Virus record (IMG/VR): IMGVR_UViG_3300008954_003018 | Location: 1-64,000 of that record | Direction: 5' to 3' (one strand) | Source of the DNA: a virus | Length of the DNA stretch: 64,000 nt | Shown here: positions 1 to 64,000 of the stretch, piece after piece | Layout: each line of letters starts with the position of its first letter | Numbering within the stretch: the stretch's first letter is position 1 | Made by a program: the position numbers and the translations under genes | Notes under the pieces: model-generated | Seen by the model: the letters and a program-made list of their open reading frames with translations, nothing else | Databases searched by the model: none | Told to the model about the DNA's origin: nothing

Positions 1-33
1 TTTTTTTTTTTTTCCTGCGCGCGAGGGCAAATT

Positions 34-207
34 ATGAAAGTTGGAGATCTAGTAAAGTTTGGACAGAACGATGCAATGGGCATTATTGTTGATATAAGCC
101 CTAATTCTTATTTTGGCAATTCGGACTTGTATCATGTCAGATGGTTCGATGGTGTTATGAACTCTCGATTCGACGTTGAACTGGAAGTTATCAGTGAAGG
201 TCGGTGA
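34..207 (+). CDS. VGD-family small protein (probable SH3/KOW-like barrel)
   Basis: A 57-residue protein starting MKVGDLVKFGQ. It has the pattern that recurs many times in this region: VGDLV at the N-terminus, a GIIVDI strand, a YHVRWFDG strand and a C-terminal LEVIS. The alternation of short hydrophobic strands and the VGD turn suggest a single small SH3/KOW-like beta barrel; this is inference from pattern, and the function is unknown. A GAGGG ribosome site precedes the ATG. Its last codons overlap the start of the next paralogue, so the two are probably translationally coupled. Confidence 0.75.
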   Translation: MKVGDLVKFGQNDAMGIIVDISPNSYFGNSDLYHVRWFDGVMNSRFDVELEVISEGR

Positions 208-388
208 TCTAGTGGCAATAAAATCCAACATGGGAGATGACATGGGAAAAGTATATTGCACAGGAATATACTTAGGCACCAGCAACACTTGGAAAGATTG
301 GCATCTTGTGTGCGATATGAAAGGCCGACAAATGAAGTGGGATGAGCCTTTTTGGATACTGGAGGTAATCAGTGAGAGCCAAACCTAA
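194..388 (+). CDS. VGD-family small protein
   Basis: A 64-residue paralogue. I chose the GTG at 194 because it gives VKVGDLVAIKS, which aligns with the family; an ATG 18 bases upstream would add six residues (MNWKLS) that belong to the upstream gene's frame. The start lies inside the upstream gene, whose stop is the TGA within the codons for V-G-D. The C-terminus is ILEVISESQT. Function unknown; the barrel fold is inferred. Confidence 0.7.
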   Translation: MKVGDLVAIKSNMGDDMGKVYCTGIYLGTSNTWKDWHLVCDMKGRQMKWDEPFWILEVISESQT

Positions 389-545
389 AGTTGGCGATCT
401 TGTAGAGCATTTTCATGGCGCGCGCGGCATCGTTAAAGCCACTCGCGGAATTGACGTGGAAATTCATTGGATGGGGAGGCGCGCCCTAGTGGGCGACTCT
501 TCATGGCACCGGCGCACTAGTGTCAAAGTGATATCAAGGGCTTAG
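372..545 (+). CDS. VGD-family small protein
   Basis: A 57-residue paralogue starting with GTG (MRAKPKVGDLVEHFHG), with a GIVKATRG strand, VEIHWMG and a C-terminal VKVISRA. It overlaps the end of the previous copy by 17 bases and is the last of a three-gene tandem. The start is assigned from the VGD alignment. No known domain can be named from the sequence alone. Confidence 0.7.
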   Translation: MRAKPKVGDLVEHFHGARGIVKATRGIDVEIHWMGRRALVGDSSWHRRTSVKVISRA

Positions 546-574
546 AAAAAACATGAAAAAAAACATGAAAAAGC

Positions 575-603
575 TTGACATTTTCTTCAACGTGTGAGAT
601 AAT
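575..603 (+). promoter_or_regulatory. early-type sigma70 promoter
   Basis: TTGACA at 575-580, 17-bp spacer, GATAAT at 598-603 preceded by TGA (extended -10). Serves the gene at 630. Confidence 0.85.
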
Positions 604-629
604 TATAATGAACGATGGATGGAGAAAAC

Positions 630-1277
630 ATGAATCCTACGATGCTCGAAAGATTGACTGCTGCTCTTGAAAAGAAACAGCTTCTAACCGATTGGGAACA
701 TGGCTTTATTGAGAGTTTGCAAGAGCAATTCAATAAACGTGGAAGGCTCTCTGCGCGTCAGGTTGAGATCCTTGATCGCATTGAGAGAGAAAAGCTTTCT
801 GAGAGCGCAGTCGCAAAAGCGAAACGCTGGTTCAAAGAGTACAGCGATGAACATCGCCGCACTGCGCGCATATGCGCCGAATATTATAGGCACACTGGAT
901 ACTTTCAGACGCTTGTTCACCTCATCCTGAATACAGAAAACCATATCCCCACTGAGAAGCAGTACAAAAAGATGTGCGAAAACAAGTACGCCAAAAAAGT
1001 GCTGGCCGAACATGATGTTGCGCCAAAGTACCCTGTTGGTTCGCTGGTTGAAGTACGCGCCACTGCTGATTGGTCCCACCGACGCTCCGCAAATGGTATG
1101 CCTTGTGTTGTCATTTCATCGGGAGGCACAGTTAAGAGCGCAGCTAAGGGCGCGAAACCATACAAGATTTTGCCCTTTGGCTCCGCGAAGCCCATTGATT
1201 GCGAAGAGCGACACATAAAAAAGTGCAAGAATCCAAAAAAAGCTAAAAAAGTTGTTGACAACGATATACCATTCTGA
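630..1277 (+). CDS. protein of unknown function with SSB-like DNDIPF C-terminus
   Basis: 215 residues from the ATG at 630, which has GGAG six bases upstream; an in-frame ATG at 615 has no such site. The N-terminal half is helical and charged (LTDWEHGFIESL then LSARQVEILDRIE), a motif pattern I have seen in phage proteins without a known role. Around residue 130 there is a VGSLVEV segment resembling the VGD-family barrel. The protein ends VVDNDIPF after a lysine-rich stretch, closely matching the acidic tip of bacterial SSB (DDDIPF) that docks replication and repair enzymes. No OB-fold is evident, so I do not call it SSB. A role in host or phage replication is inference. Confidence 0.75.
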   Translation: MNPTMLERLTAALEKKQLLTDWEHGFIESLQEQFNKRGRLSARQVEILDRIEREKLSESAVAKAKRWFKEYSDEHRRTARICAEYYRHTGYFQTLVHLILNTENHIPTEKQYKKMCENKYAKKVLAEHDVAPKYPVGSLVEVRATADWSHRRSANGMPCVVISSGGTVKSAAKGAKPYKILPFGSAKPIDCEERHIKKCKNPKKAKKVVDNDIPF

Positions 1278-1283
1278 TATAAT
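1255..1283 (+). promoter_or_regulatory. early-type sigma70 promoter
   Basis: TTGACA 1255-1260, 17-bp spacer, TATAAT 1278-1283 with upstream TGA. The -35 and most of the spacer lie inside the last codons of the previous gene. Confidence 0.85.
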
Positions 1284-1316
1284 AGTGGCAGGACTTAAGA
1301 AACAAAGGAGAAAAAC

Positions 1317-2018
1317 TTGAGTTGGAACAACACAGTTAGGTGTTCTCATTGTTGGCAAAACGGCCACAACAAGGCCGGATGCACAGAATTACGAGAAAAG
1401 ATGCAAAAACGCATGGATGCTGATCCGGACGACTGGCGCGCCCAAGAATACTTTAGAAAGAAACAGCGAAGCAGAAGCCGCACGTGTTCTTATTGCAATC
1501 ATTCCGGGCACAACCGAAAGACATGCAAAGAGTTGCAACATGCAAAGAACGTAACGCGAGAAAAAGCCGCTGAATGGCGAGTCATGGCATTGGAGCATCT
1601 TAGTCGCATCGGCGTTGGTGTTGGGGCGCTCGTAACCTACCAAACTTGGGAAAATGCGCCAAGACCAGCGATGGTTACAGGGATCGACTGGAATAGTCTA
1701 GATCACAGGTATATCCACAGCGGTTGGCACGAAACAAACTCTTTTAGGATCGGCAACTTGGACAACTCCAATGTTCGGGCGGCTGATTACACCGTGGCTT
1801 TGCCAAAAGATGAGACAAACAAGGTGACAGCCGAAAACTACGATCCTTATCGGCCTGTTGTCATCGTCGGACCTCTTTCAGCGGAGTCGGTGAAAAGCCA
1901 AGTTCCAGCGAATTGGCTGACGGGCGAAAGCGCGCTCACTAACATTTTTGACAAGGATACCAGACCACACACTGTTAGTGATTGGGTAGAATTCCAGAAT
2001 TTTTATCAAGAAAAGTAA
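1317..2018 (+). CDS. two-zinc-knuckle nucleic-acid-binding protein
   Basis: 233 residues, TTG start at 1317 chosen because an AAAGGAG site sits six bases upstream. Two CCHC zinc knuckles are visible: CSHCWQNGHNKAGC (residues about 9-22) and CSYCNHSGHNRKTC (about 60-73), each CX2CX4HX4C. CCHC knuckles usually bind single-stranded RNA or DNA. Between them is a basic linker rich in Arg/Lys. A VGALV segment near residue 105 begins a region that may be another SH3-like barrel (VTYQTWENAPRPAMVTGI). Early expression is implied by its own promoter. Specific function unknown. Confidence 0.8.
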   Translation: MSWNNTVRCSHCWQNGHNKAGCTELREKMQKRMDADPDDWRAQEYFRKKQRSRSRTCSYCNHSGHNRKTCKELQHAKNVTREKAAEWRVMALEHLSRIGVGVGALVTYQTWENAPRPAMVTGIDWNSLDHRYIHSGWHETNSFRIGNLDNSNVRAADYTVALPKDETNKVTAENYDPYRPVVIVGPLSAESVKSQVPANWLTGESALTNIFDKDTRPHTVSDWVEFQNFYQEK

Positions 2019-2026
2019 AAAAAACC

Positions 2027-2055
2027 TTGACAGATTGAAGAATCTGTGAGATAAT
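2027..2055 (+). promoter_or_regulatory. early-type sigma70 promoter
   Basis: TTGACA 2027-2032, 17-bp spacer, GATAAT 2050-2055 with TGA before it; followed by ATAGAAAC leader shared with other early promoters. Confidence 0.88.
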
Positions 2056-2096
2056 TACTATAGAAACAATGAGAAAAGCCGGGAGGCACACACAAC

Positions 2097-3158
2097 ATGG
2101 CAATTGACTTCAAAACTTTTATCGAAATTGTTCCACACGTAACCACGATTCGCAAGCCTGTTTTGCTTCGTGGTCGCCATGGCATCGGCAAATCTCAGGT
2201 TGTTTATCAGTACGCTGAAAACGCTGATATGCCAGTGGTAGAGCGACGTGCAAGTCAAATGACTGAAGGCGATCTGCTCGGCCTCCCCTCTACTGATGGT
2301 CAGATCACGTCTTGGAATCCTCCCGATTGGTACAAGGCTGCATGTGATCAGGGCGTTGTGCTCTTTCTCGATGAGGTTGACCGTGCGACCACTGAGGTCC
2401 GTCAAGGTATCTTTGAGTTGACCGATAGCCGCAAGCTGAATGGTCATCACTTGCACCCTGATACTTTCATCTTTGCTGCTGTCAATGGCGGCGACCATGG
2501 CGATCAGTATCAGGTTGGCGAAATGGACCCGGCAGAACTTGATCGTTGGACCGTGTTTGACATTGAACCAACCATTGAGGATTGGCTGACTTGGGCAAAA
2601 GACAAGGTTGACACGGTTGTTTGGGACTTTATTAACAACAATCACAGTCACTTAGAGCACACGAGCGAATTCGAGCCTAACAAGGTATATCCTTCGCGCC
2701 GTTCGTGGGAACGCTTGGATTCATGTCTGGTTAGTGCGGATCTTTTGAAAGAGGCTAGCCCAACACTGTTCAACCTTGCCACTGGGTTCGTTGGTTTCGA
2801 GGCGGCTGTCTCTTTCAACGATTACGTTGCAAATTACGACCGTCAGGTCACAATTGAAGATGTTTTGGATGCTGGTGCTCTTGACAAAGTGAAAGATTGG
2901 GACATCAACCAGCACAACGCTTTGATTGAGAAGATGGAGGCAAAAGACGTCTTCAAAGAGGATCTGAATAAAACTCGGGTCCAGAACCTCGCGAATTATT
3001 TCGTGATTCTACCTTCTGAGGTCGCCATGAAGCTATGGACCGTTCTCGGTCAGGGCAAGATGGAGAACACGGTTGCTCTCCATCAGGCCAAAGCTAGCGA
3101 TGGCAAGTCCGTCAGTGCTCACATGGTTGAAATTCTAACTGGTACTGAGCAGGGCTAG
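2097..3158 (+). CDS. MoxR-type AAA+ ATPase
   Basis: 353 residues. Walker A GRHGIGKS (residues about 25-32), Walker B VVLFLDEVD (about 88-96), and a sensor-1-like FAAVNGG near 126 identify an AAA+ ATPase of the MoxR/midasin-like group. Such ATPases work with VWA-domain partners as chaperones or remodelers of metal-dependent complexes; the next gene is exactly such a partner. The C-terminal half is helical without a recognised domain. It has its own strong promoter, and a perfect terminator follows. Substrate unknown; the RavA/ViaA-like pairing is established for the family, and the role in infection is inference. Confidence 0.9.
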   Translation: MAIDFKTFIEIVPHVTTIRKPVLLRGRHGIGKSQVVYQYAENADMPVVERRASQMTEGDLLGLPSTDGQITSWNPPDWYKAACDQGVVLFLDEVDRATTEVRQGIFELTDSRKLNGHHLHPDTFIFAAVNGGDHGDQYQVGEMDPAELDRWTVFDIEPTIEDWLTWAKDKVDTVVWDFINNNHSHLEHTSEFEPNKVYPSRRSWERLDSCLVSADLLKEASPTLFNLATGFVGFEAAVSFNDYVANYDRQVTIEDVLDAGALDKVKDWDINQHNALIEKMEAKDVFKEDLNKTRVQNLANYFVILPSEVAMKLWTVLGQGKMENTVALHQAKASDGKSVSAHMVEILTGTEQG

Positions 3159-3165
3159 TAAAAGC

Positions 3166-3197
3166 GCCCTGATGTTGAAAAAAAACAACATCAGGGC
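3166..3197 (+). terminator. rho-independent terminator
   Basis: Perfect 12-bp stem GCCCTGATGTTG / CAACATCAGGGC around an A8 loop, followed by ATTTTCTT. It closes the ATPase transcription unit just before the next promoter. Confidence 0.9.
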
Positions 3198-3206
3198 ATT
3201 TTCTTC

Positions 3207-3235
3207 TTGACATTTTACTCAGCCTGTGAGATAAT
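3207..3235 (+). promoter_or_regulatory. early-type sigma70 promoter driving a leaderless gene
   Basis: TTGACA 3207-3212, 17-bp spacer, GATAAT 3230-3235. The downstream ATG at 3242 falls at the expected transcription start (six bases between -10 and ATG), leaving no room for a ribosome site. Confidence 0.88.
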
Positions 3236-3241
3236 TATATC

Positions 3242-4459
3242 ATGGTAAACGAAACAAAGAAAGAATTCAACCTCAACATGCACACGGCGCGCCTTCTTTT
3301 TGATGAGCCGTTCTTTGCAGCGTTGAGTCGTCGCATCAACAAGATTGCGACCACTTCAATTCCCACAGCCGGTGTTCGTGTGAACCCAGACACAGCGCAG
3401 TTTGAGATGGTTTACAACCCTGAGTTCTTTGAGGGACTTGAAGATAATCACCGCACTGGAGTACTGAAACACGAGTTCTATCATCTTGTTTTTGAGCACG
3501 TTACAAGTCGTAAGCCGGATGGTGTTGACCACAGGACTTGGAATTACGCTACGGATCTTGCAATCAATTCGCATCTTTCTAGCGAACTTCCTGAGACTGC
3601 TTTGATTCCCGGCGCAGGTCCGTTTGAAAGTTATCCGTCAGGACTTAGCGCAGAAGCCTATTTACTTAAGCTGCAAGAGGATGAACAGTTTCAAGAGGGG
3701 AAAGGTAAAGGGGATGCTGGAAATGAGAATACAGAATCTGGCGCGAGTGACGATAGTGCCGGTGGTGAGCAATTTGATTCTCACGAGGGCTGGGGTGAAT
3801 CAAATTCTACAACTAGCGAGATCGCTAAGGAAAGACTCAAAGATTACATAAAAAAGGCAGCCGAAGAAGCGCAGCAAGGTAGCGGTTGGGGTTCTGTACC
3901 TGCGGCATGCCGACGCGATATTATGGCGCGCCTTGCCACTTTTGTTGATTGGCGCTCTGTGCTACGTTATTTCGTAAAGACCTCACAGCGCGCAGCCAAA
4001 CGCTCTACAGTGCGTAAGATTAATAAGCGTTTTCCTTATGTCCATCCGGGCAAGAAAGTGAAACGTCAGGCTCGCATTGCAATTAGCATTGATCAGTCTG
4101 GATCGGTTTCGGATGGCATGCTTGAAGCCTTCTTTAGCGAGTTGAACAAGCTGGCGAAACATGCTACCTTTACCGTTGTTCCGTTTGATACTCGCGTTGA
4201 AGAGGCTTTGGTCTATGAGTGGAAAAAGGGCGAGAACCATAAAACTGAGCGAGTTATGTGCGGAGGCACGGATTTTGATGCTCCAACGGCATATGTCAAT
4301 AAGAACAACTTTGATGGTCACATCGTTTTGACTGATATGATGGCACCGAAACCAAAGGCTAGTAATTGCCAGCGTATGTGGATGACTACAAGGGCTTGTG
4401 CGGCGCATCCATACTTTAAGACAAATGAACGTGTTATCGCAGTTGACATAAAAGAGTAA
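3242..4459 (+). CDS. metallopeptidase-like/VWA-like protein (DUF2201 type), MoxR partner
   Basis: 405 residues. The N-terminal half has a zinc-peptidase-like LKHEFYHLVFEHV (HExxH, residues about 76-80) and ATDLAINSHL, as in DUF2201 putative metallopeptidases. Residues about 150-200 are acidic, low-complexity linker. The C-terminal third is a VWA-like fold with the MIDAS motif IDQSGSVSDG (about 282-291) and TDFDAPTAYV further on. These two-domain proteins accompany MoxR ATPases. The ATG at 3242 coincides with the predicted transcription start, so the mRNA is probably leaderless. No signal peptide: a cytosolic complex with the ATPase is inferred. Confidence 0.88.
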   Translation: MVNETKKEFNLNMHTARLLFDEPFFAALSRRINKIATTSIPTAGVRVNPDTAQFEMVYNPEFFEGLEDNHRTGVLKHEFYHLVFEHVTSRKPDGVDHRTWNYATDLAINSHLSSELPETALIPGAGPFESYPSGLSAEAYLLKLQEDEQFQEGKGKGDAGNENTESGASDDSAGGEQFDSHEGWGESNSTTSEIAKERLKDYIKKAAEEAQQGSGWGSVPAACRRDIMARLATFVDWRSVLRYFVKTSQRAAKRSTVRKINKRFPYVHPGKKVKRQARIAISIDQSGSVSDGMLEAFFSELNKLAKHATFTVVPFDTRVEEALVYEWKKGENHKTERVMCGGTDFDAPTAYVNKNNFDGHIVLTDMMAPKPKASNCQRMWMTTRACAAHPYFKTNERVIAVDIKE

Positions 4460-4476
4460 AAAAGTGAAGTTTTTAC

Positions 4477-4505
4477 TTGACAAAACTGGTTTATTTTGAG
4501 ATAAT
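4477..4505 (+). promoter_or_regulatory. early-type sigma70 promoter, probable leaderless start
   Basis: TTGACA 4477-4482, 17-bp spacer, GATAAT 4500-4505 preceded by TTTGA. GTG at 4512 is six bases after the -10, the same geometry as the leaderless ATG at 3242. Confidence 0.85.
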
Positions 4506-4511
4506 ATAAGA

Positions 4512-4616
4512 GTGGTAGAAGCAATCGCAATATTTTACTTGGTATTTACAATAGCTTTTATAGCTTGCGATGGCTTAAACCTTATGTTTAAAAACCCGAA
4601 GAGTGGGAGAAAATAA
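4512..4616 (+). CDS. single-helix membrane micropeptide
   Basis: 34 residues, GTG start: a hydrophobic helix AIAIFYLVFTIAFIAC followed by a basic tail ending KNPKSGRK. One transmembrane segment with a cytoplasmic positive tail is predicted. It starts at the expected transcription start of the promoter and its TAA overlaps the ATG of the next gene (TAATG), so it may also act as a translated leader for that gene. Function unknown; small early phage membrane peptides often affect host envelope or superinfection, but nothing here proves that. Confidence 0.6.
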   Translation: MVEAIAIFYLVFTIAFIACDGLNLMFKNPKSGRK

Positions 4617-5122
4617 TGCAAGTTAATGATATTCTTATGAAAAAGTGGTGTTTCGGAATGGGACGCAGCAAGGTTCGCGAAGAGGCAACAATGGGCGCAA
4701 ACGGGGAACTTCAAACGTTCCGCACCTATCCCAAGTATCGCACTATTGTTTTCAAGGTTGAGAAAGCAACAAAGAAGGGCAACCAATGGCATGTTGAGGG
4801 AAAACAATATTCTTCTTTGAATGGCAAGCCCAAGACAACTAAGTTGGTGCTCGATGAAAAGAAAGTGGGCAAGTATAAGTTGTTCAGCGTACCGGGACAG
4901 AAGCGCCCATTCTTGCAGATTGAGAACCCCGGCACTCTAACAGAAGAGGGTTTGCCGCCGGTTGGTAGTCTGATTACTATCAACAAAAAGCATGCCATTG
5001 TAACTGCTGTAGGTCGAAATGAGTTGACAGTATTTACAAACAACAAAATGCAAACTATCACATGCAAACCGGGCACAATCAAGTGGCACTCGGACAAAAT
5101 TCTAACCAGCGTTGTTGGTTGA
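4616..5122 (+). CDS. unknown protein with C-terminal VGS (SH3-like) segment
   Basis: 168 residues; GGGAGA lies upstream of the ATG. The middle is strand-rich and basic (FKVEKATKKGNQWHVEG). From residue about 115, PPVGSLITINKKHAIVTAVG resembles the VGD-family barrel, suggesting a larger relative with an added N-terminal domain. No enzymatic motif seen. Overlaps the preceding micropeptide by one base. Confidence 0.7.
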   Translation: MQVNDILMKKWCFGMGRSKVREEATMGANGELQTFRTYPKYRTIVFKVEKATKKGNQWHVEGKQYSSLNGKPKTTKLVLDEKKVGKYKLFSVPGQKRPFLQIENPGTLTEEGLPPVGSLITINKKHAIVTAVGRNELTVFTNNKMQTITCKPGTIKWHSDKILTSVVG

Positions 5123-5132
5123 GGGAGGAAAA

Positions 5133-5192
5133 GTGTTTGAATTACTGGTACTTGCAGCATTATCATATATTTGCTGGAAACTTAACAATTAA
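5133..5192 (+). CDS. 19-residue membrane micropeptide
   Basis: GTG start with GGGAGGA at good spacing; encodes MFELLVLAALSYICWKLNN, a single short hydrophobic helix with a polar end. It resembles the other micropeptides at 4512, 9301 and 10048 in size and type. Too short for family assignment; supported mainly by the ribosome site and hydrophobic composition. Confidence 0.45.
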   Translation: MFELLVLAALSYICWKLNN

Positions 5193-5203
5193 CTAAAAAC
5201 TTC

Positions 5204-5232
5204 TTGACAAAACGTTCTCTGTGTGAGATAAT
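5204..5232 (+). promoter_or_regulatory. early-type sigma70 promoter
   Basis: TTGACA 5204-5209, 17-bp spacer, GATAAT 5227-5232 with extended -10; leader contains ATATAGAAAC. Confidence 0.88.
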
Positions 5233-5264
5233 ACATATAGAAACTTAGAGAAAGGGCAAATAAC

Positions 5265-5432
5265 ATGCAAGCTGGCGATTTAGTGGGACATAGATTTGAA
5301 AATGGTTTAGGCGTGATATTGAAAACACCAGAACAAACGAACAACGGTGATTATTTGGTACATTTTACAAACGACCGCAAGCCAAGATGGTATAGAGAGA
5401 AATACTTGGAGCTAATCAATGTCGCATCCTGA
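5265..5432 (+). CDS. VGD-family small protein
   Basis: 55 residues: MQAGDLVGHRFENGLGVILK, then YLVHFTND and YLELINVAS. The usual VGD is AGD here. First gene after the promoter at 5204; its 3' end overlaps the ATG of the next gene by 14 bases. Barrel fold inferred, function unknown. Confidence 0.7.
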   Translation: MQAGDLVGHRFENGLGVILKTPEQTNNGDYLVHFTNDRKPRWYREKYLELINVAS

Positions 5433-5655
5433 AAACAATGAAAAGAACAGGTTCGAACTAGCCACAAACGTTGTTGACACTTGGTCACTGGAGGATTTAC
5501 GCGAATATGTGATACGCGAGCTTGAATCCGACTACCGTGCTGACCAATCATATTTTGAAGAAGAGTTCGACAACTTCGAAGACTCTTTCGAGTGGTCCGA
5601 AGAACTTCAGGCAACTATTGAAAAGCCGATTGACACTTCTCACATTGGAGCATAA
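5419..5655 (+). CDS. small acidic protein, unknown
   Basis: 78 residues, strongly acidic (EEEFDNFEDSFEWSEE), mostly helical. No recognised motif. It starts inside the preceding VGD-family gene and is followed three bases later by the next gene, within one early operon. The high negative charge could suit a DNA mimic or a binding partner; this is speculation. Confidence 0.65.
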   Translation: MSHPENNEKNRFELATNVVDTWSLEDLREYVIRELESDYRADQSYFEEEFDNFEDSFEWSEELQATIEKPIDTSHIGA

Positions 5656-5658
5656 ACA

Positions 5659-6042
5659 ATGGGATACCGATCAGAAGTAGCACTCGCAGTTAGCAAAGAC
5701 ATTATGCCATATTTTCTTGGCGTATTGGCAAAAGAACCAGCGGCGCGCCCCATGATATTCAAAGGCTGCGACCATCTTGATCAAGATTATAACGGAGAGG
5801 GCACATTGCTCGTTGTCTGGCATGAAATAAAATGGTATGACACTTATCCAGAGATCAAGGCAATTCAGGACTTTATTGAAGGTTGTGAATTGGATGATGC
5901 CGAACACATGGGACTCAAAGACATTGAATATCCAAGCGAGCATGTACGATTCGTGCGCCTCGGTGAGGACTTTGATGACTGTGAGACGAAGGGCACATTG
6001 CACGATTGGGATATTGGCATGAGCAGGGCACTGAGCTATTGA
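5659..6042 (+). CDS. phage protein of the MGYRSEV type, unknown function
   Basis: 127 residues beginning MGYRSEVALAVSKDIMP. Proteins with this opening occur in phages and plasmids, to my knowledge without an assigned role. The sequence is alpha/beta, acidic (pI low), with EIKWYDTYPEIKAIQDF as a typical segment. Its stop codon overlaps a TTG start of the next VGD-family gene. Confidence 0.7.
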   Translation: MGYRSEVALAVSKDIMPYFLGVLAKEPAARPMIFKGCDHLDQDYNGEGTLLVVWHEIKWYDTYPEIKAIQDFIEGCELDDAEHMGLKDIEYPSEHVRFVRLGEDFDDCETKGTLHDWDIGMSRALSY

Positions 6043-6236
6043 AAGTCGGTGATTTAGTTAAAGTTACAGCATCAGGTTTGCGCCCACAAATTGATGGTAT
6101 TGCATTGATCACAAGAGTGGAAGAACGGAAAGATTCATCAGGTGCTATAGTTCAATATTGGGCACAAATGGCGGAATCAGGCCACTTGTACTGGTTTCGA
6201 GAAGGGCAGATAGAGGTTATAAGTGAAAGTCTGTAA
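6039..6236 (+). CDS. VGD-family small protein
   Basis: 65 residues from a TTG at 6039 (MKVGDLVKVTASGLRPQ). I prefer this to the ATG at 6006 because the latter would prepend 11 residues from the upstream reading frame and the TTG gives the family N-terminus. Contains GIALITRVEE, YWAQMAESG and the C-terminal IEVISESL. The last codons overlap the GTG of the lipoprotein gene. Confidence 0.65.
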   Translation: MKVGDLVKVTASGLRPQIDGIALITRVEERKDSSGAIVQYWAQMAESGHLYWFREGQIEVISESL

Positions 6237-6492
6237 AGTAATTATAGTTTTGATAATGGTTGTTGTTTCTGGGTGTGTTTTTCATGTAGAAGAAGAGCCT
6301 ATTCCTTGTGGGTATGATGAACAACCTTATTATGAGGTGCCTTTATACTGCGATGTGAACCCGTGGACATATAAAGGCGAGTGCTGCACTTGGATAGTAC
6401 AAGACTACTACAGCGAGTGCATTGAATCATGGTGCTATAATGAATACGTGTGCGGCTGGATGGTTAACCAGCGCTCCTGTTATCCCATATAA
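6223..6492 (+). CDS. cysteine-rich small lipoprotein
   Basis: 89 residues, GTG start within the preceding gene. Signal peptide VCKVIIVLIMVVVSGC with a lipobox (VSGC), then a short mature region with about ten further cysteines plus many Tyr/Trp (CCTWIVQDYYSECIESWC). Likely exported and lipidated, with disulfides. Function unknown; a surface lipoprotein expressed early could modify the host envelope. Confidence 0.7.
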   Translation: MKVCKVIIVLIMVVVSGCVFHVEEEPIPCGYDEQPYYEVPLYCDVNPWTYKGECCTWIVQDYYSECIESWCYNEYVCGWMVNQRSCYPI

Positions 6493-6507
6493 AACAAAAG
6501 AAACTTC

Positions 6508-6536
6508 TTGACAAAACATCGTTTGTGTGAGATAAT
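6508..6536 (+). promoter_or_regulatory. early-type sigma70 promoter driving a leaderless gene
   Basis: TTGACA 6508-6513, 17-bp spacer, GATAAT 6531-6536; ATG at 6543, six bases after the -10. Confidence 0.88.
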
Positions 6537-6542
6537 ATAAGC

Positions 6543-6722
6543 ATGAAAGTTAAAAGACTAGTTGAAGTTCTCACAACGATGGACGTGCCAGCCTCTCGAA
6601 AAGAACTTACGCCATCAAACGTACGATGGCTACTTCGAAACCTGCGAGTACGCAACGGGCAACATCCCGATATTAATGAAACAATTTCAGATCTTAAGGA
6701 GATTGCACGTGCAAGTCGGTGA
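6543..6722 (+). CDS. 59-residue helical protein, unknown
   Basis: Starts MKVKRLVEVLTTMDVPASRK and ends IARASR. Helical and basic, resembling a small DNA-binding module (ELTPSNVRWLLRNLRVRNG could be a turn-helix), but no specific family can be claimed. ATG lies at the predicted transcription start, so it is probably leaderless. Its end overlaps the GTG of the next VGD-family gene by 14 bases, giving the same ASR-stop ending seen at the other junctions. Confidence 0.6.
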   Translation: MKVKRLVEVLTTMDVPASRKELTPSNVRWLLRNLRVRNGQHPDINETISDLKEIARASR

Positions 6723-6897
6723 TTTAGTTGAGCTTTCGGCTTGTGGTAAGAAACTTAAAAGTTTCAAGGGGTTACATGGGCATCATGGAATTGTGATCAA
6801 GCCTTCTTCAAGGTACGGCCTCTATCAAATACATTGGTTTGGAAAGCCTGTTAATTTTATGAAACGAAAAGATATAAAACACGTAAAAAACACTTGA
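6709..6897 (+). CDS. VGD-family small protein
   Basis: 62 residues from GTG at 6709: MQVGDLVELSACGKKLK, then GIVIKPSS, YQIHWFGKP and a basic tail KDIKHVKNT. GTG chosen by family alignment. Its stop codon overlaps the -35 box of the next promoter. Confidence 0.65.
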   Translation: MQVGDLVELSACGKKLKSFKGLHGHHGIVIKPSSRYGLYQIHWFGKPVNFMKRKDIKHVKNT

Positions 6898-6922
6898 CAA
6901 ACCCGCCAATCTATGAGATAAT
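6894..6922 (+). promoter_or_regulatory. early-type sigma70 promoter driving a leaderless gene
   Basis: TTGACA 6894-6899, 17-bp spacer, GATAAT 6917-6922; ATG at 6929 is six bases after the -10. Confidence 0.88.
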
Positions 6923-6928
6923 ATTAAC

Positions 6929-7102
6929 ATGATACGAGAACTTCAAATTGGAGATTTAATTCAGACCAGAATGGGCTGGGTGGGAATTATTGTCGCACAA
7001 GACATACAAACCCAAACCGGTCAGCATTGGTGGAGAATTTACAACGCTGCCCAACAACGATTCAGAATTGTTGGAGAGTGGGAGTTAGAGCGCATAAAAT
7101 GA
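6929..7102 (+). CDS. VGD-family small protein
   Basis: 57 residues: MIRELQIGDLIQTRMGWVG, GIIVAQD, WWRIYNAAQQRF and WELERIK. Slightly divergent (IGDLI). Predicted leaderless from the promoter spacing. Overlaps the next gene by ATGA. Confidence 0.7.
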   Translation: MIRELQIGDLIQTRMGWVGIIVAQDIQTQTGQHWWRIYNAAQQRFRIVGEWELERIK

Positions 7103-7281
7103 AAGTCGGTGATATAGTAAAACATACTCGCGGCCTGTTAGGGATTATTGTTGAAGTTCCGGCAGAAGATGACTACTGGGGCAAAACTGCTGTAATTCAA
7201 TGGACCGATGGACCGATGTACAGAGCAGAGCACACAGAAGAAGAATTTGAAGTTCTGGAGGTAATCAGTGCAAGTCGGTGA
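7099..7281 (+). CDS. VGD-family small protein
   Basis: 60 residues, one of the most typical copies: MKVGDIVKHTRGLLGIIVEV, AVIQWTDGP, then FEVLEVISASR. The last 14 bases overlap the start of the following copy, which fixes the C-terminal ISASR. Barrel fold inferred, function unknown. Confidence 0.72.
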   Translation: MKVGDIVKHTRGLLGIIVEVPAEDDYWGKTAVIQWTDGPMYRAEHTEEEFEVLEVISASR

Positions 7282-7456
7282 TTTGGTTAAAGAAAGAAGC
7301 AAAATGAATCGCATCTGTTCGTTGGGAGTGATACTAAAAATACAAGAATGCCGCGCCGCCAAATGTGAATGTAAGGCAGAAGAATATTTAGTTCATTTCT
7401 TTGATGATGATGACAAGTGCTGGATGAGCAGTGGGTTTTTAGAGGTTGTCGGTTGA
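7268..7456 (+). CDS. VGD-family small protein
   Basis: 62 residues from GTG (MQVGDLVKERSKMNRICS). Contains GVILKIQECRAAKCEC, EYLVHFFDDDDK and FLEVVG. The insertion with four cysteines is unusual in the family and might bind metal. Overlaps the upstream copy. Confidence 0.7.
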   Translation: MQVGDLVKERSKMNRICSLGVILKIQECRAAKCECKAEEYLVHFFDDDDKCWMSSGFLEVVG

Positions 7457-7464
7457 GCAGTAGA

Positions 7465-7665
7465 ATGCCCAAAGTTGGTGATTTGTTGATTCAGAAGGTT
7501 GACGGACAAAACCATGTTGGTTTTATTTATAGCCTCTCTTTTCCTAAAGCAAGGGTTTTTGTGCGATGGGCGGGAAAAGCACCAAATTGTTATAACAGTG
7601 AATACGGCTATTCACCAACCAATATCCACAATCAACCCCACGTATTTAGTTTGGTGAAAACATGA
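7465..7665 (+). CDS. VGD-family small protein
   Basis: 66 residues from ATG at 7465 (MPKVGDLLIQKVDGQNHVG), with VFVRWAGKAP and an Asn/Tyr-rich C-terminus lacking the LEVIS ending. I chose this ATG over an in-frame ATG at 7417 inside the previous gene. The end overlaps the next ATG (ATGA). Confidence 0.65.
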   Translation: MPKVGDLLIQKVDGQNHVGFIYSLSFPKARVFVRWAGKAPNCYNSEYGYSPTNIHNQPHVFSLVKT

Positions 7666-7850
7666 AAGTTGGCGATATGATTAGAGAAAAAGAGTATCCC
7701 GACGATTCGTGCGGAGTGATTGTGCATGTTGGAGACTTGCGAACAAAAAAACCATACAAAGTCTGGTGTCCCTTTTGGCAGGGCATTATGGACTTTGATA
7801 AGAATTACGTTCAAGAGGTGTGCGAGGTCGTTAGCAGTGCAAGTAGGTGA
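7662..7850 (+). CDS. VGD-family small protein
   Basis: 62 residues: MKVGDMIREKEYPDDSCGV, GVIVHVGDL, YKVWCPFWQG and CEVVSSASR. Note an internal VGD in VHVGDL. The terminal SSASR is dictated by the overlap with the next gene. Confidence 0.7.
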   Translation: MKVGDMIREKEYPDDSCGVIVHVGDLRTKKPYKVWCPFWQGIMDFDKNYVQEVCEVVSSASR

Positions 7851-8001
7851 TTTAGTTAGACAAAAACACACCCCGCAAGGCGTTTGGTTAGTTACCAAGA
7901 TAGATACTATTGATGGCTGGTTTAAGGCTCAAAGCTGTGGATATCATAGCGCATGGTTGAGAACAAACGAATACGAGGTCTTGAGTCGTGGCAATAGATA
8001 A
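7837..8001 (+). CDS. VGD-family small protein
   Basis: 54 residues from GTG at 7837: MQVGDLVRQKHTPQGVWLV, GWFKAQSCG, YEVLSRGNR. An ATG further upstream in this frame lies inside the previous gene and is rejected. Overlaps the next gene by 14 bases. Confidence 0.68.
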   Translation: MQVGDLVRQKHTPQGVWLVTKIDTIDGWFKAQSCGYHSAWLRTNEYEVLSRGNR

Positions 8002-8215
8002 GAGCAAACTAAAGGAGCCAATTAGCACAGAAGAGAATCGCGAGCTATTTGCAGAGCTTCTTGTTAATGATATGTCAACGAAAGAAATTCGAGAGAGAGT
8101 AAAAGAGGACATAATGAAGTCTTTCAGAAACTCAAGGACAACATTTCTCAGGGAGTATTGGAAGTATTACGAAGAGACTTATGGGCACTGTCCGTTCAGG
8201 CTCAATAGTGACTAA
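7988..8215 (+). CDS. small helical protein, unknown
   Basis: 75 residues from GTG at 7988: charged and helical (MAIDKSKLKEPISTEENREL; IRERVKEDIMKSF). Not a VGD-family member but joined to the last copy by the same style of overlap. No motif recognised. It ends the 6.9-8.2 kb operon. Confidence 0.6.
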   Translation: MAIDKSKLKEPISTEENRELFAELLVNDMSTKEIRERVKEDIMKSFRNSRTTFLREYWKYYEETYGHCPFRLNSD

Positions 8216-8248
8216 AAAGTAGCTCGCGAAATTTTTTCACTTTAATAC

Positions 8249-8277
8249 TTGACAAACACGTCACCATATGAGATAAT
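8249..8277 (+). promoter_or_regulatory. early-type sigma70 promoter
   Basis: TTGACA 8249-8254, 17-bp spacer, GATAAT 8272-8277, extended -10; ATATAGAAAC leader. Confidence 0.88.
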
Positions 8278-8308
8278 GTATATAGAAACAGTGGCAAAAG
8301 GAGCCAAA

Positions 8309-8479
8309 ATGTTAGATATAGAACGAGCAAAGATTCAATCCTTTCTCGACAACGCAGAAACGCCCGAAGAAACTGAGCTTGCAGAAGCTTTGCTTGAGGG
8401 TTATGATAGTGGTGAACTTGAGGTTCTGACAGATACAGCAACGGGCGAATTGCTCTTTGCTTTGAAGAGGGTAAACTAA
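8309..8479 (+). CDS. small acidic protein, unknown
   Basis: 56 residues from ATG at 8309, which has AAAGGAG upstream; an ATG at 8249 would lie in the promoter. Acidic helical N-terminus (AETPEETELAEALLEGYDSG) then LEVLTDTATGELLFALK. TAATG overlap with the next gene. Confidence 0.65.
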   Translation: MLDIERAKIQSFLDNAETPEETELAEALLEGYDSGELEVLTDTATGELLFALKRVN

Positions 8480-8691
8480 TGACTGATATTAGTCAAATTA
8501 TTTTAGATGTACTGGATTCACATCCAGACTTAGCCGGGAACCATGCCAACGCTGAAGTAGCAGAGCTATGTGAACAAAAACTACTAAACGCTTCGCTGCA
8601 TCAGTTGGCTAGCGTTATTGGTGGTACTGTAGAAGTAGATAATGACGGTCAAGCTGTTATCTACACAAATATGCGCCTTGGAGGGCTATAA
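8479..8691 (+). CDS. small protein, unknown
   Basis: 70 residues: helical first part (ISQIILDVLDSHPDLAGNHA) and a short strand end (GGTVEVDNDGQAVIYTN). No family recognised. Second gene of the operon from 8249. Confidence 0.6.
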   Translation: MTDISQIILDVLDSHPDLAGNHANAEVAELCEQKLLNASLHQLASVIGGTVEVDNDGQAVIYTNMRLGGL

Positions 8692-8694
8692 TTT

Positions 8695-8850
8695 ATGACG
8701 AGAGCAGAAGAACTAAAAATCCTTAAAGACTTCATTGACAAGAATGGAGTAACTCAGCTTCCCCCAGATGAAAGGGGGCCAGAAGCATTCATTAGCGCAT
8801 GGGCAAAGCCTAAAGCTAAGAGAGGGAGAAAGAAGAAAGTTGCAAAGTGA
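8695..8850 (+). CDS. small basic-tailed protein, unknown
   Basis: 51 residues: MTRAEELKILKDFIDKNG, a central PPDERGPEAFISAWAKP, and a lysine/arginine-rich end KAKRGRKKKVAK that could bind nucleic acid. GGAGGG upstream of the ATG. Overlaps the next gene. Confidence 0.55.
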   Translation: MTRAEELKILKDFIDKNGVTQLPPDERGPEAFISAWAKPKAKRGRKKKVAK

Positions 8851-9076
8851 AGTAAAAGAAATACTGATTGACTTGGTTAATTATTATAATACAATGGGCA
8901 CACAATCTGATCCGGGCATTGAAGCCTTTCAATCAGTTGCACAACGCGCATCAAAAGCATTAGAACGCGATGCTGCTAACAAACGTTTAGGTTCAGCAGA
9001 TGTTGATCCATATTCGTTTGATGTAGTTGGTACGCTCAAAGAAGTAGCTACCGTTAAACACGAATCAGAACTTTAA
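8840..9076 (+). CDS. small protein, unknown
   Basis: 78 residues if started at TTG 8840 (MQSEVKEILIDLVNYYNT), overlapping the previous gene by 11 bases in the manner common here. An ATG at 8768 would lie deep in the previous gene. Helical, with ALERDAANKRLGSADVDPYS. No known motif. The exact start is uncertain. Confidence 0.5.
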   Translation: MQSEVKEILIDLVNYYNTMGTQSDPGIEAFQSVAQRASKALERDAANKRLGSADVDPYSFDVVGTLKEVATVKHESEL

Positions 9077-9243
9077 TTTTTTTATTTTTTTGGTTTTAGA
9101 TAGAGGTAGCAAAGGTTATAAGTAGATAAAGGCGTTGATTGATTAGGTGGAAGTGGAAATAGGTGGTTAGAGTAGTACTATAAAGCCTATATACGCGAAC
9201 ACCGCTTGTCAAGCCTTTATTTATTTTTTTTTTATTTTTATTT
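9077..9243 (+). other. AT-rich non-coding stretch
   Basis: No gene seen. It has T-runs at both ends, a purine-rich middle (GATAGAGGTAGCAAAGG) and the first copy of a palindrome described at 9204. No tRNA-like structure or clear hairpin with a U-tract. Confidence 0.5.
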
Positions 9244-9254
9244 GCTTGACAAGC
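9204..9254. promoter_or_regulatory. paired palindromes, candidate operator
   Basis: GCTTGTCAAGC at 9204-9214 and GCTTGACAAGC at 9244-9254 are the same 11-bp palindrome with only the centre base changed, exactly 40 bp apart (about four helical turns). The second covers the -35 box of the promoter at 9246. Two sites on the same DNA face could allow a repressor to loop or bind cooperatively; this is inference. Confidence 0.45.
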
Positions 9255-9274
9255 GTACCGTCGCATGGTATGAT
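9246..9274 (+). promoter_or_regulatory. sigma70 promoter
   Basis: TTGACA 9246-9251, 17-bp spacer, TATGAT 9269-9274. Unlike its neighbours it lacks the TGAGATAAT extended -10. Confidence 0.8.
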
Positions 9275-9300
9275 GGTATTAACAAGTAGGAGGATTGTTT

Positions 9301-9384
9301 ATGACGCTAGGAATTATTGGTTATATAGCGGCTGTGGCTGCATCGGCAACGATGTTCGCATGGTCGAACCCTAAAAAGTTTTAA
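9301..9384 (+). CDS. 27-residue membrane micropeptide
   Basis: ATG with AGGAGG upstream. Encodes MTLGIIGYIAAVAASATMFA followed by WSNPKKF: one transmembrane helix and a basic end. It has its own promoter. Similar in design to the micropeptides at 4512 and 10048. Function unknown. Confidence 0.6.
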   Translation: MTLGIIGYIAAVAASATMFAWSNPKKF

Positions 9385-9451
9385 AACAGGCTATTTTTAA
9401 AGCCTAATGATATCGCGGAGTTAGTTTAACTTTCGCTTAGTGGAGATAGAA

Positions 9452-9631
9452 TTGAAATTATTTTCTACATTGCCTCTCGACAATTTAATATTGCTTTCAA
9501 TATTGCCCTTTGGTACGGGCTATTTATTGGACGAGGAAGACAAGCCAGACGAGAATTCTCTCATGTTTGCCATGGCATTAATAGCGGCTGACAGTCGCGC
9601 AACCATTCCAACCATAACCTACAGCAATTAA
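9452..9631 (+). CDS. small membrane-associated protein, unknown
   Basis: 59 residues from TTG at 9452 (MKLFSTLPLDNLILLSILPF), chosen because GGAG lies six bases upstream; GTG at 9440 is an in-frame alternative. Hydrophobic N-terminal helix, acidic loop (DEEDKPDEN) and a second hydrophobic stretch (MFAMALIAA). Possibly two membrane passes. Confidence 0.5.
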   Translation: MKLFSTLPLDNLILLSILPFGTGYLLDEEDKPDENSLMFAMALIAADSRATIPTITYSN

Positions 9632-9645
9632 TATCGAGGGCAGCA

Positions 9646-9777
9646 ATGTATAATTCAGACGAGTCAGTGATCACGGGTATGGATATCCATCCAATCGTCA
9701 AGAAAATGACAGTCAAGAAGGTTAAAAAAAGATTGAAAAAGCGAAAGAAAAAGCTTGACAAACGGCGCAAAATTTGA
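9646..9777 (+). CDS. 43-residue strongly basic peptide
   Basis: ATG with GAGGG upstream. The C-terminal half is almost pure Lys/Arg (VKKRLKKRKKKLDKRRK), suggesting nucleic-acid or ribosome binding. Its last codons contain the -35 box and spacer of the next promoter, so the two are read from the same bases. Confidence 0.5.
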   Translation: MYNSDESVITGMDIHPIVKKMTVKKVKKRLKKRKKKLDKRRKI

Positions 9778-9783
9778 GATAAT
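9755..9783 (+). promoter_or_regulatory. early-type sigma70 promoter
   Basis: TTGACA 9755-9760, 17-bp spacer, GATAAT 9778-9783, extended -10; lies within the 3' end of the basic peptide gene. Confidence 0.87.
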
Positions 9784-9815
9784 GTATATAGAAACTTAGA
9801 GAAGGATAACATTCT

Positions 9816-10040
9816 ATGGCTAGCGACTTGTACAACGTCATGACCCACGATCAGGCAGTTGATTATTTCAACGCTGAGATCCTGCCAACAATCAAAGAGC
9901 ATTACGAGCAAGATGGCGTTCCAGATCTTCCCGCGCGCCGTGAAGAGTGGAACAATTGGACTGATTCGCTCTGCAAAGATGAGCAGATCAGCGACTGGCA
10001 ATACGACAATTGGACACAACCCGAAACCTGCGAGGGCTAA
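9816..10040 (+). CDS. small protein, unknown
   Basis: 74 residues, acidic and Trp-rich (REEWNNWTDSLCKDEQ; WQYDNWTQ). AGAAGGA precedes the ATG. The segment DYFNAEILPTIKEHYEQDG looks like a conserved phage/plasmid small-protein pattern, but I cannot name a family. Confidence 0.65.
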   Translation: MASDLYNVMTHDQAVDYFNAEILPTIKEHYEQDGVPDLPARREEWNNWTDSLCKDEQISDWQYDNWTQPETCEG

Positions 10041-10047
10041 AAATAAT

Positions 10048-10104
10048 ATGCTTACAATAGCAATTCTTTCAGCAGTAGTAACCACAACAAGTATTTTTAT
10101 TTAA
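10048..10104 (+). CDS. 18-residue hydrophobic micropeptide (tentative)
   Basis: ATG-initiated MLTIAILSAVVTTTSIFI, one short hydrophobic helix. The ribosome site is weak. Listed because it resembles other micropeptides in this region and lies between a gene stop and the next promoter. Confidence 0.3.
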   Translation: MLTIAILSAVVTTTSIFI

Positions 10105-10112
10105 TTTTTTTC

Positions 10113-10141
10113 TTGACAAACCTTATGTCATTTGCTATAAT
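10113..10141 (+). promoter_or_regulatory. early-type sigma70 promoter
   Basis: TTGACA 10113-10118, 17-bp spacer, TATAAT 10136-10141 with TGC before it; ATATAGAACA leader. Last of the early-type series. Confidence 0.88.
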
Positions 10142-10178
10142 GTATATAGAACAATGAAGAAAGGTTAAGAGTATACCT

Positions 10179-10352
10179 ATGACACGTAAAGACTTCCAAC
10201 TGATTGCCGACGTACTCAAAGCTAGTAGCACGTCCCCTATGAATCGCTGCGTAATACGAGAGCTAGCGGTGAGCTTCGCTAGCGAGCTAACCAAGACCAA
10301 CCCCCGCTTTAATAAAGAGCGTTTCGTTAAAGCCTGTTTAGAAAAAAGCTAA
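10179..10352 (+). CDS. small phage protein of the MTRKDF type, unknown
   Basis: 57 residues: MTRKDFQLIADVLKASS, then a helix ELAVSFASELTKTNPRFNKE and FVKACLEKS. Its helical, basic layout fits a small nucleic-acid-associated or regulatory protein; function unknown. AAAGG upstream of the ATG. Last gene before the region changes to the other promoter type. Confidence 0.65.
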   Translation: MTRKDFQLIADVLKASSTSPMNRCVIRELAVSFASELTKTNPRFNKERFVKACLEKS

Positions 10353-10374
10353 ACAATAACAAACAGTTAAAGGT

Positions 10375-10433
10375 ACCCCCCCTCCCCCCTATACCGGAAT
10401 TATAATCCCTTATAGAGAGGGGAGAAGTGGGGA
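10375..10433 (+). other. C-rich/G-rich imperfect hairpin at the module boundary
   Basis: A C-run (ACCCCCCCTCCCCCCTATA) is complementary, with small internal loops, to TATAGAGAGGGGAG and GTGGGG further on. No U-tract follows, so it is not a standard terminator. It lies in a 170-bp gap exactly where early-type promoters end and the AACTATTTATA motif begins. Confidence 0.45.
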
Positions 10434-10496
10434 CTAAGTACAGCCGCGTGATCACAAAAAAAAATTAAGCCAGAATTCGAAACAACGTTACCTCCG

Positions 10497-10510
10497 AACT
10501 ATTTATATAA
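10497..10510 (+). promoter_or_regulatory. AACTATTTATA motif (putative late promoter)
   Basis: AACTATTTATATAA, 15 bases before an ATG with AAAGGAG. First of a dozen similar boxes; no -35 partner. Confidence 0.6.
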
Positions 10511-10524
10511 AAGGAGACAATAAC

Positions 10525-10599
10525 ATGAAAAACGTACTACATCGATTACTTAACTGGCTAAACCCGATGCATTGCTGTTGCAAGTGTGGCTGTTGCTAA
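10525..10599 (+). CDS. 24-residue cysteine-cluster micropeptide
   Basis: ATG with an excellent AAAGGAG site and the AACTATTTATA box just upstream. Encodes an amphipathic helix MKNVLHRLLNWLNPMH followed by CCCKCGCC: six cysteines in eight residues, a likely metal-binding or acylated tail. No homologue family known to me. Confidence 0.6.
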   Translation: MKNVLHRLLNWLNPMHCCCKCGCC

Positions 10600-10610
10600 T
10601 AAAAAAAAAT

Positions 10611-10670
10611 ATGGAACTAGCTAGATTAAAAAAAATAATCATAGAAGAACTACGTAAACTTCTAGAATAA
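10611..10670 (+). CDS. 19-residue stand-alone type A tag peptide
   Basis: Encodes MELARLKKIIIEELRKLLE, the amphipathic type A tag by itself, ending in the LLE triplet. The same pattern opens the next four larger genes. No good ribosome site is visible upstream, only an A-run. It may be a remnant of a tagged gene or a free tag competing for the same receptor. Confidence 0.4.
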   Translation: MELARLKKIIIEELRKLLE

Positions 10671-10691
10671 TGATGAAAAGCTAAATTTTAG

Positions 10692-10704
10692 TACTATTTA
10701 ATAT
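10692..10704 (+). promoter_or_regulatory. ACTATTTA motif (putative late promoter)
   Basis: TACTATTTAATAT, 18 bases before the ATG at 10723; AGGAG lies between. Confidence 0.55.
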
Positions 10705-10722
10705 ATCAGGAGTGTTAACAGC

Positions 10723-11919
10723 ATGAAAATCACTAAATCAATATTACAAAGAATCATACAAGAAGAATTGAGCTTAACCTTGAAAGAAGCGTTTTGGCCG
10801 TTCGGCGTACGCCTAGGCGATATCGTAGAGCCTGCAGCGCAGAGTGTCGCGCGGTCAGACCCGGCATATACAGCAGACGCCGCGGCCAACATATATGATC
10901 GAAACATGCAACTGTTGCGAACAAATCTAGGAAAAGGCTACGGTCGACATCGACTGGGAATTGGACCAGAATTTGCCGCACCGCCGCTGCAGCAGGGAGA
11001 CTTTATTGATTTAGACGGTGATGGCGAAAACGATTCTGCAACAATATTGCGCCTTGCCTTAAAACACCACTTAGAAGATGATGACGCGGCGATTAACACG
11101 GTACCGGCATACGAAGCCGATCCGTTAACAGCTGGCGGAGCGCTGCTAGGAGACTATTTAGAGGAAACAAAACATATGAAAATCACAAAATCAATATTAC
11201 AAAGAGTTATACAAGAAGAACTACAGGCAGTACTGCAGGAAGAAAATTTTACACCTGCGGACTTTGGCCAAGAGCAGATGACGCACGTGGCACCGGTTAC
11301 GCAGGGTTCAAGTACGTTCGTTCCAGTAGGCATTGAAGACGAAAGTACCCGCACATCGTACCCTGTGAGCAAGACCCCGATGAGCCGTATTGACCGCCGC
11401 GAGCCTGGTAGTGTCGATCTTAAGCCCTCTGAAGAGGCGCGCAGAGACTTTGTCACCGGATCCACGATTGGAGTGGTCGGTGAAGCGCTTTCATTCGAGC
11501 AAATTGTACAAGAAGAATATGATATGCTAATGCAAGAAAAAGAAGAAAAGCTAGTGACCCCAGCAAAAAGTCCGAAGAAGGGATTCACAAAAGACAAGAA
11601 AGTCACAGTAAAGGGCGAATTCGGTGGCAAGAAAGTAGTAACGTTACCAGGAAAAAAATATGATCCCGGTAAATTTCGCGATGATGTTAAGATAGTCCAC
11701 ACGGGCCCAAAAAAGCCCAAGTATACGCCAAGAGTAACAGTAGGCGGCTTGGTCAAGCGCGACATAGAAGATGTATATGGAAAAGAAGATAAGAAAGAGA
11801 AGAAAAAAAGCAATCTAAAAGTAAGCAAGAAGCCGACAGATAAAGATACTGCAGCTCTGCGTAAACTAAAGAAACAGAAAGAGAAAAACATCGATGCTAA
11901 AGCGCGGAAGAAAAAATAA
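10723..11919 (+). CDS. multi-tag putative internal virion protein
   Basis: 398 residues with three type A tags: MKITKSILQRIIQEEL at 1, MKITKSILQRVIQEEL at about 151, and FEQIVQEEYDMLMQE near 260. Each tag ends in an LxE-like triplet (LKE, LQE, MQE). The first two tags match at 15 of 16 residues, so this is a duplication that became one frame; an ACTATTTA box and an AGAGGA site precede the internal ATG at 11175, which may give a second product of 248 residues. The C-terminal third is Lys-rich and disordered (KKEKKKSNLKVSKK). No enzymatic motif. Packaging inside the capsid is inferred from the tags. Confidence 0.7.
   Translation: MKITKSILQRIIQEELSLTLKEAFWPFGVRLGDIVEPAAQSVARSDPAYTADAAANIYDRNMQLLRTNLGKGYGRHRLGIGPEFAAPPLQQGDFIDLDGDGENDSATILRLALKHHLEDDDAAINTVPAYEADPLTAGGALLGDYLEETKHMKITKSILQRVIQEELQAVLQEENFTPADFGQEQMTHVAPVTQGSSTFVPVGIEDESTRTSYPVSKTPMSRIDRREPGSVDLKPSEEARRDFVTGSTIGVVGEALSFEQIVQEEYDMLMQEKEEKLVTPAKSPKKGFTKDKKVTVKGEFGGKKVVTLPGKKYDPGKFRDDVKIVHTGPKKPKYTPRVTVGGLVKRDIEDVYGKEDKKEKKKSNLKVSKKPTDKDTAALRKLKKQKEKNIDAKARKKK
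11152..11164 (+). promoter_or_regulatory. internal ACTATTTA motif with in-frame start
   Basis: GACTATTTAGAGG lies inside the coding sequence, 10 bases before ATG 11175, copying the promoter-to-start layout of the other late motifs. Confidence 0.4.
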
Positions 11920-11982
11920 CCGCCAAAGAAAAAGAGAAAGTTCACGGCGCAGGAAATGGACGATATGGACAAAGACTTATAG

Positions 11983-11997
11983 ACACTATTAACAATT
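11983..11997 (+). promoter_or_regulatory. ACTATTAA motif (putative late promoter)
   Basis: ACACTATTAACAATT, 26 bases before the ATG at 12024; a weaker copy of the late motif. Confidence 0.4.
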
Positions 11998-12023
11998 ATT
12001 AAAAGGACAAGGGTTAACCACAC

Positions 12024-12575
12024 ATGAAACTAACTAAATCACGACTACAACAAATTATTAAAGAAGAGTTACAGGCAGTTCTCCAAGAAACCGGCCCATA
12101 CCAAGATCAACATCCGGGTAGTGGCTGTGATCCTTCCGTGCAGACATGTGTTGGCCCATCGGTTGAATTGGGTAGTGAATTTGATTACGGCGGCAAAACG
12201 GCTGATGTGGTTAGATCCTACCAAGCCGGGCAATCACGTGACATGTCACCTCATTCTAACCAAACCCTTACCGGCGATTTCCAAACACTACTAGCGCATG
12301 CAAGTGAAGTTGGAGATGCTATGGACCCGGGTATGAGGCAGCATATGCATGATTTAGGCCAAGAATTACTGGCCCGGGGCTATCCAGCCAATTTAGTTAA
12401 TGCGCAATATAAGACATTTGGAATTAACCAACAACAACCACAATATAAACTGCAATTAAGAAATTTAAACAAGGCACCGGGAGAGGAGGGCTTTGTGCCC
12501 ATCGATGAGTCAACAATCAAAAAACAACAACTGCAGGATATTATTCAAGAAGAATTACGAAATGTTTTGCTATGA
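12024..12575 (+). CDS. double-tagged putative internal virion protein
   Basis: 183 residues with a type A tag at each end: MKLTKSRLQQIIKEELQAVL at the N-terminus (LQE follows) and KKQQLQDIIQEELRNVLL as the last 18 residues. The middle is Gln/Gly/Pro-rich with LAHASEVGDAMDPGM and QELLARGYPANLV. No recognised domain. It overlaps the next tagged gene (TATGA), which starts with yet another tag, so two tags are adjacent at the gene junction. Confidence 0.7.
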   Translation: MKLTKSRLQQIIKEELQAVLQETGPYQDQHPGSGCDPSVQTCVGPSVELGSEFDYGGKTADVVRSYQAGQSRDMSPHSNQTLTGDFQTLLAHASEVGDAMDPGMRQHMHDLGQELLARGYPANLVNAQYKTFGINQQQPQYKLQLRNLNKAPGEEGFVPIDESTIKKQQLQDIIQEELRNVLL

Positions 12576-13660
12576 AGTTAACCAAGGCCAAATTGCAACA
12601 AATTATCAACGAAGAATTACTAGTTTGTTTTAATGAAGAAAAAAAAATTTTGGTAACTGAAAGCGAGGCGCGACAACCTCGTCGCGGAATGGAATACGAT
12701 ATCGAAAAGGCCCCTCCAATTGATTATGCTGCTGGGCGGGGTTCAACATACGAAGATTCATATGGCGAAGAAAGGGCAGCTGCTCCTAAACAAGAGCTAT
12801 CTTCTGAAGCTTGGGAAGATATTCTTCATATGGCCAACGATCCATTTTCTGTGTATCATAACATGGCGCTTGACGCAATACGAGCTGAATTACCATCACC
12901 GTTCTTTACCCATCACATGCCGGGCATGCCGGGCCTATCGAAAAAAGAAGCTAATGATTGGTTATATTCTACTGGCTTTAGCGGAATAGAAGGTCATGGT
13001 GAAGCTGCAGACTATGAAACAACACTTGTATCTCCCCACGTACCTGAGCAGTACGCGGGCGAAAAATCGCCCGGCCATATAGATCTATATAGGTGGGGCA
13101 TTGCTCCTGGTATATATGAAGAAAACTTAAAGCGAGTCGTAAAAGAAGAATATAAAAAATTATTGGAAGAGCATGCGAAAGATTACGTTTGGGGCGTCAA
13201 GGCTCCCTACGGGCGCGCCGCCAATCAATATGAGCTAAAAACACTTCATGAATCAAAAGCTGGGATATTGCCGCCCGGGCAAGCATCACATACTCCGACC
13301 ACAGCTGGTAACCCTGAAGAAGAAAAGAATTGGCCAACCGGAGGTAAATTATATCGTAAAGGGTGGCACAACAAGCCTTATGATATGTGGTACCGACACG
13401 GGCCAGCGCAAGCAAACGCCGTTCCAGTTTTTAGTCCTGCCAACCAATCTCGCGAAGGCAGCAGATGGAGCATCACACCACTTGGGTGGCCCAACGTTCA
13501 AGAAATGGACAAAATATATGGCGCTGGTGGTCTAGGCGAAGAAAGCCCTTTTCCCATCGGCGGGCCTTATGAGCGAATATATATACCGGCCGGAATAAGG
13601 CAAGGACCTGAAATGGACGCATATATAAGAGAAAGTGCTCCATGGTTGTTTGTTGATTAA
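12572..13660 (+). CDS. tagged putative internal virion protein
   Basis: 362 residues. Type A tag at the N-terminus (MKLTKAKLQQIINEELLVCF, followed by NEE) and a second in the middle, NLKRVVKEEYKKLLEEHAKD at about residue 187. The C-terminal half is Gly/Pro/Trp-rich (WPTGGKLYRKGWHNKPYDMW) without a recognised fold. Translationally coupled to the previous gene. Function unknown; the tags put it in the cargo/scaffold class by inference. Confidence 0.7.
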   Translation: MKLTKAKLQQIINEELLVCFNEEKKILVTESEARQPRRGMEYDIEKAPPIDYAAGRGSTYEDSYGEERAAAPKQELSSEAWEDILHMANDPFSVYHNMALDAIRAELPSPFFTHHMPGMPGLSKKEANDWLYSTGFSGIEGHGEAADYETTLVSPHVPEQYAGEKSPGHIDLYRWGIAPGIYEENLKRVVKEEYKKLLEEHAKDYVWGVKAPYGRAANQYELKTLHESKAGILPPGQASHTPTTAGNPEEEKNWPTGGKLYRKGWHNKPYDMWYRHGPAQANAVPVFSPANQSREGSRWSITPLGWPNVQEMDKIYGAGGLGEESPFPIGGPYERIYIPAGIRQGPEMDAYIRESAPWLFVD

Positions 13661-13695
13661 GAAAAAAATATTTTTGATGTTTTCTGTTCTCGATA

Positions 13696-13709
13696 AACTA
13701 TTTATATTA
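13696..13709 (+). promoter_or_regulatory. AACTATTTATA motif (putative late promoter)
   Basis: AACTATTTATATTA, 31 bases before the ATG at 13741; AAGGAG between them. Confidence 0.62.
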
Positions 13710-13740
13710 TAAAAACGTGCACGAATTAAGGAGAATTTAA

Positions 13741-14343
13741 ATGTCATCATTCAAAAAAGGCAGTTCAAGTACACAAACACTAACAATCACAAAGGAATTG
13801 GTTGTCGACAGCACGACTCTCGTCGTTGATGATGATGATAATAACGTCGGTATAGGAACTGCAACGCCGTTAACCAGTTTACATGTAATAAATGATTATC
13901 AGGCTGAAACATTTGAGAACCACTTAACTAGCGGTCAAGGCGGTGGCGAAATTTTGCGCTATTCGCCGGGTGCTGATGATACCTTAACAGCGGGGCAAGT
14001 ATACTTTCTACATACGGATGGCACGTGGAATGTTGCAGACGCAGACGCCGAAGCAACAGCAAAAGGTATGCTTGGTGTTGGTCTTGGCGGCTCTTCGCGT
14101 ACGGTTGGAGTATTGACACGTGGATTTATCCGTATACCAAGTACTGAAATTTTAAACACACCCGGTAGTGGTGCCGTCGACGGCCTACCTCTTTATATAA
14201 GCACTACAGATGGCCACTTTGATTTCACGGCGCCTTCAGCTTCAGGAGACATAGTTCGACTTGTAGGGTATGCGATTGATGACCATTCTAGTGACGTCCT
14301 TGTTTATTTTAATCCCTCCAATGATTACGTGGAGATAGCATAA
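13741..14343 (+). CDS. GIGT-type phage structural protein (fibre or decoration)
   Basis: 200 residues. Contains VGIGTATPLTSLHV near residue 38, the GIG(T)xxPxxxLHV motif of many phage tail-fibre and surface proteins, then Gly/Asp/Thr-rich beta-strand sequence (GVGLGGSSRTVGVLTRGFIR). No signal peptide. Starts with a strong AAGGAG site and its own late-type motif. Followed one base later by a LamG-like protein, so a receptor-binding or decoration module is likely. Confidence 0.75.
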   Translation: MSSFKKGSSSTQTLTITKELVVDSTTLVVDDDDNNVGIGTATPLTSLHVINDYQAETFENHLTSGQGGGEILRYSPGADDTLTAGQVYFLHTDGTWNVADADAEATAKGMLGVGLGGSSRTVGVLTRGFIRIPSTEILNTPGSGAVDGLPLYISTTDGHFDFTAPSASGDIVRLVGYAIDDHSSDVLVYFNPSNDYVEIA

Positions 14344-14344
14344 T

Positions 14345-15217
14345 ATGGCTGTGGCTCTTAAGGTCAATGGAGTTGCATGTCGCGATCTCAAAAAAAGAAA
14401 TGGCGTTGCAAAATTGAGCGTTGATAACTATAATGGAACGGCACATACCAGCCCCTCTCCTATAATTTATTACACCTTCGAAGATCATGATACGGCCATT
14501 GAAGATTATTCAGAAAGCGGCACAGATCATGATGGAACTGGTAGCGGTACCGAAAGGGATGACACATCAGCAAAACGGGGAACATATTCTTTAAAGTTTG
14601 AGGCGGGCGCGCCCGACACGGAACATATAGAAATTGCGCACCATGCTGACATAAACTGGGATCATGATGATCCATGGACGATCTCAGGATGGGTTATAAT
14701 GTCGTCAGCAATTGCCGGGTATCGTGGCCTTTATGTTAAAAGAGAGTCCGCGGGTAATGACTACACCGGCCCTGCAGTATTTTTTGCTACTGTTAGTGGT
14801 AATCAGTGCGTTACGGCTTATTTGATATCGGATTGGACTAGTCAATCAGGCGATCCTGCTGCTTATGATGCTGCAATTTATAAAGAATCTACTGTTACAA
14901 TAGACGATAACGATTGGCATCATGTTGTGGTTACATATGATGGATCAGGCGGGCAAGCCGGAATGCTTTGCTATATAGATGGTTCTCTTGATAGCACTTT
15001 TGCTGTGGCTGAAAGCAGAACAACAGTTGCTGGTAAGCCAACTACGAATTCGGTTGTGGCTCGCGTGGGTGGCGATACCGCCAATCTTCCCACCGCTCAA
15101 TATTCTTTAAGCGCTTGGCTAGATGAGTTCGCCATATGGAACGTGGCGCTAACAGCAAATCAGGTTTCTGTTTTATATAATAGTGGTACACCAGCTGCCA
15201 TAGCATCGGGACTATAA
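14345..15217 (+). CDS. LamG/concanavalin-like structural protein
   Basis: 290 residues. YYTFEDHDTAIEDYSESG opens a LamG-like (concanavalin-type) jelly-roll with hallmark SLKFEAGA, WTISGWV, DNDWHHVVVTYDG and MLCYIDGSLDST. Such domains bind carbohydrates and are common in phage tail or capsid decoration proteins. The N-terminal 40 residues may be an attachment segment. Sits between the GIGT-type protein and a small downstream protein in one unit. Confidence 0.82.
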   Translation: MAVALKVNGVACRDLKKRNGVAKLSVDNYNGTAHTSPSPIIYYTFEDHDTAIEDYSESGTDHDGTGSGTERDDTSAKRGTYSLKFEAGAPDTEHIEIAHHADINWDHDDPWTISGWVIMSSAIAGYRGLYVKRESAGNDYTGPAVFFATVSGNQCVTAYLISDWTSQSGDPAAYDAAIYKESTVTIDDNDWHHVVVTYDGSGGQAGMLCYIDGSLDSTFAVAESRTTVAGKPTTNSVVARVGGDTANLPTAQYSLSAWLDEFAIWNVALTANQVSVLYNSGTPAAIASGL

Positions 15218-15218
15218 A

Positions 15219-15539
15219 ATGCCAGTATTAATAGCACCACACAAGATAGCAGCTGCACAATGGGAATACGACGCAAAAATAACTATACCTGACAGCATGC
15301 CGGAATGGTCTCGTAAATTGCAATGCTTGTTGGCAAAGGAAGCGCTATATCAACATGAACAAGCATTAACAAACACACAGGTACAAGAAATTAAGGCCAG
15401 ATACTTAGAGACTTGGAGTGTAAAGAAAGACGGAGAAGTACCTTCCGAAGATCCCTTGCCACATTTTATCATCGGCTCAGGAACATCCGAAGATCCTTAC
15501 AAAATGAACTATTCTTCGTTTTTGTTAACAGAAGAATAA
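15219..15539 (+). CDS. small protein downstream of fibre genes, unknown
   Basis: 106 residues: DSMPEWSRKLQCLLAKEALY and ALTNTQVQEIKARYLETW are helical; the end is HFIIGSGTSEDPYKMNYSS. One base after the LamG-like gene, so probably a structural partner or assembly factor for it; no family named. It ends tail-to-tail with a minus-strand gene. Confidence 0.65.
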   Translation: MPVLIAPHKIAAAQWEYDAKITIPDSMPEWSRKLQCLLAKEALYQHEQALTNTQVQEIKARYLETWSVKKDGEVPSEDPLPHFIIGSGTSEDPYKMNYSSFLLTEE

Positions 15540-15543
15540 TCTA

Positions 15544-15870
15544 CTAATACTTTTTCTTTTTCTTCCACTTCTTTTTATTACGATTGCGGTTGTTTTTATT
15601 TCTATTATAATAATGATGGTGGTGTCGATGTATAGTTGTTTTTCCTCTATAAATTGTTCTCTTTCTGATTATCCGCCTAGGTCGATAATATCTTCTAGGT
15701 TTGTGATATCTATAGTATTTTCTTCTCGGACGTTCATATATGTGCACATCCGCAGGTATGTGTGAGGTGTATACAACACGATGTGGTGTAATTACACCAT
15801 GGTGTGCATAGCAACCCGGGGTAATCACCATACCAAACCCCGTAATAATGTATAAAATGCATTTTTCCAT
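15544..15870 (-). CDS. exported polycationic Tyr/His/Arg-rich protein
   Basis: 108 residues on the minus strand with AAAGGAG eight bases before the ATG. Hydrophobic N-terminus (CILYIITGFGMVITPGC) that could be a signal peptide or weak lipobox, then a highly basic tract (RRKYYRYHKPRRYYRPRR) and an HRHHHHYYNRNK segment with a poly-Lys end. One of only two minus-strand genes here, so probably an independently acquired accessory gene. Function unknown; envelope or nucleic-acid binding is possible. Confidence 0.65.
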   Translation of the reverse strand: MEKCILYIITGFGMVITPGCYAHHGVITPHRVVYTSHIPADVHIYERPRRKYYRYHKPRRYYRPRRIIRKRTIYRGKTTIHRHHHHYYNRNKNNRNRNKKKWKKKKKY

Positions 15871-15935
15871 TTGTTTTCTCCTTTATACAACATTAATTAT
15901 TGCAAGTCGCATGCCAAAGTAAAAAACAAAATGAC

Positions 15936-15948
15936 ACAGTATTTATAA
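15936..15948 (+). promoter_or_regulatory. GTATTTATA motif (putative late promoter)
   Basis: ACAGTATTTATAA immediately upstream of the ATG at 15951. The reverse strand reads TATAAATA, facing the divergent gene at 15870. Confidence 0.45.
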
Positions 15949-15950
15949 AC

Positions 15951-16121
15951 ATGGACTCAGAACAACAATTTGTTAATTTAATTATAGCTGAAAGCGCTGC
16001 GGCATCTTTGGAGATAGAGAATGCTAGGTTGCGTACGGAAAATGAAAGATTAAAGAAAAAAATATTTGACTTTATTAAACTAAATCCGTCTAAAGACTAT
16101 TTAGATATACTAAAAAAATGA
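15951..16121 (+). CDS. small coiled-coil protein
   Basis: 56 residues from ATG 15951 (MDSEQQFVNLIIAESAAASL), preferred over an upstream in-frame start because the late-type box lies just before it. A heptad-like helix IENARLRTENERLKKKIFDF follows. Overlaps the next gene by ATGA. Function unknown. Confidence 0.55.
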   Translation: MDSEQQFVNLIIAESAAASLEIENARLRTENERLKKKIFDFIKLNPSKDYLDILKK

Positions 16122-16315
16122 TTAAAATTGGGGACTTAGTGCAACTCGATTTCGGCGCTGATATATTTGGAATTGTACTAGAAGTCAATGAGATATTTGA
16201 TGAATACCCTGAAACAGCTGGTAGATATGATGTGCAAGTATACTGGTTTGATTCAAATGATGCATATTGGTGTTTCTCAGAGGGCTTGCATATAATATCT
16301 TCTATAAAAAAATAA
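16118..16315 (+). CDS. VGD-family small protein (late region copy)
   Basis: 65 residues: MIKIGDLVQLDFGADIFGI, then VQVYWFDSNDAYW and a C-terminal LHIISSIKK. A clear relative of the early-region family but located among virion-type genes. Barrel fold inferred. Confidence 0.65.
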   Translation: MIKIGDLVQLDFGADIFGIVLEVNEIFDEYPETAGRYDVQVYWFDSNDAYWCFSEGLHIISSIKK

Positions 16316-16316
16316 A

Positions 16317-16349
16317 AACTATTTACAATCATGGCCATTTGTGTTATGA
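16317..16349 (+). promoter_or_regulatory. AACTATTTACA motif overlapping a sigma70-like promoter
   Basis: AACTATTTACAAT at 16317-16329. The same bases give TTTACA (16322-16327), a 17-bp spacer and TATGAT, so the site could act as either type. The next gene starts at 16403. Confidence 0.5.
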
Positions 16350-16402
16350 TTAACTAAACTTATCGCTGCCGCGGTAAAACTAATTTCAATTGAGGTAAAA
16401 AA

Positions 16403-16627
16403 ATGGCAAAGAAAAATGTAATTCAAGAAGAGAGTCCACAAGTTAATATTAAAGACGCTGATGATATTGTGTGTGAAAAGTGTGAGAGCACCTATTTTCA
16501 GCCCGCTTTCATTATTAAGCGTATTTCGCCCTTGATGTCACCAACAGGACAGGGAATGTTTGCTCCTGTGCAATTGTTTCAGTGTGCTGAATGTAAACAC
16601 GTTAATGAAGAATTTTTGAATTTTTAA
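16403..16627 (+). CDS. zinc-ribbon protein
   Basis: 74 residues. Two CxxC pairs, CEKCESTYF and CAECKHVNEEF, separated by about 36 residues containing KRISPLMSPTGQGMFAPV, form a zinc ribbon. The SPTGQG insertion between the pairs is a pattern I associate with T4-like phage proteins of unknown role. GAGG ribosome site. Confidence 0.7.
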   Translation: MAKKNVIQEESPQVNIKDADDIVCEKCESTYFQPAFIIKRISPLMSPTGQGMFAPVQLFQCAECKHVNEEFLNF

Positions 16628-16665
16628 TTAGCTGTTGACCAAATGCATTTATAGTTAAAAATATA

Positions 16666-16869
16666 ATGCAAGTTGGCATGTATGTCAGACATATGTTGTA
16701 TCGCAATCGTGGCGAACATGTGTATCGCTATGGAATTATTGTAGAATTTATGTGCACAGATGTGCCAAAAGTGGCTAATGTCTTTTGGCAACCCACCCCT
16801 TCTTATACGCTTCAGATTAATCCTTACTTTCAAATAATAAAAGTATATTTACTAGAACCCATTTCATAA
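16666..16869 (+). CDS. divergent VGD-like small protein
   Basis: 67 residues: MQVGMYVRHMLYRNRGEHVY, YGIIVEFM, VANVFWQPTP. It keeps the QVG start and the GIIVE strand but not GD, so it is a distant member. No ribosome site is evident. Confidence 0.5.
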   Translation: MQVGMYVRHMLYRNRGEHVYRYGIIVEFMCTDVPKVANVFWQPTPSYTLQINPYFQIIKVYLLEPIS

Positions 16870-16876
16870 AACTTAC

Positions 16877-16890
16877 AACTACTTATATAA
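16877..16890 (+). promoter_or_regulatory. AACTACTTATATAA motif (putative late promoter)
   Basis: One C/T change from the consensus; 18 bases before the ATG at 16909. Confidence 0.58.
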
Positions 16891-16908
16891 GCAAAGGTAT
16901 TTTATAAC

Positions 16909-17679
16909 ATGGATTCAACTAAAGACCCCAAGGGTATTCTAGAAGAAATCGAACCAGAATCGGTTGATGTGTCTAGTTTCGAGGTACAAGACATCCTACA
17001 TCCAGAGTTTTGGGATGAGGCCGGAAATCTAAATGAAGAAATAGCAAACAAACTATATGAAATTGCTAAAGAATTCTTTCAAGGCTTAGAATTAGATTGG
17101 GTTGAGATTGTTGATGTTACAATGACAGGTTCTTTAGCGAATTTCAATTGGTCAGAATATTCTGATATTGATCTCCACGTTATTGTGGACTACACACAAG
17201 TAGACGACAAACAAGATTTAGTTCAAGACTTTTTTAGAACCGCTTCCAGCCTTTGGAATAGAAATCATAAAATATTAATAAAAGGATTTGAAGTAGAAGT
17301 GTATGTTCAAGATTCCAATGAGCCGCACTATTCTACTGGTGTATTCTCTATAAGAAATAACAAATGGAACACTGAGCCCTCTAGAGAAGAGAACATAATT
17401 GACGAGAAGAATATAAAAAAGAAAGCTGCAGCATTTATGAACGATATCGACGCAGTGTATGAACTGTTTGAAGAAGGACACTATGAAGAAACTGTAGAAC
17501 AAGCAGAAAAATTAAAAGAAAGAATCAGAAAACTTAGACAATCTGGCTTAGAGGATAAGGGCGCGTTTTCAGTAGAGAATTTAGCTTTTAAAATTCTAAG
17601 ACGTACAGACTATTTACGAAGACTGTCTAGTGTAAAAACAATGGCATATGATAAATCAATGTCGATCAACGAGGAATAA
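16909..17679 (+). CDS. Pol-beta-type nucleotidyltransferase
   Basis: 256 residues. GSLANFNWSEYSDIDLHV (about 74-91) is the G-S...DxD signature of the minimal nucleotidyltransferase superfamily; a third acidic residue is probable in FEVEVYVQD (about 126-134). The C-terminal half is a long helical charged domain (AEKLKERIRKLRQ). These enzymes transfer a nucleotide to protein, RNA or small molecules; the substrate is unknown. The N-terminal ILEEIEPES stretch might be a poor tag. Upstream late-type motif; overlaps nothing and precedes a tagged gene by two bases. Confidence 0.8.
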   Translation: MDSTKDPKGILEEIEPESVDVSSFEVQDILHPEFWDEAGNLNEEIANKLYEIAKEFFQGLELDWVEIVDVTMTGSLANFNWSEYSDIDLHVIVDYTQVDDKQDLVQDFFRTASSLWNRNHKILIKGFEVEVYVQDSNEPHYSTGVFSIRNNKWNTEPSREENIIDEKNIKKKAAAFMNDIDAVYELFEEGHYEETVEQAEKLKERIRKLRQSGLEDKGAFSVENLAFKILRRTDYLRRLSSVKTMAYDKSMSINEE

Positions 17680-17681
17680 AA

Positions 17682-18104
17682 ATGAAATTGACCAAAGAAC
17701 AATTACAAAAACTAATACAAGAAGAATACGAAACGATGGTAGGTCCAGAAATAGTAACAGATCCATTAACCGGCCAAGAGTATGAAGATCCTTACGGGGG
17801 AATTGCAGCGAATTTAGCTACTTTTGGAGAAGCTTATCCGTTTGACTATGATCCCTATGCAGCGCCGGAGGGCTATCAAATTCCACATTTTGAACCTCCT
17901 CCTTCGTCAGGATATTATGGGGGCCCCCTGAATAACGCTTATATGTCGCCGGAGGAAAGTGAGGCCAATGTGATGCGCGCAGAACAGGAAAGGGCGGAGC
18001 AATTGCTACAAATGAAATCTCTTTTAGATCCAGGGCCGGAAGGTCCAACAGAAGAGCAAGTTCGTAATGAGCTTATACGGCAAGAAATGGAAAGAAACCA
18101 GTAA
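17682..18104 (+). CDS. tagged small protein
   Basis: 140 residues starting with a type A tag (MKLTKEQLQKLIQEEYETMV). The rest is Pro/Tyr/Gly-rich and disordered (HFEPPPSSGYYGGPLNNAYM) with a Glu-rich helix at the end. No domain recognised. Follows the nucleotidyltransferase by two bases, so both probably share a message. Confidence 0.65.
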   Translation: MKLTKEQLQKLIQEEYETMVGPEIVTDPLTGQEYEDPYGGIAANLATFGEAYPFDYDPYAAPEGYQIPHFEPPPSSGYYGGPLNNAYMSPEESEANVMRAEQERAEQLLQMKSLLDPGPEGPTEEQVRNELIRQEMERNQ

Positions 18105-18115
18105 GGAACAAAACT

Positions 18116-18340
18116 ATGTGTATAATTTGTACAGAATTTAGAGCAGGAAAACTCACCGTTAAAGAAGCTTTACGCAATTACGGCGAAATGCAAGAAATAA
18201 TTGAAGAAGATCACAAGCCAGAAGTTGATCAATTGCTGTACGAAGGGTTTTGGAAAGAATACAGCGAACAGTCTATGGAATCAGGTGGCGAAAAAGAAGA
18301 AGATGACGATTATTATGAAGAAACAGGATTTGGCGATTGA
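18116..18340 (+). CDS. small acidic protein, unknown
   Basis: 74 residues beginning MCIICTEFRAGKLTVKEALR, a CxxC start with a helical GKLTxxEA segment, then a very acidic end (EKEEDDDYYEETGFGD). The single CxxC could bind metal in a dimer. Its stop overlaps the next ATG. Confidence 0.65.
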   Translation: MCIICTEFRAGKLTVKEALRNYGEMQEIIEEDHKPEVDQLLYEGFWKEYSEQSMESGGEKEEDDDYYEETGFGD

Positions 18341-18786
18341 TGAAAAAATGCTTAATTTCAATTATATTGTTGCTTGTGGCATGTGGACCTCAATATGTAA
18401 AGGATCCCAATGCTAACGTTTTAGTAACCTCACAATATGAAAATGGGCCGCTAACAATACACCTTCCGGAAAACTGTAGGCCGCAACTCGATTGTAGTCA
18501 AAAAACAGAAGCACAGTGCTCAATTGCACTTTATGAGGCTTCTAGAAAATTTATGAAAGAGGGTGAAAAACTAGCTAACAAAAAACTCTATCTTTCCGCT
18601 AGTTTAGAATATATGCAAGCGTTGACTCGGCTTTCTGAGGCGAAAATTAGAGTCAACAAAGTGAAAACCGAATTGAACGATTTTATACAATGGAAACAGA
18701 TCGAAAATTATAACTTAGAAGAAAAGCTAAAACGAACAATCAAATATTGTGAAAAAAAGGTGTTTTTGTTACAATGGAAAAGATAA
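18340..18786 (+). CDS. lipoprotein, unknown
   Basis: 148 residues; ATG at 18340 overlaps the previous stop (TGATG). Signal peptide MKKCLISIILLLVAC with a lipobox, mature start C-GPQYVKD. The rest is mostly helical with Cys residues (CRPQLDCSQKTEAQC) and a TPR-like stretch (GEKLANKKLYLSASLEYMQA). Probably in the outer membrane or periplasm. First of three envelope proteins in a row, suggesting lysis or envelope function. Confidence 0.7.
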   Translation: MKKCLISIILLLVACGPQYVKDPNANVLVTSQYENGPLTIHLPENCRPQLDCSQKTEAQCSIALYEASRKFMKEGEKLANKKLYLSASLEYMQALTRLSEAKIRVNKVKTELNDFIQWKQIENYNLEEKLKRTIKYCEKKVFLLQWKR

Positions 18787-18992
18787 AAGTGGATATTAAA
18801 ACAGCTATAGCTATAGGTACTTTGTTGTTTGCTTTTGCAGGGTTTTACTACACAACTGTTAGTGATATCAATAGTTTATCGCTTAACATCAAGGGCCTTG
18901 AAAGTGAAAATAGAATGCATCAGAAGCGATTAGACTCATTAGATAAAAGAATGTCTAAAATAAATAAAAAAATAAGGGAACTACAAAAATGA
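18774..18992 (+). CDS. inner-membrane coiled-coil protein, spanin-like
   Basis: 72 residues: a transmembrane segment AIAIGTLLFAFAGFYYTTV then a heptad coiled coil LKGLESENRMHQKRLDSL-like region to the end. This N-in, C-out layout, followed by an overlapping lipoprotein gene, is typical of an inner-membrane spanin, but sequence alone cannot prove lysis function. It overlaps both neighbours. Confidence 0.5.
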   Translation: MEKIKVDIKTAIAIGTLLFAFAGFYYTTVSDINSLSLNIKGLESENRMHQKRLDSLDKRMSKINKKIRELQK

Positions 18993-19408
18993 AAAAAACA
19001 ATTATTTCTTTGCTATTAGCAATCTTTATGACTGCATGCGCAACAACTCAATTAAAACAACAAGATTTACACCCTCTTATGACATTAGAGACGGTTAAAG
19101 CTAATTGTGAGGCAAGTGAAAGTTGGCAGGTTGGTGTCATTGGACTGGCTAGCCATATTGTAAGATTTGAGAAATGTTTAGCTGTTGAACCTCTTATTTT
19201 GATTGCAATAGACACTGAAGTACATACAGACAAAATCAATAGAATCTCCATCGATTTATTGGCAGCACATTATGCCTCGTTCTTGAACAAGGAAGACGAG
19301 ACAAAGATATATTCAGTTGAAAAACTCAAAGAAGAGCTGGACAAAAAAGAAGGCTGGCTTGTCTATTATTACGCAGTAAAACAGAAAGAAAAAGAAAAGA
19401 AGGAATAG
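18989..19408 (+). CDS. lipoprotein, possible outer-membrane spanin partner
   Basis: 139 residues with signal peptide MKKTIISLLLAIFMTAC (lipobox MTAC), then a mostly helical body rich in charged residues and a Lys/Glu-rich tail (VKQKEKEKKE). Overlaps the coiled-coil membrane protein by four bases. It is longer than most o-spanins, so the pairing is only a suggestion. Confidence 0.55.
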   Translation: MKKTIISLLLAIFMTACATTQLKQQDLHPLMTLETVKANCEASESWQVGVIGLASHIVRFEKCLAVEPLILIAIDTEVHTDKINRISIDLLAAHYASFLNKEDETKIYSVEKLKEELDKKEGWLVYYYAVKQKEKEKKE

Positions 19409-19411
19409 TTT

Positions 19412-20896
19412 ATGAAAGATTATTTTACAGGTTGGCGAAAATACCTTTTAGTTGAGCGCTATTCAATGCAGGCTGCGTATGAAGCCATTAAGCCCAACAA
19501 CAAGAAAATGTATAACTTATATAATAGGTACGTTAATCAGACTTGGCACTGGGACGTCGAAAACGGCTATATTGACCCAAGAGATGATCCAGAGCCGCCA
19601 GCAGATGAAGAAAAAATAAACAAAGCAGCTGCCAGTTACAGAAATTATATATTAGAAATAATACCAGAAGACATATGGGGCCCAAACGTAACAAGCCCAG
19701 AACAAAAAAAGAAAGAATCCGATAAAAATCAAGGCCTTGCAATGATGTGGGTTCGCAAATTAGCCCTTAAGGATCCAAATCTAGCCAGAGATATTATAGA
19801 TGGCGAAATATCATTTACAGGTCAAGGTCGACCTTATGCAAATATTATGCCCGACCTTGAAATCTACTTCCAAAATCTAGATTTAATGCCAAAAAGGAAC
19901 TTAATAGAGCTTGAATCATTTGAAGAATTGCATCAAATGGTAGAAGCGGCAAAAGAAGAAATTCATGCTCGACAACAAGAAAGACAATACCTCGACGCAG
20001 AAGAGGGAACAGAAGTTTTAAGAGATGATGGGGAAATATATATTGCCGCTCTCCACAATAAAGGCGCTGCATGCGAATTGGGAAAAGGAACAGATTGGTG
20101 TACAGCTGCGCCTGGTTTAGATTATTTTTCAGACTATTATGAGCCAGATGATCCATTGTTCTTTTTTAAACGGAAACCGAAAACCGATCCGGATAAGCCT
20201 GAATTTATGCAGCGCGGCCACAAATCTCATCCGGGTGGTGAAGAAAAATATCAATTTCATTATGGCTCTGAACAATTTGTGAATGTGGAGGACTACCCGG
20301 TCAGTGATAAACTATTCAAAGTACTTCACGGTTTTCTTATGCAAACAGAAGCACCACAAAAATATCCAGTTGTACAAACCTATCACTACAATCTCGTGGC
20401 CGATGATCCAAGCACACCTCCAGAAGAGTTGAATGATATGGTTGAAGCGTTTGGGAATCTCTTGACCACCCATGATCATTACCACGCGGGTTTGACGTCT
20501 GAAGTCTTGTCAAAAGTTGCAAAAAACCCAAACACGCCAATTGAAGCACTTAGAAAGCTTTCTAATTCGCGCGATAAATTTATTATTAGAAGCGTTCAAG
20601 TTAACGAACAGTTGGCGAATTTATTAGGCCCTGACCCAACAGAAGAGGGCATGAAATTAGCAAAAGAAATATTCCTCAACAATATAGAAGATCCACTAAT
20701 ATTTGACAGAGGTTTGAAACAATTCGGCCGCTGGATAAAGGCTGGAATAATGTCCAAAGAAGAAGCAAATAAAGCATTAAAGGATCATGTGGAGGCAGAA
20801 GAATTCCGCAAAAAGGCAAAAAAGGTTGCAAGGTCTGATGGGGGGTCTCAAGCAACATTAAGAGAGCGCAAGATCAGAATAAGGATAAAGAAATGA
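19412..20896 (+). CDS. large protein with type B tag, unknown
   Basis: 494 residues. N-terminus MKDYFTGWRKYLLVERYSMQ is a type B tag (WRxYL then VE). The core has the sharply conserved-looking segment KGAACELGKGTDWCTAAPGL (about 216-235) with two Cys and a following DDPLFFFKRK, possibly an active site. The second half has short repeats (NPNTPIEALRKLSNSRD) like Leu-rich/armadillo turns. Lys/Arg-rich end. Function unknown; internal virion location inferred from the tag. Confidence 0.7.
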   Translation: MKDYFTGWRKYLLVERYSMQAAYEAIKPNNKKMYNLYNRYVNQTWHWDVENGYIDPRDDPEPPADEEKINKAAASYRNYILEIIPEDIWGPNVTSPEQKKKESDKNQGLAMMWVRKLALKDPNLARDIIDGEISFTGQGRPYANIMPDLEIYFQNLDLMPKRNLIELESFEELHQMVEAAKEEIHARQQERQYLDAEEGTEVLRDDGEIYIAALHNKGAACELGKGTDWCTAAPGLDYFSDYYEPDDPLFFFKRKPKTDPDKPEFMQRGHKSHPGGEEKYQFHYGSEQFVNVEDYPVSDKLFKVLHGFLMQTEAPQKYPVVQTYHYNLVADDPSTPPEELNDMVEAFGNLLTTHDHYHAGLTSEVLSKVAKNPNTPIEALRKLSNSRDKFIIRSVQVNEQLANLLGPDPTEEGMKLAKEIFLNNIEDPLIFDRGLKQFGRWIKAGIMSKEEANKALKDHVEAEEFRKKAKKVARSDGGSQATLRERKIRIRIKK

Positions 20897-20937
20897 AACT
20901 CCTATTTGAAAATTGGCGAAGGTCTCTAAATGAGTGA
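20893..20937 (+). CDS. 14-residue stand-alone type B tag peptide
   Basis: Encodes MKLLFENWRRSLNE, nearly identical to the N-terminus of the Nudix protein (MKLLFENWRRYLKE) but followed directly by TGA. It overlaps the upstream gene (ATGA) and the nuclease gene (GTGA). Either a translated coupling leader or a tag separated from the nuclease by a frame change. Confidence 0.5.
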   Translation: MKLLFENWRRSLNE

Positions 20938-21284
20938 AAGATTTAAACTTTTTCACCTATAAAGCAAAATTAATAAAAGTTATAGATGGTGACACCATCG
21001 ATGCAAAAATCGATTTAGGGTTTGATGTGTGGGTTAAAAAAAGAATTAGACTTTTTAATATTGACACTCCAGAGGTTCGAACAAAAGATCTAGCAGAAAA
21101 AAAGAAAGGTCTAGCAGCAAAAAGCAGATTAATAGAAATACTAAACGAATCAAATAATGAATTTTGTATTGTTTCCCATGGTGTTGGAAAATACGGAAGA
21201 TGTTTAGGTGAACTATTTATAGGTGAAAAAAACATTAATAAACAATTGATTTTAGAAGGGCATGCCAAGGAATATAATAAATGA
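20934..21284 (+). CDS. thermonuclease (SNase-like)
   Basis: 116 residues, GTG start. Staphylococcal-nuclease motifs are intact: VIDGDTIDA (about 17-25), RIRLFNIDTPEVR (about 37-49) with the Arg and Glu of the active site, and GKYGRCLGEL (about 84-93). Calcium-dependent cleavage of DNA/RNA is expected. It lacks a signal peptide and has no in-frame tag, but a complete tag peptide lies immediately upstream in another frame. Within a run of tagged enzymes, so it may be delivered with the virion or degrade host DNA. Confidence 0.88.
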   Translation: MKDLNFFTYKAKLIKVIDGDTIDAKIDLGFDVWVKKRIRLFNIDTPEVRTKDLAEKKKGLAAKSRLIEILNESNNEFCIVSHGVGKYGRCLGELFIGEKNINKQLILEGHAKEYNK

Positions 21285-21490
21285 GTCATCTAAAAGACAA
21301 TGACGAAACATACATTAGTCATTTTTTATTTGCAGGAAAGATTGGGTTAACTTTAATTTTTAGAGGAACTATATTTTTATTGCATGCACTGTTTCCGATA
21401 GCTGATGTACCAAAGCGCTGGAACTTGTTTGCTACAATATCAGAACTAAAAGAGTGGCACTCTTATACAATTACGAGAAAAAACAAATGA
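21281..21490 (+). CDS. DUF6356-like small membrane protein
   Basis: 69 residues: MSHLKDNDETYISHFLFAGK, a hydrophobic helix (IGLTLIFRGTIFLLHALFP), then IADVPKRWNLF. The HL...ESYxxH then HALFP layout matches what I recall of DUF6356 membrane proteins found in marine phages and bacteria. One or two membrane passes. Overlaps both neighbours by four bases. Confidence 0.65.
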   Translation: MSHLKDNDETYISHFLFAGKIGLTLIFRGTIFLLHALFPIADVPKRWNLFATISELKEWHSYTITRKNK

Positions 21491-22005
21491 AACTATTATT
21501 TGAAAATTGGCGAAGGTACTTGAAAGAAGACAAGGATATAGATTCTGTTGTTAAAGTTGTTATTTTAAACGATGAAAATAAAATTTTAATTTTAAAACGA
21601 AGTGATGATGAAATGTGGAATTTACCGGGTGGCCACATGAAAGAAAATGAAAGCGAAGAAGAAGGTGCAAAAAGAGAAGTCTCCGAAGAAACTAATTTAG
21701 CTGTTGAGAACTTGAAGCCAATTGGTGAAAAAGGCAAAATAAAGTACTATGAATCTAAGGAGTTTAGTGGTATAATAGAGTTAAATGAAGAACACACAGA
21801 ATATGTGTGGGAGAACAGCGAGGAGATTGCAAACAAGGATATGCATCAAAAAGATAAAGACATTATAACTGAAAAGTATAATAAATTAGAAGAGTTTGAT
21901 ACAAATATCCCAGGCCAAACACTGGTTTATGGAGATCCCAATAATGCCGGTGGATTAAATACAAAGCCTAAAAAGTTTGCTGACGAAGAAAATGAAGGAA
22001 GTTAA
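21487..22005 (+). CDS. tagged Nudix hydrolase
   Basis: 172 residues from ATG 21487, which overlaps the previous stop; an upstream in-frame ATG lies in the other gene. N-terminal type B tag MKLLFENWRRYLKED (LKE then D). Nudix box GGHMKENE...REVSEET at about 48-70 has the expected Glu residues. Hydrolyses nucleoside diphosphate derivatives (NTPs, NADH, ADP-ribose, caps); substrate cannot be told. The acidic C-terminus TLVYGDPNNAGGLNTKPKKF may be a linker. If the tag is cleaved, the enzyme would travel in the capsid. Confidence 0.88.
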   Translation: MKLLFENWRRYLKEDKDIDSVVKVVILNDENKILILKRSDDEMWNLPGGHMKENESEEEGAKREVSEETNLAVENLKPIGEKGKIKYYESKEFSGIIELNEEHTEYVWENSEEIANKDMHQKDKDIITEKYNKLEEFDTNIPGQTLVYGDPNNAGGLNTKPKKFADEENEGS

Positions 22006-22591
22006 TAATTTAGTAAAAGAATGGAAGAAATTTTTATTAAAAGAAGATAAAACCTACCAAATATATTGTGATATGGATGGCGTTTTAGTAGATCTGGTTG
22101 GTGCCGTCTTAGAAAAGGCACAAAAAAATGCAAAAGATGAAAAGTTAAGAAAAGGTGTTGAAAAAATTCTAGCCATTGATTGGAGATGGACGGAAAAGAA
22201 TCCAAAATACCAGAAATCTTTAGATTATATTGATAACATGGTAAGCAATAATGTAGAATTTTGGGCAACATTGCCCCCAACATCAGATAAAGACGTTTTG
22301 TGGAGTTATATTTCACAATATGATCCAATTATCCTTTCTCACCCATGGGATGGAGAGTCTGCAGAGGGGAAAAGAGTGTGGGTTTCGAATTTAATAGATC
22401 CTCAACCAATTGATGTGATACTAACAGGCGACAAACACAGGCATGCTACAACAAAAGATGGTAAACCCAACATTTTAATTGATGATTTTGAAAAATATAC
22501 TGTCCCATGGGAGCAAGCAGGGGGCATTGCCATACTACATACTTCTGCAGAGGACACAATAAGCAAACTTAAGGCTTTAATGGAGCAATAA
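21992..22591 (+). CDS. tagged HAD-type phosphatase/5'-nucleotidase
   Basis: 199 residues from ATG 21992, overlapping the Nudix gene. Tag-like start MKEVNNLVKEWKKFLLKED (type B variant, LKE-D). HAD motif I is YCDMDGVLVDLVG (about 25-37: nucleophile Asp and the DxD acid/base), with IILSHP as probable motif II and ILIDDFEKYT as motif IV. This resembles phage 5'(3')-nucleotidases or polynucleotide phosphatases. Following Nudix and preceding another tagged protein, it belongs to the tagged enzyme series. Confidence 0.82.
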   Translation: MKEVNNLVKEWKKFLLKEDKTYQIYCDMDGVLVDLVGAVLEKAQKNAKDEKLRKGVEKILAIDWRWTEKNPKYQKSLDYIDNMVSNNVEFWATLPPTSDKDVLWSYISQYDPIILSHPWDGESAEGKRVWVSNLIDPQPIDVILTGDKHRHATTKDGKPNILIDDFEKYTVPWEQAGGIAILHTSAEDTISKLKALMEQ

Positions 22592-23338
22592 ATGAAGAAA
22601 TTATTTGAAAATTGGCGAGGATTAATTAAAGAATCAAGGGGTCCAAAGGGTTTTCACTATAAAATTACACAAAGTTCCAAAACAATAGTGATTTTGCCTT
22701 TAAGTTTGCAAACTAATGAACCAGAACCAGGAAAAGCAGAGGGAAATGCAGAGGTTGTTCTTGAAAAACGCACAGATATTCCCAATTGGCAGCTAGCATG
22801 GTCTAATGCACCTGCTGATTCAGAGGGTGTTGGTACGATAATGTACCTAATGGCACTAGAATTAGCCGGAAATGAAGGTTTATCCCCCGATGATTACGAT
22901 CAAAGTGATGATGCACTACGTGTTTGGGCCAAATTTATGCCCGAAAACAATAGATTTGGTGTTTCTAAGGTCAAAAAAGAGCAATTTGCCCACGATAACG
23001 ATGAAAATCCCTTCTTTTTTGTGTTCTACAAGCCGAATAGAGCCATTTTAAGCCGCTTTAAGGACCGTATATCGTATGAGGAGGGGTCGGAGGAAGAAAA
23101 GCCCGTCAAAGAGCCTGATATTGAGCCGTTCGACGTTGAAAATGACTGGGATTCTCTCTATGATGACGAAATATTGCAAGAAGAAGAGCCCTATCAGAAG
23201 AAAGTGAAGAAAAAACACCGCAGAATGAAGGTTAGACTGATTGGAAAGGGCAAAAACAAGCATAATGTGGGCAAAAAGATGAAAAAGCCGTCTTATAAGC
23301 GATCAAAAAGCGCTCCACCGGGCGCTGGTGGCTCTTAG
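22592..23338 (+). CDS. tagged protein with possible acetyltransferase-like core
   Basis: 248 residues. Type B tag MKKLFENWRGLIKES (IKE-S). The core has VGTIMYLMALELAGNEGLSP, a glycine-containing helix start reminiscent of small GNAT-like folds, then DDALRVWAKFMPEN. Residues after about 160 are acidic, then the last 50 are basic (KVKKKHRRMKVRLIGKGKNK) and disordered, possibly DNA-binding. The acetyltransferase call is weak. Starts directly after the previous stop. Confidence 0.6.
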   Translation: MKKLFENWRGLIKESRGPKGFHYKITQSSKTIVILPLSLQTNEPEPGKAEGNAEVVLEKRTDIPNWQLAWSNAPADSEGVGTIMYLMALELAGNEGLSPDDYDQSDDALRVWAKFMPENNRFGVSKVKKEQFAHDNDENPFFFVFYKPNRAILSRFKDRISYEEGSEEEKPVKEPDIEPFDVENDWDSLYDDEILQEEEPYQKKVKKKHRRMKVRLIGKGKNKHNVGKKMKKPSYKRSKSAPPGAGGS

Positions 23339-23368
23339 TGACTAGTTATTGATAGCGAGGGAGGTTTT

Positions 23369-23569
23369 ATGCCAATTATCACTGAAATTTCCGATTTTGA
23401 CCTCGAAATGATCAATATTCTGATCAAAAAAGAGCGCGAAGAGCAAAATAACGCTTTTGGGCGCCCATTTCTTCAAATACCAACCCCAAATCCGCTAAAT
23501 TGTCCGAAATTGCGCGAAATAACAGAAGAAAAACAAAATGACGACAAAATAATCATTATTGACATTTGA
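23369..23569 (+). CDS. small protein, unknown
   Basis: 66 residues with a GGGAGG site. Contains FGRPFLQIPTPNP, a proline-rich segment, within a charged helical context (DFDLEMINILIKKEREEQN). No function known. Last gene before the giant-protein block. Confidence 0.6.
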   Translation: MPIITEISDFDLEMINILIKKEREEQNNAFGRPFLQIPTPNPLNCPKLREITEEKQNDDKIIIIDI

Positions 23570-23570
23570 A

Positions 23571-23583
23571 AACTATTTAAACT
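23571..23583 (+). promoter_or_regulatory. AACTATTTAAACT motif (putative late promoter)
   Basis: 24 bases before the ATG at 23608; starts the giant virion-protein block. Confidence 0.55.
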
Positions 23584-23607
23584 GTATACTTTTATTTTCC
23601 CGGAGTT

Positions 23608-25542
23608 ATGCAGCATATGCCCTATAAGAACCTTGCAAGAATTATATTAGAAGAGTATTATAAGCTTATAAGCGAGTCAAAGGGCAAACTACCATCGACT
23701 ATAAGCAAAATAGGTAAACCGGTTCGTATACCTACGCCTAGGCTTCCAACTATTAGGCCTGGTTTGTTAAACCTCGGAAAAACCAGCAAAATAGGACAGA
23801 CTGGTCATGTTCCGGATGACGTGGGAGCGCCGCTCGAAGGTGAATTTACATATAGACCTTATGATCTTGAAGCGGCGCCGGTAAAAGAATTGACGCCTGC
23901 TGTTGGCGCGCCGCATGTAGAACCACATGGCCAGAACGTGCAGTATTTAGGGGTGCGCGAGGCTCCGGGTGAACCTGTAGATTATAGCGCGCTAAGAACG
24001 GAACTTGGTGGCATGCTGGCGCCACATTTTCGAAAAGAACCTGTAAATCCACAAAACTATAGTAGGGTGGCAATGCCGGGAGACGAAGGAAATTTAACGG
24101 TTCGGCCATCATATGAACAATTTGAAGAACTAGCACCAAGTGGTTTGCGCGATGTAATAAAAAGCATCACAGCGGATGTAAGGGCGGGGGTTATTACTCC
24201 ACACGATGCTGCTAGCTTTGTAATCGAGTATTATCCCCGTGAAGCAATGCAATGGCACACAAGACGAGGATATCTTGCGGATGTAGAAAAAGCAGTTAAA
24301 GCAAAGATAAAAAGCATCGATCTTTACCCTAGTGCTGAAAAAGTTGCGTTAGAAAAGTTAAGATTGAAAGCTGCAGAAGCTTTTGAAGCAAACAGACCGG
24401 TGGGAGTTGCAAGCACCGGAAGGCTTGATTTATCAGGTGGTTCAACCATGGAAATACTAGCTCAAGAAAAGGCAGTTATAGACAGCATTGCTCCAAGCTT
24501 GGCGCGCCAGTATTATGGTAAGGATTATGGTAATTTAACACCTGGAGAAAGAGCGACTGTTCAGGGTATTAGTAAAAACACGCTTGATAGTATAAAAAAT
24601 ACGCCCCCAGCGCAACTTCGTAAAAATATTGCAAATTTGGAGGCGCGCCAAGGCCAACAGAACCCATGGGAAAAGGCTGGAGTCTCGAAAAAGCTATGGG
24701 ACGAAGATGTTGCTGCGAGATGGGGACAATTAATTGATGAAGTACACCCAATGGTAGTAGATTATTATGTCGACGGAATTCGCAGTGGAAAAATTACGGG
24801 GCGCGCCCTACAACTTGCGCGTGGAACATGGATGAAAGATCCTTTTTATCGCGCAATTGTAAACAAACTGGAGGAACCCTCGCTTATCATCACTGATCAT
24901 ACCAAAGAACCTGCGATGACCGTTCGAAGGGACTTTAGCGAAGATCCGCGGGGCGTAACGGTTGTTGAACCCACAAAAACACACGAGGATTACGCACCCG
25001 GGATGTCTCTTGAAGATTTTAAAGGCGTTGAGGCGCCGAGTAATTCGGAATTGGCGTGGGCTCGTCACAGGGCACATACGCAAAGGGGCCATGAGGATAC
25101 AGGCCAACTCATTCCCGGAAGAACATATGGGATTCAAGCTTATGAGAGAGCGGTGAGCGAGATAGGGCGTCTAGGCATGCCTTTAACTCCCGGAGAAATA
25201 AGAGAATTGGCAACTAACAGCCCTACAGCATTGCGTGTATATCGCGACATTTTAAATTTGGGATGGGATGAGCACATTGCGCCCGGCCTCAGAACGCCAC
25301 GAGTGCGCGTTCCGGAGCGTGGGTTCGATTGGGACACACACTTACAAGACGTGGAACGGGAGATACAAAGGTTTGGGTATTCTCGTTCGGCTGCAGATGT
25401 ATGGGGTGAAAATCCACGTGGTGGTCTAACAGTTGTTGATGAGACACCGCCAAGAAGAAGAGGTCGCATGACAGAATTTGACGAAGCTAAAAAAATAGTA
25501 CAGAAAGAATACCAAAAGTTATTGTTGGAAATCAAGAAATGA
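23608..25542 (+). CDS. 644-aa tagged virion-like protein, paralogous N-terminus with next gene
   Basis: Begins MQHMPYKNLARIILEEYYKL with ISE-S, a type A-like tag, and ends FDEAKKIVQKEYQKLLLEIK, a second tag at the C-terminus. Residues about 25-80 (KLPSTISKIGKP, LPTIRPGLL, APLEGEFTYRPYD) match the start of the next protein, so the two share a duplicated module. The rest is Gly/Pro/Arg-rich with helical stretches; no catalytic motif seen. Large size and tags suggest a structural, internal or ejection protein. Overlaps the next gene by ATGA. Confidence 0.7.
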   Translation: MQHMPYKNLARIILEEYYKLISESKGKLPSTISKIGKPVRIPTPRLPTIRPGLLNLGKTSKIGQTGHVPDDVGAPLEGEFTYRPYDLEAAPVKELTPAVGAPHVEPHGQNVQYLGVREAPGEPVDYSALRTELGGMLAPHFRKEPVNPQNYSRVAMPGDEGNLTVRPSYEQFEELAPSGLRDVIKSITADVRAGVITPHDAASFVIEYYPREAMQWHTRRGYLADVEKAVKAKIKSIDLYPSAEKVALEKLRLKAAEAFEANRPVGVASTGRLDLSGGSTMEILAQEKAVIDSIAPSLARQYYGKDYGNLTPGERATVQGISKNTLDSIKNTPPAQLRKNIANLEARQGQQNPWEKAGVSKKLWDEDVAARWGQLIDEVHPMVVDYYVDGIRSGKITGRALQLARGTWMKDPFYRAIVNKLEEPSLIITDHTKEPAMTVRRDFSEDPRGVTVVEPTKTHEDYAPGMSLEDFKGVEAPSNSELAWARHRAHTQRGHEDTGQLIPGRTYGIQAYERAVSEIGRLGMPLTPGEIRELATNSPTALRVYRDILNLGWDEHIAPGLRTPRVRVPERGFDWDTHLQDVEREIQRFGYSRSAADVWGENPRGGLTVVDETPPRRRGRMTEFDEAKKIVQKEYQKLLLEIKK

Positions 25543-28500
25543 AAAAAAAGAAAATCACCATCAAGATGAACGAATCAAAAAGCAAATTACCATCAACTTT
25601 AAGTAAAATAGGCAAACCTAGACCACCAGGGCCATCGCTTAAGCTACCAGTTATTAGGCCTGATTTATTAAAAATTGGCAGCCCCACTATTTCAAACACT
25701 CCACGAGCAGTAGATGCGCCACTTGAGGGTGAATTTGTATATAAACCTTATGATCCTGATGTATTAAAACCAGAGGTGCATTTGATGCCGAAGCCGCCGG
25801 AGACACCTGATCTTGCGCGCGGGAAGCAGCCTGATTACGATTGGCTGGAAAGCGAGGTTACACCTGCGGCACCAGTAGAAACTCCAGTTATAGAGCCGTG
25901 GGAGTCGCCATTACGTTTAGACGACCGACAGCCATTAATGGCAGCCAGGGAAGAAGAAAAGCTGGTTAATGGTTTGAAAAATTTTCTTGCGAAAGAATAC
26001 TCAAGCGGCCGGTATAAGGAAAAATGGTTAGATGCCGGGGTACCAGAAAAAGTGTACGATGAGCTTGTTTTGCCGCGCGTAATAAAAAAAATCAACGCCA
26101 CGCCAATAATTATTTCAAGTCAAACACCTGATGGGCTTAACCCAGAAATATGGGAGAGGGCTGGTGGCGTATATGCCCCGCCGGGTGCAACTGGGACACC
26201 ATGGGGGAGCGTACAAATAAGAACACCATCAGATATAGCAAAATATTCCACCGGAGGCATGTCGACCTTGGGAACACTGGCTCATGAAGTTGGCCATGGT
26301 TTTTCTTATGATCCATATTTGGTTGCAATTTACAACAAATTCAGAAGTGCTCCTAATCCTGCGCAAGAGTTCCTAGCAAACAAAGCATTAGTTAGGAGCG
26401 GCATACCGGCTGAAATTATTCCGTATCTCAAATCGCACGGCTTAAGTGCAGCGCAGCAAGGTCTTTATCGTTACTACCCTCCGGAGCATGCGCAATCCAT
26501 TTATATACCAACTGCTACACTGGCTCAAATGCAGGCTTATGAGCTAGATAGTTTACTTGATCTTGGTCAGCATGGCGGCCAGATTGGAGACCGTCTAACA
26601 CCTGGAGAATTGCTGGGTTATAAATGGGCGCAAAATTTTAAAAAATATCGTGCTGGAGACACTTCTCCAGAAGTGAAGGAAGCTGCTCTTCAGGAATATA
26701 AATGGCGAAGCAATATAGAGGAAATATATGCAGATGTAAAAGCAGTTGATGCTATTTTAAAGCGCCCAATGACAGGGAATGATATTAGAGAAACTTGTAT
26801 GGGAGTTCGTACTGTTGGTTCGGCTGCAATAAATGCTGTCCCTTCGTTTAGGGATTTTTTAAATTGCAAACACCCTGAAAAGGCTGCTTCTATATTCAAC
26901 AAAATAGTCCAAATCGGCATTGCTGGTACTGGTGCTGCAGCTGTTGGTGCTTCCGAGGGAGATGGATCACAAAGCTTAAAAGAAGATACACAAAATAAAA
27001 TAAACAAAATTATTTCTGAAGAAATTGAGAAAATGTTGTTAGAGGCACCTGTGATACCCGCTTCTTTTGCCGATTATTTAGATACACCGCATGCAGCTGC
27101 TCTTCGAAGAAAAATGGACTTCTTAGGTTCAAAACATTCTCTCCCCTACCCTCAAAGCATGGACGTACGCCCGAAGGAAGAAATCGGTGGTGGTTATACA
27201 GACGAATTTGGCTTGAAGCATCAAAAAGGTTCACAGCGCGTGACGCCCGGAGAGCAACTTAAGCACGAAATTGCAATGGGCGGCATGAACTGGAAACAAG
27301 GTGTCCCGGGATATTATTTACCATGGGGCGGCCCTAAAGATCCTAAAGATCCCCGCGGGGCGCCAAGAGGTTGGATATATCAAGGGCCCGGAACACGAGA
27401 AGGTGGGGGTTCCACACCGGTTCCTCCGCAAAGAATGGGCGGCTCTAGTGCTCTAAAAAAAGATCCGAGTGGTTATTTTCAAAGATTTGGAAAGGGCAAA
27501 CGAACTTGGTCTGGTGTGCCAAGAGGAAAAAATAAAGGACTGAGATATGGCTACATTCCCGGCTCAGAATTAAAGGCGAAAGTGGACGAATACACCAAAA
27601 CGAGAAACATACACAAAGATCTAGAAGACGAAACGTGGCAAAATTACAGAGGCCGCTCAAGTTTTTTCAGTGAAGATTCCGGAGATTTAGATGGTCCGAT
27701 TGTTCGCTCATATCAAGATCCAAAAACAGGCAAGTGGCATCAAACCACAATTGTACCGATGGCAGATCCATATAGGCAGGGACCGGATCCCAGTAAAGAG
27801 GGAAAGTCATCATGGTTAGATCTGTTTACTGGTGGCGGATCTGGTGTGGGATGGACTGGCATGCCACACACTGGTCCAAGCGCATCGCGGCAGCTAGAAT
27901 TAAACAAAGAAAGAATGCGTCGGTGTGCAAATGATCCTAAATGTCTTGATAAATTAAAATCAAAATGGGAAAAATCTAAATATTTCCCTGGAGCAACAGA
28001 AGGGTTCGGAAATCTTCCTCTCATGTGGCCTGGATGGGAACAACTTACAGATTATTGGACCGGAATACAGTCGCCCGGAACGCATCGTGCTGCCCTACCA
28101 GATGAAAGCAGTTATCTACGACATTTGGGTGTACCCAAGAAAGCTACACAAAAGGTTTTTAATAAAAAAGATTGGCATTATTTAAACGACAGAGAGAAAG
28201 AGGTCGCTAGTTTTAACTATTGGGAGCGCAAAGAGAATAAAGATAGAATTCCTGAACTTTTGAAAAAACAAGAATCTGGTGATCTTACCGATAGAGAAAG
28301 ACTGGAACTAAAAGGGTTAACGTATGTAAAGGAGTTTAGTAAAATCGCAGACAAATACAAAAAAGCGATGGGCCCGGGCTATGAATATTCTAACCCTGCA
28401 TATGCAGGTGACGTTCCTTATCAGTTTAATCTTTTCACAGATCCTATAGAAGTAACTCCAGCCGGTATACCGGCCATGCTTTGGAGAGGGCTAGCCAAGG

Positions 28501-30527
28501 GAGGCTTACGGAATATGTACAGATCATTGAAAAGTGGACAGCCTATGCCAACTGGTTTAGGTGGCGAAATTACCCCAAGGCTGGCTCATTGGTCAGAATC
28601 TCCGGTGTTGGCGAGGCTAGCTCCAAAAACAATAGACGCGGCGCAGTCTGCAGAGCTAATGCGCCAGGCGAAAGCCGCAACTGATCCTACGCAGTTGGCC
28701 AAAGGAGCAGTAGTTGGGCCCGGGGCACTTCCGGGTGGTGAGCAAATAATACGTCCATATGAAATACCAACGCCCAAGGGGCCAAAGCCGTTTGAGCCGG
28801 TAAGAGTCGACGTAGAAAAAAGCGAAGCCTTTAAACACATTCATCAACAAGTTAAGGCTTTAAAAGATTGGCATCAAGCTAATTTTGGTGCAAGGAATTC
28901 GGTCGAAATTGAAAATATCAAAAAAGGAATAACACAACAAGCGGTAACTGGTAGGCTTTATGACCTAGAAGACCTCAAACATATAATCATCGATCTTAAA
29001 ACTAGTGGCGGTTGGGCAAGAAATCCATTTGCGGAGCTTTCACAAATAAAATATGATCCTAGGTTACTTGAAGAATCCTTAGACAGCTTGAAAAACGTTG
29101 TTCTAGGAAAATTACAGAGTTTATTAAACGAAGACAAAGATATAGTTCTGGAAGAAATAAAGCCGCCCAAGCCCTACAAACCCAAGACTGTCAATTATAA
29201 ATTTTCGTTTGGAAGAATTGGAGAGGAGCCTTTAGAAGAGCGTGATGGCGACAAACTTCATTATGGAGCATCGATGAATAAGCCTGTTTTGGCTTTTATC
29301 AATCTTGTTCTGGCCAAAAGAAAAGTCAAGCAACAGCAAACAGGAAAACCAATTAGAGCGCTAACTGATAAAGAGCTTTCAGATTTGATTACATATACAA
29401 ATTACAAAGGTGGCTCAAATAAGGTTAATAGAGCTTTAAGCAATCTTCGTTATAATCCAAAAAATCCAAAAAACGATAGAGATTACTATAAAAAACTCAG
29501 CAAACAAGTAGGAATAACACAAGAACAAACACGAGAAATGTTAAAAGAACTTGAAATTGATAATGTAATTGGTGGCGTTCGATGGGGTGGGGCGAACAAC
29601 AGGCAATCGCCGCGGGGTTATAGCCAATTCATGTCTAAAATGCTACAATATAAGTCCAATCCGGATTCTGAATTTCATGATGAGGCCACTAAAGTATTAT
29701 ATTATATGCAACACCGGCATGACAAGAGGAATACTGGTGCAAAAGGTTTAAAAAAATATTTAAATAAAAGACTAGAGAAAGAAGGGTATGGCAAAGATGC
29801 CATACAAACAATATATGGAAAAGGCGGATATGTAAAGGGTACCCTAAACTACTCCATCGTTATAAATGATAAATATGTCCTATCTTTGTATACAAAGTCT
29901 AAAAAACCTAAAGCATCTTCATATAAAATGAGACCAGACTTACATAAGATATCGGCTGATATTATCTTACGTAACCTCGATCCAGAAGAGTTAGGTGTTG
30001 GTGGTTATGATCGATTAAAACAGGACACGGAAATAGAAGGCTGGAATCAAAGAGAGATGGATAGAGTAGAGAAACTAGCTACTTGGGATGTTATTTCACC
30101 AGAGGACATGATGTCTGCACAAAAAATTGATGCACTAGTACCTCAAGAGGTGGACAAAGCAGTTGACCTAGATAGAGCAGAAGAGGAGCCAGATCTGCCA
30201 TTGAGCAAAGAAAGACTAAATGAAGAAAAGCAACATATTGCGGTTGATATTGTACTAAAGTATAATAACGACTTTTCATTCTATGGCTATGTGTTAAATC
30301 AAATTAGAGCAATTGATGGAATTACAATTGCAAAGGCGGATGAAGCTGGTGTTGTAGATGTTTCGCCCGAACGTCAACAAATTTTATTGCACCTTAAGTT
30401 TATGCCAATTGGCTCACTTTCACGTTATTTTTGGTATCTAAAAAATGAGCTAAAGAAGATACAGGATGCCAGTGGCGACAAGATCGACAGTGTACAAATT
30501 CGCGGAATCCCACGACAAATAGATTAA
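25539..30527 (+). CDS. 1662-aa virion-like protein: metallopeptidase plus beta-lactamase-like domain
   Basis: Residues 10-75 match the module at the start of the previous protein. A zinc-peptidase motif LGTLAHEVGHGFSYDP lies near 243-258. A type A tag NKINKIISEEIEKMLLEAP sits near 487-505, followed by a long Gly/Pro-rich region. Near 1242-1250 GASMNKPVLAF gives an SxxK motif, near 1291 GGSNKVNRAL an SxN-like motif, near 1364 SPRGYSQFMSKML and near 1424 GKGGYVKG a KxG-like motif: the order of a class A beta-lactamase/DD-peptidase fold. The C-terminal 100 residues (IVLKYNNDFSFYGYVLNQIR) form a separate alpha/beta domain. Peptidoglycan processing on entry or exit is the likely role; the metallopeptidase target is unknown. 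Probable internal cleavage at tag sites. Confidence 0.78.
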   Translation: MKKKKITIKMNESKSKLPSTLSKIGKPRPPGPSLKLPVIRPDLLKIGSPTISNTPRAVDAPLEGEFVYKPYDPDVLKPEVHLMPKPPETPDLARGKQPDYDWLESEVTPAAPVETPVIEPWESPLRLDDRQPLMAAREEEKLVNGLKNFLAKEYSSGRYKEKWLDAGVPEKVYDELVLPRVIKKINATPIIISSQTPDGLNPEIWERAGGVYAPPGATGTPWGSVQIRTPSDIAKYSTGGMSTLGTLAHEVGHGFSYDPYLVAIYNKFRSAPNPAQEFLANKALVRSGIPAEIIPYLKSHGLSAAQQGLYRYYPPEHAQSIYIPTATLAQMQAYELDSLLDLGQHGGQIGDRLTPGELLGYKWAQNFKKYRAGDTSPEVKEAALQEYKWRSNIEEIYADVKAVDAILKRPMTGNDIRETCMGVRTVGSAAINAVPSFRDFLNCKHPEKAASIFNKIVQIGIAGTGAAAVGASEGDGSQSLKEDTQNKINKIISEEIEKMLLEAPVIPASFADYLDTPHAAALRRKMDFLGSKHSLPYPQSMDVRPKEEIGGGYTDEFGLKHQKGSQRVTPGEQLKHEIAMGGMNWKQGVPGYYLPWGGPKDPKDPRGAPRGWIYQGPGTREGGGSTPVPPQRMGGSSALKKDPSGYFQRFGKGKRTWSGVPRGKNKGLRYGYIPGSELKAKVDEYTKTRNIHKDLEDETWQNYRGRSSFFSEDSGDLDGPIVRSYQDPKTGKWHQTTIVPMADPYRQGPDPSKEGKSSWLDLFTGGGSGVGWTGMPHTGPSASRQLELNKERMRRCANDPKCLDKLKSKWEKSKYFPGATEGFGNLPLMWPGWEQLTDYWTGIQSPGTHRAALPDESSYLRHLGVPKKATQKVFNKKDWHYLNDREKEVASFNYWERKENKDRIPELLKKQESGDLTDRERLELKGLTYVKEFSKIADKYKKAMGPGYEYSNPAYAGDVPYQFNLFTDPIEVTPAGIPAMLWRGLAKGGLRNMYRSLKSGQPMPTGLGGEITPRLAHWSESPVLARLAPKTIDAAQSAELMRQAKAATDPTQLAKGAVVGPGALPGGEQIIRPYEIPTPKGPKPFEPVRVDVEKSEAFKHIHQQVKALKDWHQANFGARNSVEIENIKKGITQQAVTGRLYDLEDLKHIIIDLKTSGGWARNPFAELSQIKYDPRLLEESLDSLKNVVLGKLQSLLNEDKDIVLEEIKPPKPYKPKTVNYKFSFGRIGEEPLEERDGDKLHYGASMNKPVLAFINLVLAKRKVKQQQTGKPIRALTDKELSDLITYTNYKGGSNKVNRALSNLRYNPKNPKNDRDYYKKLSKQVGITQEQTREMLKELEIDNVIGGVRWGGANNRQSPRGYSQFMSKMLQYKSNPDSEFHDEATKVLYYMQHRHDKRNTGAKGLKKYLNKRLEKEGYGKDAIQTIYGKGGYVKGTLNYSIVINDKYVLSLYTKSKKPKASSYKMRPDLHKISADIILRNLDPEELGVGGYDRLKQDTEIEGWNQREMDRVEKLATWDVISPEDMMSAQKIDALVPQEVDKAVDLDRAEEEPDLPLSKERLNEEKQHIAVDIVLKYNNDFSFYGYVLNQIRAIDGITIAKADEAGVVDVSPERQQILLHLKFMPIGSLSRYFWYLKNELKKIQDASGDKIDSVQIRGIPRQID

Positions 30528-30553
30528 TTATTTTTATAAACTAAAGAAAACGC

Positions 30554-30581
30554 TTGTTTTTTTGTTAAGTTGTGTTATACT
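30554..30581 (+). promoter_or_regulatory. sigma70-like promoter
   Basis: TTGTTT 30554-30559, 16-bp spacer, TATACT 30576-30581, with TATATAG downstream as in early promoters. A weak -35 but the only candidate in front of the lipoprotein gene. Confidence 0.55.
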
Positions 30582-30602
30582 TATATATAGAGGGCTTGTG
30601 CG

Positions 30603-32747
30603 TTGTTTATTAAAAAGCTACTTTCCTTAATACTTTGTTTCTTTATAATTTTATTTTTTATCGTTTCATGTACAGATGAACAAGGAGGGGGCAGTGGGAA
30701 AAATGATGAAGATTTATATGCGTACCCCGAAATTTCTACAAAAGATACTTCTGAAGATTCTGAGGATGTATCTGAATCTGAAGACGCGACTGAAGAAGTA
30801 GAAGAAGATACCTACTCTGTTTGGACCGATCCTTGTGTTGACTGCGCTTGGTATTTTTGTGGCAACCTAGATGTCATATGGCAAAAACAAATTTGTATCA
30901 ATAACTGTGATGATCCCCCTACAATTGTTTTTGAAGGTGAGTGCGAAGAGCACTTAGAATGCAATCCCGCACAACTAATTTTAGAAGCAAACATTCCATG
31001 CACAACAGAAGATGGATATCCAGGCACAAAAGACAAGCTTTGCAACAAAGGGCAAATACAATATACAGACTGTAAATCAAGCTGCTCAGAGGAGATCTGT
31101 GACCTTTTAGACAACGATTGTGATGGTGACATCGATGAAGGCGTAAAGAACGCTTGTGGAGAGTGTGGGGACGTCCCAGAGGAGGTTTGTGACTTCATAG
31201 ATAATGATTGTGATGGCGTAATTGACAATGGTGTCGCAAATGCGTGTGGTGGATGTGGAAAAGAACCAGAAGAGATATGTAATGGAATAGACGATAATTG
31301 TGATGGTGAAATTGATGAAGGTCAATTAAATGCGTGTGGAAAATGTGGACCAGTTGATGATGAAATTTGTGATGGTATTGATAATGATTGCAACGGATTG
31401 ATTGATGAAGATTTGATAGGAAAGTGTTCTACAGACTGTGAAGAAAATTTAAAATATTGTGTAGGTGGTCAGTGGATATGTACAGCAAAACAACCGCAAC
31501 CGGAAGTATGTAATGGATTAGATGATGATTGTGACGGAAAAGCAGATGAAGGCTTAGATTGCTTGTGCACAATACAAGACATTGGTGTTTTATTTCCATG
31601 CCAAGAGGGTCCTTTGGTTTGCGGTGCGGGATATAAGACGTGTGAATGTGTTGATCCCAGCGATCCAACATGTGCCGAACTGCAGTTAACAGAGTGTTTA
31701 GCTGTATGTCATTGGCTTCCACAAACTACTGCACCCGGGACAATTTGCGATAAATATTTAGGTGAAGTAAAGCCAGAAGAATGTAATAATCATGATGACA
31801 ACTGTAATCAACAAGTGGATGAAAACTTATTTGCAGGTTGTTATAGTGGGCCGCCAAAAACAATGTATGTTGGAATATGTATACCAGGCGAAATGACGTG
31901 TTCTGCGGGCAGTTGGGGCAATTATGATGATAACAATCAATTCATTAAAAAACTGTGCTTAGGAGAGGTTACGCCGGAGCCAGAGGACATATGCAATGGT
32001 ACAGATACAAATTGCGACGGTAAAATTGATGAAGACAAAGAATTAGAGCCTACAGACATATTGTTTATTGTTGATTTGTCTGGATCTATGGTTGAAGAGA
32101 TTAATGCGGTCATGACTGCTCTTAATAAGTTTGCAGCACACTACAGTGATTCCGATGTAGTAAAATGGGGCTTAGTTTTTACAGCGGCGCAAGATCCAAC
32201 ATGGAGCGAGCGCGTTGTTTTGCAAACAGACCTAGTTGATTTTCAAACCTTTGTTAACACATTCCAAAACTCTGGCTTTAGTCTAACCGGAGGGAACGAA
32301 CAAAATTATGATGCAATTTACCTAGCTATTCATAATTTGGTTGCAGACGCCGATCTTCCTTATAAAATCTCTGATTTACAATGGGGCTGGGGATCTGTCG
32401 AATCAGTACCTCCCAAGGACCAATGGAACATTAGTTGGCGTGATGATGCAAAGCATGTCATAATTTTATTTTCCGACGAAGAAGGTCAATCTTATTTGAC
32501 ACCGGCACTCACTGAGGCAGATATGGTTAATATGATTAATGCTGCTGATGAGTTGGCTGTATATACTTTCACTTCTCCGATGGTAATGAGCAGTGGGTGG
32601 GGGAATTCTTACGTACCGCTGGCTCAGGCAGGCGTTGGTGGAAAAGTTTATGAATTAACGATGAAGGCCATTGAAATGTATAACAGTCTTTTAGAAATTC
32701 TAGATGAGACTGCATGTGGAAATAGCGTAAAAAATAATAATCCTTGA
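30603..32747 (+). CDS. large lipoprotein with MopE-type repeats and VWA domain
   Basis: 714 residues from TTG. Signal peptide (LILCFFIILFFIVSC) with lipobox, then an acidic Ser/Glu/Asp linker. Between about 160 and 475 there are seven copies of a C(D/N)xxDxxCDGxxDE motif (for example CDFIDNDCDGVIDNG), the MopE-like Asp/Cys metal-binding repeat. From about 482 a VWA domain carries MIDAS DLSGSM. Such proteins are typical of Myxococcota and Bradymonadota surfaces and of no phage structure known to me. It has its own promoter, so it looks like an acquired accessory gene exposed on the host envelope. Confidence 0.85.
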   Translation: MFIKKLLSLILCFFIILFFIVSCTDEQGGGSGKNDEDLYAYPEISTKDTSEDSEDVSESEDATEEVEEDTYSVWTDPCVDCAWYFCGNLDVIWQKQICINNCDDPPTIVFEGECEEHLECNPAQLILEANIPCTTEDGYPGTKDKLCNKGQIQYTDCKSSCSEEICDLLDNDCDGDIDEGVKNACGECGDVPEEVCDFIDNDCDGVIDNGVANACGGCGKEPEEICNGIDDNCDGEIDEGQLNACGKCGPVDDEICDGIDNDCNGLIDEDLIGKCSTDCEENLKYCVGGQWICTAKQPQPEVCNGLDDDCDGKADEGLDCLCTIQDIGVLFPCQEGPLVCGAGYKTCECVDPSDPTCAELQLTECLAVCHWLPQTTAPGTICDKYLGEVKPEECNNHDDNCNQQVDENLFAGCYSGPPKTMYVGICIPGEMTCSAGSWGNYDDNNQFIKKLCLGEVTPEPEDICNGTDTNCDGKIDEDKELEPTDILFIVDLSGSMVEEINAVMTALNKFAAHYSDSDVVKWGLVFTAAQDPTWSERVVLQTDLVDFQTFVNTFQNSGFSLTGGNEQNYDAIYLAIHNLVADADLPYKISDLQWGWGSVESVPPKDQWNISWRDDAKHVIILFSDEEGQSYLTPALTEADMVNMINAADELAVYTFTSPMVMSSGWGNSYVPLAQAGVGGKVYELTMKAIEMYNSLLEILDETACGNSVKNNNP

Positions 32748-32772
32748 CAAAAACAAATTAATATATAAGAAT
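32744..32772 (+). promoter_or_regulatory. possible sigma70 promoter
   Basis: TTGACA 32744-32749 overlapping the lipoprotein stop, 17-bp spacer, AAGAAT 32767-32772 as a poor -10. The ATG follows at 32781. Confidence 0.45.
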
Positions 32773-32780
32773 AGTAATAT

Positions 32781-33176
32781 ATGAAAAACATTAAACTTAA
32801 TAGCATATTGAAAACATGCGATGATTCTAAAATTGAAACCTACATTAACAACATACCAGAACCTTGGAGTCATAATAAAAAAATAGCAGTACTGCTTATA
32901 ACACTAGCCATATTAAATATTTTTGATGCATTGTGCACGCAACATCTTATTTCTGTGGGTGGAATGAAAGAGTTTAATCCACTTATGCTGAGTTTGCTTA
33001 AAATGAGCGATGGTATATTTATTTTTGCAAAGCTGTTTGTTGGCTTCTTAGGTATTGGAATTCTATGGCGTTACAGAGAAAATATTTTAGTATATCTATT
33101 AACAATTCCTCTTGTAATGCTATATACTTTTATTGGGGCAATGCACATAGCTTTGCTTATACGATACTATCAATAA
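32781..33176 (+). CDS. DUF5658-like multi-pass membrane protein
   Basis: 131 residues with three hydrophobic segments (IAVLLITLAILNIFDALCTQ; IFIFAKLFVGFLGIGILW; ILVYLLTIPLVMLYTFIGAM). The first segment ends with D-x-x-x-T-like DALCTQ and is followed by FNPLM, matching the layout of DUF5658. Function unknown. Follows the lipoprotein and may be co-transcribed with it or use its own weak promoter. Confidence 0.65.
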   Translation: MKNIKLNSILKTCDDSKIETYINNIPEPWSHNKKIAVLLITLAILNIFDALCTQHLISVGGMKEFNPLMLSLLKMSDGIFIFAKLFVGFLGIGILWRYRENILVYLLTIPLVMLYTFIGAMHIALLIRYYQ

Positions 33177-33191
33177 AATTGGAAATTAAAT

Positions 33192-33458
33192 ATGAAAACT
33201 ACTATAAAATATGTGGTTGCTAGCGTTTTAGCTTTTGCTATAGGCGCTAGCGGAGCTTATTATGCAACTACACACAAATATGAAGCCAAGATTGTGCAAC
33301 ATCAAAAGACCATTGATGACGCTGCAGCACAAATTAGTTCTTTTTGTGAAGGACAGAAAGTTGGAGACATAAGGATTACTAGGGCTCTATGTGGCGATGT
33401 TAAAGAATATTGTCTCTGTGTACATCCAGATAAATTTCGCGCAGATTTTCATCAATAA
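33192..33458 (+). CDS. small exported Cys-containing protein
   Basis: 88 residues: N-terminal hydrophobic helix (VVASVLAFAIGASGAYYA) as signal or anchor, coiled-coil linker (KIVQHQKTIDDAAAQIS) and a C-terminal part with four cysteines (CEGQK, CGDVKEYCLC). Probably periplasmic and anchored. No family recognised. Confidence 0.6.
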   Translation: MKTTIKYVVASVLAFAIGASGAYYATTHKYEAKIVQHQKTIDDAAAQISSFCEGQKVGDIRITRALCGDVKEYCLCVHPDKFRADFHQ

Positions 33459-33491
33459 CGTTCTGTTATAATGGTATAAAGCAATTGCTTA

Positions 33492-33503
33492 AACTATTTA
33501 TTT
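33492..33503 (+). promoter_or_regulatory. AACTATTTATTT motif (putative late promoter)
   Basis: 15 bases before the ATG at 33519, which also has AGAGG. Confidence 0.58.
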
Positions 33504-33518
33504 ACAGAGGTTTTTTGT

Positions 33519-35390
33519 ATGTCGTCCAAAAATGTATATACTCTTTTCAAAACATTGCGTGAGTACCTTAGTGAAGAAACGGTACAACTAGATATATCCT
33601 TACCAGAAGAAGAAAATGTCGGAGAAATTGAAGCCAAAGAAGCTCGATGGGTCGATAACTTATCTGATAGTGACCCGGGCGTATTCAATTTAAAGCTAGT
33701 AAAATCACAATTCAAGTCTCCCAAAAAAGATATGCTACAGGAACAGGGTTTACATGGATTTGACTTGCCATGGGCGTGGAAAGATAAAATATTAGCACTG
33801 GCTCCGCCTGCAGAACCTGTGGATTCAGTTCCGGGCGGCGTGATTCTTCCCGGACCTCAAAAAGCCAAAGAAAATCCACTCAAAGGCACAGATTTGGAGC
33901 ACATCCAGCCAGAAGTGACACACCCAAAAGAACTGGCTGGTCAATATATAATAGAGCCTTTCGAAATCACTGCTCGTTCTAAAGAAGAGCAAGATAAAGC
34001 ATATAAAGACTCACTTAAACAAGTTTTTTTACCGCAGTCCGGACTGGAAGATTCTTCTGAGACGGGATATACAGCCGGGCGTAAATGGAGGCAATATGGA
34101 GAGTCGCGAATGGCGCGAATGTTGACTGATGTTGCACAAGAGTGGAAAAATAATCAAGAAGATTTAGTCGACGAAAAGGGAAGGTGGGGCCCCATTGAAT
34201 ATTGGGATGTGTCCAAAAAGGGAGGGGGCGAGTTTCCACCGCATGTCAGCCACCAATCAGGGAGAGATGTTGATATCGCAACGTTTCTCAAATCAAAGGC
34301 CCGCGGCTCTGCTAATATGGCCACCATTAGTACCGTTGATATGTATAGGATGTATAGGTTGGCTGAAATGTATATTAATTGGTCAGCGGATAATCCGGAG
34401 CCGCACTGGATTGACAAAGAAACAGGACTAGCTAAAAATCCGATGGTGATATTCTGGAATCAAGAATTAATTGATGCAACAAGAAAATGGGCAGAAAAAA
34501 AACACAAAGTGAATGGTGAGTGGGTATACAAAAACAATGTCAGCGAAATGACCAATGATGCAATGTTTGGCACGTGCACAAAACGGAATTCTCGGGAGGA
34601 GTGCGTAAAGCGCAAAAAAACATCTGATGTTAACAGGGGGCCGCGGACGTTTCGTCATGAACCTGGACATGCAAACCATTATCATATACGTACAGACCGA
34701 AGTTATGGAAAAAGAAACAAAATAAGATATGCAAACAAAGGTGAAAAACCATCTGTTTATATGCCTCCGCCTGAGCCGGAAGGGTTTGATCCAAAGGTGC
34801 GCATGAAAACTGCAGAGGATGAAGCAAGAGAATGGAAATGGAACGACAAGACACAACAGTGGGAAAATATGTTTGAGGGCGGCGCGGAGCAGGTTTATAA
34901 CGTAGGCGGCGGAGGGCGGCCAGATCAAACAGTCCCAGTACCAGTGCCGACGCAAAAACTGTCGACGGTGCCCCCCAGTAATAAAATTAAAAAAGCGGCA
35001 AAAAAGAAGAGGCGGCACCGGGGCGTTTTTAAAAAGGCACCTAGTGGGCCCGAGACTATGAAAAACCTTATTAAGAGTGGGATATATGGGCCATTGGATG
35101 AGCAGATGGGGGCGCCCATGGATCCTATTCAGCAACAAATTCAAATGTCCGTAATGGCAGCACAAGAACAACTCGGTCCTTTGTTTGGTCAGTTGCAAGG
35201 AATGATTGTGCAAATGCGCACTTTAAACACCCCAGCAGCCAATCAAGAGGTAAAAAAGCAAACTAATAGAATTGAACTAATTACTAATGACTTAAACGAC
35301 GGAGATATTGATGTCATGGCCGCAATTGGTCAATTGGGTAACATTGCAAACGACATGGGCAAGAAAATGCAAAAGTTAACACAAGGGTAG
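33519..35390 (+). CDS. 623-aa virion-like protein with M74 (MepA-type) murein endopeptidase domain
   Basis: N-terminus KNVYTLFKTLREYLSEETV resembles a type B tag with LSE-E. SHQSGRDVDIATF (about 245-257) and GHANHYHIRTD (about 386-396) are the two zinc-ligand blocks of penicillin-insensitive murein endopeptidases (peptidase M74), which cut D,D- and L,D-crosslinks. After about 430 come a Pro/Val linker, a Lys/Arg-rich stretch and a Gln-rich coiled coil (PIQQQIQMSVMAAQEQLGP). Likely a virion-associated peptidoglycan hydrolase or lysis enzyme. Followed four bases later by another large peptidase-bearing protein. Confidence 0.85.
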   Translation: MSSKNVYTLFKTLREYLSEETVQLDISLPEEENVGEIEAKEARWVDNLSDSDPGVFNLKLVKSQFKSPKKDMLQEQGLHGFDLPWAWKDKILALAPPAEPVDSVPGGVILPGPQKAKENPLKGTDLEHIQPEVTHPKELAGQYIIEPFEITARSKEEQDKAYKDSLKQVFLPQSGLEDSSETGYTAGRKWRQYGESRMARMLTDVAQEWKNNQEDLVDEKGRWGPIEYWDVSKKGGGEFPPHVSHQSGRDVDIATFLKSKARGSANMATISTVDMYRMYRLAEMYINWSADNPEPHWIDKETGLAKNPMVIFWNQELIDATRKWAEKKHKVNGEWVYKNNVSEMTNDAMFGTCTKRNSREECVKRKKTSDVNRGPRTFRHEPGHANHYHIRTDRSYGKRNKIRYANKGEKPSVYMPPPEPEGFDPKVRMKTAEDEAREWKWNDKTQQWENMFEGGAEQVYNVGGGGRPDQTVPVPVPTQKLSTVPPSNKIKKAAKKKRRHRGVFKKAPSGPETMKNLIKSGIYGPLDEQMGAPMDPIQQQIQMSVMAAQEQLGPLFGQLQGMIVQMRTLNTPAANQEVKKQTNRIELITNDLNDGDIDVMAAIGQLGNIANDMGKKMQKLTQG

Positions 35391-35393
35391 ACA

Positions 35394-38300
35394 ATGTTAG
35401 ATATATTTAATGAATCAGAACATCCTTTAGAGGGGCTAGAAGAATTAATTCAAGATCTTTTTTCATTTTCTAATGAAAGATTTGGATTCCAGAGACCTCC
35501 CAGTTTATTTCTTAGGTCTGATTCAGAAAACGCAAAAAACGCATTAGGTAGAACCGGTTCTTACGACCCGTCAAAAATGGAAATTATGATCTTTGTAGAT
35601 AAGCGACACCCAAAAGATATTTTGCGCTCTATATCTCACGAACTAATCCACCATATGCAAAACTTAAGAGGTGATTTTGAACATGAATTCGACACATCAG
35701 AAGGATATGCCCAAAACGATCCACACCTAAGAAACATGGAAGAAGAGGCTTATTCTGCTGGAAATCTGTGTTTCAGAGATTGGGAAGACTCACGAAAACA
35801 ACAATTAGCAGAATCAATATGTTATAACAATATTATAGGAGGAGATGACATGTCAGAGGATAAAAGAATTCCACTGAAAGAGTGGAAAAATGCAGAACTT
35901 AATTCACAATTGATGAAGAAGTTTGGTCTTGTAAATGAAGAATCAGGTGCAGGAGCCGAGCAACTTTATCACGAAGAAACCACTGCAGAAAATGTTAGTG
36001 GCGAAGAAACCCTAGAAGAAGACGAAGAACCAGAGAGTACCAACTTCTCTACAACCTTAAATGAGAGAAAAGAACTTGTTGTAGAGAAGAGGGCTGAATA
36101 TTATCGTGCTCCAGGGGAAAATTATAGATTTGATCGGGATGAAGCCAATAAAGGCAAGGGTGGAGTGTATTCGCAAAATATTGCGCAAGTATATGATCGC
36201 TGTGTTGCAGAGGAAGATCAAGATTGTATAGACGATCTTGAAATGTCCGGAGATATATATCAATGGGCTGACCGGCAGGGTAGAGCAGCCAAAAAGGCAA
36301 AACAATATTGTATATGGGGCCATTGCTTTCCCCTGTCTTCTAAAAAGAAGCCAAAAGGGAAGCCTAAAAAGAAGCCAAAAGGGACATATCAAGAAGGTAT
36401 TGCATCCTATCTCCCTGTCCACCCTGACAAGCTTAAAACACTTTTAAACGAAGGCTGGCTTGAAGATTGGTGGCGAAGTTCCACAGGGCAATCCGGACAG
36501 TCTATTCAAGTGGGGCCCGGCCAGAAACAATACCAGAAGGTTCTGAATCAAGGCGCTTGGGTTGATGTTCCGAAGGGTACGTATGAACTTCCGGATTATG
36601 TTACACCTGCAGACGTGGCGCCTTATATGTATCATAAAGGTGGAAATCCGGCGGCAGAGGCCGCAGAGCATGCCAAACGACGGCTAAATCCATCATATGG
36701 AGCGGTGGATTTTCACGCCCCTCTAAAAGCCGGTCCTTCTGACGTCGAGATGATTCGTAGACATCAGAACCCTAGGCAAAACATGGCATATGCCAATCAG
36801 CAAATTGCTAAATTACCGGGTGGAAAACAAAGGATGACTACTTTAACCCCCACTGAAGAATTTGCTATAGACATGGGATTAAGCGCGCTCGATATATACG
36901 GTGGTTTTGGGGCGCTAAAATGGGCTAGAGCAATGAAAGCAGCTAAAGCAGCAGAAGAAGCGGCAAGGGTATCCAGAATTGTGAAATCTGGGGAGAAAGT
37001 GGCGCCAAAATTTGGTGTACCTCCGGAATTACCACCACCTCGAAAACCTGCTGAGTTGCCGCACACAGTTATTGATCCAGATGATGTATATTACATACTC
37101 GATGACGCCGACATTATATCTTCAACGAAATCAAAGCCTGTGCAGCCTCCGCCAGTGCCAAAACCCGTGCGACCACCGCCGGTACCGGTCGAAAAGGCGG
37201 CGATGAGTCTAGATGACCTTCCGGTGGTGACTGCGGCAATGAGAGGCGAAGAAGCGGCGCAACTTAGTAAGTGGCAAAGAATTAAAGATTGGACTAAAGA
37301 TTTGCCCGTTAAAATAAAAGAGGCATCCGGAAAGGCATGGGAGGCTACAAAAACAGGAGCAAGAAAGACAGGTGAATATTTAGATCCCAGGACTACGAAA
37401 TTTCCTACCACATTCAATCAACTTCTTGGGCCGGGTAAACAAAAGTTCTTCAGTAATAGAACTGCATTGAACCTTTTTGCTACTGCAGCTGGAACCGGTG
37501 CTAGCGCAGAAGCTCTATATTATTGGTTTGGTGGCGATGGTCCGTTCATTGAACATGAAGAGGGTAAGAATTATCCATCAAACGCTATCTTACAAAAAGA
37601 TCCAAAATCAGGTGAGGTGGTTTCTTATTACCTAACCCGAGAACAGTTTATGGGCGAACCCAGATCGTTTTTTGATCGTACACCAGATCCCACAAAGTTC
37701 GTTAAAGTGTGGACTACAAATGGCAGAGAAGCCAATGATTTAGTTGAAGGTCTTTACGCAGAACAGCACAGAAAAGAGTTTTTTGCTAAGGTTGGTAATT
37801 CTGAAGCTTCTATGAAAGATTACACAGAACTCCGAGAGAAACAACTAGCAGGATTTAAACAATTATATGATGACGGTCGCGTAAATAAAGCGGTGCTTGA
37901 TGCAAAACTAAGACAAATAATGGCAGAATACAAATTAGTAACTAAAACGAAGGAGAAGAGTAAAGTTGATTGGCAACTGACAACACCCGAGCAAAAAGAA
38001 CTTGTCCGGACTTATTTAAGATCATTAATGTTAGAAGATTATGTCCGAGAGTTTGGGCCGGGTGCAGTTCCAGGGATTGGAGAAATATACACGTTCACAG
38101 ACTATAAAGGTCAAAGAGTAAAGATAGAAAGCTCTGAGGATGATGGCGATAGTTACGGCATAAAAATAATTGGAGTTGAAGATCCTGATGGTGACGGCCC
38201 CTTAACAAAAAAAGATGCGGAAGAGAAAATAAAAAGAAACTGGGTGCTTGGACATATTGGGGGTCGCGAAGATCAGTGGTCTCAAGGAATGCATTTCCCA

Positions 38301-38615
38301 ATTGCACAGACCGGAAAGCCAAAACACCCTATCCTATACACCCCTCAATCTGAACGTGAGTGGCGAAAGGGATATTTTGCTAACTTATTTGGCGATGATG
38401 AACCTGCCGGCTTAAGACCTCCTCGCTCTCCAGCTCTTATGGACAGGAAAACCAGAATGACGGATGAGGAAGAGGTACGCAAAGAAGATGAGTATGTATA
38501 CGAAAACAAGGCCCAGGCACTCTTTAAAAAACCCTACAATGAACTAGGCGAAGACGATAAACAAAAAGTTCGCGATGCTGTCGAGCTAGACGAACTTGAG
38601 TGGGTTAACGAATAA
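35394..38615 (+). CDS. 1073-aa virion-like protein with N-terminal metallopeptidase
   Basis: ILRSISHELIHHMQNLRGDF (HExxH at about 82-86) and MEEEAYSAG (about 119) give a zinc-peptidase pattern (HExxH...E). A second unit from about 155 (MSEDKRIPLKEWKNAELNSQ, then LMKKFGLVNEESG) includes an ExxLMKKFGL motif seen in T4-like marine phages. The rest has Pro-rich (KPVQPPPVPKPVRPPPVPV) and helical regions and a hydrophobic segment near 695 (LFATAAGTGASAEALYYW) that could cross a membrane during ejection. TAATG overlap with the next giant gene. Function inferred: internal or ejection protein. Confidence 0.75.
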   Translation: MLDIFNESEHPLEGLEELIQDLFSFSNERFGFQRPPSLFLRSDSENAKNALGRTGSYDPSKMEIMIFVDKRHPKDILRSISHELIHHMQNLRGDFEHEFDTSEGYAQNDPHLRNMEEEAYSAGNLCFRDWEDSRKQQLAESICYNNIIGGDDMSEDKRIPLKEWKNAELNSQLMKKFGLVNEESGAGAEQLYHEETTAENVSGEETLEEDEEPESTNFSTTLNERKELVVEKRAEYYRAPGENYRFDRDEANKGKGGVYSQNIAQVYDRCVAEEDQDCIDDLEMSGDIYQWADRQGRAAKKAKQYCIWGHCFPLSSKKKPKGKPKKKPKGTYQEGIASYLPVHPDKLKTLLNEGWLEDWWRSSTGQSGQSIQVGPGQKQYQKVLNQGAWVDVPKGTYELPDYVTPADVAPYMYHKGGNPAAEAAEHAKRRLNPSYGAVDFHAPLKAGPSDVEMIRRHQNPRQNMAYANQQIAKLPGGKQRMTTLTPTEEFAIDMGLSALDIYGGFGALKWARAMKAAKAAEEAARVSRIVKSGEKVAPKFGVPPELPPPRKPAELPHTVIDPDDVYYILDDADIISSTKSKPVQPPPVPKPVRPPPVPVEKAAMSLDDLPVVTAAMRGEEAAQLSKWQRIKDWTKDLPVKIKEASGKAWEATKTGARKTGEYLDPRTTKFPTTFNQLLGPGKQKFFSNRTALNLFATAAGTGASAEALYYWFGGDGPFIEHEEGKNYPSNAILQKDPKSGEVVSYYLTREQFMGEPRSFFDRTPDPTKFVKVWTTNGREANDLVEGLYAEQHRKEFFAKVGNSEASMKDYTELREKQLAGFKQLYDDGRVNKAVLDAKLRQIMAEYKLVTKTKEKSKVDWQLTTPEQKELVRTYLRSLMLEDYVREFGPGAVPGIGEIYTFTDYKGQRVKIESSEDDGDSYGIKIIGVEDPDGDGPLTKKDAEEKIKRNWVLGHIGGREDQWSQGMHFPIAQTGKPKHPILYTPQSEREWRKGYFANLFGDDEPAGLRPPRSPALMDRKTRMTDEEEVRKEDEYVYENKAQALFKKPYNELGEDDKQKVRDAVELDELEWVNE

Positions 38616-41600
38616 TGGGTGGTGCTGCAGGACACATGGCACATCCTTTTGATTTGCCCGAAGTAAATACTGGAAATGATTTAATCAATTTCTTTCAAAC
38701 AGCGGTAGATCATTTACAAACAAATGCCGGTAGTGTTAAAATTGATGGAGTTAACGTAAGCTTTAAATTAATTGACGGACCTCAAGGCAAAGAATTTGCA
38801 GTTGATCGTGGAAGTACAAAACCAATTGACATTGAAGGGATAACAATAAGCAGAGTTAACGAAAGATTTCCAGAAGGTCATGGAATGCGGCCAGCTATTA
38901 CAACTCTATTGACAATCCTCAATGAGGCTCTCCCAAATATAAAACGACAATTGCAGCAATTGGGAATGTGGTATGACCCCACGAAATTCTTAAACACAGA
39001 ATATGTCTTAGGACAAACAAACGTAACAGTATATGATAAAAACTTTTTAGCTATTCACGGCTTAAATCAGTTTTATGAGAAAACCAATCAAAGAACCGGC
39101 GTTTCTAGACCGGGAACTAAAAGACCCTTAAACAATAAAGCTCCGAGTACAGAAGTAGAATATAGCGACGATCTAATGGAGTCTTTAGTTGCAGAAATTG
39201 GTAAAGTAGCTGGTAGGTATGGATTTGAAGTTTATGGATCCGTGCCAACAGAATCCATGAAGCCTGTTAATTTTTCTAGTACCTTAAGTACCCCTTTTAC
39301 TGTTAATTATGGATATGAAGAAAATGGTGAGGTGTTCTCAGACACAAAAACCCTTCAAGAATGGTTGGCAGAGGCCAATAATCCCCGAGGGGCAACTGTC
39401 AATTTAGCCGATGGTAGAAAACAAGGGGCCATGAGCAAATTAGTCTACACAGAAATTTTAAATGGCACTTTAATAACTGAATTGTTGCAAATTGGTGAAG
39501 ATTTTTGGCAGAACATGCAGGACGGGGGAAATATAGAAGGAACGGAAGTAGAATTAGCTGTAGATGGCGCAATATTCTACCATGCAACCAGATTGTTGGG
39601 AAATGATGTTTTAGAGACACTCACAAGCCCCATGGGAGACGTTCTAAGCCACGAAGGAGTGGTTATTAGGGGGTTATCCTCTGTGCCGGTTAAAATCACC
39701 GGAGAATTCATCGTACAAGGCCTACAAACGGCCTTTAGAGAGCAGAAAGAACTTTATGAGCAGAATATACCGTTTGCAGGCGAAAAGTCCCATATAGCCT
39801 TCATTCCGGGCGGATTTAAGCCTCCGCACAAAGGGCATCTAGAAATGGTTAAATATTACTACAATAAAGTGGGCCCAAATGGGACAGTTGTTGTTTTAAT
39901 GGGCGGTGGTGGAAAACAGCCGAGAACAATCAATGGAAAACCCATAACTTTGCAAGATTCTATGAATATATGGGAAACATATTTAAGAAATGATCCTGGA
40001 ATTGATTGGCCCTCTGATAGAGTGGAGTTTCAGAGTGTTGAAGGTGTTGGTCCAATTGCGCCTATTATAGATTATATAAAAGAGAAAGCAGATCCAGAAA
40101 CTGAAGTTATTCATTTGGGCGCTGGTGCGAAAGATGCTAATAGATGGAAAATGATGCTGGATAATTCCAAAAACAACCCGAGAGGAGTTGAATTACATAT
40201 TGATCCTGCTCCAAATATGGTAGATTCAGAAGGAAATCCATTGAGCGCAACTGTTATGCGAAGATCTGTTGAAGAAAAAGATCTAGACACCTTTAAGAGA
40301 TTTATTCCCGACACCAGCCTTCATACAGCTGAAGATTTGTTTGTTATGCTGAGCGGTGCTTTATTAACAGAAGGAAAGGAGGATGACCCACTTCCTGTGG
40401 GTATTTTTCTGCGGTTAATTGAAGAAGAGGTAGATAAAGAAATATTAAATGAAAATTTATGGGACACTTTAGATAATTGGAGGCGCAGATACGGCCGTAA
40501 AATCCTTAATCCAATCGAAACAACGGCAGGAGTGTTGGGCGATCTTATCGGTAAACAAGAGGCCGGAAAAAAAGCAGAACACCTTACAGATAAATTAGCA
40601 GACACTATTACATCTCCATTTGATCCTTTAATTAATCCAGTGGTTGATTATCTATCTGGTCGGAGAGACATTGATCCGCCAAAAGGGCCGGGCGGAAGTA
40701 CACCAGTTATAGTACCTCCATATGACCCTAGGACAGAAAAAATAAATCAACTTTTAAAACAAAGAGAAGACTGGAGTAAAAAACTGCATTTAAAATATTT
40801 ACAAGACAGAGAAGAAGCTTATTATCGAAATCCGGAAAGATGGGAAGGGAAATTACCCGAAGAAGGATATTGGGGACCTCATGAGAATAGCCCGACAAGT
40901 AAAACGACTTACGATGCGTGGTTAAAATCTGGCGCGTACAGAAAACATTTTCCAAACTTAACACGAATTAGCACTGATGACCCAAGATTAAAATGGTATT
41001 GGAAAGATATGGATCCCTCCAAATTAGAACAAGTATATGGTACTCGCGATGGACGTTGGCACGACCCACTAAAAGAGTCAAACACACTTTCACCAGATAT
41101 GTTTCTAGAATTAATTGAAGAAGCTATAGCCAGCACAGATTTATTTGGTGGCAGGAAAGACGATGCCAATATGTATCCTCAATGGAATGCTCAAGCTGCT
41201 GATGATGCAATATATGATAATGACGATACAATACCGGTAACTGAAGCTAGTGGAATGGCAGCCGGTGATGTTTCTGGTGGCGGTGTAGGAAATAGGCCTC
41301 CGGGAGCTTGTGATGATGAATACTTAATTCGTGAAGAAGACAGTGAAACACCTGAAGTTAAAAAACCTGCTGAAGTTAAAAAACCTGCTGAAGTTAAAAA
41401 ACCTGCTGAAGTTAAAAAACCTGCTGAAGTGGCTAGCTGGCAGGATGACCCGAGCTATGAATCATCTCTCCCTCCTCAAAACAAGCAAGAAGAAACCCAC
41501 GAAGACAAAATAAAGGGTATGAAGTTTTATAATAACTTAAAAGACGATACATTTAAAGAGGCTTTTAACAAGGCCTATAAAACATATGGCTGGAAAGGGG

Positions 41601-42556
41601 CTTATGTCTGGAAGAAGACATATGAAAACTTCATTAAGAAGGGAGACGGTCCGGATGATGCAGCATACTTTGCCAGCGATGCAGTTACTTCTTTGAAGTG
41701 GCCCGGGAAACAAAAAATCACCAAGCAGAGGGCGCGCCCGTACCACCCGCTAGAGCCCGGCTCATACACAAAGATTTATACCGGTAAAAACCGGCCATCA
41801 GATGAAGAGATAAAAAGAGATCCAGTGAAGCCGCCGCCAAAAGGTTCACAAAAATACTCCTATACAGATCAGGGCAAACAAATAGCTAATAATGTAAGAA
41901 ACGACCTGATCAAAGCATATACACAGCCATGGTCCCCGTTTGCGCAGCAAGGAATCAGAAAACATGGAAAGAAAAAGTATTTTAACGAGATCCTTCCGAA
42001 AATTACAGAAAAACTACGTGGCATCAGCTTTAATATTGAAAAAGGTAAAAAGACCGTTAGTGATCATGCCGCGGCATATTACGCGCCCGGGACGAATAGT
42101 GTCACTCTCCCCGGACGCTTTGATGCAAGCACAGAAGAACTTGAAACACTGCTGGTACATGAAATAGGGCACTCTTTGGCGCCAGGATTTCTTACTAAAC
42201 TTGGCCTAGGTGTTATTGATCCGGGTGATAACAAGCAAGATTTATTAGCGTTGATAGACAAGGAAAAAGTGCACAAAGGGTTCAGGCCCGGGCAGAAGTC
42301 GATTATGCACCGGGTTGAGTATGGCAAAGATCCGCATGGTGCGAATCCCACGGAGATACAAACTAACTTAGCTCAATTAAAATATTACCTTATGAAAAAG
42401 GGTCACATGGGCAATGATGGGAAAGTAACCGGAAAAGTTATTGACAAAATTCGCCAAGGAAAAATAAAAGTACCCGGTAATAATTTTGTAAAGAATATAA
42501 ATTCCAAAATGGATTCGCGCGAACTAGCTCAGCGTATGAATAATATTTGGAATTAA
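38615..42556 (+). CDS. 1313-aa fusion: ligase-like + HxGH nucleotidylyltransferase + metallopeptidase
   Basis: Domain 1 (about 1-385) has nucleotidyltransferase-ligase motifs: SVKIDGVNVSF (KxDG, motif I, about 41), LNTEYVLG, HEGVVIRGL (motif IV, about 347) and VKITGEF (motif V). Domain 2 (about 390-580): GGFKPPHKGHLEM (HxGH) and SATVMRRS (ISxTxxR-like), as in NMNAT/FAD synthetase-type nucleotidylyltransferases. Tag-like helices follow (FLRLIEEEVDKEILNE near 590; MFLELIEEAIAST near 829). Then four EVKKPA repeats (about 914-937) and a C-terminal HEIGH zinc peptidase (LLVHEIGHSLAP, about 1181). An RNA/DNA or cofactor repair enzyme carried in the virion is possible; the whole-protein function is unknown. 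Confidence 0.8.
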   Translation: MGGAAGHMAHPFDLPEVNTGNDLINFFQTAVDHLQTNAGSVKIDGVNVSFKLIDGPQGKEFAVDRGSTKPIDIEGITISRVNERFPEGHGMRPAITTLLTILNEALPNIKRQLQQLGMWYDPTKFLNTEYVLGQTNVTVYDKNFLAIHGLNQFYEKTNQRTGVSRPGTKRPLNNKAPSTEVEYSDDLMESLVAEIGKVAGRYGFEVYGSVPTESMKPVNFSSTLSTPFTVNYGYEENGEVFSDTKTLQEWLAEANNPRGATVNLADGRKQGAMSKLVYTEILNGTLITELLQIGEDFWQNMQDGGNIEGTEVELAVDGAIFYHATRLLGNDVLETLTSPMGDVLSHEGVVIRGLSSVPVKITGEFIVQGLQTAFREQKELYEQNIPFAGEKSHIAFIPGGFKPPHKGHLEMVKYYYNKVGPNGTVVVLMGGGGKQPRTINGKPITLQDSMNIWETYLRNDPGIDWPSDRVEFQSVEGVGPIAPIIDYIKEKADPETEVIHLGAGAKDANRWKMMLDNSKNNPRGVELHIDPAPNMVDSEGNPLSATVMRRSVEEKDLDTFKRFIPDTSLHTAEDLFVMLSGALLTEGKEDDPLPVGIFLRLIEEEVDKEILNENLWDTLDNWRRRYGRKILNPIETTAGVLGDLIGKQEAGKKAEHLTDKLADTITSPFDPLINPVVDYLSGRRDIDPPKGPGGSTPVIVPPYDPRTEKINQLLKQREDWSKKLHLKYLQDREEAYYRNPERWEGKLPEEGYWGPHENSPTSKTTYDAWLKSGAYRKHFPNLTRISTDDPRLKWYWKDMDPSKLEQVYGTRDGRWHDPLKESNTLSPDMFLELIEEAIASTDLFGGRKDDANMYPQWNAQAADDAIYDNDDTIPVTEASGMAAGDVSGGGVGNRPPGACDDEYLIREEDSETPEVKKPAEVKKPAEVKKPAEVKKPAEVASWQDDPSYESSLPPQNKQEETHEDKIKGMKFYNNLKDDTFKEAFNKAYKTYGWKGAYVWKKTYENFIKKGDGPDDAAYFASDAVTSLKWPGKQKITKQRARPYHPLEPGSYTKIYTGKNRPSDEEIKRDPVKPPPKGSQKYSYTDQGKQIANNVRNDLIKAYTQPWSPFAQQGIRKHGKKKYFNEILPKITEKLRGISFNIEKGKKTVSDHAAAYYAPGTNSVTLPGRFDASTEELETLLVHEIGHSLAPGFLTKLGLGVIDPGDNKQDLLALIDKEKVHKGFRPGQKSIMHRVEYGKDPHGANPTEIQTNLAQLKYYLMKKGHMGNDGKVTGKVIDKIRQGKIKVPGNNFVKNINSKMDSRELAQRMNNIWN
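41354..41425 (+). repeat. four perfect 18-bp tandem repeats (EVKKPA)
   Basis: GAAGTTAAAAAACCTGCT repeated four times without a mismatch, coding for EVKKPA, and ending in a partial fifth unit GAAGTGGCT. Perfect identity suggests recent slippage expansion in the linker before the C-terminal peptidase domain. Confidence 0.9.
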
Positions 42557-42574
42557 GTTAAATGAGAAATTTAT

Positions 42575-42587
42575 ACACTATTTACTG
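42575..42587 (+). promoter_or_regulatory. ACTATTTACTG motif (putative late promoter)
   Basis: ACACTATTTACTG, 20 bases before the ATG at 42608, with GTGGAG between. Confidence 0.55.
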
Positions 42588-42607
42588 TGTAAAGTGGAGC
42601 AAAAATA

Positions 42608-43333
42608 ATGCAAACTGAAAGAGAAGATTTTATAAATGAAATTTTGGAAGAAAGGAAGCTTAGAGAGGTGGTTCGAGCCGGTATTAAAACCATACTGGAG
42701 AGGAAAAAGAAAGTCGTTGACGAGTCGATGCAGCTTAAATCAATCATACAGCATATAATTAAAGAAGCAAAAGCTAAAAACATTGCTGTACATGATTCCA
42801 CCGGGATGAATAGATTAGAAGATCTATTTAGCAACACTTCTTTTTTAGATACTCTGGAAAAAGCTTATATGTCGTTAACTTCGGCTCCAGAACAAAGAAA
42901 GTCATTTCGTGCACATCTTTTGAATGCAGTAGAGGCGTTACTGCAAACAGATGATCTAAACAGATCTGCAGATGCAGAGGAGGCTGGTAGTAGTAGCCTT
43001 ATGACTAGACCGGTGAAACCTATAGCAGAAGATATTGATGTTGATATCGATGATGACTTTAGTGATGATGTTGAAGATGTTAACAAATCTGATGAAGAAA
43101 AGGAAGAAGAAGACTTTAGTATTCCCGGGATGGATGAAACAGGCAGAAATATCGCCTTACAAGCTTTTAATGGTCTTAAAGATTTAATTAAAAACGCTCT
43201 AAAGCCAATTGTTAATTCTGAAGATAAAGAATTGTTTATGACATATTTAATTAAAAATTTAAATTTATATTTAGATACGTATGAAGAATCGATTACTGGT
43301 GACTTTAAAAATCAAGAACCAATGATGCCATAA
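42608..43333 (+). CDS. putative scaffold/core-like protein with tag-like helices
   Basis: 241 residues. The N-terminal 70 residues contain amphipathic helices (FINEILEERKLREVVRAGIK; LKSIIQHIIKEAKAK) similar to type A tags. The centre is an acidic stretch (DIDVDIDDDFSDDVEDVNKS); the C-terminal part is helical (NGLKDLIKNALKPIV). Charged, coiled-coil and acidic composition fits an assembly core or scaffold, but no homology can be claimed. Has its own late-type motif. Confidence 0.6.
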   Translation: MQTEREDFINEILEERKLREVVRAGIKTILERKKKVVDESMQLKSIIQHIIKEAKAKNIAVHDSTGMNRLEDLFSNTSFLDTLEKAYMSLTSAPEQRKSFRAHLLNAVEALLQTDDLNRSADAEEAGSSSLMTRPVKPIAEDIDVDIDDDFSDDVEDVNKSDEEKEEEDFSIPGMDETGRNIALQAFNGLKDLIKNALKPIVNSEDKELFMTYLIKNLNLYLDTYEESITGDFKNQEPMMP

Positions 43334-43387
43334 AATAAAACCAACCGTCCGACCAAGGGTATCATAAATTTTTATAAAAATTAAACT

Positions 43388-43744
43388 ATGAGCTGGAAAA
43401 AAAAGAAAAAATATGGAAAGAACGAGCACTATAGTCTTGTAAAAAAGCTGAAAGACGAAGAAAAGATTAATGAAAGCTTTGAGTTAATGCTAAATGGATT
43501 ATCACTGGAAGAAATCATTGGACTCAAGTTAGAATTAGCATCTAAATTCTTCGGAGGGAAATCTTATGGCATGCCAATATGGTACTCGATGAGAGAAATT
43601 GTACAAGATGCTGTACTAAAATATGCTCTTTCAGCTTGTCGTACCAAGAAAGAGGCTGCTAGATTGTTGGGCTTAGATCCTAATAATTTCAGAAAATTAA
43701 TAAAAAAATACGAAACTGAATCTTTTTTTGAAGAAAATACTTGA
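43388..43744 (+). CDS. Fis-type helix-turn-helix protein
   Basis: 118 residues: basic start (MSWKKKKKYGKNEHYSLVKK), then helical LSLEEIIGLKLELASKFFGG, PIWYSMREIVQDAVL and a C-terminal Fis-type HTH (CRTKKEAARLLGLDPNNFRK, about 80-99). DNA-binding regulator. Its position just before the tmRNA, whose promoter -35 overlaps its stop codon, and among late-type genes suggests a transcription factor, perhaps for late genes; this is inference. Confidence 0.75.
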   Translation: MSWKKKKKYGKNEHYSLVKKLKDEEKINESFELMLNGLSLEEIIGLKLELASKFFGGKSYGMPIWYSMREIVQDAVLKYALSACRTKKEAARLLGLDPNNFRKLIKKYETESFFEENT

Positions 43745-43775
43745 CAAAATTAATTATAATGTTTACTATTTAACG
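43741..43775 (+). promoter_or_regulatory. tmRNA promoter, sigma70-like overlapping late motif
   Basis: TTGACA 43741-43746, 17-bp spacer, TACTAT 43764-43769; the same bases read TACTATTTAACGT, close to the AACTATTTA late motif. The mature RNA 5' end is at 43783, just after the expected start. Confidence 0.6.
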
Positions 43776-43782
43776 TAATTAT

Positions 43783-44213
43783 GGGGGCGAAATGGTTTCG
43801 ACAGAGTAATGAGATTGTTTTGTGCAAGACTGTGTAAGTATCACAGTATAAATACTTAAACTTTATAAATGCCAACGACAACGTTGAATTTGAATACGCA
43901 CTAGCTGCGTAATCTGAAGTTACTAACGCTTTATTAACGAAGTTAGATCGGGAATACATACGATATCGTGTATTAGTTTTCAAGGGTTCAAATAACCTAG
44001 CTCAGCTGTGGCTTAACAAGTCTTAAAAGGTCAGAAGGGCGAAAGGGTTATATAGTTACTATATAATTTTGGTAACCAGCACCATAAGTTGGTAAAATGG
44101 ATTCCCCGATGTTTCATCGGGTGGTTGGTACTTAGGTGGTTATTGTACCTATTCTTGTGAATGACAAAATAATTAATTTATTTTGGACCCGGGTTCGACT
44201 CCCGGCGCCTCCA
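43783..44213 (+). ncRNA. ssrA: tmRNA (transfer-messenger RNA)
   Basis: One-piece tmRNA of about 431 nt. The 5' end GGGGGCGAAATGG pairs with the 3' end CGCCTCC over seven base pairs (one G-U), and the T-arm GGGTTCGACTCCC and 5' GGTTTCGACAGAG elements are present. The tag frame is GCC AAC GAC ... GCG TAA (43871-43912), encoding ANDNVEFEYALAA, with the ALAA end that ClpXP recognises. A strong hairpin CCCGATGTTTCATCGGG is inside. After the discriminator A the DNA reads CTC, so CCA must be added after transcription. It would rescue stalled ribosomes during infection. Neighbours are phage-like genes, and the gene is not interrupted. Confidence 0.93.
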
Positions 44214-44240
44214 CTCATATAGTAAGTTTACATCAGAGAT

Positions 44241-44255
44241 AACTACTTATATACA
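44241..44255 (+). promoter_or_regulatory. AACTACTTATATA motif (putative late promoter)
   Basis: AACTACTTATATACA followed by AAGGAG and the ATG at 44271; one of the clearest copies. Confidence 0.62.
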
Positions 44256-44270
44256 AGGAGAATTAAATTC

Positions 44271-45362
44271 ATGAATGAAAACGAAAATGAGAACGAAGGT
44301 GGTTGGGACTTACCAGAAGCTCCCCCAGATGATTTTGATTTTGATTTTGTAGAAGCCTATGATGATGAGCCTTCTGTAGGTGAAAAAATGCTAGCTGAAA
44401 ATACAGCACCTAGCGCAATTAATTGTGCTTTTGTTGGTATTGGCGGTGGCGGTGGTAAAATAGCCAAAGCCTTTTTGGACTTAGGTTTTAATAAGACATT
44501 CCTTGTTAACACTACTGAAAAAGATCAGCCAATTGGACTAGAACCAGAAAATTTTCTTTTATTGCCTGGTGCAGATGGTGTTGGAAAAGATGTTAAGCTT
44601 GGAAAACAAATACTGCAAGATAACAGCGCTATGGTAGAAGATGCCCTCAGAACCAGATTCGGCAAAGTAGATTGGATTTTTGTTTGTGCTGGTGCTGGTG
44701 GAGGCACTGGAAGTGCTAGTTACATTTTACACAAAGCAATGACTCGATATTTATCTTCTATAGAAGCTTCAGGAAAGGTGGTTTATATAGCTAGCAAACC
44801 AACCGCGCAAGAGTTGTTAAATCCTACAATTAAATCTAATTGCGCAATGTTCTTGAAAGATATCAGCAAGCACACTCATATTATTATTGACAATGAAAAG
44901 CAATTGCAATTGCTGAGAGGTAAGGTGGGCATGTTGAATATGTATCCAGCGGCTAATAAGAACTTTGCAAAACTATTGGCACAGGTTCTTAAACTAGCTC
45001 ATGAGCCTTCACCAATTCAAGTTTTTGATTCTAAAGATCTAGAAAGATGTTTACAAACAAACGGCCGTATACTTTTAGGAAGTACTGTTGTAAGAGATCC
45101 TTCCAAAACAGATTTAGGGGCAACTGTATTTCAGGGCTGTTTAAAATCTTCCCCGTGTCCTCCACCAGCTAGCAAATCTAAGACTGGTGCACTATTGTTG
45201 GTAACCACTCCAGAAATGGCAGATGATCCTTCTATAAGTAATCGATTAGAGGCAGCCTTTTCATATGTTGGTGGTCGTTCTGAGACATTATTTTCTGGTG
45301 TTTATGTGAGAGAAAGACTACCAGGATTAATTGCCTTAACTTTATTGGGCGGAATGAGTTAA
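44271..45362 (+). CDS. tubulin/FtsZ-like GTPase
   Basis: 363 residues. After an acidic disordered 45-residue N-terminus (MNENENENEGGWDLPEAPPD), VGIGGGGGKIAKAF (about 53-66) forms the first nucleotide loop and CAGAGGGTGSASY (about 139-151) is the tubulin/FtsZ signature GGGTGS. The rest fits a tubulin-fold GTPase domain but the typical FtsZ C-terminus is absent. Phage tubulins (PhuZ, TubZ) centre or move phage DNA; this one is not close to either by eye. A filament role in infection is likely, but unproven. Confidence 0.85.
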   Translation: MNENENENEGGWDLPEAPPDDFDFDFVEAYDDEPSVGEKMLAENTAPSAINCAFVGIGGGGGKIAKAFLDLGFNKTFLVNTTEKDQPIGLEPENFLLLPGADGVGKDVKLGKQILQDNSAMVEDALRTRFGKVDWIFVCAGAGGGTGSASYILHKAMTRYLSSIEASGKVVYIASKPTAQELLNPTIKSNCAMFLKDISKHTHIIIDNEKQLQLLRGKVGMLNMYPAANKNFAKLLAQVLKLAHEPSPIQVFDSKDLERCLQTNGRILLGSTVVRDPSKTDLGATVFQGCLKSSPCPPPASKSKTGALLLVTTPEMADDPSISNRLEAAFSYVGGRSETLFSGVYVRERLPGLIALTLLGGMS

Positions 45363-45406
45363 AAAATAGTTTAATTTCGTTTACAATATGGCTAGAGGTG
45401 GTAATA

Positions 45407-45643
45407 ATGGAAGAACAACAAACCAAAACATGGAAAACAGTTGGCACATATACTGATTATAATGATGCAGCTGTTAAGAAGAACGAGTTGTGTGAATCTT
45501 ATCAAGAGGTTAAAATAAAGCGCGGCGGAAAAGGTGGTTCTATATTTCGGGTCAAAGCCTGGAATCCCCCTCAAAAAGAAAACAAAAAGAAAGGTAAGAA
45601 AAATGTCAACAAGAAGGTTCGCAGTCGATCAGAAGGGCAATAA
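45407..45643 (+). CDS. small basic protein, unknown
   Basis: 78 residues from ATG 45407, AGGTGG upstream. Strand/helix N-terminus (TWKTVGTYTDYNDAAVKKNE) and VKIKRGGKGGSIFRVKAW, then a very basic tail (KKKGKKNVNKKVRSR). The TWKxxGxYxDY pattern looks like a short dsRBD- or SPOR-like alpha/beta unit, but this is uncertain. Overlaps the next gene. Confidence 0.6.
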   Translation: MEEQQTKTWKTVGTYTDYNDAAVKKNELCESYQEVKIKRGGKGGSIFRVKAWNPPQKENKKKGKKNVNKKVRSRSEGQ

Positions 45644-45821
45644 AGTTTATGTTGGAAGTACTGTAAGATATAAGGATGACACGCTTTTAATCGAAAATAT
45701 TCAAGATCTTTCTTGGAATAAAATTCAATATCTTACACTTTCAGACCGTAAAAATAAAAATAAAAAAATCGATTTTGTTCCCTCATCAGAAGTGACTGCC
45801 AGTTATAATTCTAGAAACTAA
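45603..45821 (+). CDS. VGD-like small protein
   Basis: 72 residues from ATG 45603: MSTRRFAVDQKGNKVYVGST with VRYKDDTLLIENI and IQYLTLSDRK. VYVGSTVRY parallels the VGDLV turn, so it may be another small barrel. The alternative ATG at 45534 lies inside the previous gene. Confidence 0.55.
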   Translation: MSTRRFAVDQKGNKVYVGSTVRYKDDTLLIENIQDLSWNKIQYLTLSDRKNKNKKIDFVPSSEVTASYNSRN

Positions 45822-45829
45822 TTAGCTTT

Positions 45830-46258
45830 ATGAAAAGTATTGTAAAAGATGTTTTATATTTGCAGCAAGCATGCGAGAAAATTGATTCAGAAAAAGAGGC
45901 TAAAGAAATCGCAGATGAGCTGTTTGAAATATTAAATAAAAATAAAAATGGTGTTGGTCTCGCAGCAAACCAAATTGGAATAAACAAAGCTGTTTGTGTT
46001 GTAAATGTCTGGCGCCCTCTTTGGTTTATGAATCCTAGTTTTATATCTGCCGGTAGTGAAAAAGTCCATTTTAATGAAGGGTGTTTGTCATTTCCGGACT
46101 CTATTATAACTACAGAGAGGTACAGGCACATTTCCGTAACGGCCGATAATCACGAAAAACAACTTTATTTTGGACCATGGAATATGTTAGAATGTGTATG
46201 TGTTCAACATGAAATATGCCACTTAAATGGTGAAACAATGTTTGATTATAAAATATGA
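45830..46258 (+). CDS. def: peptide deformylase
   Basis: 142 residues with all three PDF motifs: GVGLAANQIG (about 41-50), EGCLSFP (about 84-90) and HEICHLNG (about 124-131). Removes N-formyl groups from new proteins, using Fe/Zn bound by Cys and the two His. The residue between the second half of HExxH is Cys (HEICH) where Asp is common (HEFDH), a minor deviation. Short, like phage PDFs. Lies two genes after the tmRNA block, suggesting control of translation quality. Confidence 0.92.
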   Translation: MKSIVKDVLYLQQACEKIDSEKEAKEIADELFEILNKNKNGVGLAANQIGINKAVCVVNVWRPLWFMNPSFISAGSEKVHFNEGCLSFPDSIITTERYRHISVTADNHEKQLYFGPWNMLECVCVQHEICHLNGETMFDYKI

Positions 46259-46265
46259 GGCATAA

Positions 46266-47327
46266 ATGAAAAATGTATTGATTATTGGTACCGGTACTAT
46301 TGGCGAACCTCTGATAGGCTTGTTTGCTGATTTTAAAAAGAAATTAGGTGTAAATGTGTTTTTTCACAAACGTACACCCTTGGTAGATGAAATTGCAAAA
46401 GTTAATAGCTTGATTGCTCGCGGCGCAAATTTAGTTGTTGATCCAAAAAGAGTAGAGGAGTTTCAAGCTTTAGGGCATGAACCGGTTTTAAACTATGAGG
46501 CTGCATTAAAACTATGTGATATTATTATTGATTGTACTCCCGCGGGAAATGCAGCCAAAAAAGAACACTATTTACCCCTTTCAGAAAAATACAAAAGTAA
46601 ATGTTTTATAGCTCAAGGAAGTGAGAAAGGTTTCGGCATGCCCTACGCATATGGAATTAATGATGATGCACTTCTTAGGGAAAAGCCACAATTTGTGCAG
46701 GTAGTTAGTTGCAACACTCATAATATTGCCTCTTTGATTAAAACAATATGCCCTACCATAAGAGATCTTCATTGCGGCGATTTTACATGTATTCGTAGAG
46801 CAAATGATATAAGCCAAGAAGGAGGCTTTATAGCCTCTCCAGTCGTCGGGAATCACAGTAAGAGGTCTTTTGGCACTCATCATGCAAAAGATGCCTATGA
46901 TTTGTTTGCAACGATGTATGAGCATCCAAATCTTTTCTCCAGCGCGCTCAAAACGAACACTCAATATATGCACACCATTCGTTTCAACATACAAATCAGA
47001 AAGTATGCTACAGAAAGAGATATATTTGATAAATTTAAAAGCAATAAGTTTATTGCACTCACACACAAAACTTTAGCTAATAGAGTTTTTTCCTTTGGGA
47101 GGGATCATGGATATTATGGAAGAATTTTTAATCAAACTGTTGTCGTGGAACCGACCATTTCTGTTTCTCGCACTAATGGCACTACACAGATTGCAGGATT
47201 TTGTTTTACACCTCAAGATGGAAATTCTTTATTAAGCAGCGTGGCAGCTGCCATGTATAAGATTCACGGAGACAAATATAAAGAATATATGAATTTATTT
47301 GACGACTATTTATTCAAGAGGATATAA
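46266..47327 (+). CDS. type II (archaeal-type) glyceraldehyde-3-phosphate dehydrogenase
   Basis: 353 residues. N-terminal Rossmann motif IIGTGTIGEPLIG (about 5-17), catalytic block VVSCNTHNIASLIK with Cys near 149, and CIRRANDISQE, as in archaeal class II GAPDH rather than the bacterial GapA (SCTTN) family. Length matches the class. Converts glyceraldehyde-3-phosphate with NAD(P)+; whether the substrate is unchanged in this viral form is not known. Follows PDF by seven bases. Confidence 0.82.
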   Translation: MKNVLIIGTGTIGEPLIGLFADFKKKLGVNVFFHKRTPLVDEIAKVNSLIARGANLVVDPKRVEEFQALGHEPVLNYEAALKLCDIIIDCTPAGNAAKKEHYLPLSEKYKSKCFIAQGSEKGFGMPYAYGINDDALLREKPQFVQVVSCNTHNIASLIKTICPTIRDLHCGDFTCIRRANDISQEGGFIASPVVGNHSKRSFGTHHAKDAYDLFATMYEHPNLFSSALKTNTQYMHTIRFNIQIRKYATERDIFDKFKSNKFIALTHKTLANRVFSFGRDHGYYGRIFNQTVVVEPTISVSRTNGTTQIAGFCFTPQDGNSLLSSVAAAMYKIHGDKYKEYMNLFDDYLFKRI

Positions 47328-47329
47328 GT

Positions 47330-47659
47330 GTGGTCAATGTTATTAGATATTTAGATTATGCATGCACACCAAACAATATTACAATAGAAGCCAGATATCC
47401 GGCCACATCTCGATATTTAGAAGTTGAGCTAAAAGTTGATGGAAAAATTGCTTTACATGGTCAATATACAATATCGCTTCCAACTAAAAGAGACATTATT
47501 GATGAACGCATAAAAACTTTTTGCGGTGGAATAGGAATGTTTACAGAGGATGAGATTCAAGATTATGTAATGGCGGATAGAATAATGGCAGCTTTGTATA
47601 CCAAAAGGCACTTAAAAGAGGTGCGCACAAAAAGCGGCACGTTAATTTGGCGATTTTGA
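47330..47659 (+). CDS. small protein, unknown
   Basis: 109 residues, GTG start two bases after GAPDH. Beta-rich start (ITIEARYPATSRYLEVELKV) then helical (FTEDEIQDYVMADRIMAALY) and a basic end. No motif known. Its 3' end overlaps the convergent serine-protease gene by 18 bases. Confidence 0.6.
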   Translation: MVNVIRYLDYACTPNNITIEARYPATSRYLEVELKVDGKIALHGQYTISLPTKRDIIDERIKTFCGGIGMFTEDEIQDYVMADRIMAALYTKRHLKEVRTKSGTLIWRF

Positions 47660-48490
47660 TTTCTTTTTCTTGTTCTTGTTAACGAAGATGTTTTCCAAAT
47701 CTAATGAGGACATGTGCTTTTTGTAAAGTTCGTATTTTTCTATATTGTATTCAATAAAGTGCTTTGTATGTTTATATGGAACACCTAGAGAGAGATGGTG
47801 AAAACGCACAAAAACACTATGTACAACTCCTATCAAGTCTCCTCTATAATTAAGAATCATAGAACCAGAACTACCTGGGGCTACCGGCAAAGAAAATAAC
47901 GCAACTTTTCCTCCTGGTGCTAATCCACTATATCTGCCCTCTAAAATTGGTATCATGTTTTTTGCAAATATCCCCATGGGCGCCGCAACGTTATATACTT
48001 TATCTCCAACTTCTGGTGCCTTTGATGCAACATCTACCGGCTCAATATCGCTCATATCATATACAAACAACAAGCAGATGTCCGTTTCTTCGTCATAAGT
48101 CAATGATCTGGCGTAATAAATATTACCAGAAACGTCTGTCATCTTATATTCAACAGATATCTTAATTGCGGCTTGATTTAACTTCATCATCATTCTTAAG
48201 AAAGGCGGGATACTATCAGCGCAGACATGTGCAGCACTAACTGCATATGAACCATATTCATTTTTTCCAACTACAAAAGCACTGGCAGTGCTTCTGTTCG
48301 TTGGCATTTTTTGTGAATTACAAACTCCTTTCTCTTCGTCGCAAGAGTTAACTCTTATTTCTAGAGACTTTTCAACATGTATAAAACTCTCTATTGGAAG
48401 GAAATTTGAAGATTTGTTTTGGTTGCCATGGGCGCATGATTGCAAGAGAAAAATAGATAGAAATAAAAATAATACTTTTTTTAAAAACAT
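47642..48490 (-). CDS. trypsin-like serine protease lipoprotein
   Basis: 282 residues on the minus strand from the ATG at 48490 (MFLKKVLFLFLSIF), which has GAGGG eight bases upstream; an ATG six codons earlier has no such site. Lipobox LLQSC. Catalytic triad pattern: SAAHVCADS (His), ETDICLLFVY (Asp) and APGSSGSMI (Ser). So an envelope-anchored S1/HtrA-like protease without a PDZ domain, with a Lys-rich tail. Convergent with the operon and probably accessory. May process host or phage surface proteins; target unknown. Confidence 0.85.
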   Translation of the reverse strand: MFLKKVLFLFLSIFLLQSCAHGNQNKSSNFLPIESFIHVEKSLEIRVNSCDEEKGVCNSQKMPTNRSTASAFVVGKNEYGSYAVSAAHVCADSIPPFLRMMMKLNQAAIKISVEYKMTDVSGNIYYARSLTYDEETDICLLFVYDMSDIEPVDVASKAPEVGDKVYNVAAPMGIFAKNMIPILEGRYSGLAPGGKVALFSLPVAPGSSGSMILNYRGDLIGVVHSVFVRFHHLSLGVPYKHTKHFIEYNIEKYELYKKHMSSLDLENIFVNKNKKKKSKSPN

Positions 48491-48564
48491 ATATGGTGCC
48501 CTCAACAATAACTAGATAAAACTAATTTAAAAACGTGTGTTCTTTTTATTTTTATGTTTTCACT

Positions 48565-48579
48565 GCCTATTTACAATAA
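48565..48579 (+). promoter_or_regulatory. CCTATTTACAATAA motif (putative late promoter)
   Basis: GCCTATTTACAATAA, immediately before the PhoH gene; GTATAATGG overlaps its start codon. Lies in the divergent gap between the protease and PhoH genes. Confidence 0.45.
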
Positions 48580-48585
48580 GGTATA

Positions 48586-49908
48586 ATGGCTAAAAAAACT
48601 TATATTTTAGATACTAGTGTTTATTTGACAGATCACAATTCTATATTTTCATATGGCATTAATGATATCGTGATTCCTTTTAAGGTGTTAGAAGAGGTAG
48701 ATAAGCACAAGAAAAGACAAGACACTGTTGGTTCAAATGCACGACAGATTATCCGTGCACTGGACTCTTTTCGTGAAAAAGGTAGCCTCTATAAAGGTGT
48801 GCGAATTGGCAAGGGAAAAGGACTGATATCTGTTAAAAAAAGCAAATCAGAAACTCTACCAGAAGATCTAGAACCTCATATCGCAGATAATGAAATAATT
48901 GCAGTTGCACTAAACGAAAATAAAAAAAATTTAAAACGAAAGACGATCCTAGTTTCAAGGGATGTTAACATGAGGGTAAAGTGTGATGCTTTAGGTCTTT
49001 TAACAGAAGATTATGTGGTAAATCAAGTTGTCAAAGATAGCGATCACTTGTATATGGGGTTTAAAAGCCATTTAGTGGATGAAGAAATAATTGATCAATT
49101 TTACTCTGGAGAAGAAATCTATCTAGACAAGGAAGATATTAAATTACAACCAAACCAGTATCTGATGCTTATTTCAAGCTCAAACCAAAAGAAAACGGCG
49201 TTAGCTAGATTTTATAGTTATTCTAAACCATTAAAGAGAATCAATGGGGAACATAAAAAAGGAATTTGGGGCGTAAAGCCAAGAAATAAAGAACAAAGTT
49301 TTGCTTTGGACCTGTTGATGGATCCTTCTGTACCAATTGTTACTTTAATCGGAAAAGCTGGTAGTGGTAAAACTTTGTTGGCGATAGCAGCCGGTTTAGC
49401 GCAAGTTATGGAAGACAAAAAAGAATCTAACTATAGAAGATTGGTAATCTCTAGACCAATACAGCCCATGGGAAAAGACATTGGTTATCTTCCCGGCTCA
49501 ATGGAAGAAAAAATGGCACCATGGTTGGCTCCCATACAAGATAATTTACAAAATTTAATGGGCAACGATAAAGAGACATTAAAAATGTATACCGATAACG
49601 GCACTATAGAAATCGAAGCTCTAACTTATATAAGAGGTCGTTCCATTTCAAATGCATATATTATTATAGACGAAGCACAAAATTTAACAGCACATGAATT
49701 AAAAACAATTATTACGAGAGTTGGCGAAAACACAAAAGTTATCTTTACAGGAGATGTAGAGCAAATCGACAATGCTTATGTTGATGAGACATCGAACGGT
49801 TTGGCATATGCGATAGAGAAGTTTAAAGGCTATGATTTATCAGGCCACATTACCTTAGTAAGAGGTGAGCGTTCAAAAGTTGCAACACTTGCAGCAAAAA
49901 TTCTTTAA
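48586..49908 (+). CDS. phoH: PIN-PhoH family ATPase (PhoH2-like)
   Basis: 440 residues. An N-terminal PIN domain (TYILDTSVYLTDHNSIF, with Asp at about 9 and further acids near 100) joined to a PhoH ATPase: Walker A LIGKAGSGKTLLAIA (about 254-268) and Walker B YIIIDEAQNLTAHEL (about 361-375). PhoH2-type proteins combine RNase and helicase-like activity. Common in large phages and phosphate-related regions. Supported by length and both domains. Confidence 0.92.
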   Translation: MAKKTYILDTSVYLTDHNSIFSYGINDIVIPFKVLEEVDKHKKRQDTVGSNARQIIRALDSFREKGSLYKGVRIGKGKGLISVKKSKSETLPEDLEPHIADNEIIAVALNENKKNLKRKTILVSRDVNMRVKCDALGLLTEDYVVNQVVKDSDHLYMGFKSHLVDEEIIDQFYSGEEIYLDKEDIKLQPNQYLMLISSSNQKKTALARFYSYSKPLKRINGEHKKGIWGVKPRNKEQSFALDLLMDPSVPIVTLIGKAGSGKTLLAIAAGLAQVMEDKKESNYRRLVISRPIQPMGKDIGYLPGSMEEKMAPWLAPIQDNLQNLMGNDKETLKMYTDNGTIEIEALTYIRGRSISNAYIIIDEAQNLTAHELKTIITRVGENTKVIFTGDVEQIDNAYVDETSNGLAYAIEKFKGYDLSGHITLVRGERSKVATLAAKIL

Positions 49909-49963
49909 AAGTGGTGAATTATGTGTTAATATTTAGCATACTAACCTAAAGGAAGGGTAAAAT

Positions 49964-50287
49964 ATGAGTAGAAATGATGTATCAATTGGAGATAATGTAT
50001 TGGACGGAGAAGATGTGCTGATTGAAAGATCGGAACTTCAAAAGCCGGTTGAACCGGATACAGATATGAAAAACTGGATTGTTGAATACGTTGGAGAAAC
50101 GCTACAACCAGAAAATAGCGAAGTTACATTGGAAATGGTCATTGAAGTTATGGCAAAAGAATTCCCAGAGTTTCTTCTTCCGATAGCAGAAGAAAACTTT
50201 ATCCGCGGCTATCAACAGGCATTGCTCGATGTAGACGAAGGAAAGAAATTATACGAAGAGCAATTAAAAAAAGCAAATAATGAATGA
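49964..50287 (+). CDS. small acidic phage protein, unknown
   Basis: 107 residues, AAAGGAAGG upstream. Helical and acidic: DTDMKNWIVEYVGETLQPEN, EVTLEMVIEVMAKEFPEFLL and NFIRGYQQALLDVDEG. I recognise the layout as typical of conserved T4-like marine phage proteins, function unknown. Its stop overlaps the next gene. Confidence 0.65.
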   Translation: MSRNDVSIGDNVLDGEDVLIERSELQKPVEPDTDMKNWIVEYVGETLQPENSEVTLEMVIEVMAKEFPEFLLPIAEENFIRGYQQALLDVDEGKKLYEEQLKKANNE

Positions 50288-50957
50288 GTATGTGAAAAAT
50301 TCTGCTACAACGGCCGCTGCCTTACAAAGAGAAAAGTTGCTGCACAACAGGGTTGTGATCTATATCAAAGATCCCCTCCCAGACAATGTTGATGTGGATT
50401 ATGTAATTTCTTTTCTGGAGAAAAACGTACCATCTCAAATGTTTTATTTCATAGATTCGATTTTTATAGGCCAGTTTAAACAGCTGAAAAAAAATGATAT
50501 CAACGCTTCGTATGAAGATGGCGCAATTTACGCAACAAACGAACAGTCTGATGCAGATGATATGATTGATGACATTGTACACGAATTGGCTCATTCTTTG
50601 GAAAAATCACTAGGCGATGTGATTTATGCTGACAATTTAATTGAGAATGAGCTTTTGGGAAAACGCAAAAGACTATATCAGATATTAAACGCAGAGGGTT
50701 ATGAAGCTAGTTTAAAAAGTTTTTTAAATATAGAATATGATAAAAACTTCGATAAATACTTGTATAAAGTTGTTGGATATGATAAACTAACTATGTTGAC
50801 TATGGGGTTGTTTATTTCTCCGTATGGAGCGACTTCAATAAGGGAGTATTTTGCAAACGGCTTTGAACATTATTTTTTAGAAAGCAAAGAATATGTACAA
50901 AAAATTAGCCCTTCGCTTTTTAGTAAAATAGAGGAAATAATTGACTATGTTCAATAA
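50280..50957 (+). CDS. ATLF-like zinc metallopeptidase
   Basis: 225 residues. DIVHELAHSLEK (HExxH, about 99-103) and further on REYFANGFEHYFLES (about 194-208) resemble the zinc site and C-terminal helix of anthrax lethal-factor-like (ATLF) peptidases, which have the third ligand in such an E-x-F-A motif. No secretion signal. Targets unknown; might cleave a host protein in the cytosol or be delivered by the virion. Confidence 0.72.
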   Translation: MNEYVKNSATTAAALQREKLLHNRVVIYIKDPLPDNVDVDYVISFLEKNVPSQMFYFIDSIFIGQFKQLKKNDINASYEDGAIYATNEQSDADDMIDDIVHELAHSLEKSLGDVIYADNLIENELLGKRKRLYQILNAEGYEASLKSFLNIEYDKNFDKYLYKVVGYDKLTMLTMGLFISPYGATSIREYFANGFEHYFLESKEYVQKISPSLFSKIEEIIDYVQ

Positions 50958-50970
50958 AGGAAAAAAATAA

Positions 50971-51390
50971 ATGGAATTAGTGTTAAAATATAATAAAGAT
51001 AAAACAGAACTTAAGGTTAATGTTAGTGTGCCTGCGGCCAAATGGGCTGCAGAGGAAAGAGTGTATACAACAGATGATGTTGTTGAGGCTCTGGCCAATT
51101 TAGATGTTGCAGTGACAAGAGAACGGTGTACACGGCAGGGCGGAAGGTTATATAACTGGACCGGTCAAACTAGTGGAACATGGCACTTTGAACTTGATGG
51201 CGCCTCTAAATCAGAGACGAAGCCTGCAAAAAAGACAGTTCCAAAAACTGCAGCGCCCAAAAAGAAAGTAGAGGCCCCCAAGCCAGCGCCCAAAAAGAAA
51301 GTAGACGCACCGGAGAAAACTGCAGCGCCCAAAAAGACCGCCAAAACATCCAGCACTAAAGACGTACTTAGTCGACTAAAGAAGTCCTAA
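50971..51390 (+). CDS. protein with histone-H1-like Lys/Pro/Ala tail
   Basis: 139 residues. N-terminal alpha/beta domain to about 75 (VLKYNKDKTELKVNVSVPAA; WTGQTSGTWHFELDG), then a tail of PKKKVEAP and PAPKKKVDAP repeats ending DVLSRLKKS. The tail resembles H1/Hc1-type DNA-condensing tails. DNA or RNA compaction is plausible. RBS AAAGG. Confidence 0.65.
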   Translation: MELVLKYNKDKTELKVNVSVPAAKWAAEERVYTTDDVVEALANLDVAVTRERCTRQGGRLYNWTGQTSGTWHFELDGASKSETKPAKKTVPKTAAPKKKVEAPKPAPKKKVDAPEKTAAPKKTAKTSSTKDVLSRLKKS

Positions 51391-51407
51391 GTAAGAATCG
51401 AGGAATT

Positions 51408-52199
51408 ATGTCTCATATATCTTTTTCAGAATTAAAACTGTGGAGCGAGTGCCCTTTTAAGCATAAATTGGTTTATATTGATAAATTAAAAGGATTTGAA
51501 GGGAATATTTATACCGCTTTTGGTACTGCAATTCACGCATCTAGTGAACAAAAGGTCTTAAATGAAGGTTTAAACGAAAAGGAGATTTTCGAAAAGAACT
51601 TTCTAGAAGAACTACAAAAGTTGCCGGAAGCTGTTAGAAAAGATCTGGATAGAAAACAAGTTGAACAGTTTCGAAATCAAGGTAAATATTTATCATCGCT
51701 GGTAATTCCAGCATTAAAAGATTACTTTGAAAATATCGAAGAAATAGTTTCTGTGGAAGAAAAACTATATGAGCCTATAAAAGACTTTACAACAGAAGAG
51801 CACGACTTCAAGGGATATATTGATCTGGTTGTTAAAACTTCTGATGGCAAGTATCATATCATTGATTGGAAGACATGTTCTTGGGGTTGGGACACTAGAA
51901 AGAAGTCGGATAAAATGATCACATATCAGTTGACATTTTATAAATATTATTTTGCACTTAAACACGGCATTGACCCAAAAAATATTGAAACGCACTTCGG
52001 CTTGATTAAAAGAACCGCAAAACACAATAATGTCGAGCTTTTTAGAGTTACTAGTGGAAAGAAAAAAACAGAGAATGCTCTTAAACTTTTACAAAAAGCA
52101 CTCTATAATATAAACAAGAAACATTACTTAAAAAATAAACTTTCCTGTAAGAGCCCTTACGGAATGTGCGAATTTTACAAAACAGAACATTGCAAATAA
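51408..52199 (+). CDS. Cas4/RecB-like PD-(D/E)xK nuclease
   Basis: 263 residues. Nuclease core: FGTAIHASSEQ (motif with His), GYIDLVVKT (Asp, about 137) and HIIDWKT (DxK, about 150), the RecB/Cas4 family pattern. Cysteines at the N-terminus (WSECPFKH) and three near the end (CKSPYGMCEFYKTEHC) are placed as in the Fe-S cluster of Cas4/AddB nucleases. Probably a 5'-3' single-strand exonuclease for recombination or DNA processing. No CRISPR or other cas genes are nearby. Confidence 0.85.
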   Translation: MSHISFSELKLWSECPFKHKLVYIDKLKGFEGNIYTAFGTAIHASSEQKVLNEGLNEKEIFEKNFLEELQKLPEAVRKDLDRKQVEQFRNQGKYLSSLVIPALKDYFENIEEIVSVEEKLYEPIKDFTTEEHDFKGYIDLVVKTSDGKYHIIDWKTCSWGWDTRKKSDKMITYQLTFYKYYFALKHGIDPKNIETHFGLIKRTAKHNNVELFRVTSGKKKTENALKLLQKALYNINKKHYLKNKLSCKSPYGMCEFYKTEHCK

Positions 52200-52208
52200 G
52201 AGGTAAAC

Positions 52209-53477
52209 GTGAGCGATAAAAAGATCACCATTTTGACATTGAGCGATCATCCGCTTTCTCCTTCTGGAGTTGGCACTCAAACGAGAAACATGATTGAGGC
52301 AATGCTTGAGACTGGTAAATATAAATTTATAAGCCTAGGCGGGGCGATGAAACACGTCGATTATGAACCTAAAAAGGTAGATCCATGGGGAGAAGATTGG
52401 GTTATTTTTCCAATCGACGGGTATGGAAATCAAGAAACAATTCGTTCCCTAATCAGAGTTAATAAAATAGATATTCTTTGGTTTATGACAGATCCCAGAT
52501 TTTATGGCTGGCTCTGGTTAATTGAAAATGAAATTAGGCCGCTGATTCCAATGGTCTATTATCACGTGTGGGACAATTACCCTTATCCAACTTACAATAA
52601 ACCATTTTATGACTCAAATGACGTTATCGCGACAATATCTAAAGTAACTGACGATATTGTTAAGACTGTATCACCAGATGTTGAATCTGTTTATATTCCA
52701 CACGCAGTGGATGCTAATATTTTTAAAAAACATGATGGTCCCGAAATGGAAAAGTTCAAAACAGAGGTGTTTAAGGACAACTCTCTAGAGGGTAAATTTA
52801 TATTCCTGTACAATGGCCGAAATGCAAGAAGAAAACAGACTGGCTCTATGATCTTTTGGTTTAAAGAGTTTTTAGACAGAGTGGGTCACGACAAAGCTGT
52901 TTTTATTATGCATACAGATGTTAAAGACCCGGTTGGCCAAGATCTGGAATATATCATAAGACACTTAAAATTAACAAATGGAGAAGTTGTATTTTCAACA
53001 CAGAAATATCCACCGAATGTTTTAGCTAAAATCTATAATATTGCAGATTGTACTCTTTGTTTGTCTGATGCCGAAGGTTTTGGATTGACCTCTTTGGAGT
53101 CTTTAGCATGCGGAACTCCTGTTATTTCAACGTTGACAGGCGGTTTGCAGGAACAAGTAACAGACGGCAAAGACACTTTTGGAGTGGGAATTGAGCCTAG
53201 TACAAAATCTATTATCGGCTCTCAGGATATTCCATGGATTTATGAGGATAGGGTATCGGAAGAAGATGTTATAAATGCAATGTTAAAGTTGTACAATATG
53301 TCGCAAGAAGAAAGAGACGAACTTGGGGCAAAAGGTACAGCACATGTATTAAAAAATTACAGCTTTGAAAGGTACGTTGAACAGTGGGATGAATTATTCC
53401 AGCGCGTTCATAGTGAAATGGGCTCGTGGGAAAATAGAAAAAATTACAAGTCATGGACTTTAAAAGAGGTAGTATGA
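52209..53477 (+). CDS. GT4-type glycosyltransferase
   Basis: 422 residues, GTG start with AAGAGG site. GT-B fold: LSPSGVGTQTRNM near 17-29 (donor/acceptor loop), YNGRNARRKQTG at about 200, and EGFGLTSLESLACGTPVIST (about 299-318), the E-x7-E motif of family GT4. Transfers a sugar from an NDP donor. First gene of the glycan operon; the next gene overlaps by four bases. Confidence 0.9.
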   Translation: MSDKKITILTLSDHPLSPSGVGTQTRNMIEAMLETGKYKFISLGGAMKHVDYEPKKVDPWGEDWVIFPIDGYGNQETIRSLIRVNKIDILWFMTDPRFYGWLWLIENEIRPLIPMVYYHVWDNYPYPTYNKPFYDSNDVIATISKVTDDIVKTVSPDVESVYIPHAVDANIFKKHDGPEMEKFKTEVFKDNSLEGKFIFLYNGRNARRKQTGSMIFWFKEFLDRVGHDKAVFIMHTDVKDPVGQDLEYIIRHLKLTNGEVVFSTQKYPPNVLAKIYNIADCTLCLSDAEGFGLTSLESLACGTPVISTLTGGLQEQVTDGKDTFGVGIEPSTKSIIGSQDIPWIYEDRVSEEDVINAMLKLYNMSQEERDELGAKGTAHVLKNYSFERYVEQWDELFQRVHSEMGSWENRKNYKSWTLKEVV

Positions 53478-54739
53478 GAAAAAAAGTTTTAGTTAGAGCA
53501 CCAGCATTGAGCAGAACAGGATATGGTGAGCATGCTCGTTTTGTTTTACGTTCCTTAAGAAAGCATGAAGATAAGTTTGACATTTTTTTAGACAACACCA
53601 ACTGGGGCCAATCCGGCTGGATTTTTCGAGACAATGAAGAAAGACGATGGATAGATACAATTATTGCAAAAACAATGTTTCACGTGAATAATGATGGCGG
53701 CCCAATGGATGTATCTGTACAAGTTACAATACCAAACGAATGGCAACCTTTGGCCCCGGTAAATATTGGCGTAACTGCTGGTATTGAAACAACACAGGTC
53801 GCACCGCAGTGGGTTGAGCAGTCTTTTGTTGTAGATAAGATTATTACCACTTCCAATCATTCTAAACAAGTTTATGAAAACACAACATATGAAGCACAAC
53901 ACAAAGAAACGATGGCGGTTATCAAAGAATTTAGATGTGAGCGGCCAATTGAAGTTGTCCATTATCCCGTAAAAGATATTGAAAAAGCAGAAATTGATTG
54001 TGAACTTGAAACAGACTTTAATTTTTTAGTAGTTGCTCAGTGGGGCCCTAGAAAGAATATTGAAAACACAGTTAGGTGGTTTATAGAAGAATTTGTCGAC
54101 AATTCTAATGTTGGAATGGTGTTAAAGTTGTTTTATAGAAATGGATCTATTATAGATCGGGTCAATTTAGAAGAAAATGTAAAAAATCTACTTAACGAAT
54201 ATCCGCAAAGAAAATGCAAAATTTATTTATTACATGGAGATATGAGTGAAGAAGAAATGACCGGCCTTTATACTCATCCAAAAATTAAGACATTAGTATC
54301 TTTGACGCATGGTGAAGGATATGGTCTTCCTTTGTTTGAGGCGGCTTATAACGCACTACCAGTCTTAGCTCCAGATTGGAGTGGGCATGTCGACTTTTTG
54401 TTTAAACCAACAAAAGATAAAAAAGGCAAAATAAAGCAAAAAGCACATTTTGCAAAAGTGGATTATGATATCGGCCCGGTTTCCCAAGAAGTATTGTGGC
54501 CCGGAGTTCTAGAAAATTATATGATGTGGTGTTACCCAAAGCAGGGTAGTTATAAGATGAAATTACGTGAAATCCACAAGGATCACGGCAGGTTCAAATC
54601 CCAGGCAAAAAAGCTGCAAAAATGGATTCGAAAGGAATTTTCTGAAGACAAACAATATGAAAAAATGGCTAATGCCATTTTGTCTGTTATAGAGAAGGGC
54701 GAAACTGCAGAGGAAAAAGCCGTCGTTAGTTATGAATAA
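53474..54739 (+). CDS. GT4-like glycosyltransferase
   Basis: 421 residues from ATG 53474, which overlaps the previous stop; an earlier in-frame ATG is inside that gene. N-terminal APALSRTGYGEHARF, central VVAQWGPRKNIENTV, and HGEGYGLPLFEAAYNALPVL (about 281-300) give a GT-B/GT4-like enzyme. Long charged C-terminal helix (KSQAKKLQKWIRKEFSEDK). Substrate unknown. Confidence 0.85.
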   Translation: MRKKVLVRAPALSRTGYGEHARFVLRSLRKHEDKFDIFLDNTNWGQSGWIFRDNEERRWIDTIIAKTMFHVNNDGGPMDVSVQVTIPNEWQPLAPVNIGVTAGIETTQVAPQWVEQSFVVDKIITTSNHSKQVYENTTYEAQHKETMAVIKEFRCERPIEVVHYPVKDIEKAEIDCELETDFNFLVVAQWGPRKNIENTVRWFIEEFVDNSNVGMVLKLFYRNGSIIDRVNLEENVKNLLNEYPQRKCKIYLLHGDMSEEEMTGLYTHPKIKTLVSLTHGEGYGLPLFEAAYNALPVLAPDWSGHVDFLFKPTKDKKGKIKQKAHFAKVDYDIGPVSQEVLWPGVLENYMMWCYPKQGSYKMKLREIHKDHGRFKSQAKKLQKWIRKEFSEDKQYEKMANAILSVIEKGETAEEKAVVSYE

Positions 54740-56336
54740 GATTCTATACATCTCAGATTTTTTTTTGGACACAATACAAGGCGGCGGAGAACTAGTAGAC
54801 GATTGTTTAATAAATAATTTAATTGAGCGAGGCTATGATGTTCAAAGAGTGCATTGTGGAAATGCCACTCCGGAGTTTATAGATAATAATTCTGCCGCAT
54901 TTTTTATTGTATCTAATTTTGTCACTCTGTCAGAAGAGTCAAAAGAGTCTTTGGGCGCGCAGTCATATGTGATTTACGAACACGATCACAAATACATAAT
55001 CGAAAGAAACCCTTCTGCATACAAAAATTTTGAAGTACCATCACATAGATTGGCTAATCTTTCCTTTTATCGAAACGCAAAAGCCGTCTTTTCTCAATCT
55101 AAATTACATTCTGAAGTTATAGGAAAAAATGTAAAGGGAGCAAATGTAATCAATTTAGGCTGCACTTTGTGGAGCGACGAACATTTGCGCGCCCTAGAAA
55201 ATAACCTAGATACGCAAAAAGATGATAAGTTTGCTATTGTAAATTCAGAAAACCCTGTTAAAGGTAGGGATCCTGCAATTGCATATTGCAGAAATAAAAA
55301 CGTTTCTTTTGATTTAATAGGCTCGAACGATTATAAAGAATTTATCGCACAGTTGGCCGCCAAAAAAGGCTTAGTTTTCTTTTCACAGGTCTTAGAGAGC
55401 TTTTGCCGACTAGTTGTTGAGGCCCGAGTATTGGACTGCACAATTACAACCAATAACTTAAATGGATGTGCTTCTGAAGAGTGGTTTAAGAATTATAAAG
55501 GCAAGGAATTATTAAATTTTTTAAAGGAAAAGAAAAAGGAAGTCATCGATACAATTATTTCAGTAATAAAAGGCGATCACCGTTCTAATAAAAAAGGCGA
55601 CATCACAGTTATATTGAACTCTTATCGACGTCCATATAATTTAAACATGCAAGTTGAGGCAATAAAAAACCAAACCATACTTCCAAAAGAAACTTGGCTT
55701 TGGGTCAATTCCCATGAAGACAATAAGGGTTGGGACTATTCAAATCTTGGAATAGACAAAGTATTCAACAATGATCATAATTGGAAATTTTATGGCAGAT
55801 TTGCTGCAGCCCTTCTGGCAGATACAGAATATGTTGCAGTGTTTGACGATGATACAATTCCGGGAAAAGAGTGGTTTGAAAACTGTTTAAAGACAATGGA
55901 AACCCACGAAGGAATATTAGGAAGCGCCGGTGTAATATTGAATGGCAAACATTACGTTCAGCATAATAGGTGCGGCTGGCCCTCTCAAAACAAAGAGGCA
56001 ACAGAAGTTGATTTAGTTGGTCATGCGTGGTTTTTTAAGCGCGATTGGCTTCAATATTTATGGAAAGAAAAACCAACAACATGGGACAATGGCGAGGATA
56101 TACAATTTTCCTATTTAGCTCAGAAATATGGTGATATAAAAACCTACTGTCCACCTCACCCCTTAGAAAAGCCCGAATTACATGGTTCGATTTTAGGAAA
56201 TGAGCTAGGCATAGACAATAAAGCAACTTCTACTGATTCTAGTATATCACACGAACGATTTTTTGCCGAAAGAGACGTCTGTGTACAAACAGCAATAAAA
56301 AATGGCTGGAAAACTGTTAATGGAGTTTCGCTGTGA
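54732..56336 (+). CDS. two-domain glycosyltransferase (GT-B half fused to GT2)
   Basis: 534 residues. The first about 290 residues look like a shortened GT-B/GT4-type domain (ISDFFLDTIQGGGELVDDCL; RLVVEARVLDCTITTNNLNG). From about 293 a GT-A/GT2 domain starts with ITVILNSYRRPYNLNMQVEA and contains VFDDDTIPGKEW (DDD near 370) and WFKRDWLQYLWK. Two transfers by one protein are likely. Overlaps neighbours by a few bases. Confidence 0.82.
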   Translation: MNKILYISDFFLDTIQGGGELVDDCLINNLIERGYDVQRVHCGNATPEFIDNNSAAFFIVSNFVTLSEESKESLGAQSYVIYEHDHKYIIERNPSAYKNFEVPSHRLANLSFYRNAKAVFSQSKLHSEVIGKNVKGANVINLGCTLWSDEHLRALENNLDTQKDDKFAIVNSENPVKGRDPAIAYCRNKNVSFDLIGSNDYKEFIAQLAAKKGLVFFSQVLESFCRLVVEARVLDCTITTNNLNGCASEEWFKNYKGKELLNFLKEKKKEVIDTIISVIKGDHRSNKKGDITVILNSYRRPYNLNMQVEAIKNQTILPKETWLWVNSHEDNKGWDYSNLGIDKVFNNDHNWKFYGRFAAALLADTEYVAVFDDDTIPGKEWFENCLKTMETHEGILGSAGVILNGKHYVQHNRCGWPSQNKEATEVDLVGHAWFFKRDWLQYLWKEKPTTWDNGEDIQFSYLAQKYGDIKTYCPPHPLEKPELHGSILGNELGIDNKATSTDSSISHERFFAERDVCVQTAIKNGWKTVNGVSL

Positions 56337-57337
56337 TATTAATAAGTTTCGGAACCAGGCCGGAATATATTAAGCTTAAGCCGATTGTTGATATTTTTAA
56401 AAAAAAGAAACAACCCTACAAAATTTTATTCACTGGGCAACACACTAGTTTACTACCCGCAGAAGCTTCAGTTGAAATAGATTATAAGTTAAACATTAAA
56501 GATGGTTCAAATCGACTTGATTCAATCGTTGGCTCTGTCATGAATCAGTCCCATATATGGATTGAACAGCTTACGCACGTAATGGTACAAGGAGACACGA
56601 CTTCTGCTTTTGCGGTAGCATTGGCCGCTTTTCATAGAAAAGTCCCTGTAATACACCTTGAAGCCGGTCTCAGGACCTATGACAATAATAATCCATACCC
56701 AGAAGAATTCAACAGGCAGGCAATTTCTCGTTTGACCAGCATACACCTTTGCCCAACGGAAAATGATGCAAATAATTTAAAAAGAGAAAACGCGCAAGGT
56801 GAAATACATGTTGTGGGAAATACTGTGTTGGACAATCTACAAAATTTGAAAGTTTCTTATAATAATAAAATTTTAATAACAATGCACCGCAGAGAAAATC
56901 ATGATAAAATAGAAGATTGGTTTTTGGCCTTTAACAACCTTGCGAAATCTTATTTAGAGTATGATTTTGAGTTTGTTGCTCATCCAAATCCAAACGTACA
57001 AAAGCATTTGCACCTATTGGACCATGTTAAGGTGGTGGATCCTATGGAGCATACTGACTTTGTTCGAGAAGTTGCACAATGCAAGTTTTTAATAACCGAC
57101 TCTGGTGGGCTACAAGAAGAATCTTCTTTTTTGAGAAAAAGGAGCATTGTTTGCCGAAAAGCCACGGAAAGAACAGCTGGACTGGGGCATTTTTCAATTT
57201 TATGTTATAATCCAAACGAGTTATATGATATGATACCTAGGTACATAAATAATTTTAAAATCAGTAGTGCGATTAAGTGTCCTTATGGCGATGGCAATTC
57301 TGCTGAAAAGATATATAACATTCTAAAATCAAAATGA
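56333..57337 (+). CDS. wecB: UDP-GlcNAc 2-epimerase (WecB-like)
   Basis: 334 residues, GTG start. Motifs FGTRPEYIKLKPIV at the start, VQGDTTSAFAVALAAF, VIHLEAGLRT and PEEFNRQAI identify the non-hydrolysing UDP-GlcNAc 2-epimerase family, with DSGGLQEE near the end for nucleotide binding. Makes UDP-ManNAc from UDP-GlcNAc; the downstream UDP-sugar dehydrogenase could oxidise it to UDP-ManNAcA, a usual wecB/wecC pair. Slightly shorter than the cellular enzymes. Confidence 0.88.
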   Translation: MILISFGTRPEYIKLKPIVDIFKKKKQPYKILFTGQHTSLLPAEASVEIDYKLNIKDGSNRLDSIVGSVMNQSHIWIEQLTHVMVQGDTTSAFAVALAAFHRKVPVIHLEAGLRTYDNNNPYPEEFNRQAISRLTSIHLCPTENDANNLKRENAQGEIHVVGNTVLDNLQNLKVSYNNKILITMHRRENHDKIEDWFLAFNNLAKSYLEYDFEFVAHPNPNVQKHLHLLDHVKVVDPMEHTDFVREVAQCKFLITDSGGLQEESSFLRKRSIVCRKATERTAGLGHFSILCYNPNELYDMIPRYINNFKISSAIKCPYGDGNSAEKIYNILKSK

Positions 57338-58116
57338 CAGACAAATTTGTAAACGACCTATTTTTACTTTTAAACAAGCTAAAGAACAATGAACACTTTG
57401 CTTTTGTGCGCTTTTCTGACGGAGAAGTCTTTGTTATGCAAAACAAATATTTGAGACTGGGAGAAAAACAGGTAAACGTTGGTGATTTTGTACATAACTT
57501 TGGATATTCAGCAGATGACTTTAAAGAATACATACCTGAGAAACACAGCTTTCTCAAAGACAAATTAATAGACTCTATCTCGTTTGAAAAAAAGAATTAT
57601 TTTGTTGGGGCAGGTTGCGCAAATTGTACGTGCGCCATTAGAGAACACATCCCATGGATAAAAGAGTATTATAAAAACGGCGAAGAGCATTGGACTAGTC
57701 CAAACTTGCTTGTTAATTCAAATTATCCGATGTTTGTTGGGCATTATGTGCCTGAATTCAAGAAACATAAGGTTGTTATGATCTGCAGCAAAAATGCTGA
57801 TCTTACAAGTATGCCTTTTGAAGTAGTGAAAGACTTTAGAGTTGGGAAAAACTGTATAGTCAACGATCATCATTTAGAAGATGAGATTAAAGAGTGGATG
57901 GAATCTAACTCAATAGAAGATCATGTCTTTTTGTTCTCAGCCAGTAGTTTAAGCGAGGTTTTGATACATAAGCTTTTTGATTGGAACGATAAGAACACAT
58001 ATATTGATATTGGAACAACTCTCCACAAATATATGAAATTAGGAATAGAAAGAGATTACCTAAAAGCCTATTGGAATAATGCTCCTTTGGCGGACATACA
58101 CAGATCATGCAATTGA
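57334..58116 (+). CDS. GT-D-type glycosyltransferase-like protein
   Basis: 260 residues. FAFVRFSDGEVFVM (about 22-35) resembles the RFxDGE signature of GT-D (DUF1792-type) transferases. FVGAGCANCTCAIREH has three close cysteines, unusual for this type. LFSASSLSEVLIHKLFDW later fits the second half of that fold. Substrate unknown. Overlaps both neighbours. Confidence 0.65.
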   Translation: MTDKFVNDLFLLLNKLKNNEHFAFVRFSDGEVFVMQNKYLRLGEKQVNVGDFVHNFGYSADDFKEYIPEKHSFLKDKLIDSISFEKKNYFVGAGCANCTCAIREHIPWIKEYYKNGEEHWTSPNLLVNSNYPMFVGHYVPEFKKHKVVMICSKNADLTSMPFEVVKDFRVGKNCIVNDHHLEDEIKEWMESNSIEDHVFLFSASSLSEVLIHKLFDWNDKNTYIDIGTTLHKYMKLGIERDYLKAYWNNAPLADIHRSCN

Positions 58117-58493
58117 AACTAGTTGAAAATGAACCTAAATACTGGGAATTTATAAGAAATTTAAGAAATGATTCTGAAGTAAAAAAAGGATTTATACAGC
58201 AACAATATATAACGACTGATAATCATAAAAGTTTTATGGAGAATCATAATAAAAATTTTTATATTTGCCTGGTAGAAGAAAAACCGGCAGGATATGTTGG
58301 TCAAATAGATAACGACATAAGAGTTGCAACCTCTCCAGAATTTCAAGGAAAAGGTGTTGGAAAGTTTATGATTAATACGTTGATGGAAAAGCATCCAAAT
58401 GCTTTTGCAAAAGTTAAAGTGGAAAACGAAGCGAGTCTGAGGCTTTTTGAAAGTTGCGGATTTAAGAAACAATATTATATTTTGGAGAAATAA
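58107..58493 (+). CDS. GNAT acetyltransferase
   Basis: 128 residues. Acetyl-CoA loop FQGKGVGKFMINTLM (about 76-90) and ASLRLFESCGFKK (about 109-121) are the GNAT motifs A and B. Probably acetylates an amino sugar made by the neighbouring aminotransferase; inference from context. Confidence 0.85.
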   Translation: MQLKLVENEPKYWEFIRNLRNDSEVKKGFIQQQYITTDNHKSFMENHNKNFYICLVEEKPAGYVGQIDNDIRVATSPEFQGKGVGKFMINTLMEKHPNAFAKVKVENEASLRLFESCGFKKQYYILEK

Positions 58494-59117
58494 ATGCTGC
58501 ATAACCCTTATAAAATAGTACAGATGTTTGAAGAAGAAGTCGCCCATTACACGGGAGCGCCATATGCTGTTTCTACAAATAGTTGCACAAATGCTCTGTT
58601 TTTAGCATGCAAGTGGAATAAAGTAGAAGGGAAAGAGGTTATAATACCTAAAAGAACCTATTTGTCCCCTCCTCAATCTATTCTACAAGCTGGCGGAAAA
58701 CTAATTTTTGAAGACATTAAGTGGGAAGGCATATATCAATTAAAGCCTTTTCCAATTTATGATGCCGCCAAAAGATTAACATCTAATATGTATATTCCTG
58801 GTACATTTATGTGTATTTCTTTTCATATCAAAAAGCACCTTAAAATAGGCAAGGGCGGTATGATATTATGTGATAACAAAGAAGCCACAGAATGGCTTAA
58901 AGCAAGAAGATACGAGGGCAGAACTGCAGGAATGAAGTATCATGAAGACCAAATTGATGAAGAGGGCTGGAACATGTATATGACACCCGAACAAGCTGCA
59001 AGAGGGTTGACTTTGATGCAGAATTACCCAGAAAACATGCCAGACATTCCAGAAGATCCCCCTTACAGGGACTTGACTGAATTTGAATTATTTAAAGATA
59101 TAGAGGTTAGAGAATGA
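58494..59117 (+). CDS. compact DegT/DnrJ/EryC1-type aminotransferase
   Basis: 207 residues, about half to two thirds of the usual length. N-terminal STNSCTNALFLACK (cofactor loop), YDAAKRL (Asp for the pyridine ring) and SFHIKKHLKIGKGGMIL with the PLP lysine in the canonical SFHxxK context. The C-terminal domain is missing. Because the frame is intact and overlaps the next gene, it may be a working mini-form or a remnant that pairs with another subunit. Transfers an amino group to a keto-sugar. Confidence 0.75.
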   Translation: MLHNPYKIVQMFEEEVAHYTGAPYAVSTNSCTNALFLACKWNKVEGKEVIIPKRTYLSPPQSILQAGGKLIFEDIKWEGIYQLKPFPIYDAAKRLTSNMYIPGTFMCISFHIKKHLKIGKGGMILCDNKEATEWLKARRYEGRTAGMKYHEDQIDEEGWNMYMTPEQAARGLTLMQNYPENMPDIPEDPPYRDLTEFELFKDIEVRE

Positions 59118-60730
59118 AGATTATAGGAGTTAGCACGGGTCACGATTGTTCATATTGTGTTTTGGAAGATGGAAGGCCGGTTGTACATGAAGAATGGGAA
59201 CGTTTTTCCAGAATAAAGGAAAGCGATACTAACGTTTTTGAGTTTTTGGAAGATAGATTAGCTGATTACAAAGATACAAAATATGTAACTCATTGGCCCT
59301 GCAATCCGAATGGTTGGGAAAATATCTTTAAAGACAAGAAGTTAGCCTCTTTTGAAAAGATGAAGGAAATGGTCAAGGAAAACGGAGGAGCCTATTATCA
59401 ATTTGGACACCATCAAAGTCATGCTGCCAATGCTTTCTTTTCAAGCAATCATGATAGGGCACTAATATTGACATTGGATGCTGGTGGTTGGGATTACGGT
59501 GATTATGATGAGAACAGTGTTGGAAGGGGAGAAATCCACGACACTTCAGTTACTGTTTGGAGAGGTGAGAAAAACAAGATACACCCAATTGCAATTCTTT
59601 CGATTGAGGATTTAAGCATTGGTTTGGTTTGGCATGATATTCTACCTTCAGTTTTTGGCCTTTCAAACGGAACACCAATTGGAAATCAGGCCGGTACTGC
59701 CATGGCAATGGCAGCAATGGGAAAAACAGATAAATATGTAGATAAAATTGGCTTTAGCAACAATCATCATCGTACAGATTATAAGTACCTTAAAAATGCA
59801 GCCGTAGAAAATCCTGATGAATTATACGAAATAGCAAGAGCGCTGCAAACAAACACTGAAGGGCAAATCAGGCGCCTGATTAGTTATTATCTAGTGGAAG
59901 GGGATGAAAACTTGTGTGTCGCTGGCGGAGTTGCATTAAATTGTGTATCTATGGGTAAACTATTTGATTGGTTTCCACAGCTTAAATCTGTTTATGTGCC
60001 TCCTGTGCCTTATGATGCGGGTTTATCTATTGGCTCCGCTCAATATCTTTATCATCACGTGCTAGATAATCCAAGAATCACCTGGGAAGATAATTTTACA
60101 CCTTATTTAGGAGTAACCTATGAATTGAGCGAAGTAAAAGAGGCGCTGGAACAGCACAAAGATGAGGTCACCTTCTCAGAAGCTTCTGATTCTGAAGTGC
60201 TGGAGTTACTGGATAAACAGAATATTGTTGCAGTTTTTGGCGGCCCCTCGGAATCTGGCCGACGCGCCCTAGGCAACAGAAGCATTTTGGCAGATCCTCG
60301 CAACGCTAATATGAAGGATATAATTAATGAAAAGGTCAAACATCGACAGTCGTTCCGTCCATTTGCGCCATCTATTTTAAGAGAAGAAGTAAAAAATTGG
60401 TTTGTGCACGATGTTGATAGTCCATATATGAATTTTGCTTTGAGATATCAAGAACATGCATTAGAAAAAGTACCGGCCGTTGTGCACTTTAATAACACTG
60501 GCCGTTTACAAACAGTAACAGAAAGCGATAACAATTGGTATTACAACTTTATAAAACAATGGCAAGAAAAGACTGGAGTGCCGATTTTATTAAACACCAG
60601 CTTTAATGATCGAGAGCCAATTGTTGAAACACCAGAACATGCACTTAAATGTTTCATGAAAACCAAAATAGACTATTTGTATTTTACCGATTATGGCATT
60701 TTGGTGCGCAAGAACGAAGAAGAGAAATGA
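59114..60730 (+). CDS. carbamoyltransferase (NodU/CmcH family)
   Basis: 538 residues. STGHDCSYCVLEDGRPV at the start, FGHHQSHAANAFFSS (about 94-108) and the C-terminal SGRRALGNRSILADPRN, HRQSFRPFAPSIL and NTSFNDREPIVETP motifs define this family (TobZ-like). Transfers carbamoyl from carbamoyl phosphate through an adenylate to a sugar hydroxyl. Full length. Sits between aminotransferase and fucosyltransferase, so it likely decorates the glycan. Confidence 0.92.
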   Translation: MKIIGVSTGHDCSYCVLEDGRPVVHEEWERFSRIKESDTNVFEFLEDRLADYKDTKYVTHWPCNPNGWENIFKDKKLASFEKMKEMVKENGGAYYQFGHHQSHAANAFFSSNHDRALILTLDAGGWDYGDYDENSVGRGEIHDTSVTVWRGEKNKIHPIAILSIEDLSIGLVWHDILPSVFGLSNGTPIGNQAGTAMAMAAMGKTDKYVDKIGFSNNHHRTDYKYLKNAAVENPDELYEIARALQTNTEGQIRRLISYYLVEGDENLCVAGGVALNCVSMGKLFDWFPQLKSVYVPPVPYDAGLSIGSAQYLYHHVLDNPRITWEDNFTPYLGVTYELSEVKEALEQHKDEVTFSEASDSEVLELLDKQNIVAVFGGPSESGRRALGNRSILADPRNANMKDIINEKVKHRQSFRPFAPSILREEVKNWFVHDVDSPYMNFALRYQEHALEKVPAVVHFNNTGRLQTVTESDNNWYYNFIKQWQEKTGVPILLNTSFNDREPIVETPEHALKCFMKTKIDYLYFTDYGILVRKNEEEK

Positions 60731-61605
60731 TCACGTTTTTAGAATTAGGAAAACATGGCCGCCTAGGCAATCAACTTTTTCAATATGCCGCACTGAAAGG
60801 CATTGCTCTAAGAAATAACTACGAGTGTAAAATTCCAGATCCGGCAGAGTGCGAGTGGCACGGTCAAAAATGTCTATTAAAGGAATTTAATATAGAGAGC
60901 GAATATTTAACCTTACAAGATAGAGAAAAAATTGAATATATGGCAGTAGAGCCAAGCCCCCATTCTTTTTACGAGCAAATGCTGGCAATACCTGACAACA
61001 CCAATCTTCATGGCTATTTTCAGTCGACATACTATTTTAAAGGATATGAAGAGCAGATTCGCAAAGAACTGACCCCTAAAAAAGAATATATTGATTTTGC
61101 CAAAGAGTATCTTGAACCACTAAAGACAGACGGCAGTGCCATAGTTAGTGTTCATTTACGCAGAGGGGACATTACAGATGGTACGAATGCAAGTGAGAAG
61201 TACTTAAATTTTTATGGAAAAGATGATATATTTAGTAAAGAAAGCGGCTATGGTAGATATATTAACAAGGCCTTGGAAAATTTCAAAGATGTGAAAGTAA
61301 AATATCTAGTCTTTTCCGGAGGTTCGCGCACAGGAGACGATGCCGCCGACATTGCATGGGCTAAGAACAATTTTGCAAAAGATAAATTTAAAGTATCAGA
61401 CACCAATGATCCAATGAAAGATTTGGCATTGATTATGTCATGCGATCACAACATCACATGTCACATGACGAGTTTCGGTTGGTGGGGGGCATATTTAAAT
61501 TTTAATCCGGATAAAATTGTTATTGCACCTAGGAATTACTTTTATGATATGCCTAGCGCATACGTAAGGCCCGGCTTCTTTCCAGAAAATTGGAGCTTGA
61601 CCTAA
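60727..61605 (+). CDS. GT11 alpha-1,2-fucosyltransferase-like
   Basis: 292 residues from ATG 60727 (MITFLELGKHGRLGNQLFQY), which overlaps the previous stop; earlier starts lie in that gene. GRLGNQLFQYA and VSVHLRRGDI (about 142-151) are the GT11 motifs, with SFGWWGAYLN near the end. Adds fucose or a related sugar. Length typical. Confidence 0.9.
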   Translation: MITFLELGKHGRLGNQLFQYAALKGIALRNNYECKIPDPAECEWHGQKCLLKEFNIESEYLTLQDREKIEYMAVEPSPHSFYEQMLAIPDNTNLHGYFQSTYYFKGYEEQIRKELTPKKEYIDFAKEYLEPLKTDGSAIVSVHLRRGDITDGTNASEKYLNFYGKDDIFSKESGYGRYINKALENFKDVKVKYLVFSGGSRTGDDAADIAWAKNNFAKDKFKVSDTNDPMKDLALIMSCDHNITCHMTSFGWWGAYLNFNPDKIVIAPRNYFYDMPSAYVRPGFFPENWSLT

Positions 61606-61619
61606 AGGGGATATGAAAA

Positions 61620-62453
61620 GTGGAGAATAAAAAAATAAAATTAATTAAAGAATACTGGAACAGACGGCCGTGCAACATAAAACACTCTTTAAAGGAGTTT
61701 GGCACCCAAGAGTATTTTGACGAAGTGGAAGAAAGAAAATATTTTGTTGAACCCCACATTCTAGAGTTTGCTGAATTTCAAAAATGGAAAGGAAAAGAGG
61801 TTTTAGAGATTGGTTGTGGAATAGGGACTGATAGTGTGAATTTTGCTCGAAATGGTGCAAACCTAACTGTTGTTGAACTCTCCGAAAAGAGTCTAGATGT
61901 ATGTAAAAAACGATTTGGCGTTTACGGATTAAAAGCTGATTTTATCTTGGGAAATGCAGAAAAGCTCTCTTCTTGTCTGCCGGTGGGAAAAAAGTATGAT
62001 TTAGTTTATGCGTTTGGCGTAATCCACCATACAAACAAACCAGATAGAGTAGTTAAGGAAATCAAGAAAGTTTTAAAGCCCCAGTCGGAGCTAAGAATAA
62101 TGTTGTATTCTAGGTTTAGTTTTAAATTGTTTGATTTTATGCATCAAAATAATATTTGGGACTTTAGCAAAACGAGAGAAACGATACAATATTTTGCCGA
62201 AGCTCAATTGGGTTGCCCTAGGGCTTTAACTTATACTTTTAAAGAAGCAAGAGAACTATTAAGTGATTTTGATATCATTTCTATCAAGAAGGATCATATC
62301 TTTCCTTACGATATATCTGAATATATTAATCATAATTATGAGATTGCTGATTCCTTTAAAAATATCACTAATGAAGATTTTAGACAACTGTGTGGCGAGT
62401 TGGGCTGGCACACTTTAATCAAAGCAAAGCCTAAAAACATGCCTGGAGAATGA
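61620..62453 (+). CDS. SAM-dependent methyltransferase
   Basis: 277 residues from GTG with AAAGGGGA upstream. Class I motifs: VLEIGCGIGTDSVNFA (about 61-76), VVELSEKSLD and DLVYAFGVIHHTNKPDRV. The N-terminal EYWNRRPCNIKHSLKEFG is seen in sugar or small-molecule methyltransferases. O- or N-methylation of a glycan is likely from context. Confidence 0.85.
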   Translation: MENKKIKLIKEYWNRRPCNIKHSLKEFGTQEYFDEVEERKYFVEPHILEFAEFQKWKGKEVLEIGCGIGTDSVNFARNGANLTVVELSEKSLDVCKKRFGVYGLKADFILGNAEKLSSCLPVGKKYDLVYAFGVIHHTNKPDRVVKEIKKVLKPQSELRIMLYSRFSFKLFDFMHQNNIWDFSKTRETIQYFAEAQLGCPRALTYTFKEARELLSDFDIISIKKDHIFPYDISEYINHNYEIADSFKNITNEDFRQLCGELGWHTLIKAKPKNMPGE

Positions 62454-62457
62454 TTTA

Positions 62458-63231
62458 ATGAGCTTTTTCACACAAGACATTTCTCAATGGTTAGAAAAAT
62501 ATCTAGAGGAGAGTTGTTTATCAACATTTGTTGTGGGAGTATCTGGTGGTGTTGATTCGGCTGTTGTGTCTACTTTGTGCGCACTGACAGGTAAGCCTAC
62601 AGTGGTGCTTAATATACCTGTAAATTCAAAACACGAGAACACTGCTCTTTCCACTACTCAATGTGAGTGGTTAGCAGCAAATTATGACAATGTTACGGTA
62701 CATGAGATAGATCTAAGCAATACATATAAAGAGTTTCAAGAAGCTGTTTTAAAGTCAATTGATATCAATGGGTTAGCCATGGCCAATACTAAGTCGCGTT
62801 TACGTATGGTGTTGTTGTATTATTTTGCCACAACGTTAAATGGTTTAGTGGTTGGAACTGGAAACAAAGTTGAAGATTTTGGTGTAGGCTTTTATACCAA
62901 ATACGGTGACGGAGGAGTTGATGTAAGTCCAATTGCAGATCTTACCAAAACTCAAGTGCGCAATCTAGCGAAAGAACTTAACATACCGGCTGAAATTATT
63001 GAAGCTCCTCCGACTGATGGCCTTTGGGAAGATAGTCGCACCGACGAAGAACAAATTGGCGCTTCATACGAGGAATTGGAGTGGGCTATGGATTATATTG
63101 ATAATAATAGACAAACATCGTTATCAACAAGAGAGAGACATGTTTTAGACATATTTGTTAGTTATAGAACTAAAAATGCTCATAAAATGAATCCCATACC
63201 GGTATATCAATGTAGAGGAGAGAAAGGTTGA
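62458..63231 (+). CDS. nadE: NAD+ synthetase (NH3-dependent)
   Basis: 257 residues. SGGVDSAVVSTL (PP-loop, about 30-41), ANTKSRLRMVLLYYFA, GTGNKVEDFGVGFYTKYGDG (about 137-156) and EAPPTDGLW are NadE hallmarks. Completes NAD+ from nicotinic acid adenine dinucleotide. Length matches the stand-alone enzyme without the glutaminase. In a glycan operon next to an NAD-dependent dehydrogenase, it may supply cofactor. Confidence 0.93.
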   Translation: MSFFTQDISQWLEKYLEESCLSTFVVGVSGGVDSAVVSTLCALTGKPTVVLNIPVNSKHENTALSTTQCEWLAANYDNVTVHEIDLSNTYKEFQEAVLKSIDINGLAMANTKSRLRMVLLYYFATTLNGLVVGTGNKVEDFGVGFYTKYGDGGVDVSPIADLTKTQVRNLAKELNIPAEIIEAPPTDGLWEDSRTDEEQIGASYEELEWAMDYIDNNRQTSLSTRERHVLDIFVSYRTKNAHKMNPIPVYQCRGEKG

Positions 63232-64000
63232 ACATTTCAGTAGTAGGTATTGGAAAATTGGGTCTTTGTTTTTCTCTTACGTTAGAAAAAGCAGGCTATA
63301 ATGTTGTGGGCGTTGATATCAATGAGAATTATGTAGCTCAAATTAATCAAAAAACACTTCACAGTTCTGAAGCGGGAGTCACAGCTGTCCTAAAAAAATC
63401 TCAAAACTTTAAAGCAACAACATCGCTTAACGAAGCACTAGAACACTCTAATATTATTTTTGTAGTCGTTGCAACTCCTTCGTTAGAAAGCGGGAGATAT
63501 GATCATTCACAGGTTGATTCTTTGGTCGATAGATTAAATGATATTGGGCCGGTGAAAGAACAGAAACATTTGATAGTGTGCTGTACTGTTATGCCGGGTT
63601 ATTGTGACTCCATAAAAGAAAAACTAAACAGTTTAAATTATACAGTGAGTTACAATCCAGAATTTATTGCACAGGGTACAATTTTACGAGATCAGTCGCG
63701 ACCCGATATGATATTGATCGGAGAAGCCTCAGAAAAAGTGGGTGACATTTTAGAGGAAATTTATACAAAGCATACAATCAGCAGTCCGCGCATATGTAGA
63801 ATGTCTCCTAAAGAGGCAGAAATCACTAAAATAGCTTTAAATTGTTTTCTGACAACAAAAATAGCATATGCCAACATGGTAGGGGATATTGTTATTGCCG
63901 CAAATGGCGACCCGCATAAAGTTCTTAAGGCTATTGGTGAGGATTCCCGGATTGGTAATAAATATTTAGGCTATGGATATGGCTACGGGGGACCTTGTTT
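63228..64000 (+). CDS. UDP-sugar 6-dehydrogenase (partial, cut by window end)
   Basis: First about 257 residues, TTG start at 63228 overlapping the NadE stop, with AGGAG upstream. Rossmann start VVGIGKLGLCFSLTLEKAGY, VVVATPS, YNPEFIAQG and the beginning of GYGGPC with the catalytic Cys at the edge. UDP-glucose/UDP-ManNAc dehydrogenase family (Ugd/WecC). With the upstream WecB-like epimerase, UDP-ManNAc oxidation is a possible reaction; UDP-glucose is the alternative. Confidence 0.88.
   Translation, partial: MNISVVGIGKLGLCFSLTLEKAGYNVVGVDINENYVAQINQKTLHSSEAGVTAVLKKSQNFKATTSLNEALEHSNIIFVVVATPSLESGRYDHSQVDSLVDRLNDIGPVKEQKHLIVCCTVMPGYCDSIKEKLNSLNYTVSYNPEFIAQGTILRDQSRPDMILIGEASEKVGDILEEIYTKHTISSPRICRMSPKEAEITKIALNCFLTTKIAYANMVGDIVIAANGDPHKVLKAIGEDSRIGNKYLGYGYGYGGPC

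Follow-up and report, generated by a model that had tools for sequence, protein, structure and literature searches.

Recurrent helical tags of two classes on unrelated proteins of an uncultured phage group share the residue spacing of the T4 capsid-targeting sequence

The window analysed here, i.e., bases 1-64000 of the 85,938-base virus record IMGVR_UViG_3300008954_003018, encodes a family of short tags that are placed mainly at the N-termini of unrelated proteins, that show a T4-like spacing of residues and that, in related phages, are concentrated in the vicinity of the prohead protease gene. Two classes are distinguished, tag A with the consensus MK[IL]TKxxLxxIIKEEL and tag B with MKLxFENWRxxLxE (MKLLFENWRRYLKE type). 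It is likely that these are capsid-targeting tags of the T4 type, with two classes that are interchangeable; they would deliver cargo of many kinds to the core of the prohead and would probably be trimmed by the protease. A search of the open literature returned no recognisable report that describes tags of this kind for these phages.

A preliminary description of the window had listed recurrent tags of the type LQxIIxEELxxxLxE. This family is real and larger than listed; three of the listed copies received no independent support. With profile A2, built from 35 N-terminal tags that all originate from other phages, eight copies reach E values between 2.8e-12 and 7.4e-4 in the window's record (Table 1); its rows were chosen by likeness to the tags of the window phage, so that they are independent in their letters but not in their choice. 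A profile restricted to N-terminal tags, the rows of which include those of the window phage itself, was applied to the 134 ORFs (37,496 residues) encoded by the phage and the twin contig: 11 matches reach 6 bits, against zero in 20 shuffles. Added by this profile are the copy inside a protein at 13112/13115, with 8.1 bits, and another in L086. The copies at 11497, 23608 and 25485 are matched by neither profile and are alike among themselves (xxIVxEEYxxLLxE). The twin contig, which comprises 118,471 bases, is 99-100% identical to the window's record wherever compared and adds ~32 kb upstream of it, contains further copies of both classes.

By calculation the tags are amphipathic helices, with a helical moment of 0.43 for 53 tags versus 0.26 after shuffling. 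Predicted structures were poor (mean pLDDT about 41) and a fold search with them returned nothing under E 0.4; only the model of ORF 12024, itself of low confidence, is noteworthy, as it places helices at residues 5-22 and 167-182, both corresponding to tags. Two ORFs consist of a bare tag, each stopping exactly at an LxE glutamate. Cleavage of polyproteins at several internal tags, as proposed earlier, is weakly supported: the copies at 26988 and 13115, on which it is based, have modest profile support, 11497 is unsupported, and the one at 11176 starts with an ATG of its own preceded by AGAGGAAACAAAACAT, a plausible ribosome-binding site, and may therefore be an internal start instead of a tag within a polyprotein. 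For the 1662-residue ORF 25539-30527 the search among viral contigs returned a relative in the twin contig alone.

Table 1. Tags and tag-like segments located in the window, with the support for each.
Feature	Position	Strand	Support
Bare type A tag MELARLKKIIIEELRKLLE followed by stop, 19-codon ORF, LxE glutamate last	10611..10670	+	A2 E 6.6e-4
N-terminal type A tag, ORF 10723-11919	10723..10788	+	A2 E 6.6e-7
Internal type A tag, own ATG, possible ribosome-binding site	11176..11241	+	A2 E 3.2e-8
Tag-like FEQIVQEEYDMLMQE within ORF 10723-11919	11494..11538	+	Located only; no independent profile support
N-terminal type A tag, ORF 12024-12575	12024..12089	+	A2 E 2.8e-12; low-confidence model helix 5-22
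C-terminal type A tag, ORF 12024-12575, without final LxE	12516..12575	+	A2 E 3.4e-6; low-confidence helix 167-182
N-terminal type A tag, ORF 12572-13660	12572..12637	+	A2 E 4.3e-8
Internal tag-like YEENLKRVVKEEYKKLLEE	13115..13171	+	8.1 bits with N-terminal-only profile, 0 in 20 shuffles; A2 negative
N-terminal type A tag, ORF 17682-18104, end without LxE	17682..17750	+	A2 E 8.2e-6
Type B-like N-terminus MKDYFTGWRKYLLVE, ORF 19412-20896	19412..19456	+	By eye; type B profile negative
Bare type B tag MKLLFENWRRSLNE followed by stop, 14-codon ORF	20893..20937	+	Type B profile E 4.2e-6, not a profile row
N-terminal type B tag, NUDIX hydrolase ORF to 22005	21487..21528	+	E 9.0e-10, itself a profile row; PF00293 E 9.8e-17
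Type B-like N-terminus MKEVNNLVKEWKKFLLKE, weakly NT5C-like	21992..22045	+	By eye; PF06941 E 1e-4, under cut-off
N-terminal type B tag, ORF 22592-23338	22592..22633	+	Type B profile E 1.9e-8, itself a profile row
Tag-like N-terminus, ORF 23608-25542	23617..23676	+	Only profile A1, which contains it; A2 negative
Tag-like C-terminus, ORF 23608-25542	25477..25530	+	Only profile A1, which contains it
Internal type A tag, 1662-residue ORF 25539-30527	26988..27044	+	A2 E 7.4e-4; N-terminal-only profile 9.3 bits
N-terminal YTLFKTLREYLSE, ORF 33519-35390, spacing fits	33537..33575	+	Pattern only
Internal tag-like IFLRLIEEEVDKEILNE, ORF 38615-42556	40403..40453	+	By eye
Internal tag-like MFLELIEEAIAS, ORF 38615-42556	41099..41134	+	By eye

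Relatives of the window phage were collected by means of a gene other than the tagged ones. A baseplate gene of the gp25 type (PF04965, E 1.3e-9) is present in the record, and the protein adjoining it looks baseplate-like by eye and is without a match in the Pfam search. This baseplate-like protein has 137 relatives in viral contigs, and from the 80 listed of these 137 matches 23 relatives were picked, mostly for length and not via tags; phage LR756508 (484 kb) was found via the tag itself. Using a profile that includes the tags of the window phage, tag A is found in 22 of 26 records, namely in the two copies of the window phage, in 19 of the 23 relatives and in LR756508, which alone gives 24 matches; the contigs of the four records without a match measure between 47 and 67 kb. 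Among the best-match loci, a Met codon starts 33 of the 36 unique tag A matches from other phages, and two more lie within five residues of one. Thirteen other named phages were searched with the profile: 12 gave no match to tag A (T4, P-SSM2, KVP40, phiKZ, Mel-JY01, RM378, LR756511, XacN1, Atu_ph07, SPN3US, SPO1 and T5), and Flavobacterium phage immuto gave two weak matches, one of them starting gene 190.

The second class was found in the window at 21487, at 22592 and in the bare ORF at 20893, and its profile misses the N-termini at 19412 and 21992, which are type B-like by eye. Tag B occurs in 12 of the 23 relatives found via the baseplate protein, some of which supplied rows of the profile. 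The same profile gives no match in LR756508 and, on 13 other named phages, a single weak one (LR756511, E 0.026).

The proteins that carry the tags are unrelated beyond the tag, in agreement with the earlier view that one code is applied to many proteins: in a set of 63 such proteins, taken from the twin contig and from phages other than that of the window, no Pfam family has more than one member and no PHROG more than two (E 0.01). Searches of the window's own tagged proteins against Pfam and PHROGs had little yield. Some of this cargo has the look of nucleotide enzymes (NUDIX and, weakly, NT5C); these are not known head cargo, which counts against packaging.

The comparison with T4 had been drawn in the preliminary description and is borne out by the spacing of the functional residues. 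In T4, the first ten residues of IPIII suffice for targeting, residues 4 and 7 of the T4 targeting sequence act in targeting and residues 8 and 10 in processing, and the protease gp21 cleaves after L/I-x-E (PMC9026906). The N-termini of T4 ipII and ipIII read MKTYQEFIAEA, with A following E10, and MKTYQEFIAE has in common with both tag classes the spacing hydrophobic-x-x-hydrophobic-[IL]-x-E. In tag A the conserved columns are 1, 2, 8, 11, 12, 14 and 15, with the T4 spacing at 8-11-12-14, and counted from Met the glutamate occupies residue 14 in 46 of 48 copies; tag B shows W8, mostly hydrophobic residues at 11 and 12, and E14. Across 80 protease loci the T4 spacing at these four positions is present in 47/48 unique copies of tag A and 34/48 of tag B, counts that are partly built in because the copies were picked by profile. 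The bare spacing pattern, used without a profile, was tried as a tag detector and rejected as too unspecific, since its enrichment at N-termini over internal positions is mild and about the same in controls (10% vs 4% in control phages, 12% vs 5% in the window phage). The profiles of both classes give zero matches in T4, P-SSM2 and KVP40, so that homology to the T4 propeptides at the level of sequence was not found. The tags thus have features expected from function and would be a variant acting in the manner of the T4 sequence, not a proven member of its family.

The (L/I/F)xE triplet formerly ascribed to the end of each tag proved to be common, but it is absent at 17682 and from the C-terminal copy at 12516, which terminates with VLL directly before the stop. 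Among 55 N-terminal tags, six of them from the window phage, [LIVMF]xE lies 4-14 residues past the core E in 44 and is absent from this stretch in 11, compared with an expectation of about 13-14 from the untagged proteins encoded in these loci and of about 20 when the sequence is shuffled locally. The distance is exactly eight residues in 20/55, and a small residue follows in only nine of these 20. A steadier triplet, II.E, occupies residues 12-14 of the tag itself. In tag A, E14 is followed by another E in 43 of 48 unique copies, whereas T4 gp22 is cleaved at a Glu-Ala bond (PMC9026906) and E10 of ipII and ipIII precedes an A; this, the 11 tags lacking the downstream triplet and the nine small residues in 20 count against gp21-type cleavage. 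The motif [LIVM]xEG[FLIVMW] follows the tags in 20/101 cases versus 13/725 at random positions of untagged proteins, a contrast that is weaker against residues 14-59 of untagged proteins (54/725). Some of these untagged comparison proteins may themselves be head proteins.

A prohead protease of the T4 type, on which the capsid reading had been made to depend, is encoded in the phage group: PF03420 (gp21-type, S77) was detected in 13 of 25 related records, i.e., in 12 of the 23 relatives and in LR756508, and all 13 carry tag A with a best E of 4.4e-4 or lower. Neither this protease nor a terminase was found in the window's record or the 118-kb twin, both of which were searched, and a search for the gp23 capsid gene that covered the twin contig, with the window's record outside it, found none; given the missing terminase and gp23, the head module of the phage lies off the contig, and the protease of the window phage itself is presumed from its relatives.

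The neighbourhood of the protease was analysed in the best 80 of at least 600 matches to one query, the relative G012 among them, with loci spanning ~9 kb per side and 1,092 mechanical forward ORFs. These ORFs contain 70 tag A and 61 tag B matches, compared with 0-2 per shuffle in five shuffles. Tags are carried by 93/360 genes at slots -3 to +2 from the protease, a count that, like the other slot counts, is not made of independent cases because the loci are related and some are nearly identical; ten of the 93 matches represent a conserved core protein and one is a false match. Tag A is found at slot -1 in 21/80 and tag B at slot +1 in 33/76 and at slots -3 and -2 in 24/138. The conserved core protein accounts for 10 of the 12 matches to tag A at +1 and +2; the sole tag B match at -1 is a membrane protein, seemingly matched by chance. 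No tagged gene occurs at slots +3 to +8 (0/262) or at -5 and -4 (0/126), and tag A reappears upstream at slots -6 to -13. An earlier sample of 80 loci centred on the MCP had the protease within reach in only 10; there, tag A was found in 4/8 genes directly before the protease and in 6/880 genes overall.

The gene order near the protease is T4-like, with terminase, portal, small genes, protease, a conserved protein with the tag-like start KKxELKxLIKPLVKECIxEVLxEEGLL, and then scaffold-like and capsid genes, the order in T4 being gp20, 67, 68, 21, 22, 23. Terminase (PF03237) and portal (PF07230, E 1.8e-76) were confirmed by profile in G012; the remaining genes were named by eye from their likeness to the annotated loci of Mel-JY01 and immuto. 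Among 80 capsid proteins, all close relatives of one query, 79 have an LxE (mostly LLRE) at the position of FLTE/A, the site at which T4 gp23 is cut; S, A or N follows the LxE in 76/80.

These results are consistent with a mechanism in which the tag, as a short amphipathic helix, would bind the prohead core through its hydrophobic face, formed in both classes by residues 8 and 11, so that the attached protein, of whatever kind, would be built into the prohead. A gp21-type protease would then probably cut past a nearby (L/I/V)xE glutamate, at E14 and/or at about E22, and the cargo freed inside the head would be ejected along with the DNA. Tags A and B would serve one purpose.

Among known systems, the targeting sequence of T4 IPI, IPII and IPIII is most directly comparable, since it is likewise a short N-terminal propeptide of the same spacing on otherwise different carriers, in a genome with a gp21-type protease (here in the relatives). 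In contrast to T4, there are two classes, many carriers, bare tag ORFs and C-terminal and possibly internal copies, and the stem is longer, with E in tag A at residue 14 instead of 10. T4 Alt is processed at both ends (PMC9026906), so that a propeptide at the C-terminus, as the copy at 12516 might be, has a precedent. T4 gp67, gp68 and gp22 resemble the tagged genes in their portal/protease neighbourhood and in LxE triplets near the N-terminus, whereas the slots here hold variable tagged genes beside one conserved tag-like core protein. The P1 protease Pro differs from the gp21 type. In P1, an N-terminal stretch of DarB is sufficient for head entry, alike in placement; unlike the tags here, the Dar proteins are reported to show no common N-terminal consensus by BLAST (PMC9024508).

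The likeness to the T4 region gp67-gp68-gp21-gp22 could also mean that the tag carriers serve head assembly as factors of the core or scaffold, being brought into the prohead by the tag, degraded there and never bound for the host. The conserved protein after the protease, which accounts for 10/93 near-protease matches, has a tag-like start, and gp21 is reported to cut T4 core proteins into multiple fragments (PMC9026906). We regard this reading as unlikely, as 15 of the 24 matches in LR756508 lie more than 20 kb from the protease, the window is rich in tagged genes without any head gene in view, and the carriers are of very different kinds, enzymes among them.

Amphipathic helices might instead dock onto another phage structure or a host partner, e.g., a membrane or a tubulin-like protein, the gene of which lies near the tagged region of the window and directly adjoins tagged genes in the two relatives G010 and G012. 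This is quite improbable, given that a tubulin-like protein was found in 5/34 records searched versus tag A in 22/26, and that the tags cluster by the prohead protease with none at slots +3 to +8, -5 and -4; a tubulin-based compartment as general partner was rejected because tags occur in phages without such a protein. That the repeats reflect recent DNA duplication, or that helical N-termini rich in MK recur by chance and have no function as such, is already disfavoured and very improbable: the copies at 10723 and 11176 are close in DNA and the bare spacing pattern is enriched at N-termini of control phages too, whereas the codons of shared residues differ in 47% (58% if independent), shuffled proteins give zero matches, and tag A occurs in 20 other records on carriers without a common family.

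The preferred reading, capsid targeting of diverse cargo, may be extended tentatively, and with more doubt than conviction, to a large uncultured T4-like branch with a general packing code, in which two interchangeable helical tags, whether terminal at either end or internal, would direct a changing set of many enzymes and multi-domain proteins to the head, the prohead protease would free them for injection, polyproteins being cut at several tags, and the slots beside the protease would be the site at which cargo is swapped. If the preferred reading is right, a virus of this kind could supply every newly infected cell with a variety of proteins, and a short signal would reveal the head-carried, first-injected proteins of a large uncultured phage group, most of which are without an assigned function. 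Candidates for early take-over and counter-defence proteins could then be named from the sequence itself, and the group would offer a test bed for capsid-targeting sequences beyond T4.

Some further features were observed among the tagged genes of the window and around them. The stop of the bare tag at 20893 overlaps the start of an SNase-like ORF, 20934-21284 (PF00565, E 2.5e-11), and ORF 33519-35390 has a weak match to the murein endopeptidase family PF03411 (23.4 bits, cut-off 25). A tubulin/FtsZ-like gene is located at 44271, just past the tagged region.

The bare type B tag (MKLxFENWRxxLxE, a putative capsid-targeting stretch) forms an ORF of its own, whose TGA stop codon runs into the GTG start codon of the SNase-like gene in a GTGA overlap, the two lying in different reading frames. 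The arrangement is identical in the twin contig, a 118,471-base sequence near-identical where compared.

Features and their locations (window coordinates unless a locus is named)
Feature	Location	Details
Bare type B tag ORF	20893-20937	14 codons
SNase-like gene	20934-21284	start codon GTG
MopE metal-binding repeat protein	30603-32747	PF11617, E 2.3e-20
Tubulin/FtsZ-like protein	44271-45362	PF00091, E 1.8e-7, score slightly below family cut-off
Ribosomal S21-like protein	protease loci, e.g., L242 1831-2082; L174 9143-9370	small, basic, after core gene

The S21-like protein of the loci centered on the prohead protease matches PF01165 at E 4.4e-6, its score of 26.8 bits falling just short of the family cut-off (27). 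In Microcystis phage Mel-JY01 the corresponding protein bears the annotation RpsU, a parallel to the bS21 phages described in PMC9723584. The tubulin/FtsZ-like protein is present in 5 of the 34 records examined, and tagged genes adjoin its gene in two related phage records (G010 and G012).

The MopE-repeat protein has a hydrophobic N-terminus resembling by eye that of a lipoprotein, and a weak additional VWA match. The region 25539-42556 holds very large ORFs of 1662, 1073, and 1313 residues, in which the HExxH-like stretches AHEVGHGF, SHELIHH, and VHEIGHS were seen by eye; ORF 33519 has a weak murein endopeptidase match.

Runs of short proteins, similar by eye, of about 60-110 residues each and with [KQ]VGDLV-like starts, occur at about 6000-8000 and in locus L086 (13940-15532). 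Two adjacent proteins of L086 (1461-2809) share by eye the LxE-terminated pattern LLNExTxxRFMxLA...NFLxE, possibly a third tag class.
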